Made by a program: the position numbers and the translations under genes. From Symploca sp. SIO2E9 (GTDB taxonomy: Bacteria; Cyanobacteriota; Cyanobacteriia; Cyanobacteriales; Coleofasciculaceae): a stretch of DNA of 37,336 bases. The stretch covers positions 1 to 37,336 of the forward strand of contig JAAHGS010000053.1 of assembly GCA_010692645.1 (NCBI GenBank), in the 5' to 3' direction. Shown piece by piece: positions 1 to 37,336 of this stretch (positions within the stretch are counted from its first letter, which is position 1; each line of letters starts with the position of its first letter). The notes below the pieces were generated by a model, which did not search any database, had not been told where the DNA came from, and saw only the letters and a list, made by a program, of their open reading frames with translations.

Positions 1-870
1 GACAGTTTCACTATTGATGGGGTAATTGAATGTGGGCATTTCTGGATCAAAGTGCCAAGATTAGGCAAACTCAAAACCTATGAGCGAATGCCGAGCGGGT
101 TTAAGCCCAAATCAGTAACTATCTCTCGAACTGCTGATCGATGGTTTGTCAGCTTTCGCCAAGAAATAGAACCAGTATCAACAGAGTTTATTAATGGCAC
201 AGTGGGAGTTGACTTGGGAGTAAAAACCCTGGCGACACTTTCGACTGGCGAAGTTTGGCAAAGCCCCAGAAGTTACCGCCAGCATGAGAAAAAGTTGGCT
301 CGTCTTCAATGGTTGCATCGCCGAAAAATTAAAGGCTCTAGCAACTGGCTCAAAGCTCAAATCAAGATAGCTCGTCTGCATCGCCGCATTGCCAACATCC
401 GTAAAGACACATTACATAAACTCACCACTTATCTAGCTAAGAACCACAGCCAGATAGTGATTGAGGATTTAAATGTCTCGGGGATGCTAAAAAATGGCAA
501 ATTGGCGAAAGCGATAAGTGATCTGGGCTTCTATGAGTTTCGTCGGCAGTTAGAATACAAGTGCCAATTGTACGGCTCCAAGTTGGTAGTAGTTAGTCGA
601 TGGATGCCCTCATCTAAAACTTGTTCCCATTGCGGAGAAAAAAAAGAAACCCTGTCTTTGTCAGAGCGCACATTTGAGTGTTCTAACTGCGGAGTGAAAT
701 TAGACAGAGATCTAAATGCTGCTATTAATCTGAGCCACTGCGGTCTTGGGGTCTCCCCAAGTGTAGCAAGTGGCGTAGCGATGGCGGGCAGCTTGCCCGT
801 GTCAGCCTGCGGACTGGATAGTGCCGACACTACCAGGGTGAAGCAGGAAGAAAATGTTAGCAATTGTTAG
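1..870 (+). CDS. tnpB: TnpB, RNA-guided nuclease of IS200/IS605-type element (5' end cut by window)
   Basis: The reading frame is open from base 1, so the N-terminus lies outside the window. A GTG at 52 is only an internal in-frame codon. Numbered from that GTG, RuvC-I is GVDLGVKT with Asp54, RuvC-II is VIEDL with Glu138, a four-Cys zinc ribbon follows (CSHC then CSNC), and RuvC-III is DRDLNAAINL with Asp218/Asp220. All parts of a canonical TnpB nuclease are therefore present. TnpB cuts DNA guided by an RNA from the element's right end and helps such elements persist. No tnpA is visible beside it, so it may be a tnpB-only (IS1341-like) element. It ends 17 bp from the convergent pentapeptide gene. 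Confidence 0.9.
   Translation, partial: DSFTIDGVIECGHFWIKVPRLGKLKTYERMPSGFKPKSVTISRTADRWFVSFRQEIEPVSTEFINGTVGVDLGVKTLATLSTGEVWQSPRSYRQHEKKLARLQWLHRRKIKGSSNWLKAQIKIARLHRRIANIRKDTLHKLTTYLAKNHSQIVIEDLNVSGMLKNGKLAKAISDLGFYEFRRQLEYKCQLYGSKLVVVSRWMPSSKTCSHCGEKKETLSLSERTFECSNCGVKLDRDLNAAINLSHCGLGVSPSVASGVAMAGSLPVSACGLDSADTTRVKQEENVSNC
766..870 (+). ncRNA. Candidate omega RNA region within the 3' end of tnpB
   Basis: Two compact hairpins lie in the last 100 bases of tnpB. The first pairs cgggca (785-790) with tgcccg (794-799). The second, at 814-836, pairs ctgg/ccag and tagtg/cacta around a CCGA loop. In known TnpB systems the guide scaffold overlaps the tnpB 3' end and runs to the right end of the element. 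The hairpins are seen directly; their role is inferred from position. Confidence 0.4.
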
Positions 871-887
871 CATTTTTGGAGCGGTAC

Positions 888-1544
888 TTAGGCTACCTCT
901 GGAAACAGTTGATTAGTTTCATCTGGTGCTATTGTTCTGTTCTCAGGATGGTGTTCTCCTATCTGATTTTGTACATAATGGGAATCAGATATTACTTCCT
1001 CGAAATTAGTGGCATCGTTAATCTTCCAATTACTGATCTGGATTTGAGTAAATACTGCTTTATGAAAATTAGTATCTAGGGCTTGGGTAGCAGAGAGATT
1101 GGCACCACTGAGGTTTGCACCACTGAGGTTTGCATCACTAAGAATGGTTGCACTGAGATTAGCACCACTGAGATTAGCACCACTGAGGTTCGCACCACTG
1201 AAATTAGCACCACTGAGATTAGCACCACTGAGATTAGCACCACTGAGATTAGCACCACTGAGATTGGCTATAGAAAGATTAGCACCACTGAGATTGGCTA
1301 TAGAAAGATTTGCTGCGGCGAATTTTGCTCTACTAAGGTTAGCACTGCTGAGATTTGCCCAGGTAAGGTCAGTGTTGTTGAAGTTGGCATCGCTGAGATC
1401 AGCACTGCTGAGGTTAACCGATTTAAGGCTTGTCCTCATGATTGCTCCACTGAGTTCTGGTTTGAGTTCAGGATGCTTGGCTCTCCAAGTATTCCAAGCC
1501 TGTGTTCCTTTCCTGAGTAAAGTTACATGTTTGTGATTTGGCAT
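888..1544 (-). CDS. Pentapeptide-repeat protein
   Basis: A 218-residue protein. From about residue 40 to 170 it is built of A(N/D)LSx pentapeptides, often exactly ANLSG, which fold as a right-handed quadrilateral beta helix. The N-terminal stretch (LLRKGTQAWNTWR then PELSGA) and the C-terminal WKIND...NQLFPE tail resemble other cyanobacterial pentapeptide proteins as I remember them, so the gene looks complete despite the tnpB ending 17 bp away. There is no signal peptide. The molecular function of such proteins is mostly unknown. The near-identical codons make a 15-bp DNA repeat in the gene body, which explains spurious long frames on the other strand. Confidence 0.88.
   Translation of the reverse strand: MPNHKHVTLLRKGTQAWNTWRAKHPELKPELSGAIMRTSLKSVNLSSADLSDANFNNTDLTWANLSSANLSRAKFAAANLSIANLSGANLSIANLSGANLSGANLSGANLSGANFSGANLSGANLSGANLSATILSDANLSGANLSGANLSATQALDTNFHKAVFTQIQISNWKINDATNFEEVISDSHYVQNQIGEHHPENRTIAPDETNQLFPEVA
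1150..1290. repeat. 15-bp tandem DNA repeat inside the pentapeptide gene
   Basis: The unit gcaccactgagatta recurs with few changes, encoding ANLSG on the minus strand. It is a likely site of copy-number change by slippage or recombination. Confidence 0.8.
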
Positions 1545-2180
1545 AATCTTTTCCTATGAAAACGTCAATTTATAGCTGTTAAAGTTATAGGCTTTTGAGT
1601 TTTGAGTAACTTATTATTCCCTGGTTCTCATAAACATCGCTTAATTCTGATAACGCATTTATTTTTCCAGTTTTAAATTCATTGGTTCAATTTTGTTGAT
1701 TATTTTTTTATTTATCAATTTTAAGAAGCATAAAAGAGTTTTTAGATTTTATTTCAAAAAAGCATAAAAACAGTAATGCCTTTAGTGCATCTATTAAGAT
1801 ACCCTTGAATCTATTAAAGGCTTTGTCTCTACAGGCGTAAGCACTGGAAAGTTAACTAGTCTAGGCCTCAGACAAGACTAGAAATGAGATTCATTAGCCG
1901 AAAAAAAATGTATGTCGATATAAATTTTAACCACCTATTAACTAAATGTTAACCAATTGATACTCTATTAGCTATGAGTTAGTCACTGATATGAGCTGCA
2001 TATCAATTTAATTTAGCCTTTCTGAGGCAATATTGGCAAATATCATTCATTTTTAGTAAATCAAGTTTTGTAAAGGAGAAACACTAAGTTATGTAAAGGA
2101 AATTTCTGAGGCTAACTTGGTGATTTGTAATTATAAATAACAATTTAGAGTTTGATATAGGGCTTTTAAAATCGCCTTTA
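1545..2180. other. Long AT-rich intergenic stretch, no gene seen
   Basis: No convincing reading frame or RNA gene was found. The part next to 1545 must carry the promoter of the minus-strand pentapeptide gene, but I cannot assign its boxes. Confidence 0.5.
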
Positions 2181-2324
2181 CACAAACTATAGCAGTGCGC
2201 GCTGGTATGTTTACAAATTCAGGTAAAGAACAATTGCTAAAACCTTTGTTTGATAAGCTTTTCCATTCCCTGTTCCCTGTTCCCTGTTCCCTGTTCCCAG
2301 CGCGCAGCGCTATATATCTTTGTG
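2181..2324. repeat. Palindromic element with heptamer tandem repeat in its loop
   Basis: The left arm (from cacaaa at 2181 through gcgcgctgg) is the imperfect inverse of the right arm (ccagcgcgc to tttgtg, ending 2324). Near the apex, 2265-2298, TTCCCTG is repeated about five times, a short tandemly repeated repetitive sequence typical of filamentous cyanobacteria. It sits directly after the clpC terminator. Confidence 0.65.
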
Positions 2325-2328
2325 AGGC

Positions 2329-2361
2329 AAAAAAAAGACGGTGGAGAAGCTTCCCCACCGT
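2329..2361 (-). terminator. Rho-independent terminator of clpC
   Basis: Read on the minus strand, acggtgg and ccaccgt (2338-2344 and 2355-2361) form a GC-rich stem over a loop that can pair further (gaagcttc). It is followed by eight T residues. It lies 33 bp after the clpC stop codon. Confidence 0.88.
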
Positions 2362-2393
2362 TGTGTTAAATTCAATAGTGACTAGCAATGTAT

Positions 2394-4865
2394 CTAATTT
2401 TCAGCCGCTTGAGGCAATAGTTCCCTCTCTTCACCAGGCACAACTTTGACATTGCCGCTATCATCAACATCGACAACTGCTGTGTCTCCGTCTTTGGTGC
2501 GTCCAGAGAGAATCTCCTCAGCTAACACATCTTCCAACAAGCGCATGATTGCTCGACGTAGGGGACGTGCTCCATAGCTGGGATTGTAACCCTCTTCCAC
2601 CAAACGCTCCTTGAAGCGATCCGTAACTTCGAGAGTGATACCCTGTTCTATGAGGCGTCCGAAGACCTCTTTGAGTAAGATTTCGGCAATATCCTTAACC
2701 TCTTCCTTGGTCAATTGACGGAAGACGATAATCTCATCTAAGCGGTTGAGGAACTCTGGGCGGAAATACTGCTTGAGTTCTTCGTTAACCAGTGAGCGAA
2801 TGCGGTTGTACTGGGATTCGGCGACATCTTCGCTGAACTCGAAGCCAATACCACCACCACCTTTCTCAATTACCTTAGAACCGATGTTCGAGGTCATGAT
2901 CAAGAGCGTGTTCTTGAAATCGACTGTCCTGCCCTTGGCATCAGTTAGACGCCCGTCTTCAAGGATTTGCAACAGCATGTTGAAGACATCAGGGTGGGCT
3001 TTTTCAATTTCATCGAAGAGTACTACAGTGTAAGGACGACGGCGTACTGCTTCTGTCAGTTGACCACCTTCGTTGTAGCCCACATATCCTGGAGGGGAAC
3101 CAATGAGCTTGCTGACGGTGTGACGCTCCATGTATTCCGACATATCCAGGCGAATCATCGCTTCTTCGGAACCAAAGAAGTAAGCTGCCAAAGATTTTGC
3201 CAGTTCTGTTTTACCAACACCAGTAGGTCCAGAGAAGATAAAACTAGCAATGGGTCGATTGGGACTCTTTAAGCCTACTCTCGCCCGACGAATCGCCCTC
3301 GATACTGCCTTAACAGCTTCCTCCTGACCAATCAAACGCTGGTGGAGTGTATCTTCCATGTGCAGCAGTTTTTCAGACTCAGACTCGGTGAGTTTGTTAA
3401 CCGGAACACCAGTCCAGGAAGCTACAATGTGGGCAATGTCTTCCTCATCAACTTGTGGTGAGGTATCTTGGCTTTCGCCCTCTGACTTCTTGCTTTGAGC
3501 AAGGGCGCGAATTTCTGCCTTGATTTCCATTTCACGATCGCGCAGTTCTCCAGCCCTGTCAAAATCCTGAGAGCGCACTGCCTCGTCTTTATCTTTCAGG
3601 ATTTGACGCAGTTCTTTATCCAACTCCTTTGCTGCTGGCGGCAGCTGGGAGTTAAGCAGGCGGACACGGCTTCCTGCCTCATCAATTAGGTCAATTGCCT
3701 TATCCGGCAGATAACGGTCTGAAATGTAGCGGTCTGAAAGCTTTGCTGCCGCTTCCAGAGCTTCATCCAAAATCTTCAGTTTGTGATGTTGCTCGTAGCG
3801 TTCGCGCAAACCGAAGAGAATTTCAATGGTTTCTTCTACGGAAGGTTCACCTACCATCACTGGCTGAAAACGCCGTTCAAGGGCGGCATCCCGTTCAATA
3901 TGTTTGCGGTACTCATCAAGGGTGGTCGCACCGATGCACTGTAGTTCACCTCGAGCCAAAGCTGGCTTGAGAATATTGGCAGCATCAATAGCACCTTCAG
4001 CAGCACCAGCACCAATTAGGGTATGGACTTCGTCTATGACCAGGATGACGTTGCCAGCCTGACGAATTTCGTCCATAATTTTCTTGAGGCGCTCTTCAAA
4101 CTCACCCCGGTACTTAGTCCCAGCAACTAGCAAACCGATATCGAGGGTAACAACCCGCTTTTCTTCGAGGATGTCAGGGATATCGTTGTTGGCGATGCGT
4201 TGGGCTAATCCTTCGGCGATCGCTGTTTTACCAACCCCTGGTTCCCCAATCAAAACTGGGTTATTTTTGGTACGGCGTCCCAAAATCTGGATGACCCTTT
4301 CTATTTCCTTGGTTCGTCCCACCACTGGGTCTAGCTTGCCTTCCCCAGCCATGACCGTCAGATTCGAGCCAAATTCATCTAGTGTCGGAGTTTTCGTGCG
4401 ACCCTGAGAAGAACCTGTGGTTACTTCTGCGGTTTCACCAAGCATCCGAATCACTTGGGTTCTTACTTTCGACAGGTCTACTCCCAGGTTTTCCAAAACT
4501 CTAGCAGCAACCCCCTCTCCTTCCCGGATTAAGCCCAGCAGCAAATGTTCCGTGCCGATGTAGTTATGCCCCAGCTGGCGAGCTTCTTCTAGCGATAGTT
4601 CTAGAACTCGCTTGGCTCTGGGGGTAAACGGAATTTCTACCGCCACGAATCCAGAACCCCTGCCAATGATTTTTTCTACTTCAATCCGCGCGTCTTTGAG
4701 ATTGACACCCATTGACTTGAGTACTTTGGCTGCGACGCCAGTTCCTTCCCCGATCAGACCCAGGAGGATTTGCTCCGTGCCGACAAAGTTGTGCCCCAGG
4801 CGACGTGCCTCTTCCTGGGCCAGCATAATCACCTTAATGGCTTTTTCTGTAAAGCGTTCAAACAT
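2394..4865 (-). CDS. clpC: ClpC, AAA+ ATPase/unfoldase of the Clp protease
   Basis: 823 residues, the usual ClpC length. Two Clp N-repeats occupy residues 1-150. The first AAA module has Walker A GEPGVGKT at 207-214 and Walker B VIDE near 277. The middle domain holds a UVR motif around 420-455. The second AAA module has GPTGVGKT at 546-553 and FDEIEKAH as Walker B, followed by the C-terminal small domain. ClpC unfolds substrates and, with ClpP, degrades them; in cyanobacteria and plastids it is the main housekeeping Hsp100. The start is ATG, preceded by an AGGTGATGG-like ribosome site. It is separated from rimI by 191 bp, so it probably has its own promoter. Confidence 0.97.
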
Positions 4866-5056
4866 GGCGTATTTCCATCACCTGCTGCGTGCCCGTGTAC
4901 GCTGATTCTAGCATAGGGGACTCGATTGAGAGACCTGTTCAACCCCACTGATAGCATTGATACTGGTGTGGATTACCGCTCTCTAATTAAGATGTAGAGA
5001 CATTTATCAATGGAAGCTAATACGCCTATGATCTCTGCGTTTGAAGCCATAGGGCA

Positions 5057-5725
5057 TTATCTTATACCAAGAAGTGACAATTGCCAGCCCCAACCAGCAA
5101 AATTAGAGACAGCACTGAGGTAAAACTTTGTCAACATTTCCTCAAATTCAAGGTTTTGTAGACCACTACGCCAGAGAATCAGGGCATCTTCACCCGTATC
5201 TTGGTAGTAGCCTCGGCGTCGCCCAGCTTCACTGAAGCCAAATTTCTGGTAAAGCGACAGTGCTACTTGATTAGATGGTCTCACTTCCAAAGTTGCACGC
5301 TCCAAGTTGCGTCTGACCGCATCTTTTAATAGGACAGACAGTAGTAATTTACCCAGTCCCTGGCGCTGATAGTTCGGATGTATTGCCAGAATTGTGATAT
5401 GTGCCTCTTCTACAATTGACCAAAAACAACCTAAACCTATAAGGTAATGGGAAACAGGGGATCCTCGATGTCTAGAGGAGGAGAATACCTGGTAGGTAGG
5501 ATCTACCTCTATTTCTAGCTTAATTCCTGGTTGGTTAATTTGGGAACTTCCGGGTTCATTTTCTATCCCTCGACATACTTCTAAAATCAGCAATTGACTG
5601 TTGGGGCTATCTAACTCTCGCTCGTAACCAGACTTGGTCCAAAGCCCACCAAAACAGAGCTTGTCGAGTTCAACTGCTGCACTTAAGTGTTCCCATGTTA
5701 GAGGCTTAAGTTCTAAAAAAATCAT
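5057..5725 (-). CDS. rimI: RimI-like ribosomal protein S18 alanine N-acetyltransferase (GNAT)
   Basis: A GNAT acetyltransferase. The acetyl-CoA loop is seen as HPNYQRQGLGKLLL, preceded by ITILAI and followed by LEVRPSN and ALSLYQKFGF, all typical of RimI. At about 222 residues it is longer than the usual 150-190. The extra residues are an insertion around 55-90 and a tail after the LILWR segment. I chose the ATG at 5725; a TTG sits one codon upstream. It is divergent from lysA with 218 bp between them. Another GNAT specificity cannot be excluded. Confidence 0.82.
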   Translation of the reverse strand: MIFLELKPLTWEHLSAAVELDKLCFGGLWTKSGYERELDSPNSQLLILEVCRGIENEPGSSQINQPGIKLEIEVDPTYQVFSSSRHRGSPVSHYLIGLGCFWSIVEEAHITILAIHPNYQRQGLGKLLLSVLLKDAVRRNLERATLEVRPSNQVALSLYQKFGFSEAGRRRGYYQDTGEDALILWRSGLQNLEFEEMLTKFYLSAVSNFAGWGWQLSLLGIR

Positions 5726-5943
5726 CAAGCTTTTGGGGGCATCTGTAAACGGTCCGAGAGGTTCTTACCTGTCGTGTGAGCTCGGAAGAAAATTTGAATA
5801 CTTTCAGCTTAGCTTGTTCGAACTTGTGCAGGGCTACTGAAAGCCTCACGCCAAATCTGTAGATTATGGTGTCGACAATTCACAACCTAGATACAATCTC
5901 AACTATTGGCTACAACTAAACTAAGGACAGTAACTAGAAAGTT

Positions 5944-7362
5944 ATGCTATCGACTCCCCCGAGTGCAGTTCAAAATTCTGGACTTCAGTATCTAACATCA
6001 TCTACCACTTCTCAAGCTGGTCTTTCCCCTAATCAGCAACTGTTACCTCTGACAGCTACAGTTAACAGTAATGACTGCCTAGAAATTGGCGGTTGTGATC
6101 TAACCAAACTGGTAGAGCAATTTGGCTCTCCTCTGTATATTTTGGATGAAGTAACCCTACGAACTGCTTGCCGTCAGTATCGCGAGGCTTTGGCTCGCTA
6201 TTACCAGGGAGAATCTCTAGTACTATATGCCTCTAAGGCATGGAGTTGTTTAGCTGTTTGTGCGATCGCCTCCTCTGAGGGTTTGGGTATAGATGTTGTT
6301 TCTGGTGGTGAACTCTACACAGCACTAGAGGCTGGAGTAGATGCTAACCAAATCTATTTTCACGGTAATAACAAATCCACAGATGAACTAGAGCTAGCGC
6401 TCAAGTGTGGCTGCACAATCGTGGTGGATAACTGGCTAGAGTTACGCACCTTAGTTGCTCTGGGGGCTCAACAACAGTCTCAAAACCAAGGCATCCGGAT
6501 TATGATCCGGCTAACTCCAGGTATTGAGTGCCACACCCACGAGTATATTCGCACCGGACACCTAGATAGCAAATTCGGCTTTGATCCTCATGAGTTAGAA
6601 GAAGTCTTCGCTTTCATTAGCCAAAACCAAACTCTCAATTGCATAGGTTTACATGCTCACATTGGCTCACAAATTTTTGAGATCCAACCACACAAAGACC
6701 TTGCCGCCGTTTTGGTAGATTGTCTGATTAAAGCCCATCGTTACGATTTGCCAATTCAAGAACTAAATGTTGGTGGCGGCTTAGGCATTTGCTATACCCA
6801 ATCAGATGACCCTCCCAGTATTGAAGCTTGGGTACAAAATGTATGTCAAGCCATGGTTGATGCCTGTAAGCAACAGCAGATACCTTTACCCAAACTGCTT
6901 TGCGAACCAGGGCGCTCACTAGTTGGTTCTGCTTGCGTTACTGCCTATACCATAGGTAGTTCTAAGGTAATTCCTCAAATGCGAACTTACCTGGCAGTTG
7001 ATGGCGGTATGTCAGATAATCCGCGCCCTATTACCTACCAGTCTGTCTATAGAGCTGTGGTTGCTAACCGTATGTCAGCTCCTCTGACAGAAACTCTTAC
7101 CATTGCTGGTAAACACTGCGAATCTGGAGATATCTTACTTCAGCAAGCTCAGTTGCCCAAGACTGAGCCAGGAGATATCCTTGTTGTTATGAGTACTGGT
7201 GCTTACAATTACAGCATGGCTTCTAATTACAATCGCCTGCCCCGACCAGCAACTGTACTAGTAAATGAGGGAGAAGTCCAAATGATTGCCAGGCGAGAGA
7301 CCTACCAAGACTTGATTCGTTTAGATATTTTGCCTACAGGACTAGCTCCTGCCAGAGATTAG
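5944..7362 (+). CDS. lysA: Diaminopimelate decarboxylase
   Basis: 472 residues. It converts meso-diaminopimelate to lysine, the last step of the pathway, with pyridoxal phosphate. The PLP lysine is Lys98 in YASKAW. Other fold III motifs are HIGSQIFE, the phosphate-binding GGGLGICYT, CEPGRSLVG and the C-terminal catalytic CESGD. The first 40 or so residues are an extension before the conserved core (NDCLEIGG). It starts with ATG. The next gene, cdaA, is 197 bp downstream; lysA, cdaA and uppS lie together and share the theme of wall precursors and wall signalling. Confidence 0.96.
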   Translation: MLSTPPSAVQNSGLQYLTSSTTSQAGLSPNQQLLPLTATVNSNDCLEIGGCDLTKLVEQFGSPLYILDEVTLRTACRQYREALARYYQGESLVLYASKAWSCLAVCAIASSEGLGIDVVSGGELYTALEAGVDANQIYFHGNNKSTDELELALKCGCTIVVDNWLELRTLVALGAQQQSQNQGIRIMIRLTPGIECHTHEYIRTGHLDSKFGFDPHELEEVFAFISQNQTLNCIGLHAHIGSQIFEIQPHKDLAAVLVDCLIKAHRYDLPIQELNVGGGLGICYTQSDDPPSIEAWVQNVCQAMVDACKQQQIPLPKLLCEPGRSLVGSACVTAYTIGSSKVIPQMRTYLAVDGGMSDNPRPITYQSVYRAVVANRMSAPLTETLTIAGKHCESGDILLQQAQLPKTEPGDILVVMSTGAYNYSMASNYNRLPRPATVLVNEGEVQMIARRETYQDLIRLDILPTGLAPARD

Positions 7363-7559
7363 CTTTGAGCTAACATCAATTAGCCGAGGCTTTAGTTGAT
7401 TTAGTGGTAGTCATTTCCCAGTGCCAGTGCCAACATCGTCAGCCAGTGCGGTGGTAATTGCCTACACTTAGTAGCTAAAGGCTAACAATTAATCGCCAAG
7501 CTTCGGCTAAGATCAAGCCAGAGTCAAGCATCCCCATAGCTAACCTTTTGTGAAGTTCA

Positions 7560-8480
7560 ATGCCATTGTCGTCGGGTACTGTTCCTGACCCTGGCTGGGC
7601 TCAATCCCTTTTGCTTAATAGCATTGATGTGGGATTGGTTCTAGCTCTAACCTACATGGTGCTCCTTGTCATTGGGGAGCGCCGAACTTTGTGGATGGTT
7701 CGTGGATTAATAGTCCTAATGTTGGCGGCGGCGGTAAGTAAGAACTTAAAACTACGACTTTTGAGTTTTGTGCTAGAAAAGTTGGTGGTTGGTTCTGCAG
7801 TGGCAATGGCTGTGATCTTCCAGTCAGAGTTTCGCCGATTTCTTGAACAGGTGGGGCGGGGAGAAATTATGCAGTTGTTTGAAGTCAAACGACGCTCAAT
7901 ACCCAAACCAGACAGTGTTATTGATGAGATTGTCGATGCTGTCAAAGAATTGTCTCAAAATCGCATCGGCGCTCTAATGATTCTAGAGACAGATGGTCCG
8001 ATTGATGAGCAAGATGTTTCTGTACCGGGTGTTCAACTCAATGCGGAAATTTCTAAAGAACTGCTGCAAACCATCTTCCAAACGACGACATTGCTGCATG
8101 ATGGAGCAGTGCTGATTCGTGGCTCCCGCGTTGCTGCTGCTGGCGTGATTTTACCTCTTTCTGAGCGTACAGCCTCCCGACAGTTGGGTACGCGCCATCG
8201 TGCTGCAATGGGAATTACAGAGCGTGTCGAAAATTGCCTTTGTATTGTTGTATCTGAAGAGACGGGTTCAATTTCTTTGGCTGAAAAAGGAATACTGAAT
8301 CGACCATTGACTAGCAGCAAACTCAAAGAATTGCTAGAAGCTCGATTTTCGACTGCTGTTGAGCGCGGAGTTGATGCTCCTGGTTTACGCAGTTTAGGTC
8401 GCAAAATCAAGTCTCAGGGAAGGGTGCTGGTTTCGCGTCTACTTCGTCTACCATCATCGACTTCTCAAGGTAAGAAATGA
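7560..8480 (+). CDS. cdaA: CdaA-type membrane diadenylate cyclase
   Basis: 306 residues, making c-di-AMP from two ATP. Three hydrophobic segments occupy about residues 20-90 (around [24 protein letters not shown] and [12 protein letters not shown]). They are followed by a DAC domain with the two signature motifs DGA (181-183) and GTRHR (210-214). A C-terminal region (about 260-306) is rich in basic residues and serines. The stop overlaps the uppS start by 4 bp (ATGA), so translation is likely coupled. c-di-AMP commonly controls potassium and osmotic balance and wall homeostasis, which fits the neighbours. Confidence 0.95.
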
Positions 8481-9226
8481 ATAATATGCAAACTCTTTTA
8501 CAAGAATTACCAAGCGACCTAGATCAAGACCTTTTGCCTAGGCATGTAGCAGTAATTATGGATGGAAATGGTCGCTGGGCAAAACGCCGTGGCTTACCCC
8601 GAATTATGGGGCATCGGCAAGGGGTGGATGTCCTCAAAAATTTGCTGCGCTGCTGCAGGGATTGGGGCATTAAAGCACTGACTGCCTATGCATTTTCTAC
8701 AGAAAATTGGGGACGTCCCCTTGAGGAAGTTGATTTCTTAATGACTTTGTTTGAGCGGGTTTTGGTGCGAGAACTTCAGGAAATGATGGAGGAGAATGTA
8801 CGTATTCAGTTTGTGGGGAATTTATCTTCCCTACCATCATCACTCCAGTCACAAATTTACCGCTCGATGACCCTTACTAAGGATAATCAAGGTATTCAAT
8901 TTACTGTGGCGACAAACTATGGAGGACGTCAGGAAATTTTGCAAGCCTGCCGTGCGCTTGCTACTCAAGTGCAGCAAGGTCAAATCCAACCAGACCAGAT
9001 TGACGAGGCACTGTTTTCGCGCCACCTTTATACTGCAAATGTCTGCGATCCAGATTTACTAATCCGTACCAGTGGAGAGATGCGTCTTAGCAATTTTCTG
9101 CTTTGGCAGATGGCTTATGCTGAACTCTACATTACAGATGTATATTGGCCTGATTTTAATCGCCAACAGTTCCACAAGGCTTTGTCTGCCTATCAGCAAC
9201 GCGAACGCAGATTTGGCAAAATTTAA
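8477..9226 (+). CDS. uppS: Isoprenyl transferase (undecaprenyl diphosphate synthase family)
   Basis: 249 residues. It extends farnesyl diphosphate with isopentenyl diphosphate in cis to make the lipid carrier for peptidoglycan and other glycans. Signatures are [10 protein letters not shown] with catalytic Asp29, the AFSTENW motif, and the C-terminal [19 protein letters not shown] with the ELYITD box. The ATG overlaps the cdaA stop, preceded by an AAGG site; a second in-frame ATG lies three codons later. It is the last gene of the cdaA-uppS unit, closed by a terminator 24 bp downstream. Confidence 0.96.
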
Positions 9227-9249
9227 CCAGGGTTAAGACTTGCTAATCC

Positions 9250-9282
9250 ATCCCGCCACTAAAAGTAGGCGGGATTTTAATT
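9250..9282 (+). terminator. Rho-independent terminator after uppS
   Basis: The stem atcccgcc (9250-9257) pairs with ggcgggat (9268-9275) over a 10-base loop, followed by TTTTAATTAT. Confidence 0.85.
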
Positions 9283-9377
9283 ATATAACCCGATTATACC
9301 AGAAAATGGCGAAACCTTTCGGAGAAAGGGTAAGAAACTGTACCCAAATCCGTATTCCTTGAAGCGTCCGGTGGAGG

Positions 9378-9650
9378 TTACGGACCGGAAAAAACGGCTG
9401 CTTCTATGTCCTCACGACTAAGGGAGTATTTGAAAGAACGCTCAATATCACGTCCGCTTTCGCCTGCTCCTAAATAGCGTACTGTGATTTCTTCAATCTC
9501 TAGGCACAGGTGCGCTTGCCAAGCCGAACGCTCAACTCGCCAGCAGTGAGGTTCTTCACTTTCTTGTTGGCATCCTTGCGATCGCAACCACTGCTCTATT
9601 TCGGGGAGAGGGTGGTTATATAAAGGGGTTTCAGCTGAGGGAATGGTCAT
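9378..9650 (-). CDS. DUF3143 family small protein
   Basis: 90 residues and probably soluble. The N-terminal TPLYNHPLPEIEQWL and the later W-rich segment (CWRVERSAWQAHLCLEIEE, then VRYL) match the cyanobacterial DUF3143 family as I know it. Function is unknown. A DUF3143 gene often stands next to a J-domain protein gene in cyanobacteria, as here, with both on the minus strand and 271 bp apart, so a shared role is possible but unproven. Confidence 0.75.
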   Translation of the reverse strand: MTIPSAETPLYNHPLPEIEQWLRSQGCQQESEEPHCWRVERSAWQAHLCLEIEEITVRYLGAGESGRDIERSFKYSLSREDIEAAVFSGP

Positions 9651-9921
9651 GGGGAGTTAGATAAATTTTGAGCTGTGTTTTGGTTACACAACCCACCTTG
9701 GCTTTTTGAAAGGTTCCTATAACTATGATCTTACCTGATCTTCGAGCCAAGCCCCTTCATCGACGGTGGGGGATGGAATCTATCAAAAGATATAAATAAA
9801 TTCACCTTAAGTCATATATAACCTCAATGCTGGCGGATTCAAACTTGAAGGACAACGAATAAAGCCAGTGATAATAATCCGTCCTGCCTAAGGATATTTT
9901 GTTCAATCTTTGATCAAACCC
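9651..9921. other. Intergenic stretch, nothing recognised
   Basis: About 270 bases between the DUF3143 and J-domain genes. I see no reading frame, RNA or strong terminator. Confidence 0.5.
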
Positions 9922-10533
9922 TTAAGGAATTTCGGGAGCTTTGCTTACAGATGAGGGCTTGCCTGAAGATGAGTAGAACTGCTGTTCAATCCCCTTAGTC
10001 TTTTGTTCCATTACCATCTTGTGTTTTGGTAATTGTTGAGCGCTTCTGCCATAGATTTTAACGGCCGATTCTCCTCTGGTTAACCCAATTGCGATCGCCA
10101 GAAGTAAGCAACCCAGAAAAGTTAAACCTAAAATAAATAAAGCAAAAATTTCGCCTGTAGAAAGAGGACGGTCTGTGGGATCGAGATAAGCCGAAGCAGA
10201 GTAGGTTCTTCGAGTTTCTGCAACTGGAGTGTTAAAGCCTGGGTAGGGTGAAATCACATTGAAGCGCCAATAGCCAATCTTGTGATCGTATACTGTTCGT
10301 CGCTCTGGATTACTCAGGGTAGCATAGGCTTGGTTGAGTTCTTGGAATTTAGCGGTTGCTGTTGTATTTGGCAGGTTGGTTGTATCAGGATGGTAGCGCT
10401 TGCTGAGTTCGCGATAGGCCCGTCTGATTTCTATGGGTGATGCAGATGGATGTAATCCCAACAGGGCATAGTAGCCAGTGGAATTTGGTATTACGCGCTC
10501 TTTGATTGTTTGCCTTACACGCTTTTGAGCCAC
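9922..10533 (-). CDS. J-domain (DnaJ-like) membrane protein
   Basis: 203 residues. The J domain covers about residues 19-82, with YYALLGLHPSAS and the invariant HPD at 48-50, which stimulates Hsp70 ATPase. A single transmembrane helix follows at about 130-152 (ALFILGLTFLGCLLLAIAIG), then a polar tail of about 50 residues. There is no zinc-finger or substrate-binding DnaJ C-terminal domain, so it is a type III J-protein that recruits DnaK at a membrane. The start is ATG. A MITE-like element and the end of the next gene lie about 130-180 bp upstream. Confidence 0.88.
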   Translation of the reverse strand: MAQKRVRQTIKERVIPNSTGYYALLGLHPSASPIEIRRAYRELSKRYHPDTTNLPNTTATAKFQELNQAYATLSNPERRTVYDHKIGYWRFNVISPYPGFNTPVAETRRTYSASAYLDPTDRPLSTGEIFALFILGLTFLGCLLLAIAIGLTRGESAVKIYGRSAQQLPKHKMVMEQKTKGIEQQFYSSSGKPSSVSKAPEIP

Positions 10534-10659
10534 AGCAGTCCCACCCTGCTTATATAAAATCTATTTTTGATCATTTTGACATACTTGTTAGGCTTATTGA
10601 TCAATTTTTAGTCATGATTTAAGAAGTCTCTTACTCAAAAGATGGCTTTCATCCCTAGG

Positions 10660-10746
10660 GGGTGAGCGAAATTTTGGTTGGAATTTCAATTCTCCGCGTC
10701 TGGAGCGTCTGCTTACTCGTTCCCCCACTCTTTTTTTCGCTCACCC
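10660..10746. mobile_element. MITE-like element, copy 1, with 9-bp flanking duplication
   Basis: The left end GGGTGAGCGAAA (10660-10671) and right end TTTCGCTCACCC (10735-10746) are perfect 12-bp inverted repeats. CATCCCTAG flanks the element at 10650-10658 and 10746-10754, shifting the borders by one base, and is read as a target duplication. The interior is shared with copies 2 and 3. It encodes no protein of its own, but supplies the last residues of the neighbouring membrane protein. Confidence 0.85.
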
Positions 10747-12128
10747 ATCCCTAGATTTCGATACACCACCCCAGAAATTGCTGACAACAGCAACCACACT
10801 AGCGTATTAACCCGCAAGTCAAACAGAGTCACATCCACCAGATTAAATAGACTACAACCACCAAAAGCTACCAGAAAAGTAAACAGGATTAATGGCTGTT
10901 GAGGTTGATAGTCTCTATCTGAGGAGATGGCGACAACTGACCAATCTCTTAAGAGTCGGATACCTTGAACTATCACCCAGCCAACTAAGCAAAATAACAA
11001 TAGCGTGGCGGGAATACCAGTTTCAGCAGTCAGCATTAGCACTAAATTGTGGGGATGACCTAGCCAGAGATTCATTTTGGCTTCGTAGAGTGGTGTGAAA
11101 TTACGCAATCCCCAACCAAGCCAAGGACGCTCTAAAGTCATTGACCAGCTAAACTGCCATTGGGTTGTCCGCAGCAGGGCTAAAGGTCGATCAGGATACA
11201 TTTGGTCAGAAAGCCTCATCCACAGGTAAGATGGGACAATTTTACGCAACCAGACGCCTCCAGGTTCTGAACCAAAAGATGCCCATAGTACGCTACCTAC
11301 AGCTGTTACCACTGCTGTCACTAGCCAGTGCCAGCCTAGATAAAGAGCAAAAGCAAGGCAAGCGAAAATGGCAATCGCCCAACCATTGCGGGAGCTAGTT
11401 AAGAAAAGGGCGATCGCCTGAGTAATAACTAATATACTCAAAAACCACATCCCCAAGTCTTGAGAATTATTTGGGCTTTCTCGCCCAGCCTGAAACTTAT
11501 CAATCCACAGCCCTATACTTAAAATCAGAACGATTTGTAGATAAGCCGCTAGGATATTAGCATACATAAACACCGAAGCCATACGACCAGGGGGATTACC
11601 ACTCTCTGCCAATGCCCAACCTAAAACTGCATGTAATTGCTCGGGGCCTCTCCAACCTAAAAAATGCTGTCCTAAACCAAGGATGACAACTGGCAGTGAA
11701 GGAATTACCATCATCCAGGCTAATTGGCGCAGTTGTGTTGGTGTTTGGATTAGGGCGCTAAAAGCTGCAAAGACGGCGAAGAAGGGCACTAAATTTGCCA
11801 AGCCGAGGAAGGCTTCAGTGGGTTTAAAAGCGAAGCAGGCTGTAATTATTAACCAGAAACTTAATAGAGCTAATCCCCAATTTAAGGGAGTGCGAATAAT
11901 CTGGCGATGCTTTTGCCTCCAAGTTTCTGCCGAGGCAAGCAATAGCAAGATTATTCCGAAAGTGGGCATTAAAGGAAGAATTAGTAGCCCCAATTGGGTA
12001 GAGTTCCAGGCAAAATGCAAGCAACCTTCAGGATGCCAAAACCTCCCTTGGTGAGCAGCTGGTGCTGGTGTAAATCTACTGAAAATAGAGAAAAAGCTCT
12101 TCTTCCTACTCAAACTGGCTCCCAGCAA
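10713..12128 (-). CDS. O-antigen ligase/polymerase-like polytopic membrane protein (Wzy_C type)
   Basis: About 471 residues with roughly ten hydrophobic segments. A large loop near 260-370 contains RPWLGWGLRNFTPLYEAKMN and GHPHNLVLML, the signature of the O-antigen ligase/polymerase superfamily (which also includes IctB-like proteins). It probably joins or polymerises glycans on a lipid carrier. No ATG occurs before codon 54, so the start must be a TTG: either 12128, inside the upstream gene, or 12113, which overlaps that gene's stop as TTGA. The last eleven residues and stop are encoded by the MITE copy 1. Substrate is unknown. Confidence 0.82.
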   Translation of the reverse strand: MLGASLSRKKSFFSIFSRFTPAPAAHQGRFWHPEGCLHFAWNSTQLGLLILPLMPTFGIILLLLASAETWRQKHRQIIRTPLNWGLALLSFWLIITACFAFKPTEAFLGLANLVPFFAVFAAFSALIQTPTQLRQLAWMMVIPSLPVVILGLGQHFLGWRGPEQLHAVLGWALAESGNPPGRMASVFMYANILAAYLQIVLILSIGLWIDKFQAGRESPNNSQDLGMWFLSILVITQAIALFLTSSRNGWAIAIFACLAFALYLGWHWLVTAVVTAVGSVLWASFGSEPGGVWLRKIVPSYLWMRLSDQMYPDRPLALLRTTQWQFSWSMTLERPWLGWGLRNFTPLYEAKMNLWLGHPHNLVLMLTAETGIPATLLLFCLVGWVIVQGIRLLRDWSVVAISSDRDYQPQQPLILFTFLVAFGGCSLFNLVDVTLFDLRVNTLVWLLLSAISGVVYRNLGMGERKKEWGNE

Positions 12129-12952
12129 TCAGCACGGGTGAGGCGGATTTGTGCCAAGGCAAAGATTGTCGGGATAATACGACTGTAATTGGTAGCGATC
12201 GCTCTCCAGCCTAGGTCAGCAAAGAAATAGCCCCAAAGTACTGGACCAAGTAAGGAAAAAACACTGCGGGTAGCACTATAACGAGCAGCATTGGATGCCA
12301 TTGCCTGCCTGGCTGTTTTCATTGCCAGGTAATTCTGAAATTGGATAGCAGCAGCAGTACCACCTTTGACAACTGCTTCTTTAGCGACTTGATAACGAGC
12401 AAAATGCAGGGCAAACTGGCGAGCTATTTGCTGCATCAGGATCGGCTTGAGGATAGAACTAACAGCTAGGGCAGAACCGCCTTTGAGCAGTAGATTGATG
12501 GGGTTGTGCTGTAGTTGTACGGGTAGAGGTTCAGAGGGTTTTAACTTAGCAAGCGACCGCTGCACCCGTACAATTAGAGATTGTTTTTCTGATGCTGGCA
12601 ATCTCTTCCAGGCTCTACCCATTAAATTGAGAAAAATCTCTGCCTCTAAATCGGTAGTTGCCAGCTTTTTAGAATAGGGAATTTTTAGATAGTGACAAAC
12701 TTGAATCAGGGCTTGCCGGTAGGTAAATTGGTCTGTGCGCCCTCTCAGTACTGTCAATCCATCTGCAGCCAAGAAGCGAAAGCGCTGTTCTAGGGCATCT
12801 AACCAAATTTCTCGGTCTTGGCTACAGACTTTTATTGGTTTAGGCGTTTGCAGGTAATCTAGCGGGTTAAAACGACGGCGGAATAGAATTACCGTCAGCT
12901 GTTGCAATTCTTCTTCCGTCGCTAAATCTAACGCAGTTCTAAGCTCATCCAA
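12110..12952 (-). CDS. YaaW-like (UPF0174-type) family protein
   Basis: 280 residues. It opens MDELRTALDLATEEELQQLT and continues with FRFLAADGLTVLRGR and ATTDLEAEIFLNLMGRAWK, which I recognise as the cyanobacterial YaaW family. The C-terminal half is alanine-rich with hydrophobic stretches (GGSALAVSSILKP, VFSLLGPVLWGYFFADLGW) and could touch membranes. Function is not established. Its 3' end overlaps the O-antigen-ligase-like gene by up to 19 bp, implying cotranscription. It starts with ATG. Confidence 0.7.
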   Translation of the reverse strand: MDELRTALDLATEEELQQLTVILFRRRFNPLDYLQTPKPIKVCSQDREIWLDALEQRFRFLAADGLTVLRGRTDQFTYRQALIQVCHYLKIPYSKKLATTDLEAEIFLNLMGRAWKRLPASEKQSLIVRVQRSLAKLKPSEPLPVQLQHNPINLLLKGGSALAVSSILKPILMQQIARQFALHFARYQVAKEAVVKGGTAAAIQFQNYLAMKTARQAMASNAARYSATRSVFSLLGPVLWGYFFADLGWRAIATNYSRIIPTIFALAQIRLTRADCWEPV

Positions 12953-13000
12953 TTTAGTTACCCTCTACAACCCCAGATTCAATATCTGTCAACTATTCTA

Positions 13001-13036
13001 CAATCGGCTTGTTCCGATTGGGTGAAGGCTTTCACC
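13001..13036. other. Two adjacent small hairpins
   Basis: caatcgg (13001-13007) pairs with ccgattg (13014-13020); immediately after, ggtgaa (13021-13026) pairs with ttcacc (13031-13036). Neither has a T-tract. They lie about 50 bp upstream of the YaaW-like gene, so they may be in its leader or after the TPR gene. Confidence 0.4.
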
Positions 13037-13163
13037 TAAGTTGCACTGATAAGGGACTCCCAGAAGTTGGCTCTTGACAGTGGCAAATCCCCTCGCCTCG
13101 AGAGTCTCCGGAGTCCCCCTATCTGTTAATTTCTCTGCAAAAAAAAATTGGATGCACCCTTTT

Positions 13164-14486
13164 CTAAGGCTCTGTTACTTCTACAGGAGTTGATTCGATT
13201 AATTCGGATTCTTCAGACTCTACCTCAGGTGGAATAGTATCTTCAAATTCGTTAATTTGTGATTTTTCCAGCTCCTGCATATACTCGTCGAGTTCATCTA
13301 CCTTTTCAAGATTGCCTTCCTCTATAAACAAATTCCTGGCTTGGAGTAGAAAAGGCTTTGCCTCACTTTGGCGCTCTGAAAGTGCCAAACTCACACCGAG
13401 GTTATAAAATGCCTGTGGCTGATTAGGGTTAAGAAAAATAGACTCCTGGTAGGCCAAGGCAGCTTCCTCATACTCCCCTTGCTGCTGTAGTGCTACTCCC
13501 AGGTTGTAATAAGTCAAGGCATCTGTGGGTTCAAGTTGCACTGCAGACTCCAAAACAAGCGCAGCTTCCTCATACTTACCATCTTCAATTAGTGCCGCTC
13601 CTAAATGTTTGTAGGCGTCTACATGATCAGGTTCAAGTTTAGTAACCCAGCGAAAGCGGTCAATTGCCCCTTTAAAATCCCCTTGCTTGGCTAAAACTAT
13701 ACCTAATTGGTAATGAGCAGGAGTAAACTCTGAGTCTAGCTTGGTTGCTTTTTTCAAAGAGTCTTCAGCTTCTTCAAGCCTGCCCTGTTTTAGCTGCAGT
13801 AGCCCTAACTGGTAATGACCTTCAAGCAATTCAGGATTACTGTTAACAGCTTGCTGAAAGTTGTTAATTGCCGGTTGTGTCTCATCCCGCTTTGCCCGTA
13901 ACAGCGCCAAGTTATACTGAGCTACAGCATAATCTGGTTTAAGACTAATTGCTTGTTGATACTCAGCGATCGCTTCCTCTTGCCTGTCCTGTGTATCATA
14001 AGCTAAACCAAGGTTATAGTAAGCTGGTGCTGAATCTGGATTTAGAGATAGTGCTCGTTGATAGGAACTAATTGCCCCCCCAACGTTACCTTGGCGATAC
14101 TGCATTAAACCCAGGTTGTAGTGAGCCTCTGCCAGATTCGGATTTAGACCAATAGCAATGCGGTATTGTTCAGTTGCTAGCTCAGTTTTACCTTGCTCGA
14201 ACAGAGCATTGCCTAACAGATAATAGGCCATGGTAATAGAAGGATCAAACTGTAGAGCTTTGCGAAAATGTTGCTCTGCTTCTTGGAAATGACCACGTTC
14301 ATAACGCATTACTCCTTGTTGGAAGTAAGAAGCAGCATCAAGATCCCTAGAATATAAGCCTTGCACTAGCTGCTTGTTTCCTTGATACTGGGAAACTTGA
14401 GTGGGCTTAGCATCTGCGGTAGTTGTTAAACTGAAACCGAGTAGAACAGCTGCAATCAGCGGTATGCTTCTGTAGTATTTGGACAT
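13164..14486 (-). CDS. Secreted or periplasmic TPR-repeat protein
   Basis: 440 residues from the ATG at 14486. I prefer that start because it gives a clean signal peptide (MSKYYRSIPLIAAVLLGFSL, then TTADA). A longer frame begins at 14528. About ten to eleven tetratricopeptide repeats follow from residue 45 to 385, each with the YYNLG or AHYQLG type helix A and P at the end. The tail is acidic (EESELIEST...). TPR arrays bind other proteins; the partner is unknown. It is transcribed in the same direction as the YaaW-like gene, 211 bp away. The 310 bp towards queA hold MITE copy 2 and a heptamer repeat. Confidence 0.88.
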   Translation of the reverse strand: MSKYYRSIPLIAAVLLGFSLTTTADAKPTQVSQYQGNKQLVQGLYSRDLDAASYFQQGVMRYERGHFQEAEQHFRKALQFDPSITMAYYLLGNALFEQGKTELATEQYRIAIGLNPNLAEAHYNLGLMQYRQGNVGGAISSYQRALSLNPDSAPAYYNLGLAYDTQDRQEEAIAEYQQAISLKPDYAVAQYNLALLRAKRDETQPAINNFQQAVNSNPELLEGHYQLGLLQLKQGRLEEAEDSLKKATKLDSEFTPAHYQLGIVLAKQGDFKGAIDRFRWVTKLEPDHVDAYKHLGAALIEDGKYEEAALVLESAVQLEPTDALTYYNLGVALQQQGEYEEAALAYQESIFLNPNQPQAFYNLGVSLALSERQSEAKPFLLQARNLFIEEGNLEKVDELDEYMQELEKSQINEFEDTIPPEVESEESELIESTPVEVTEP

Positions 14487-14642
14487 AGGTAGAAGTAATA
14501 TATTATCCCTGGTAGCTGCTAATCTCAACCATAACTTGGAGGTTTAACAGTTAATCAAAATCATCTCCCCATCCCCCCCCATCCCTCCATCTTCGTAAAG
14601 ATGCAATTTATAGCAGTCGCCACAACTGTTAGGACTGTTTCT

Positions 14643-14664
14643 TGTTCCCTGTTCCCTGTTCCCT
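14643..14664. repeat. Heptamer tandem repeat (TTCCCTG)n
   Basis: Three copies of TTCCCTG in the intergenic space between the TPR gene and MITE copy 2; same unit as at 2265 and 18942. Confidence 0.75.
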
Positions 14665-14689
14665 TTGATCCAAAATAGGATTTCCTAAC

Positions 14690-14791
14690 GGGTGAGCGAA
14701 ATTTTGGTTGGAATTTTAATTCTCCGCGTCTCCGCGTCTGGGCGTCTCCGCGTCTGCTTAATTATTTCCCCACTCTTTTTTTCGCTCACCC
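14690..14791. mobile_element. MITE-like element, copy 2, with exact 9-bp target duplication
   Basis: The ends GGGTGAGCGAAA and TTTCGCTCACCC are perfect 12-bp inverted repeats. TTTCCTAAC is present exactly on both sides (14681-14689 and 14792-14800). The interior has four 8-9 bp units of the CCGCGTCT type. It inserted at the very end of queA: the queA stop codon lies inside the right target duplication. Confidence 0.9.
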
Positions 14792-14795
14792 TTTC

Positions 14796-16118
14796 CTAAC
14801 CGCCCTGTCGGTTGCTATAAATGTGTGACAGCCTAGCTTCGGGCAAAATCAACATCGCATCGCCAAAGGAATAGAAGCGATATTGCTGTGCGATCGCTTC
14901 CTGATATAAATTAAGCAAGCGCTCCCTACCTACCATGGCGCTAACTAGCATCAATAAACTAGAGCGGGGCAAGTGGAAATTGGTAATCAATCCCTCCACC
15001 ACCCGCCAGCGATAGCCTGGATAGATGAACAACTGTGTTTTGCCACAATAGGGTTGCAATGTACCGCTAGCAGCTGCTCCCTCTAAGGCTCGTACCGCTG
15101 TTGTACCTACAGCAATAACTCTTCCTCCTGCCTGTTTAGTTTTCCTAATTGCCTCCACCGTTGATTGCGGTACTTGTAGCCACTCGGCATGCATTTTGTG
15201 AGTAGTGATATCTTCTACTTCTACAGGTCGAAATGTGCCAACACCCACATGTAGAGTTATGTAAGCCTGATTAATTTCTCGCTGCTGGCACTCCTCTAGC
15301 AGTTGTTTAGTAAAATGTAGTCCTGCAGTGGGGGCTGCGATCGCACCAGGGGTTTGAGCATAAACTGTCTGATATTGTTGAGGGGTAGATTGGGAATCAG
15401 TAATGTAGGGTGGTAGTGGAATTTGACCATACTCATTCAACAGAGACTCCCAGGACATCCCATCTGGGATATCGAAGTGTAATATACGCCCACTAGTAGC
15501 TTCATCTCTGGCTATAACTTTGGCACTTAGAGGAGGAATTGGGGGATTTCCCCCATCTGTGCATGGGGTAGTTGCAGGGGATTGTTGTTGCTCTGTGCGG
15601 GGTGTAAACACAATTTTCGCCCCTGGAGGGAGACGCCTGCCCGGTTTCACTAGAGCCAACCAACAATTATTTGGTTGTTCCTCTAATAACAATACTTCTA
15701 CAGGTGCCCCTGTAGATTTATGACCATAGAGTCGAGCTGGAATGACGCGAGTATTGTTTAACACCAACAAATCCCCTGGATGCAGTCGTTGGGGTAAATC
15801 ACTGAAAAGGGAGTGAGTATGGTGAGTCGGTGCATCAACTACCAGCATTCGTGAACTATCTCTTTTGCTCAAGGGAGTTTGAGCAATTAGTTCCTTGGGC
15901 AGTTCATAATCATAGCTAGAAAGCAATTTTTCATCTCTCAAAGGGACAGCCTCACCCTCGCTCGAAGTTCTTTTTTCGTTTTTATCCCAGCTCTGAGATG
16001 GGTGTGGCTCAGATGCTGTCTCAACTTCTAAAGAACTCATTGCTTCAATTGTGTCATCACCATGCTGATTTTGAGATTGAGCATTTGTGGGATCAACTTT
16101 GTTATTAATTCTTATCAT
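14796..16118 (-). CDS. queA: S-adenosylmethionine:tRNA ribosyltransferase-isomerase
   Basis: Makes epoxyqueuosine in tRNA by transferring ribose from SAM. Core motifs are YDYELPKELIAQTPL, LLVLNNTRVIPARL, GAPVEVLLLE, VKPGRRLPPGAK, PTAGLHFT and the C-terminal TNFHLPRSSLLMLVSA. 440 residues is about 70 more than usual. The first 64 are a low-complexity extension with no counterpart that I know, and a Pro/Thr-rich insert sits near 175-195. The conserved part begins at LLSSYDYELP, where an in-frame TTG (15926) has a GAGAG about 8 bases upstream, so the true start may be there or at the ATG encoding Met27. Confidence 0.93.
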   Translation of the reverse strand: MIRINNKVDPTNAQSQNQHGDDTIEAMSSLEVETASEPHPSQSWDKNEKRTSSEGEAVPLRDEKLLSSYDYELPKELIAQTPLSKRDSSRMLVVDAPTHHTHSLFSDLPQRLHPGDLLVLNNTRVIPARLYGHKSTGAPVEVLLLEEQPNNCWLALVKPGRRLPPGAKIVFTPRTEQQQSPATTPCTDGGNPPIPPLSAKVIARDEATSGRILHFDIPDGMSWESLLNEYGQIPLPPYITDSQSTPQQYQTVYAQTPGAIAAPTAGLHFTKQLLEECQQREINQAYITLHVGVGTFRPVEVEDITTHKMHAEWLQVPQSTVEAIRKTKQAGGRVIAVGTTAVRALEGAAASGTLQPYCGKTQLFIYPGYRWRVVEGLITNFHLPRSSLLMLVSAMVGRERLLNLYQEAIAQQYRFYSFGDAMLILPEARLSHIYSNRQGG

Positions 16119-16362
16119 TTAATGAGTCATCCTTAGTTTATATAGCCATAAGCAATTGCCATCAACAAGAGACGAAAATCTTTCTCCGCCTGCTTTCAGA
16201 GCGCCTCTGCTTACCTCCTTACTCCCTATTTTCAAATTAAATCTTGCTAAATTGGGTAAGATCCCCTAACTGATATCGGGTGCTTTTCCCCTAGCACTCT
16301 AAGATCGACAGGGCGACAATGATGGTATAGAAACTATTTCAACTCCTAGGCCAAGAATCCCA

Positions 16363-16752
16363 ATGGATTACCTCTACTTTCTGGCAAATGCTAGCCTAAC
16401 CCTGCGAGTGGTTGAGTATCTCAACACCACTTCTGAGTTACCTGTTCAATTCATAACGGTGATTCATCAGATTGATGGCTGGGTAGTTAAGGTTAAAATG
16501 AAGCATCCTTTAACTCCTCGCCAGCATGGAGATTTTCGAGCTTATATGAATGAATTGGGTATTCCCTGTGATCCAGAAATTCGCTTGCAAATGGCACTTT
16601 GGAGTCTAGAGACTGGACAATCCCCCATAGATGTGATGCGTCGCTACCAAGTCGCCGTAGTTTCTCACGGTTGTCCTGACAAGAGCGACATCGAAGCATT
16701 TCGACAACAGTTCACAATGGGTTTAGGATACTGCCCAGAAACTCTGGCTTAA
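16363..16752 (+). CDS. Conserved hypothetical protein
   Basis: 129 residues, soluble, no signal peptide or membrane segment. I do not recognise a domain. Typical features are a WVVKVKMKHPLTPRQHGDF stretch and a C-terminal SHGCPDKSDIEAFRQQF. Codon use and composition look normal for the region, and it stands divergent to queA with 244 bp for two promoters, so it is likely real. The start is ATG without a clear Shine-Dalgarno sequence. Confidence 0.7.
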   Translation: MDYLYFLANASLTLRVVEYLNTTSELPVQFITVIHQIDGWVVKVKMKHPLTPRQHGDFRAYMNELGIPCDPEIRLQMALWSLETGQSPIDVMRRYQVAVVSHGCPDKSDIEAFRQQFTMGLGYCPETLA

Positions 16753-16778
16753 GAAATTCTCTAATGGCAAAAACTTGT

Positions 16779-16812
16779 AAAAAGTCCCCTTTGGTATAGA
16801 TTCCAAAGGGGA
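16779..16812 (-). terminator. Terminator, mainly for the minus-strand gene at 16860
   Basis: tcccctttgg (16785-16794) pairs perfectly with ccaaagggga (16803-16812). On the minus strand it is followed by CTTTTTAC; on the plus strand the T-tract is poor. It can stop both convergent genes but suits the minus strand best. Confidence 0.75.
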
Positions 16813-16859
16813 TGGTTTGCTTGGAACATACACGAGTCAGTCATGTCTTTCCCATGGCT

Positions 16860-17480
16860 TTAGTTGACATAAACTTGACCATTTTCTTGAATGCTGAGCG
16901 TGCCTTTGATATCATCAAAAGTAGGGTCTGCTTCCAGCAAAACTTCTAACATTCCTGGCTGAGTAGATGTAGGGATAACATCTAGTAGCCCTCCATCCTG
17001 GCGCACTGTAGTGATTGTCACAGGTAAGGGCAAGTTTTGCAGGATAACCTCTTCCCTACCTAAAAGTGTGCGTTCTTCAGTATGCCCAATTGCTTCATAG
17101 GTAATGAGAGCGTTGGTATTATTCTTGAGAGTGACGGAGATTCTTTGCCCCTGAGGTATGACTCTAGTGACAGGAGCGCTTTGAGTTTCTGGTAGAGGTG
17201 GTTGACTAACCCCTGTAGGAAGTGGCTCGGCTGTTAAGGGTACGGTTTCAAACTCAGGGTTGAGTTGTTGTAGTGCTTCATTAACTGGACAACCCTGAGG
17301 AACTGAACGTGTATTGTTAAAGGGTTCTTCGTAGTAAATTTTAGGGCAAGGATTAGTCTCAGACGCTGATGCTGCTGATGGGGCTATAGTAATTACTGGT
17401 AACCCCATTAGTAAGCTACCACAGATTGCTTTAACTAGTTCAAGCTGCTTTTGATTGAGGTGGTTTTGTTGATTCATCAA
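16860..17480 (-). CDS. Secreted hypothetical protein
   Basis: 206 residues. The N-terminus has a basic stretch and a hydrophobic core (ICGSLLMGLPVITI) ending in ASASE, a Sec-type signal peptide, so the product is probably periplasmic or exported. After a Pro/Thr-rich linker (about 80-105) comes a beta-rich domain beginning RISVTLKNNTNALITYEAIG and ending TLSIQENGQVYVN. I cannot assign a family. It is followed by a terminator. The next minus-strand gene lies over 900 bp upstream, so it is probably transcribed alone. Confidence 0.75.
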   Translation of the reverse strand: MMNQQNHLNQKQLELVKAICGSLLMGLPVITIAPSAASASETNPCPKIYYEEPFNNTRSVPQGCPVNEALQQLNPEFETVPLTAEPLPTGVSQPPLPETQSAPVTRVIPQGQRISVTLKNNTNALITYEAIGHTEERTLLGREEVILQNLPLPVTITTVRQDGGLLDVIPTSTQPGMLEVLLEADPTFDDIKGTLSIQENGQVYVN

Positions 17481-17690
17481 AACTTCAATAAAAATCTATA
17501 TTTGTAGTATTTGTCAGTTAGGTTAGGCGAAAGTGTGCTTTTGGGGGTTTCCCCCATAAACAACTTTCCTAAGAAGAGGCAAGGAAATCCAACATATAGC
17601 AATCGCCAAGGCGGTTAAGACATTAAAAAAGTCCCAAACTCAGATAGAACTTGGCTTTTCATCCTGCCTCCTGCTATATATTCTAGGAAA

Positions 17691-17723
17691 GAGTTGGGTT
17701 TCACTGCGTTCTACCCAACCTAC
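17691..17723 (-). repeat. 33-bp dispersed hairpin repeat, minus-oriented copy
   Basis: Inverse orientation of the repeat at 18367, 30 of 33 bases identical. It contains internal complementarity between its gttgggt and acccaac parts. Confidence 0.7.
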
Positions 17724-18009
17724 TTTTATGAGGTTATATTGACCGGAGATGATCTGACTTCCTCCTCGGGGTAAATTTTAAATTTTGATACATTTACTTT
17801 TCTGAGTGCATGCTTTTGACTTCCCGAAGAAGTTGGCGCGGTGCTTCTTGCCTGAGAAGGTAGAAAAACTATGAATTGGCTCATAACCTTTCCTGAGCGC
17901 GGAGAGTTGACAAAGTAGATTGAATAGGTGTTTAATGCAAAAGGGAAAGCTTTGCGTCCGCTATTGTTGCAGATACCAGGGCTTTCTAACAATCAGGTTG
18001 CCCCCCATA

Positions 18010-18119
18010 TATAGCGTTTCTCGAATAACTGAGATACACCTAGTTCTGTTCCCTACTCCCTACTCCCTGCTCCCTAAAACCAAGAAGTTTGTATCTCACT
18101 AAGAAAGAGAAGTGCTATA
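18010..18119. repeat. Palindromic element with (TCCCTAC)n in the loop
   Basis: The left arm begins tatagc at 18010 and runs through actgagataca. The right arm is its imperfect inverse (tgtatctcact, ending gctata at 18119). The loop holds about three TCCCTAC/TCCCTGC heptamers (18049-18075). It is built like the element at 2181. Confidence 0.65.
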
Positions 18120-18366
18120 GTTCTCACTATCAGCTGATAGAACTAAACCAGACTTTGCCTAATTTATTCCAGTGTTATTCTTAACAATGGGTTTTGATTA
18201 CACCCATAAACAAATGAGTAAGAGGCGATCGCACTCAGAAACCAAACACTCTTAATGGCAACTGGTAGTTTCTTTTTTATTAAGACCACGAATCCCTCGT
18301 GTCTTGATTGCCTTTGTAGTAGCATTGTTGATACTCTACGGGATACTCAGTCTTGAAGTAGTAAAC

Positions 18367-18399
18367 GTAGGTTGGGTTGAACAAAGTGAAACCCAACTC
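18367..18399 (+). repeat. 33-bp dispersed hairpin repeat, plus-oriented copy
   Basis: Starts gtaggttgggtt and ends gaaacccaactc. The partner copy at 17691 is inverted. It lies 14 bp after the YraN-family stop codon and could act as that gene's 3' structure. Confidence 0.7.
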
Positions 18400-18413
18400 A
18401 CTAATGCTAACTC

Positions 18414-18920
18414 TCAATCAAAAGCCGACTGAATATAATCTTGCAAGATAAATTGATATCCCGCCCAAAATACCGATTTACCTAACTGTAATGAGGGAAT
18501 TGGTATAGTTGAATCAATCGCCACCGATAAGTCTAGCAAACTATTTTGTGCGTGGTGCGAACTTGGGCATAAGCGCTGACAGCTAACTAAGGCAACATCA
18601 AACCGACAGGGAAGATTTTGCACTGCTGGGTTATCTGCTAAAAATAACTCAGCACTACACCGCATTTTACCTTGCTTTGACGGTGTAATTGCCAGCAAAC
18701 CATCTGCATCCCAGTTTCCCCGACTGCGAGTTTTAACTTCGACAAAAACTAACAAGTCTTGTCTTTGTTTAACTGCCTCCGATTTCCCAATAATATCAAT
18801 TTCTCCCCAGCGACAACGCCAACGGCGATGTAGAATACTCCAGTGATTTTGATTTAACCACCTAGCTACTAGTTCTTCTCCCAATTTTCCTACATCTGGC
18901 TTTTGGTTATATTTATTCAT
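18414..18920 (-). CDS. YraN family (UPF0102) endonuclease-fold protein
   Basis: 168 residues. It opens with GKLGEELVARWLNQN, then RRWRCRWGEIDIIG and VFVEVKTRSRG. The D...ExK pattern of the nuclease-like fold is intact (Asp in EIDII, Glu and Lys in VEVK). Homologues are about 120 residues; this one has about 40 extra at the C-terminus. The biological role is not settled, though DNA processing has been suggested from the fold. It follows dnaG on the same strand, with a repeat-filled 112-bp gap. Confidence 0.88.
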   Translation of the reverse strand: MNKYNQKPDVGKLGEELVARWLNQNHWSILHRRWRCRWGEIDIIGKSEAVKQRQDLLVFVEVKTRSRGNWDADGLLAITPSKQGKMRCSAELFLADNPAVQNLPCRFDVALVSCQRLCPSSHHAQNSLLDLSVAIDSTIPIPSLQLGKSVFWAGYQFILQDYIQSAFD

Positions 18921-18941
18921 ATCTCAATTGGAGAATTCTTG

Positions 18942-19024
18942 TTCCCTGTTCCCTATTCCCTATTCCCTATCCCCTATTACTTATTACTTATTACTTATTA
19001 CTTATTACTTATTACTTATTACTT
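18942..19024. repeat. Two fused heptamer arrays: (TTCCCTR)n then seven ATTACTT units
   Basis: 18942-18975 carries TTCCCTG/TTCCCTA copies; 18976-19024 is exactly seven tandem ATTACTT. The junction is direct. It fills nearly the whole gap between the YraN-family gene and dnaG. Confidence 0.9.
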
Positions 19025-19032
19025 ATTGAAAA

Positions 19033-20991
19033 TCAAACTAGATCCGAGAGAGAAGCCCTACGTATTGGCTCTAATTCTTTGAGCCTTCTTTCTGCCTCAT
19101 AGAGCTGCTGCCAGTAATATTGTTTGGCCCTGAAATCAGCTACATAGTCTAACTTCTCCCATTGCTTCAAACAATACTGGCGGCGCTTCTGGTATGCTAC
19201 CTGCTCTAGACATGCTGCCGCTGCCCGAATTACTAAAGGAGTGCGACTGAAATCTTCAAAGTGTATCTCATCTAGATGGAAAAAATGAGCAACCTTTTTC
19301 ATTTGCTCAGGAAACTCAATACTCAGGTCTTGCAGTAATGAGATTAGTGACTCAACTGTATCATTTTGTCCTTCCTTAGCTGAGTCTTGTAGTTCTAAAA
19401 TCTTTTGCCATAAAAATCGGTGATGGGAGAGGCTAAATAGCAAATCTTGCTCTTCTAAAATCCTAATAATCTGGGCTCGATATTCAGGACAGTAGATATA
19501 AATACGCAGAAGTGAAGCCTCAGCTGGTTCTAAGAGATTGCTTTCAGAAGTAGTAGGTAAAAGTTGAAAGGATTGAGGCAGATTAGTATTCTCTGAACCC
19601 TTAAGTTTCCACTTTCGATACTTGCTAACTTGAGAGTTGAGATTTTCTTGAAGCTGTTTTAAATCTTGAGCATCTCCCCGACTTAACAATTGAGCACAAC
19701 GACTAATATAATAATTGCGAGTATTGGGATGGTCGAGTTTACTTATTAACTTCACCATTTCTTGAGCAACTCGCTGAAACTGGGAGACATCTTGAAGATT
19801 TTGACCACCCAGGAGTTGTTCAATTTTCCAGTCTAGCCAGAAGGGTGCTTCTTTAAGTAGCTGCCAATATTTATCTGCGCTATCAGCATGTTCTTTGAGG
19901 AATTCATCGGCATCCTTACCATCAGGCAAATTCAGAGTCCGCAGTTGAACTTTCCCACCGTAGACTAGAGGGTAAATCTTCTCAATCGCCCTCTCAAAGG
20001 CCTTGGTACCAGCAGCATCAGCATCAAAGTTGAGGACAATCTGCTTAGATTCGGTATAGCGTAGCAATTGCAGCACTTGCTCTTGACTTAGAGCTGTACC
20101 TAGAGGAGCAACAACATGTTTTATACCGACTGCATGGAGAGCAATCGCATCAAAATACCCTTCTACTATCACCGCCTGATCCTGCTTACTAATCGCTCCA
20201 TAAGCTTTATCGAGGGCAAACAGAATCTTGCTTTTATCAAATAACTTGGTTTCTGGAGAGTTAAGATATTTAGGCTGTTGCTCTCCCAAACTTCTACCAC
20301 CGAAGCCAATCACCCTTCCCCGTGTATCACAAATGGGAATCATCAAGCGATCGCGGAAGTAATCATAATACCCATTACCAGATTTCCGGAGTTTAATCAA
20401 TCCTACTTGCTCTACATGCCCTACTGGCTTACCTTTTTGTTCCACTAGGTATCTGTAGAGAGTGTCCCAACCCGATGGCGCATACCCCAGCTGAAACTCT
20501 TGAATCATTGCCTCACTCAAAAGCCTCTGAGATTGTAAATACTTAAGTGCCACTAACCCTTGAGGTTGCCGCAGAGCGTGTTTATAAAAAGAAGCTGCTA
20601 GGGCAAGAATCTCATAGAGTTGTTCTTGCTCCGAGATTTGACGCTGCAATTGTTGCCGCTGCTCTGGTTCAAGGGAACGCACGCTCACCTGGTAGCGTCG
20701 TGCCAGATCAAGTACAACTTCGCTGAAAGATTGCTTCCCTACCTCCATCAAGAATTTAATCGCATTACCGCTGGCACCGCAACCAAAGCAGTAGTACATT
20801 TGCTTACTAGGGCTGACGGTAAAACTGGGGGTTTTTTCCTGATGAAAGGGACACAAGCCTACATAATCCTTACCTCGTTTGCGCAGCACGACGCTCTCAG
20901 AGATGACATCTACCACATCAGCTCTTTGCTTAACTTCCTCTATTGTTTCTGGGTGCAGGCGAGGAGTTTTCAATGCAGGAGGAAAAGTCAA
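19033..20991 (-). CDS. dnaG: DNA primase DnaG
   Basis: 652 residues, bacterial replicative primase making RNA primers. The CHC2 zinc ribbon is Cys47, His50, Cys68, Cys71 (CPFHQEKT and CFGCG). The TOPRIM catalytic core shows VIVEGYFDAIAL with the metal-binding Glu, and NFDADAAG. The C-terminal part, from about 480, is the DnaB-binding region. The only plausible start is the TTG at 20991, shortly before the conserved LHPETIEEVKQRADVVDV; no ATG lies between them. It is followed on the same strand by the YraN-family gene. Confidence 0.96.
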   Translation of the reverse strand: MTFPPALKTPRLHPETIEEVKQRADVVDVISESVVLRKRGKDYVGLCPFHQEKTPSFTVSPSKQMYYCFGCGASGNAIKFLMEVGKQSFSEVVLDLARRYQVSVRSLEPEQRQQLQRQISEQEQLYEILALAASFYKHALRQPQGLVALKYLQSQRLLSEAMIQEFQLGYAPSGWDTLYRYLVEQKGKPVGHVEQVGLIKLRKSGNGYYDYFRDRLMIPICDTRGRVIGFGGRSLGEQQPKYLNSPETKLFDKSKILFALDKAYGAISKQDQAVIVEGYFDAIALHAVGIKHVVAPLGTALSQEQVLQLLRYTESKQIVLNFDADAAGTKAFERAIEKIYPLVYGGKVQLRTLNLPDGKDADEFLKEHADSADKYWQLLKEAPFWLDWKIEQLLGGQNLQDVSQFQRVAQEMVKLISKLDHPNTRNYYISRCAQLLSRGDAQDLKQLQENLNSQVSKYRKWKLKGSENTNLPQSFQLLPTTSESNLLEPAEASLLRIYIYCPEYRAQIIRILEEQDLLFSLSHHRFLWQKILELQDSAKEGQNDTVESLISLLQDLSIEFPEQMKKVAHFFHLDEIHFEDFSRTPLVIRAAAACLEQVAYQKRRQYCLKQWEKLDYVADFRAKQYYWQQLYEAERRLKELEPIRRASLSDLV

Positions 20992-21133
20992 TGAACTATA
21001 TTAATCTTACTGAATCAGGATGTAGTAAATTTAACTAGTGGAGTGTAGGAGGATATCACCTGCAAACTGCTATAGACTTATAGACTGAGTGGGAGTACTT
21101 ACTCATCTAAAGCACTGAATACAAGAGCAAGAG

Positions 21134-22489
21134 ATGGGAAGGATATTTATTTCGGCTGGTCACGGTGGTATAGAGCAAGGTGGTCGCGATCTCGGAGTGA
21201 TTGCTGGGGGTACAACTGAAGCCCAGGAGATGATCGCATTACGCAATAAGATTGTACCAGAGTTGCGATCGCGTGGCTTTGAAGTACTCTCGGTTCCAGA
21301 TGAACTGAGTTTACGGCAAACTATAGAATGGATTAATGCTCGCGCTCGTTCTAAGGATGTGGCGCTGGAAATTCATAGTGGCTTTGCTTCCAATCCTGAA
21401 GTTGGGGGAGCTAGTGCTTTTTACATTACCAACAATACCGAGCGCAAGAAGCATGCAGAGTTGATGCTACTAGCTCTCCAACGAAGCCTTCCCCAACTGG
21501 AAAACCGAGGAGCCAAACCAGATACAGCTGCAGGCTTTGGGCGTCTGGCTTTCTGCCGCGACACTGTACTTCCCTCAATACAGATGGAGGTTGGATATCT
21601 AACTAACCCAAGCGATCGATTTCTACTTCAGAATCGACGCGCTAAAATTTCTCAGGGTATTGCTGATGGTCTTGCCGCCTGGAGTCGTGCTATTTCTGGC
21701 TCTGGAGCAACAGATGAGTCGGAAATCATTTACCCCTCGATTGACCTCAAAATTAACAAACAGATTTATGATGAACAGGGCATTATTGTTAATAGTAATG
21801 CCTATATCCCAATTGATTTGGCAGACCGTCTGGGAGTCGATTTGACCAGAGCCCCTAATGTGCGCCGCTTTCAATACCGGGGTGTGGTTTACGTCAAAGC
21901 GATTGAACTGCGAGAATTTAATATTTCTGTCGGTTGGGAGAGTTCAACACGCACTTTGATTTTACGCTCCATTTTGAAGATCTGCCCCGGTTTTATCGAC
22001 CGCATCATCGGGCATGGCAATACCTCGACAGTGCAATTAATGATGTTTCTTAAGGCTAATAATGAAAAGGCACTTGCTGAGTTTCCCGATATAGCCAAAC
22101 TCTACAGAGAAGAGGCAGAAATTGAGGGAGTTAACTATGACATTGCCTTCTCTCAAGCAATGGTGGAAACCAACTTCCTGCGCTTTGGCGGTAGCCTCAA
22201 GCCCTCTCAAAACAACTTTGGTGGTTTGGGAGATGTTGCTGGGCGTCCCGAGGGTGCAACATTCCCCAATGCTAGACTGGGCGTGCGCGCCCATATCCAA
22301 CAGTTAAAAGCTTATGCCTCTCAAGAGCCGTTGGTGCAAGAACAGGTTAGCCCTCGATTTCGCTTTATCACTCGCGGTATTGCTCCTTTGGTTGAACAAC
22401 TGAGCGGACGCTGGTCAGCAGACACGCAGTATGGTAGAAGGATTATGGCAGTGCTGAGGCGTTTATACGATTCCGCTGAACTGCTCTAG
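21134..22489 (+). CDS. N-acetylmuramoyl-L-alanine amidase fused to a glucosaminidase-type domain
   Basis: 451 residues with two wall-hydrolase modules. Residues 1-190 are an Amidase_3 domain with zinc ligands His10, Glu29 and His81 and catalytic Glu152 in QMEVGYLTNPSD. Residues about 200-285 resemble a copper-amine-oxidase-N-like stalk domain (INKQIYDEQGI...YIPIDLADRLG...VYVKAIEL). Residues about 310-451 resemble an endo-beta-N-acetylglucosaminidase/lysozyme-like domain (FSQAMVETNFLRFGG, NNFGGLG, GVRAHIQQLKAYAS). No signal peptide is visible at the ATG, which is odd for a wall enzyme. Its 3' end overlaps the convergent gene by 47 bp. Confidence 0.87.
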   Translation: MGRIFISAGHGGIEQGGRDLGVIAGGTTEAQEMIALRNKIVPELRSRGFEVLSVPDELSLRQTIEWINARARSKDVALEIHSGFASNPEVGGASAFYITNNTERKKHAELMLLALQRSLPQLENRGAKPDTAAGFGRLAFCRDTVLPSIQMEVGYLTNPSDRFLLQNRRAKISQGIADGLAAWSRAISGSGATDESEIIYPSIDLKINKQIYDEQGIIVNSNAYIPIDLADRLGVDLTRAPNVRRFQYRGVVYVKAIELREFNISVGWESSTRTLILRSILKICPGFIDRIIGHGNTSTVQLMMFLKANNEKALAEFPDIAKLYREEAEIEGVNYDIAFSQAMVETNFLRFGGSLKPSQNNFGGLGDVAGRPEGATFPNARLGVRAHIQQLKAYASQEPLVQEQVSPRFRFITRGIAPLVEQLSGRWSADTQYGRRIMAVLRRLYDSAELL

Positions 22490-22877
22490 TTGGTCTAGTT
22501 GGGCGATTACAAATAGAGTCAATTTCTGCCAGCTCCTGACACAGTCTGGTTGGATAGTCACCAGAATCAGGCTCAATCAAAAAATCCTTAGTGTTCAAGC
22601 CGTAGCTAGCTACTGAATCTAACTGCAAAGGCCATGCTGCTAAGGGCAATGCTCCCCAAATTTCGACGAATTCAGGGATGCTCTTGGGGCGCTTGGCTCT
22701 TTCTATCCCTTGCAAAGCGCAAGCAATAGCTAATTGGTTAAAGCCTCTGAGCAAGGCATCAGGATAGGGGAATGGGTCTTTTTCCCCTCCTCTGACTTGC
22801 TCGAGATAATCAATTAGTCCCTTAGCAAGTAGATTCAGCATTTCCAAGTCATCTAGCTTGGTTGGATCATAGGTCAT
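22443..22877 (-). CDS. Hypothetical protein, tail-to-tail overlap with the amidase gene
   Basis: About 144 residues from the ATG at 22877; a TTG three codons upstream is less likely. The body (LNLLAKGLIDYLEQVRGG, ALLRGFNQLAIACALQGIER) is helical and soluble; I recognise no domain. The last 15 or so residues are read antisense to the amidase's final codons, through a 9-bp tandem duplication that encodes RPT twice. The original stop may have been earlier or the tail may be recently gained. Confidence 0.6.
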   Translation of the reverse strand: MTYDPTKLDDLEMLNLLAKGLIDYLEQVRGGEKDPFPYPDALLRGFNQLAIACALQGIERAKRPKSIPEFVEIWGALPLAAWPLQLDSVASYGLNTKDFLIEPDSGDYPTRLCQELAEIDSICNRPTRPTRAVQRNRINASALP

Positions 22878-23002
22878 AGAGGTCAATCAACTAACGCCAG
22901 CTTCTAATTTGGCTTAAGAGTGCTGGTAGTTGCCAACCCAAGTTAGTCTTAGCTACTGTCGAATCTGGTGTACAGCGTAGCGATTTCCTCCTAGATACAA
23001 CT

Positions 23003-23283
23003 TTTGACACTCCTGGCGAGTAGAGCAACGAGGATTCTTTCTTCACGGGGATTCTTATGAACTTGCCCTCAGAAAGCATACACCGACTGTCCGGCGGCGT
23101 TTGAAGCGATGTTTTTCGAGTTCTCGCCTTAACGACTTCTTCATTTGTACAAGATCTAGGATTTATGCTACCAGGGTTCCGGATCAGAAGTTGTCCGCTA
23201 GACCTACTTCGCCTTTTGTCTGTGCGCATTACCGCTAATACTATTCTACTATCAATCCCATTGTTTATCAATATTGCTCCCAC
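23003..23283 (-). pseudogene. Degenerate right end and 3' part of an IS200/IS605-type element
   Basis: On the minus strand the sequence ends in gaatcc...aggagtgtcaa (plus 23003-23036). This resembles the right end of the tnpB element at 36000 (gaatccccg...ggagatgtcaac). Upstream lies a stretch that looks like a tnpB tail/guide-scaffold region (cagtcggtgtatgctttc). No nuclease motif remains. The 130-codon frame across it is probably fortuitous. The call rests on remembered element ends and is moderate at best. Confidence 0.4.
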
Positions 23284-23340
23284 AAAAAGCCGTCAAGCGA
23301 AGGACGGGGCTGGAATCCCATATTTTTGGTCAAAGAGGTA
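23284..23340 (+). mobile_element. Possible second IS605-type right-end fragment
   Basis: A hairpin ccgtc/gacgg followed by ggggctggaatccca and a T-rich tail is like the right ends of cyanobacterial tnpB elements, now in plus orientation. No gene is attached. Confidence 0.3.
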
Positions 23341-23350
23341 TCAAATTAGC

Positions 23351-23389
23351 GAAAATAAAAGTCTCTCCTACTTTAATTAGGAGAGACTT
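23351..23389 (-). terminator. Strong minus-strand terminator without an assigned gene
   Basis: The 11-bp perfect stem (23359-23369 with 23379-23389) has a 9-base loop. On the minus strand it is followed by TTTTATTTTC. No intact minus-strand gene precedes it, which suggests an unrecognised or decayed transcript in 23390-23580. Confidence 0.7.
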
Positions 23390-23427
23390 GCTCCAAGTTT
23401 GACTACCCACTAGCTTTTTGAGCTACC

Positions 23428-23541
23428 TCAAGTATTCACTACAGGTGGCATGAGAACCATCAGCCCTCTGGAAGATTCCGGAGGTTTATTTTTGGGTTTA
23501 GCAGAAAAGGCTTTGGGGCAGATGGTTCTAGAGCAGAAGAT
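23428..23541 (-). pseudogene. Possible remnant of a small gene before the orphan terminator
   Basis: A 37-codon open stretch ends in GLMVLMPPVVNT and then a stop 38 bp before the terminator. It has no start codon. A Pro/Ser-rich reading in the next frame (EDFDKSSALEPSAPKPF) joins it smoothly if one frameshift is assumed. I do not recognise the product. Confidence 0.25.
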
Positions 23542-23749
23542 TTATCAAAATCCTCTCCATTCCTCTATCTAAAGGTGTAGATTAAATGTATCAGAGCTGA
23601 GGAAGGATGGGGAAAACTCTATTGCTGATTCCACTGGAACATAATAGTTATTAGACCTATCCCAAAAAGCATATAAAAATCTTGTACAGTAAGGATTGAT
23701 ATCTCATTTCCGGAGAGGTCTATTGTGTGGCGCAAGCAAGTATTAAGTG
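23542..23749. other. Upstream region of the TspO-like gene
   Basis: No gene seen. It should contain the promoter of the plus-strand gene starting at 23750. A purine-rich GGAGAGG at 23712 is too far from the start codon to serve as its ribosome site. Confidence 0.4.
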
Positions 23750-24223
23750 ATGATTAAATCTTGGATGGTGATTGGTGCTGTGACCCTATTAGTGGCGTTT
23801 GCTGGTAGTTGGCTCACACCTAATAGTATTAGATGGTTCAACCGCCTCATTCGTCCGAGATGGTTAACTTTTGAGACAGCAATTCCCTTTATCTGGATAA
23901 CTATTTTTATTTGCGGTGCTTGGTCGGCTTATGTTATCTGGGAAAGTGAACCGGGCAGCACGAAAACTTTGCAACTGATGGTTTTATATCTCTTGCTGGA
24001 ATTGGTGACTATTGCCTATACGCCAGTAATGTTTAAACTTCGTAGCCTCAAGATCGGTACAATAATTGGCGCTAGTGGTGCTATTTTGAGTTTCATACTT
24101 GCACTGTTGGTTTTTCCCATCTCTAGGTGGGCATTTATCTTGCTATTACCTTACTTGATTTGGAGTCCGATTGGTACTTATACCACTTGGGAAATGACTA
24201 AACTTAATCCTGAAGATGCCTAG
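23750..24223 (+). CDS. TspO/MBR-like membrane protein
   Basis: 157 residues with about five hydrophobic segments and many tryptophans. After the first helix comes NRLIRPRWLTFETAIPFIW, resembling the P-x-W-x-P stretch of TspO/peripheral benzodiazepine-receptor proteins. Later segments (WSAYVIWE, LLLELVTIAYTPVMF, LLLPYLIWSPIGTYTTW) fit the five-helix fold. TspO proteins bind tetrapyrroles and affect stress responses; the ligand here is unknown. I chose the ATG at 23750; a GTG one codon earlier follows directly on a stop codon. Confidence 0.72.
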   Translation: MIKSWMVIGAVTLLVAFAGSWLTPNSIRWFNRLIRPRWLTFETAIPFIWITIFICGAWSAYVIWESEPGSTKTLQLMVLYLLLELVTIAYTPVMFKLRSLKIGTIIGASGAILSFILALLVFPISRWAFILLLPYLIWSPIGTYTTWEMTKLNPEDA

Positions 24224-24262
24224 AATACTCTAATTTATTCATCAAAATTTGGTAGTTTTTTT

Positions 24263-24304
24263 ATGGTTCATGGTTCATAGCTCATGGCTAATGGCTCATA
24301 GTTT
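24263..24304. repeat. Degenerate heptamer tandem repeat (ATGGTTC-like)
   Basis: Six consecutive 7-base units of the form ATGGTTC, ATAGCTC, ATGGCTA. Confidence 0.6.
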
Positions 24305-24367
24305 CATGGGGTTGGTATTCGACAGTTGTGCAATACTTTATTTTCGGAACAATCAACAATAGACATC

Positions 24368-24435
24368 TTGCATAAATTCCCCTCAATCCCTCCGCATCGG
24401 TGGGATTGAGGGGGGGCAATTTGACTTTTGCAAGA
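24368..24435. repeat. Long imperfect palindrome
   Basis: A 12-bp perfect inner stem (cccctcaatccc at 24379-24390 with gggattgagggg at 24402-24413). The outer parts cttgca/tgcaag also pair. Possibly a bidirectional transcription barrier or a dispersed repeat. Confidence 0.65.
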
Positions 24436-24537
24436 GGTTTAATGAACTATGAACTCTTAATGATAGCAACAACTCTAATTAGCTCAAAGCTAATCTCAAA
24501 GTAATGCAATCAGAGTTAAATTGTAATATCCTCTTGC

Positions 24538-25863
24538 CTATGGATTAAAACAGCGTTCAGCAGTCTGTTGATGATCACCTTGTTGTGGATGCTCTGTAGT
24601 TACAACCACATCGTAACAACGATCTGTTCCTGAGGGCGCATTTTCTATTCCTGTAAAGCCGATTTGAAGTTGATACCACTCATGCTCTACACTACCTGTG
24701 CTAGTTGAGCTATAGGTGTTGTTAGAAGCTGCTGTCATCAGTTTATAGTCAAAGTCAGCATATCGATGACCATTGGTTATTGAACCATCGGCATTATTTT
24801 CCAATAAAGCATCAGGACTGCCGGGATAAACACCGTCAAAATAGGAGTTCTCATCTTTTTCTTTATTCCATTTCGAGGAGCTAGAAGGGAAAGGAGTATT
24901 TTGAACACTTAGATCATTCATACTGAAGATGTTGCTGTTAACAACATACTCTTTAACGTAGGTGCCAGTTTTTACTGATTGGTCAACAAAATTGCGCTCC
25001 TGTAAAGCTCCACTATTAACTCTATAAAAGGGATTAAGAGTCACAGATTTCAGGTTTAAGTTATAACCTGGATTGGCATCTAAACTTACCCAAACATCTA
25101 CATCTCCTAAGGAAGGAGTTTCAGAGATATTAATAGTAAACGGTTCAGTATCCGTCAATGCTGGATAAGGCAAATAATACATGGCGTTTTGAGCATCTTT
25201 GGCATAAGAAAACCTCCCTGAGGTAGTTTTTCCTGCTTCAGAAGCTCGCAAAAAAGGGTCTCGGATTTCAAAGTGGAGGTGAGGAAAATTCCCATCTGTA
25301 CTAGTTCCTGTCCAAGCAATGTGATCACCTTTGTTGACTTGAACTGGAACTAGATCTCCTTCTTGATTAGTCTCTTCCTCTTCAATTAAGACGTTGCTAA
25401 CATGATCGTAAATGGAGATTCGACAGGGATTGGAATTTGAACACTGCTCAGCTCCATTCGCCGGGTGTAACAACACAATTTTGCTATCTCTTTCATCAAT
25501 ATCAATAGACTTAACATAGCCATCAGCTGCAGCAAATACTGGATTATCAATGGGATTGTTACTACTATTCAAAGGTGTAGCTAAATCGATGCCGCGATGG
25601 AAAGAAATATCTTTACTTGAGTCAGTAAAGTTTCGATAACCAAAGCCATGGTGAATAGGAAAATCTGTGTACAGTGCGTTATCCATTCGTTCAGAGGGAC
25701 ATGGATTTCCTGAACTCCAGCTACTACTTGTGTCTTCATGAATACGCCCACAAAGCGGCCAGGTAAAATCCTGCCAAGTTTGAGCGAAGGCAATTCCGGG
25801 AGCGGCTATAAAAACTCCTACTGCAAAAGCAATAGTGATTAAAACTCTTATTAGCTTATTCAT
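24538..25863 (-). CDS. Secreted M23 family metallopeptidase
   Basis: 441 residues from the ATG at 25863. That start gives a clear signal peptide (MNKLIRVLITIAFAVGVFIA, then APGIAFA). An upstream frame to 25956 adds 31 unlikely residues. The LytM/M23 active site is complete: His89 and Asp93 in HRGIDL, then His194 and His196 in PHLHFE. M23 enzymes cut peptidoglycan cross-bridges or other Gly-rich peptides. The 240-residue C-terminal half is beta-rich, of unknown family, possibly binding. It is exported, so it acts in periplasm or medium. Confidence 0.88.
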   Translation of the reverse strand: MNKLIRVLITIAFAVGVFIAAPGIAFAQTWQDFTWPLCGRIHEDTSSSWSSGNPCPSERMDNALYTDFPIHHGFGYRNFTDSSKDISFHRGIDLATPLNSSNNPIDNPVFAAADGYVKSIDIDERDSKIVLLHPANGAEQCSNSNPCRISIYDHVSNVLIEEEETNQEGDLVPVQVNKGDHIAWTGTSTDGNFPHLHFEIRDPFLRASEAGKTTSGRFSYAKDAQNAMYYLPYPALTDTEPFTINISETPSLGDVDVWVSLDANPGYNLNLKSVTLNPFYRVNSGALQERNFVDQSVKTGTYVKEYVVNSNIFSMNDLSVQNTPFPSSSSKWNKEKDENSYFDGVYPGSPDALLENNADGSITNGHRYADFDYKLMTAASNNTYSSTSTGSVEHEWYQLQIGFTGIENAPSGTDRCYDVVVTTEHPQQGDHQQTAERCFNP

Positions 25864-25981
25864 GTGGTTGGGAACACAATCAAAAAATTCAGTCTTGCTC
25901 TTTGAGCATAACCTGTGTTTCTCAAGGTTGAAGTCACAAAATAGGAGCTTAGGCAAAACTATCTTGAAACCCTAATTTTTC

Positions 25982-26009
25982 GTAGTGGTAATTCATGAAT
26001 TACCGCTAC
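25982..26009. repeat. 28-bp near-perfect palindrome
   Basis: gtag(t)ggtaattc faces gaattacc(g)ctac with one mismatched pair. It is short, AT-centred and of the dispersed type in this genome's intergenic DNA. Confidence 0.6.
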
Positions 26010-26059
26010 CTCCGACATTTTTTGCGTAAGTTCTGATTCTTAAAAGGTTCCGAGGCAGG

Positions 26060-26164
26060 GGGTGAGGGAAAAAAAGGGTGGGGGAACAAGTAAGCAGACG
26101 CTCCAGACGCTCCAGACGCTCCAGACGCGGAGAATTAAAATTCCAACCAAAATTTCGCTCACCC
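26060..26164. mobile_element. MITE-like element, copy 3, with 9-bp target duplication
   Basis: Inserted in opposite orientation to copies 1 and 2. Ends GGGTGAGGGAAA and TTTCGCTCACCC match at 11 of 12 positions. CGAGGCAGG flanks it on both sides (26051-26059 and 26165-26173; the match extends one more base). The interior contains three exact AGACGCTCC units plus a partial one. It lies between the divergent M23 and AAA_35 genes. Confidence 0.88.
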
Positions 26165-26380
26165 CGAGGCAGGAGAAAAGAGCTAAATACCTGCGACATT
26201 GATAAAGATTGCTAGTTAAGGCTGGCTATGGGTAACTTGCTGCAATTTCATTATTATTTTTACTTGAATTTATCAAGAATTGTTGCGCAAAATGAATTCC
26301 CGCATAAAAGATGAAATTAATTCTGAGAAATAATAGTCAGCTCAACACTACAGATAAAGCAATTGGCTACCCACAATCCA

Positions 26381-28051
26381 ATGAATGTAGAAGCAGCGCT
26401 AGCAATTGCAGATAATTTAGTCTTTGCCAAGACAGACAAGCACTTGAGTACATTACAAGCTACCATCTTTCGAGGTGCATGGTCAGGTCAGAAGTACGAG
26501 CAAATTGCCAAAAAATGCTACTGTTCTGAAGCCCACGCCAAGATGGTTGGTGCTGTACTCTGGGAGTTGCTTTCTGAAGGTTTGGAAGAAAAGATCACTA
26601 AGAAGACTTTTCGTGCTGCCTTAGAACGCAAAGGTAATTTTATCGCATCTATGACTAGCAAAACCTCATTATCAACTGTCCAATCGACTCAAATTCAAAG
26701 TATAGGTGAACTGGTAGAGATTGATAGAAATCATCTGCCAGTTGTGAGCAGAGTACAGAGTATGTGCTCCAGTAGTTGGAGTACATCAGGACTCGAAAAA
26801 AATGTTGATTGTGTTGCCATAGACCATGACAATTTGCCTGAGTGGTTAGGCAAAAACAACAGTGTCAGCACTGCTATCTGCGATGATAATCAACAGATAA
26901 AGATTGACTTAGAACGACAGTTAACTCAAACCTTGAAACCAGCAGATCAAGCTCAGACTCGTGAGCAACTTAGCAGCGCTAGACAAACCGACACCCTGGC
27001 TAAAGAAAGTTTAACTTATCCACCTCTATTAGCAGTGGAGCCAGAATTGCCCCATGATCAAGTTGAATTAGCCTCTAGTTTTTATATAGAGCACCCTCCG
27101 ATAGAATCTCGTTGTTACCAGACAATTTTCAAGCCTGGGGCACTGATCCGGATTAAAGCCCCTCGACAGATGGGCAAAACTTCACTGATGGCGAGAATTC
27201 TTCATCAAGCAACTCTTGAGGGCTATCAAACTGTGCCTTTAAATTTTCAGTTAGCTGATAGCAAAATTTTCCAAGATTTGGATCTATTTTTGCGCTGGTT
27301 CTGCCTCAACATTGGCAGAGGACTACAATTGCCTAATCAGTTAGCTGATAATTGGGATGAGGTTTTAGGCAGTAAAATCAGCTGTACAGATTACTTTGCC
27401 AACTATCTACTGGCTCAACTAGACCAACCACTAGTACTAGCTTTAGATGAAGTAGACAGGATTTTTCAATATCCAGAACTAGCTGATGACTTTTTTGGAC
27501 TTCTAGGAGCTTGGCATGAGGAAGCGAAGAATAGCGAGACTTGGAAAAAACTGCGCTTAGTAGTGGTACATTCAACAGAAGCTTATCTCTCACTCAATAT
27601 TAATCAATCACCTTTTAATGTCGGTCTGCCCATTGAGTTGCCGGAGTTTACGCCTGAACAGGTACAGGATTTAGCCTGCCGACATGGACTCAATTGGAAT
27701 CAAACTCAGGTTGAAAAGTTAATGGCAATGGTTGGAGGACATCCCTATTTGGTGCGAGTGGCTCTTTATCATATTGCTCGGCAGGAAATGACACTTGAGC
27801 AACTTTTGCAGCTGGCACCAACAGAAGCTGGGCCTTACAGTGATCATCTGCGGCGACACTTATTAAATTTAGAACAACAGCCAGAGTTGGCGGCTGCTTT
27901 GAAAACAGTGGTAAGTGCTACTTGTCCAGTCCGTTTGGAGTCCCTTCATGTGTTTAAGTTATATGGCACTGGACTGGTACATTTACATGAAAATGAGGTG
28001 GTTCCCTCTTGTGAACTCTACCGTCAGTATTTCCTTGATCGCCCAAAGTAG
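26381..28051 (+). CDS. AAA_35-like P-loop NTPase with N-terminal vMAP-type domain
   Basis: 556 residues from the ATG at 26381. That start aligns exactly with the next gene's N-terminus; a TTG lies six codons upstream. Residues 1-90 form a helical domain (VEAALAIADNLVFA, FRAALER) shared with the following gene and resembling the helix-turn-helix-like N-terminal domain of vWA-MoxR-associated cyanobacterial proteins. A weakly ordered linker runs to about 230. The ATPase follows with Walker A APRQMGKT (260-267) and Walker B LALDEVD (352-358), and a helical C-terminus. It is probably a regulated signalling switch; its partner is unknown. Confidence 0.82.
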   Translation: MNVEAALAIADNLVFAKTDKHLSTLQATIFRGAWSGQKYEQIAKKCYCSEAHAKMVGAVLWELLSEGLEEKITKKTFRAALERKGNFIASMTSKTSLSTVQSTQIQSIGELVEIDRNHLPVVSRVQSMCSSSWSTSGLEKNVDCVAIDHDNLPEWLGKNNSVSTAICDDNQQIKIDLERQLTQTLKPADQAQTREQLSSARQTDTLAKESLTYPPLLAVEPELPHDQVELASSFYIEHPPIESRCYQTIFKPGALIRIKAPRQMGKTSLMARILHQATLEGYQTVPLNFQLADSKIFQDLDLFLRWFCLNIGRGLQLPNQLADNWDEVLGSKISCTDYFANYLLAQLDQPLVLALDEVDRIFQYPELADDFFGLLGAWHEEAKNSETWKKLRLVVVHSTEAYLSLNINQSPFNVGLPIELPEFTPEQVQDLACRHGLNWNQTQVEKLMAMVGGHPYLVRVALYHIARQEMTLEQLLQLAPTEAGPYSDHLRRHLLNLEQQPELAAALKTVVSATCPVRLESLHVFKLYGTGLVHLHENEVVPSCELYRQYFLDRPK

Positions 28052-28241
28052 CCTCACCGAGGAAATCAAAACTGCATTCTTAAAGGAGTAATTAATGGTT
28101 TTACAGTTTTGGTTTAAGTCCCAATACCTGCATAAAACAGATTACTTGGTCTGATTGATAATATAGGTCTAGTAAAAAATAGATCTTATCTCAATTAATG
28201 TCAAAATAACTACCATAACAATCATATTTATCAGGATAGCT

Positions 28242-29630
28242 ATGGACGTTGAAGAAGCACTAGCCCTTGCCAATGCATTGGTTTTTGCTGAATCAGGGGA
28301 ACATTTAAGTGACCTCCAACAGGCTCTACTCCGGGAATCTTGGTCATGGCAGCGTCTTAGCTATGAGAAGATTGCCGAGAACTACGGTTATTCTCCTACT
28401 TACTTAAAACACGATGTTGGTCCCAAATTGTGGAAACTACTTTCCAAAAGTTTAGGAGAAAAAGTCAGTAAAACTAATTTTAGGGCAGCTATAGAGCGAC
28501 GGCATAACTTGGTCACATCGAGCTTACAACCAGCTGCAAACTCACAATTACCAGCGGTAGATAGTAAGACCACAACATCTCAAGTTGCTGAGTTAATTGA
28601 TTCCCACTCAGTAAGCCCTAACCGATGCCAAGATTGGGGCGACTCATTAGATGTTAGTGTTTTCTACGGACGCCAACAGGAATTGGAGCAGTTGCAAGAG
28701 TGGACGGTTTCCCAAAATTGCCGCTTGTTAGCACTGTTGGGGATGGCAGGGATTGGCAAAACTTCGCTCTCAGTGAAGCTAGCTCAACAACTACAGGGTC
28801 AATTTGAGTTGATTATTTGGCGATCGCTACGCTATGCGCCCTCGGTAGAAGAGCTTTTAGCAGATATAATTGCCTTTGTCTCCAATCAGCAGGAAATTCA
28901 CTCAATAATAGACTTACACTCTCAATTAGCGCAAGTGCTCGATTGTCTACGTCAACGTCGGTGTTTGCTGGTACTCGATGCTTGGGAGGCGGTTCTGCAA
29001 GCTGGAAAGCTTACTGGTTGTTATCGAAAGGGTTACGAAGGTTATGGCGATTTACTCAAGCAACTTGGAGAATTACCTCATAGTAGCTGTCTAGTGATCA
29101 CCAGTCGTGAGAAACCTAGGGAAATTGCCCTGCTAGAAGGAGAAAATAGACCTGTTCGTTCCTTGGAACTAAAAGGTTTAGGAACTGCAGCGCTGGAGAT
29201 ACTTAGAGAACATGATTTGTCTGATCAGCCCTATTGGAAAGACTTCTGTCTTGCCTGGAGAGGCAATCCTTTAGCATTAAAGATAGTCTCTGTAACCATT
29301 CAAGATTTTTTTGGAGGCAGTGTCTCTGATTTCTTAAAAAATTCTATGTTTTTGGGAGATTTTGAATATCTTTTGTTTGAGCAGTTTGAGCGTTTATCAG
29401 AACTGGAAAAACAGGCAGTTTACTGCTTAGCGATCGCTCAAAAACCCATCTCGCGCTACCAATTGTTAGAGGCTATGCAGTTAGCATCAATATCGCAAAT
29501 ACTCAAACCTTTGGAATCCCTATCTCGTAGGTTTTTAATTGAGCAAGTTAAGCAGGGACATGAAACCATGTTTACATTACCACCAGTGGTAATGAAATAT
29601 GCCCTCAAGCAAGATAGTGACCAAGAGTAG
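28242..29630 (+). CDS. NB-ARC-like STAND NTPase with the same N-terminal domain, no sensor repeats
   Basis: 462 residues. Residues 1-90 are homologous to the preceding protein (VEEALALANALVFA, FRAAIER). A linker reaches about 138. The NB-ARC begins FYGRQQELEQL, with Walker A GMAGIGKT (167-174), Walker B LLVLD (242-246), ITSRE as sensor I and GNPLALK as the GxP motif. A winged-helix segment ends in PPVVMKYAL. Related cyanobacterial proteins usually continue into WD40 or TPR repeats that sense a ligand; here the protein stops. It lies 190 bp after the AAA_35 gene and may be cotranscribed. Confidence 0.85.
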   Translation: MDVEEALALANALVFAESGEHLSDLQQALLRESWSWQRLSYEKIAENYGYSPTYLKHDVGPKLWKLLSKSLGEKVSKTNFRAAIERRHNLVTSSLQPAANSQLPAVDSKTTTSQVAELIDSHSVSPNRCQDWGDSLDVSVFYGRQQELEQLQEWTVSQNCRLLALLGMAGIGKTSLSVKLAQQLQGQFELIIWRSLRYAPSVEELLADIIAFVSNQQEIHSIIDLHSQLAQVLDCLRQRRCLLVLDAWEAVLQAGKLTGCYRKGYEGYGDLLKQLGELPHSSCLVITSREKPREIALLEGENRPVRSLELKGLGTAALEILREHDLSDQPYWKDFCLAWRGNPLALKIVSVTIQDFFGGSVSDFLKNSMFLGDFEYLLFEQFERLSELEKQAVYCLAIAQKPISRYQLLEAMQLASISQILKPLESLSRRFLIEQVKQGHETMFTLPPVVMKYALKQDSDQE

Positions 29631-29756
29631 GAGCAACAAGATTTTACCTAAGATAAAGGTAAAAGTTCAATCATTGCTCAGTTACATCGGATAGATTCTA
29701 ATCCGCTAAGTAAGCTAAAATGCGAGCATGATTGGCCTTCCATTAGCCAGCAACCT

Positions 29757-30497
29757 ATGCTCGAAACACTTTCTACTCAACTGTACGAACTACAGCAATT
29801 TTCCAATAATCTCGTTGGCACTCAGCTGACGCATCTAAGCCTATTCAGCATTGGGATCATCTTTACTGCTGGGTTGTTGACCAGCCTGACTCCTTGTACA
29901 CTTTCTATGCTGCCCATTACTATTGGGTATATTGGTGGCTATGAAGCCAAGGGTCGTTTGCAAGCGGCAACCCAGTCTGCCTGGTTTGCTCTGGGATTAG
30001 CAACAACTTTAGCTGTATTAGGAACTCTGGCGGCGTCCTTAGGGCGAGTCTATGGTCAAATAGGTCTTGGTTTGCCAATTATTGTCAGCCTCATCGCCAT
30101 TATCATGGGGCTGAACTTACTCGAAGCTTTGCCCCTACAACTGCCCTCTTTTGGCGGCATGGACTGGATTGCTCAAGACTGGCCTGAGGGAGTGCGCTCT
30201 TACTTGATTGGCTTGACCTTTGGTTTGGTTGCTTCCCCTTGCAGTACCCCGGTCTTAGCCACTTTGCTAGCTTGGATCGCCACAACACAAGACTTGATTT
30301 TAGGTGCAGTCTTATTATTATTCTACACTGTAGGTTACGTGGCACCATTAGTGTTGGCAGGAACTTTTACGGCTTCACTCAAAAAGTTGTTGGAGTTGCG
30401 CAAGTGGTCTGGTTGGATTACACCAGCTAGTGGAGTTTTACTAGTGGGCTTTGGGGTATTCTCCTTGCTATCTCGTATTCCTATGGGAATTTTTTAA
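29757..30497 (+). CDS. ccdA: CcdA, thiol-reductant transporter for cytochrome c maturation
   Basis: 246 residues, six or seven membrane segments. The two redox cysteines sit in the duplicated motifs LTSLTPCTLSM and GLVASPCSTPVL, the CcdA/DsbD signature. It carries reducing equivalents across the thylakoid or plasma membrane to keep apocytochrome c cysteines reduced. It starts with ATG at 29757. ccsB follows 112 bp later on the same strand, so the pair makes a system II assembly unit. Confidence 0.94.
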   Translation: MLETLSTQLYELQQFSNNLVGTQLTHLSLFSIGIIFTAGLLTSLTPCTLSMLPITIGYIGGYEAKGRLQAATQSAWFALGLATTLAVLGTLAASLGRVYGQIGLGLPIIVSLIAIIMGLNLLEALPLQLPSFGGMDWIAQDWPEGVRSYLIGLTFGLVASPCSTPVLATLLAWIATTQDLILGAVLLLFYTVGYVAPLVLAGTFTASLKKLLELRKWSGWITPASGVLLVGFGVFSLLSRIPMGIF

Positions 30498-30521
30498 CAA
30501 AGAACTGCTTCTTAAGGAGAA

Positions 30522-30564
30522 GCGGCGCAAGAGTGCCTTCATTGTTAACTAACTCCTGCGCCGC
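30522..30564 (+). other. GC-rich hairpin between ccdA and ccsB
   Basis: gcggcgca (30522-30529) pairs with tgcgccgc (30557-30564), and flanking aaggag/ctcctt can extend it. There is no T-tract. It may be an RNA-stability or attenuation element, or a dispersed palindrome. Confidence 0.45.
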
Positions 30565-30609
30565 AGCCACTAACTCCTTTAAGTTCTTTAACTCATAGTT
30601 AATATCATA

Positions 30610-32031
30610 ATGACTATAGAAGAAAATTCATTAGCAGAAGATTCAGCTCTCACCAATGTTGGGCGTCGATTATGGCGTCGGTTGCTGTCGGTGTTATCAA
30701 ATCTGCGGTTGGCAATTTTATTGCTGCTGACAATTGCCCTATTTAGTATTGCTGGAACGGTTATTGAACAGGGTCAATCTCTAGCTTTTTACCAAGCAAA
30801 TTATCCAGAAGAACCAGCGCTATTTGGTTTTTTGAGCTGGAAAGTACTATTGCTGTTAGGATTAGACCATGTTTACCGCACTTGGTGGTTTTTATCTCTA
30901 CTAATCCTCTTTGGCAGTAGCCTAACTGCCTGTACTTTCACCCGCCAGTTTCCTGCCCTCAAAGCTGCCCGCCGCTGGAAATTTTATACAGAACCCCGTC
31001 AGTTTGAGAAACTTGCCCTCAGTGCTCAACTAGACCAAGGGAATTTAGACTATCTTGCCCAAAGATTAGAGGCGCGAGGTTATCTAGTTTTTCGAGAAGG
31101 GGATGCCATCTACGCTCGCAAGGGCATCATTGGGCGCATTGGACCGATTATTGTCCATGCTAGTATGCTGATTATTCTAGCTGGGGCAATTTGGGGAGCG
31201 ATGGGTGGTTTTCTTGCCCAAGAAATGGTTGCTAGCGGCAGCACTTTCCAAGTCAAAAATATCATTGATGCTGGTCCTTTCGCCTCTTGGCAAATCCCAA
31301 AGGATTTGTCATTGCGGGTAAATCGCTTCTGGATTGACTATACCCCAGAGGGAGGAATTAATCAGTTTTACTCTGATTTGTCGGTTCTTGACACTCAGCA
31401 AGAGGAAGTTGACCAGGAGACGATTTATGTTAACAAGCCTCTGCGCTATCGGGGAGTTACTTTCTACCAGACTGACTGGGGAATTGCCGCTGTTCAAGTG
31501 CAATTGAATAATAGCCCTATTTTCCAGTTGCCAATGGCACAACTCGACACTGGCGGCAGGGGGCGTGTCTGGGGAACCTGGGTACCCACTAAACCTGATT
31601 TGAGTGCAGGCGTATCGCTGCTGGCAAAAGACTTACAAGGAATGTTACTAGTATATGATGTCGAAGGTAATCTGGTTTCAACTGTCCGCCCTGGTATGGC
31701 AACAAAAGTTAATGGCATCACTTTGAAAATTATCGATATCATTGGCAGCACGGGCTTGCAAATTAAATCGGATCCAGGTATTCCCCTGGTTTACACTGGC
31801 TTTGCCTTGCTGATGCTTGGTGTAATCGCCAGCTATTTCTCTCATTCTCAGATTTGGGCTTTGCAAAAGGGTGTTAGCGGATCATCTCCCGAAGAGATTG
31901 GCTTGTATGTGGGGGGCAAAACCAACCGCGCTCAGGTTGCTTTTGAGCGCGAAGTTATCGAGATTTTGGAACAGTTGAGCAAATTAGGGCAAGAGACTCC
32001 TTCTCTAAAGGCAGCATCTCTGGTTAGCTAG
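30610..32031 (+). CDS. ccsB: CcsB (Ccs1/ResB), system II cytochrome c assembly protein
   Basis: 473 residues. Membrane segments lie near 33-52, 80-105 and 185-205, a large lumenal domain spans about 210-390, and a last membrane segment at about 395-415 starts [39 protein letters not shown] and the YRTWWF motif are typical of ResB/Ccs1. With CcsA it delivers heme to apocytochromes; ccsA is not in this window. It follows ccdA, the reductant arm of the same pathway. It starts with ATG and has no clear Shine-Dalgarno sequence. Confidence 0.94.
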
Positions 32032-32076
32032 GGTTTGCTGAATAAGTCTGGTGGTAAGGAGAGGGAGCTCTTAGCA

Positions 32077-32100
32077 GGGAGTAGGGAGTAGGGAGTAGGG
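32077..32100. repeat. Heptamer tandem repeat (GGGAGTA)3
   Basis: Three exact GGGAGTA units plus GGG. It is the reverse complement of the TCCCTAC-type array at 18049. Confidence 0.8.
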
Positions 32101-32340
32101 AAAAGCCGATAGTTCTAAGCTTGATTATCCATGATCAGCTCCGAGATTTTTCTATTAAGTGCAAGGATTTTGCTCCATTGGATGCTATAACAAAGCACTT
32201 GTAAGCGTAAAAAAAGGCTCAAAACCCTTGTTTGGCATGCATTCTATATTAATTTAGCAAGCCCTAGCTAGGCAATTAGTTCATTGTTGATTGCAATTTG
32301 ACACTCCCCATTTGGTAAAGATGAACTATCAACAACTAAT

Positions 32341-32490
32341 CTAATTAGTTTCTTCGCTTTCTTTATAGGGTTCACCCTCAAAAGGCTGGACACCTGTCTC
32401 TGGATATTCCTCGTCTCTAGGACCAAAAATTCTTCTTACTCCATCCCCAATGTACTACAAGAGCTGCTGTAACCATTTGAAACCGGCCAT
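32341..32490 (-). pseudogene. Small cyanobacterial gene interrupted by an in-frame amber codon
   Basis: ATG at 32490 with an AGAGGT ribosome site about 7 bases upstream opens MAGFKWLQQLL. TAG follows as codon 12 (32455-32457). The frame then continues without interruption to codon 49: YIGDGVRRIFGPRDEEYPET and GVQPFEGEPYKESEETN, ending in a normal TAG. The motif YPETGVQPF and acidic end resemble small conserved cyanobacterial proteins of about 50 residues that I cannot name. A single C-to-T change in a Gln codon (CAG to TAG) would explain the break. Read-through or sequencing error are alternatives. Confidence 0.6.
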
Positions 32491-32652
32491 AGCTTTACCT
32501 CTTTGATCAGAAAGTTGTTGTTAAGAATAATTAAGGAGCTTATGTTTGAAATGTAAGAGAGGTTTTCTCTTCCATTTTCATCTTAAAATAAAATTTAAAA
32601 TAGAGAACAGAGAAATTACAACTAAGCGCTATGACAGCAAGGAGTAAGCATC

Positions 32653-33096
32653 ATGGCAGAGGAAAACAACTACGAAGCATTTGAAGAAGCTGAAGCTCAA
32701 CTACTGCCAGAGGGAGCTGAAATTGAAGAGGTATTGATAGCAGATCTCACGGGAAGAGAACATGCTGAACTGATTTTTGAGGGTTTGATTGACCGCGACA
32801 CTGGGATGGGAAGAACACTAGAGAAGTTAAGAACTGCAGCCAACTCCTGTGCAGATGTGACAGGTGGGGATCTCGACGATAATTTATATCAAGCCGAGGT
32901 CGTTGGAGAAGAAGCCGTTGGTGGACAAACTCCTACTCCTGACCAAAGTGTAACAGAGGAACTGCTCCAGGCAATGGGACTTTCCTCAACTGATGGCGAA
33001 ATAGTGCAAACTAGAGATAAGTTAGAGCATCGCGACCGCCAACGTTGGGAACTAGACCCTGAGTCTTCCGAAGACTACCAGGAACACTCTGATTAG
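32653..33096 (+). CDS. DUF6335-like acidic protein
   Basis: 147 residues, soluble, strongly acidic. The middle part (CADVTGGDLDDNLYQAEVVG followed by EEAVGGQTPTPDQ) and the C-terminal RDKLEHRDRQRWELDP match my memory of the cyanobacterial DUF6335 family. Function is unknown. The ATG is preceded by AAGGAG at 32639-32644 with 8-base spacing, a near-ideal ribosome site. The broken small gene lies divergently 162 bp upstream. Confidence 0.75.
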   Translation: MAEENNYEAFEEAEAQLLPEGAEIEEVLIADLTGREHAELIFEGLIDRDTGMGRTLEKLRTAANSCADVTGGDLDDNLYQAEVVGEEAVGGQTPTPDQSVTEELLQAMGLSSTDGEIVQTRDKLEHRDRQRWELDPESSEDYQEHSD

Positions 33097-33417
33097 AAGA
33101 GATGGGGCAAGTTGGAACTTGATTACCGTTGAAGATTTAGCAATTAAGGGACTGGCTTGTACAGATTTGAGCAACTCAATCTTAGATGCAGTCTAGGGAA
33201 GAACCTCACCTCTACTTGACAGTCAGTTAGTTGCTCAGTAACATAGGGATATATAAATATATTCTAGATAATAATTCCAAAGGAATACAATTTTTTCCTA
33301 GAGTTAGCCTAAACTCTAGTTGCGCAGGTGAGAGAAACCACACTAAACTCGCTCTCGCACTAGCAGGTCTCATCAGAAATTGAGGTCTTGGTCTTGATGA
33401 AGAGGGAATAAGTAAAA
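33097..33417. other. Leader region of the ArsR-type gene
   Basis: No gene seen. A perfect 8-bp hairpin (ctagagtt/aactctag, 33298-33319) lies about 100 bp before the regulator and could be an operator or leader structure. A weak stem attcc/ggaat followed by T residues lies just before it. Confidence 0.4.
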
Positions 33418-33732
33418 ATGAGGCTCACTCGATTTTCACGTACAGCCAAAGCCTTGGCTGATCCACGTCGCTTTGAAATTTTAGAAGCGATCGCTTCCAC
33501 AGATGAAGTTGCCTGTGCAACGCTTGTGGAAAAATTCCCAGTATCCCAAGCTACAGTATCTCATCACCTTAAAGAATTGGCTAATGCTGACCTAATCACT
33601 GTACGCCGCGAAGGTCAACACTGCTATTATCAATTTTGTCCCCGAGTACTTGCCGAATACATTGAACAATTACAAAAGCGCACAACCTACAGACAACTAC
33701 AGGCTGTAAAATCTGAGGTAGTTTCTCGCTAA
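33418..33732 (+). CDS. ArsR family helix-turn-helix regulator
   Basis: 104 residues. It has the winged-helix architecture of ArsR proteins: AKALADPRRFEILEAIA, recognition helix region SQATVSHHLKELANADLI, and wing VRREGQHCYYQF. Cysteines occur at CATL, GQHC and FCP, but no ELCVCD-type metal site is seen, so its inducer may not be a metal. No obvious target operon is adjacent apart from the small membrane protein 182 bp downstream. The ATG follows an AGAGGGA site. Confidence 0.88.
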   Translation: MRLTRFSRTAKALADPRRFEILEAIASTDEVACATLVEKFPVSQATVSHHLKELANADLITVRREGQHCYYQFCPRVLAEYIEQLQKRTTYRQLQAVKSEVVSR

Positions 33733-33914
33733 TGTTGTTTTCTGGAATCTAGGTATCTGCCAGTATAATTCAAGCAGAACTAGCACTTTAGTTAAGACAC
33801 ATGGAAGACAAAAATCACTAGAGGAATCATGATTTGATTTTAGACACATAGATATTTGTCGATAATGTTGATAAGCAAATCCAAAGCTCCAGATAGTACA
33901 AGAGGTTAGTAACA

Positions 33915-34181
33915 ATGCTGATTTTAAAAATTACTTTACTACTGACAGGTTTATGGGCTGTTTGGACTGGTCTCAAAGCCTGTGAGCAAGTTTATGGGAT
34001 TGCTTTGCTCCTGACTGGGTTGATTGTAGTAGTTTGGGGCTTGAGTTTGGCTCCTTTATGGCTCCAAATTGCGGTTGAAATGCTCCTGATCTTCCTAGTT
34101 CATTTATTTTCTAATTTTTACAGACCTTATCGTAGAATACCGCTATCTCAGGTCTCTAAAATTGATTATGAAGCCGAGTAG
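33915..34181 (+). CDS. Small membrane protein of unknown function
   Basis: 88 residues. Hydrophobic segments at about 2-20 and 26-67 (two or three helices) are followed by a basic, then polar tail (RPYRRIPLSQVSKIDYEAE). The family is not recognised. AGAGG at 33901-33905 stands 9 bases before the ATG, supporting expression. It is downstream of the ArsR-type gene and may be its target. Confidence 0.65.
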   Translation: MLILKITLLLTGLWAVWTGLKACEQVYGIALLLTGLIVVVWGLSLAPLWLQIAVEMLLIFLVHLFSNFYRPYRRIPLSQVSKIDYEAE

Positions 34182-34544
34182 CTCTCACCGATGTAAGTAC
34201 CTGAACAAAAATAAAGTTTGCTAGTTGAGGTCGGGTGTGGGGTGTAGGGTGTAGGGTGTAGGGTAACTTTGACGGATTTCATAATTCTTTACACAGAGCC
34301 ATTTATTTATGTCCGACTACTTAAGGAAGCGTCTCTAGGCTTCATAGAAGAGGATTAGAGGGGCAGAAAGAATTAACTACCCCTAATTGCTTCGTTGAAG
34401 TAGGAGATTATCGCCAGTACACGAGAATTAATCAACAAATCTTGATTTAATCATAAAGAATAGCACTTTTTGGGCGCTAACTAATTTATTATCCCTTAGT
34501 GCAGATAAAATTAAGGCTTTGTCGTTTTTCAAAGTGAGAAATTA
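34182..34544. other. argG upstream region with heptamer repeat
   Basis: No gene seen. It contains the tandem repeat at 34234-34261 and presumably the argG promoter. Confidence 0.5.
34234..34261. repeat. Heptamer tandem repeat (GGTGTAG)n
   Basis: GGTGTGG followed by three exact GGTGTAG units. Confidence 0.8.
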
Positions 34545-35747
34545 ATGGGTCGTGCTGAAAAAGTTATCTTGGCATACTCAGGGGGAGTAGACACCTCCGT
34601 ATCCATCCCTTATCTAAAACAAGAGTGGGGAGTTAAGGAAGTCATTACTCTAGCTGCAGATTTGGGTCAGGGAGATGAATTAGAGCCAATTAGAGAAAAA
34701 GCCTTGAAATCAGGTGCCGCCAAATCACTAGTCGCTAATGTCACAGAGCGCTTCGTTAAGGACTTTGGCTTTCCTGCAATTCAGGCAAATGCCATCTACG
34801 AAAATCGCTATCCCCTATCAACAGCTCTTGCTCGTCCTTTGATTGCCCAGTTATTAGTGGAGGCTGCCGAACAATATGGAGCAGATGCTGTAGCTCATGG
34901 TTGCACAGCCAAGGGCAACGATCAAGTGCGTTTTGATATCTCGATCATGGCACTTAACCCCAACTTGAAAGTACTGGCACCAGCAAGGGAATGGGGTTTC
35001 AGCCGTGAAGAGGCAATCTCTTACGGTGAACGCTTTGGTATTCCCGCACCGGTGAAAAAGTCCTCGCCTTACAGCATTGATCGTAACTTACTTGGTCGCA
35101 GCATTGAGGCGGGTATTCTCGAAGATCCTAATACAGAACCGCCCGAAGAAATCTATCTAATGACCAAAGCGATAACTGATACTCCCGACGAACCAGAATG
35201 TATAGAAATTGGCTTTGAAGGAGGTATTCCCACAGCGCTTAATGGTATTGTCCTAGAACCAGTGGCACTAATTAGTCAACTTAACGAATTAGCAGGCAAC
35301 CACGGGGTAGGGAGGGTAGATATGGTTGAAAATCGGGTTGTAGGCATCAAATCCAGAGAAGTTTACGAAACACCTGCCCTGACAGTTTTAATTAGTGCCC
35401 ATCGTGATTTGGAGAGTCTTACCTTAACTGCTGATGTTACCCAGTACAAACGTTCTATTGAAGACAGCTATAGCCATTTAGTCTACAAAGGTCTTTGGCA
35501 TAGTCCTCTCAAAGAGGCTTTCGATGCTTTCATCCAAAAAACTCAAGAGCGGGTATCGGGTACAGTGCGAGTCAAACTCTTCAAAGGCAACGCGATGATT
35601 GTAGGACGAAGCTCAGATAATTCCCTCTACACTCCTGAACTAGCAACCTACACTTCCCAAGACAAGTTTGACCACAAAGCTGCCGAAGGCTTCATCTACC
35701 TTTGGGGTTTACCCACTCGCGTTTGGTCCGAGAAAACTAGGGATTGA
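34545..35747 (+). CDS. argG: Argininosuccinate synthase
   Basis: 400 residues, full length. It joins citrulline and aspartate with ATP in arginine synthesis. The N-type ATP pyrophosphatase loop [10 protein letters not shown] (10-19) is followed by AADLGQG, the citrulline/aspartate-binding [14 protein letters not shown], and [15 protein letters not shown]. It starts with ATG (GTGAG upstream). It is flanked by non-coding DNA on both sides, so it is probably monocistronic. The structures at 35883-35965 lie downstream. Confidence 0.97.
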
Positions 35748-35882
35748 TACTGTAACTTAATTGTTGGACAAAGCTACCCATTGCTTGACTTTTTGTACAG
35801 ATGTGGTAAGTCTTATGTAACCGATTAAGTGTTAGTACTCCTTAACAGACCAGTTATCAACTCAAAACTAAACCTAATCTAC

Positions 35883-35965
35883 GGTGGGTTAGGCGTGCTA
35901 TAGCTTTCACACTCATGCAGCAAGCCCTACTTAGCGCCATAACCCACCATCTTCCTTGGTGGGTT
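35883..35965. other. Three-segment alternative hairpin after argG
   Basis: ggtgggtt (35883-35890), its complement aacccacc (35941-35948) and a second ggtgggtt (35958-35965). The middle segment can pair with either flank, the first with the extra match ggcg/cgcc. The right-hand hairpin has a 9-base loop and may act as the argG 3' barrier, but there is no T-tract. Confidence 0.6.
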
Positions 35966-36002
35966 AAGCTCTTACTAAAGAACACAGAAAAGGATTTGTT
36001 GA

Positions 36003-36030
36003 CATCTCCCCGTTTTGAAAAACGGGGATT
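36003..36030 (-). mobile_element. Right-end hairpin of the IS200/IS605-type element
   Basis: ccccgtttt (36008-36016) and aaaacgggg (36019-36027) make a near-perfect hairpin just after the tnpB stop. On the minus strand the end reads gaatcccc...ggagatgtcaac, as in many cyanobacterial tnpB elements. Confidence 0.65.
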
Positions 36031-37336
36031 CTAAGCAGATGTTGCTACGGGGTTTAAAAACGCCCTACGCAACGCTTGCTTACGATATGATTTGCTTAAA
36101 CCGGTCGTCATTTCATATCGTTGTGGGAGTGCCAAACTCCCGCTACCGACCGTCGCGCCAAAGGCGCGCCCGCTAACGCTAACGGCTAAATTGATATTTA
36201 GCTGTGTCGCTACTTTGCGAATAATATTTGCTGAGCCATTGCAATCAGCATTAATCAAGAAGCCTTCAGCACTGCGGTAAAGACCTCTCTGCACTCTTTT
36301 TCCTGAGGCTCTCCACCTTACGGGTTTTTCACCGTGCTTCGGTAGAGAGTCACCATCTAAGAAAGAAGCTGCTGAGGTGTTGGCTTCTTCGGTTACTGTC
36401 ATTACAATTCCATACTCGGGACATAATTGTTTGAGCCTGGTTATCAATCTGCCAGTGGGGATGGGAGTGAAGTTCTGGTTGTTCCTCTTGTTCATGGAAG
36501 AACCATTTTTCATCCTCTGGTTCCAACCAACGACCAAATTGCCAATGCCATCAGCTAAACATCTGTTGATGATGAACCGGGCAGCTTTGTTAACGGCATC
36601 CCGCATTTGGTTGTTACGTTTACGCTGGATCCTGTCTAGGTTGGAGTCCCAATAGTTCACTCGCCCCTGCTTGTATTTTGCCACCAGGCGAGAATATCCC
36701 TGATTCATTGACCTCAAGAATTTCCCGTTAATTATGAGGCTCTGTCCTTTGGTGGATACTCCTGTTAGCCAGTTAGCGCCACCGTGGTCAAACCCCCAGG
36801 CTTGGGTGTAATCCAAGTTAGGGTTTACCTCTATTGGTTGTTTGCCGTCATCAATTACCCAGTCTATCCAGAACTCACCATTACATGGTCGTACTGCTAC
36901 CTCCTTAACCCAATCAGAGTCAATAAATTCTGGCAGGTTTAGTTTAACTTCAGTGATCAATTCTGATTTAATTTCTCTAGAAACTGGAGGGTAAATAAGT
37001 CCCTGTTTGTACTTGAGAAGCTGGTTAGGAAAAGTCACAGGAGCCAGCCCCCCACTAGTGCGATATCTTGGCAATAATGGCCTATCGACTGCACCACTGT
37101 AGTACTTCTTTACTAGCCCGTTATAACCATTAATTGACTCCACTACACTTTTTATAGATTGTTGTGCCGATTGAGCCGCCATCTGGCGATAATGCTTATT
37201 AGTTTTGAGGGTTGAACAGAGTTCGCTGTAACTAGCTTTAGCTCGGTAGGTCTTCCATGCTGAGTACAATTCATCCCCTTTCCAGTAAGTTGTAAAAGCA
37301 TTCTCTTGTTCGCTGAGAAAGCTAAAGTGTTTCTGT
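36031..37336 (-). CDS. tnpB: Variant TnpB lacking the zinc ribbon (5' end cut by window)
   Basis: The frame is open to the right edge; the TTG at 37269 is internal, preceded by NAFTTYWKGDE. Numbered from that codon, RuvC-I is AWGFDHGGANW with Asp161. The usual RuvC-II Glu position is Gly248 (LVVGWNQ). A conserved-looking TEEANTSAASFLDGD carries Glu294/295, and RuvC-III is NADCNGSANI with Asp342. No CxxC pairs occur. This belongs to the TnpB branch in which the catalytic glutamate is thought to have moved; it may still cut. No tnpA is visible. Confidence 0.85.
   Translation of the reverse strand, partial: QKHFSFLSEQENAFTTYWKGDELYSAWKTYRAKASYSELCSTLKTNKHYRQMAAQSAQQSIKSVVESINGYNGLVKKYYSGAVDRPLLPRYRTSGGLAPVTFPNQLLKYKQGLIYPPVSREIKSELITEVKLNLPEFIDSDWVKEVAVRPCNGEFWIDWVIDDGKQPIEVNPNLDYTQAWGFDHGGANWLTGVSTKGQSLIINGKFLRSMNQGYSRLVAKYKQGRVNYWDSNLDRIQRKRNNQMRDAVNKAARFIINRCLADGIGNLVVGWNQRMKNGSSMNKRNNQNFTPIPTGRLITRLKQLCPEYGIVMTVTEEANTSAASFLDGDSLPKHGEKPVRWRASGKRVQRGLYRSAEGFLINADCNGSANIIRKVATQLNINLAVSVSGRAFGATVGSGSLALPQRYEMTTGLSKSYRKQALRRAFLNPVATSA
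36083..36168 (-). ncRNA. Candidate omega RNA scaffold at the 3' end of the variant tnpB
   Basis: Three stems follow each other: cgatatga/tcatatcg (36083-36090 with 36113-36120), gggagt/actccc (36125-36141) and cgcgcc/ggcgcg (36154-36168). The density of perfect stems inside coding sequence suggests RNA-level selection, and the position fits known TnpB guide RNAs. Confidence 0.45.

Follow-up and report, generated by a model that had tools for sequence, protein, structure and literature searches.

What are the three short, related sequences in a 37,336-nucleotide stretch of the Symploca sp. SIO2E9 genome, how did they come to be there, and which enzyme would move them? The stretch (hereafter the window) is contig JAAHGS010000053.1, one contig (C333) of a 7.75-Mb assembly of 383 contigs. 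An earlier note, made from the letters alone, described a three-copy MITE family with 12-bp inverted ends and 9-bp target duplications, and linked it to IS1-type elements. Here we examine the three copies, their relatives in the same genome and in other cyanobacteria, and the insertion sequence that shares their ends.

Three copies in the window

All three copies are present where they had been placed. Copy 1 (10660-10746, 87 bp, plus strand) has the ends GGGTGAGCGAAA and TTTCGCTCACCC. Its flanks, ATCCCTAGG on the left (10651-10659) and ATCCCTAGA on the right (10747-10755), match at 8/9 bases when read in the same phase as those of the other two copies. Copy 2 (14690-14791, 102 bp, plus strand) lies between exact repeats of TTTCCTAAC (14681-14689 and 14792-14800) that abut its ends, and contains a tandem array at 14721-14755 (plus strand) with 4.4 copies of the 8-bp unit TCTCCGCG. 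Copy 3 (26060-26164, 105 bp) is inverted with respect to copies 1 and 2, i.e., it lies on the minus strand. It is abutted by exact repeats of CGAGGCAGG (26051-26059 and 26165-26173), and its array (26095-26128, plus strand) has 3.8 copies of the 9-bp unit CAGACGCTC.

Five of the six termini carry the 12-bp end GGGTGAGCGAAA without a change; the sixth, in copy 3 (26060-26071), reads GGGTGAGGGAAA and has one mismatch. The 9-bp direct repeats are exact for copies 2 and 3 and reach 8/9 for copy 1 in the common phase. The copy 1 duplication first proposed, CATCCCTAG, lies one base out of phase and takes in the last C of the right end; this shifted reading may be the correct one. Taken alone, the enrichment of the 12-mer within the window is weak evidence: allowing up to two mismatches, there are 7 matches versus 2.57 expected, and 3 of 100 shuffles reach 7.

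A large family of independent insertions

The count of three copies is right for the window; in the genome as a whole the family has many more members. We counted 231 exact matches to the 12-mer in the SIO2E9 genome versus 3 to the reversed control. A 22-base end pattern, built to admit both main subfamilies, occurs 364 times versus 0 in the control, which implies at least about 180 elements. Because this pattern fits 126 of the 162 ends of complete elements (see below), the number may be as high as about 230; this upper figure is a rough guess from a sample that was picked by its ends. A stricter 23-base pattern is present in 20 of the 291 genomes of the order. Its counts are high in SIO2E9 (271) and in three genomes (46, 145 and 148) of a genus that includes Symploca sp. 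SIO2C1 (g4 in our numbering). In two plasmid searches, which gave 6 and 8 records, no record extended over 80% of the query element, and the matches were mainly to the interior simple repeats of the query. That the family is very abundant in its own genome is well supported, as is the view that it is an ordinary kind of element with an unusual core, variable and filled with repeats.

From fetched stretches of the SIO2E9 genome we collected 81 distinct complete elements, defined by two recognisable ends; loci whose second end is absent or too altered (e.g., L001, L044, L057, L069, L088, L090) were dropped by the script. The complete elements are 86-201 bp long and have inverted ends. An exact 9-bp duplication abuts 53 of the 81 (mispaired-flank control: 0.0), and ten others match at 8/9 flank bases, so that 63 have at least 8/9. 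Counting against this pattern are 18 elements with fewer than 8/9 matching bases, one being the outer of the two nested elements described below. Exact duplications of 5-8 or 10-12 bp were found in none of the 81. Base preference within the 9-mer is weak: among the 53 exact duplications, 57% have a C beside the left end.

Do related genomes retain the sites as they were before insertion? We compared 36 joined sites with a genome of the same genus (G017, taken as Symploca sp. SIO3C6) and read the best ten loci. All ten span the junction with no gap. The 9-mer is present once exactly in six of them and once with one mismatch in three; the tenth, L038, lies within simple repeats and has three mismatches in the 9-mer. 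The remaining matches to joined sites are mostly partial or within simple repeats. These other copies were used because the surroundings of copies 1 and 2 are too diverged in G017: the MITE is absent from both sites, the surroundings of copy 1 have diverged, and the flanks of copy 2 are too diverged for a clean reading. A counterpart of the copy 3 locus was sought in relatives, and none was found. A further example comes from locus L032, where one element is inserted across the right terminus of another. Excising the inner element together with one 9-mer restores both the end of the outer element and its duplication, AGCATATCC.

The 9-bp duplications, the nine clean empty sites and the nested element together identify the family as a MITE and bear out the proposal of independent insertions. 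The earlier note had named two outcomes that would speak against it, copies without duplications and flanks homologous between copies. Most of the 81 copies are duplicated, and at ten sites the flank is uninterrupted in the relative.

An insertion sequence with the same ends in related genomes

The earlier note recommended looking for a full-length insertion sequence bounded by these ends. One exists, intact, in a related genome. In G002, a genome of the same family, the end pattern occurs exactly twice, in inverted orientation and 1932 bp apart. The 30-nt inverted ends of this insertion sequence are 93% complementary, and a 9-bp duplication, GTTATTGGG, flanks it. It encodes a 429 amino acid transposase that matches the ISKra4 model NF033572 with 281.7 bits (cut-off 205). 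A second ORF (138 amino acids) gave no NCBIfam match and no Pfam match above cut-off. A conserved ORF of this kind (approximately 137 amino acids) lies behind the transposase in each of the five elements that were read for ORFs, and its fold, predicted for four sequences, is a helix, three strands and a helix (mean pLDDT 77.6, pTM 0.65). The transposase is a single ORF of 427-430 amino acids in four of the five copies; in the fifth (L187) it is broken into pieces.

In one scan of named genomes for relatives of the transposase, 24 loci were obtained. Ends of the same kind lie on both sides of eight of them, including those of Nostoc sp. LEGE 12450, N. linckia FACHB-104 and Calothrix membranacea FACHB-236, and on one side of another. 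The other 15 loci, mostly distant and non-cyanobacterial, have no such ends at the mismatch limit used. A point against the model set out below is that a 9-bp duplication flanks just three (those of G002, Calothrix membranacea and Fischerella muscicola) of the ten copies of insertion-sequence type that have both ends. Shortened copies that keep both ends are present in G017 (1093 bp), G006 (1280 bp) and G004 (375 bp), as expected of intermediates between insertion sequence and MITE.

Do the ends and the transposase occur together? Ends are present in seven of 20 genomes of the family, and a close transposase match (best E-value 1e-32 or lower) in five (G000, G017, G002, G006, G015). All five genomes with a close match have ends, versus two of the 15 others. 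Two genomes count against the association: G005 has 155 ends and no transposase match at E-value ≤ 1e-10, and G004 has 63 ends and a transposase match that is distant (33%). Distant matches (28-33% identity) are found in G001, G004 and G013; G001 and G013 have no ends.

Traces of the partner in SIO2E9

The earlier note reported no transposase for these copies in the window, and the best tblastn match of the partner transposase there indeed has an E-value of 2.4. A tblastn search of the whole SIO2E9 assembly with the same protein found no intact gene, which counts against a resident partner. A relic on contig C135 has 70% identity to the partner transposase over approximately 100 amino acids. 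An early search of this genome for ISKra4 genes gave two weak matches, neither bounded by the ends; we rejected both as the intact partner, the first belonging to a different, divergent element and the second being a relic of the partner type. A search for ends leaving the MITE pattern gave 22 matches versus 10 for the reversed control and no insertion sequence; the matches that leave the pattern are MITE variants and chance matches.

Six ends of the insertion-sequence type are present in this genome. Contigs C248 and C375 start inside identical left ends, whose reading frame gives 31 residues that are 77% identical to the start of the partner transposase. In C111 and C255 the contig edge falls inside identical right ends. 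C375 also has a third right end that continues into other sequence, and C356 has a left end followed by other sequence. One end of the MITE at locus L015 shares 26 identical bases with the insertion-sequence ends of C248 and C375. A multi-copy insertion sequence that collapsed in a fragmented assembly would leave just such identical element ends at the edges of several contigs. Its collapsed interior (approximately 1.6 kb) may have been left out of the assembly, since the smallest contigs that we looked at are about 3.4 kb.

How the elements may move

In our judgment it is highly probable that these are non-coding MITEs moved in trans by a DDE transposase of the ISKra4 family (Mutator superfamily); G004 and G005 are the chief reason for not putting it more strongly. 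MITE and insertion sequence have inverted ends in common, with as many as 26 bases identical. The transposase would bind these ends, make its cuts at the terminal GGG/CCC, and insert the element into target DNA whose two strands are cut 9 bases apart. Repair of the staggered target would then leave the 9-bp duplication. The interior array of 8/9-bp units, which has no apparent coding role, would serve as a spacer that varies by about whole units. We infer the recognition in trans, the chemistry and an intact partner in SIO2E9 from these comparisons. Two of the 81 elements are identical to each other and no others are; recent amplification thus cannot account for all of the copies.

The alternative that fares best is an orphan family, whose partner is extinct in SIO2E9 and whose copies are either immobile or moved by other enzymes. 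Such a history would account for an assembly that lacks an intact transposase gene, for the divergence of most copies compared, and for the many ends without a close transposase match in G004 and G005. We consider it improbable, however, given the identical insertion-sequence ends, with the start of a transposase, at several contig edges; this is the pattern of a collapsed multi-copy element, and an interior of the size mentioned above may simply be missing from the assembly.

Much less can be said for movement of the MITEs by an IS1-type transposase, the link drawn in the earlier note. It is true that 9-bp duplications and GG-tips occur in IS1 elements too. However, the transposase bounded by these ends belongs with ISKra4 by its score of 281.7 bits, no IS1 model matches it at E-value ≤ 0.1, and ISKra4 homologues in several named cyanobacteria lie between ends of this same kind. 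Judged from the transposases bounded by these ends, we regard the IS1 link as very unlikely and retain the ISKra4-type partner.

With this partner, an anonymous repeat becomes a defined pair of non-autonomous and autonomous elements, with known ends, a known duplication length and about 180 or more copies.

Insertion context and predicted RNA structure

Each copy in the window has a different relation to the neighboring genes. An O-antigen ligase-like ORF (10713-12128, minus strand; Pfam: PF04932) takes its last 14 codons from the duplication and the MITE of copy 1; its counterpart in G017 has no MITE and a different C-terminus. Copy 2 is immediately downstream of a queuosine-synthesis gene (14796-16118, minus strand), whose stop codon is contained in the right duplication. 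Copy 3 sits between divergent genes. More generally, the insertions avoid genes: of the 66 elements that have 1 kb or more of sequence on either side, six lie inside ORFs of at least 120 amino acids, versus 34.4 expected. The effects of the copies on gene ends and intergenic regions can now be annotated and tested.

The predicted RNA folds of copy 1 (z = -3.91 on the plus and -4.37 on the minus strand) and copy 2 (-4.97 and -5.46) are more stable than those of shuffled sequences, and that of copy 3 less markedly so (-1.86 and -2.53). A role of the copies as candidate terminators is possible, as judged from these models. Such folding of copies 1 and 2 (z from -3.9 to -5.5) and the intergenic bias would also suit palindromic or terminator-like repeats that are kept for their function and spread by recombination without transposition, but this origin is scarcely credible in view of the 9-bp duplications, the empty sites and the nested insertion, and inverted ends would in any case give rise to the outer hairpin, while copy 3 folds only weakly better than its shuffles. 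Several members of the ISKra4 group have been reported to insert upstream of sigma-A promoters, according to the portion of the family survey used here (PMC3942029). Promoter-like sites, scored with a crude consensus and for MITEs rather than the insertion sequence, occur at 25 of 162 MITE flanks versus 28.5 ± 4.4 in shuffles.

Relation to known elements

The ISKra4 family corresponds to p-MULT 4 of the Mutator superfamily and comprises the groups ISAzba1, ISMich2 and ISKra4; the p-MULT 4 listing includes Cyanobacteria. In the superfamily, the inverted ends measure 18-39 bp and carry a terminal cytosine, and the duplications are 8 or 9 bp long (all from the same portion of PMC3942029). The partner transposase scores above the NF033572 cut-off, and the 9-bp duplications found here agree with the duplication lengths given in that portion. 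The window copies differ from this family in that they carry no gene. In the ISMich2 group, as described there, the transposase is encoded by two ORFs joined by a -1 frameshift. In contrast, the partner has one uninterrupted transposase ORF plus the ORF of approximately 137 amino acids, without the two-ORF frameshift layout.

Among named cyanobacterial MITEs in the sources consulted, the nearest is Nezha (Zhou et al. 2008), for which mobilisation by ISNpu3-like elements has been proposed (PMC3049150). Nezha resembles the window family in being a cyanobacterial MITE; it is known to us from mentions rather than from its sequence, and it may be unrelated or closely related. In Anabaena sp. 90, 147 short MITEs, 132 of them intergenic, have been classed as type II, no insertion sequence with similar inverted repeats having been found (excerpt of PMC3542288). 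Compared by these descriptions, the window family differs in having an insertion sequence with the same ends (type I). We found no link between ISKra4 and a cyanobacterial MITE in the open-access literature searched; one paper (PMC9208149) contains all three terms and, in its accessible part, draws no such link.

Interior arrays

The interior of the elements is an array of 8/9-bp units. Is this a new kind of MITE? BrickBuilt, a MITE of Porphyromonas gingivalis, has a tandem-repeat interior of 23-nt units in variable number, as summarised in the part of PMC4596501 seen. A MITE with a minisatellite core thus has a precedent. Both MITEs have a tandem-repeat interior with a varying number of units; BrickBuilt differs in its 23-nt units and in belonging to another phylum.

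Unit parsing by script succeeded for 66 of the 81 complete elements. The units found are GACGCGGA (117 times), GACGCTCCA (57), GACGCCCA (20) and others. Element lengths fall into clusters at 86-87, 94-96, 102-105 and 110-112 bp (74 of 81; the others are 121-201 bp), as expected from gain or loss of 8- or 9-bp units.

Elsewhere the same ends enclose other interiors. We read eleven short elements outside SIO2E9. Units of the home type are present in two of them (in G006 and G017), and the other nine have different interiors, some with other arrays; the flanking duplication is exact at 9 bp in six of the eleven and exact at 10 bp in one. Conversely, a search of SIO2E9 with the home units gave 273 matches. 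Thirty of the 100 listed were examined and merge to 15 places: seven lie in complete elements, two have a single recognisable end, and six have no end near. In the loci examined from G004-G006, GACGCGGA lies inside an element once, near one end twice and with no end three times, and GAGCGGAG twice, twice and once, respectively; GACACGGA occurs once, inside an element. Exact doublets of GAGCTGAG, GAGCTGGG, CCCACAC and CCCACACC were absent from the loci examined in relatives; the 9- and 10-bp forms of these units were read by eye. Home-unit arrays thus occur also away from ends, which means either that the MITEs take up arrays or that the arrays outlive the MITEs.

With a tandem-repeat interior of this kind, one can test how short tandem repeats arise and spread in cyanobacteria. 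One could speculate that the ends are a reusable frame, and that ISKra4-type MITEs repeatedly capture resident short tandem arrays and in this way disperse the short tandem repeats with which the genomes of filamentous cyanobacteria are littered; we regard this as doubtful at present. The units that suggest it are GACGCGGA/GACGCTCCA in SIO2E9, GGAGCTGAG and GAGCGGAG in Symploca-like relatives, a CCCACAC-based unit in G267, and AAGTAAC in G133. In the last genome AAGTAAC and AAGAGTA each occur twice inside elements and 0 times outside.

The second ORF of the partner insertion sequence

The 1932-bp insertion sequence of the ISKra4 family that carries the ends of the MITE, intact in the related genome G002, has a second ORF. 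Each of the five insertion sequences of this type that we read from cyanobacteria carries such a conserved ORF (133–138 amino acids) 3' of its ISKra4-type transposase, in stretches L125 (644–1060, reverse strand), L183 (2302–2715), L184 (4325–4726), L185 (4330–4743) and L187 (4354–4770). For the G002 copy, NCBIfam gives no match and Pfam none over the cut-off. The fold predicted for this conserved ORF is a long helix, three strands and a second long helix (pLDDT 77.6).

In the same genome as the window, a relic of the partner transposase adjoins another, divergent ISKra4/ISLre2-like element (stretch L126), whose transposase (1315–2472, forward strand) scores below the family cut-off. Inverted repeats (80 nt, 91%) lie at 407–486 and 2510–2589, and a small ORF (479–799, reverse strand) resembles, by eye, the second ORF of the partner.

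Repeats within and around the MITEs

Two elements, at 1377–1520 of stretch L094 and from 1501 onward in L088, have far longer interior arrays (in L088 over 130 bases of 8-bp units within the stretch read), showing growth of the MITE interior.

Directly adjoining the third MITE copy of the window (26060–26164, reverse strand) is a dispersed repeat with the palindrome GTAATTCATGAATTAC (25942–26045). Among the matches listed, 11 are in the same-genus genome G017 (taken as Symploca sp. SIO3C6); at least one further copy in the window's own genome (stretch L029) is likewise close to a MITE.

Elsewhere in the window, a tandem-repeat scan finds heptamer arrays at 2266–2298, 14635–14664, 18050–18076, 18942–19027, 32076–32101 and 34233–34264, with units TTCCCTG, CTGTTCC, TCCCTAC, TTCCCTA, TATTACT, AGGGAGT and GGGTGTA. 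A 15-bp repeat (13.4 copies, 1095–1295) lies within overlapping ORFs on both strands (888–1544, reverse; 1083–1520 and 1099–1536, forward) and possibly encodes a protein with 5-residue repeats.
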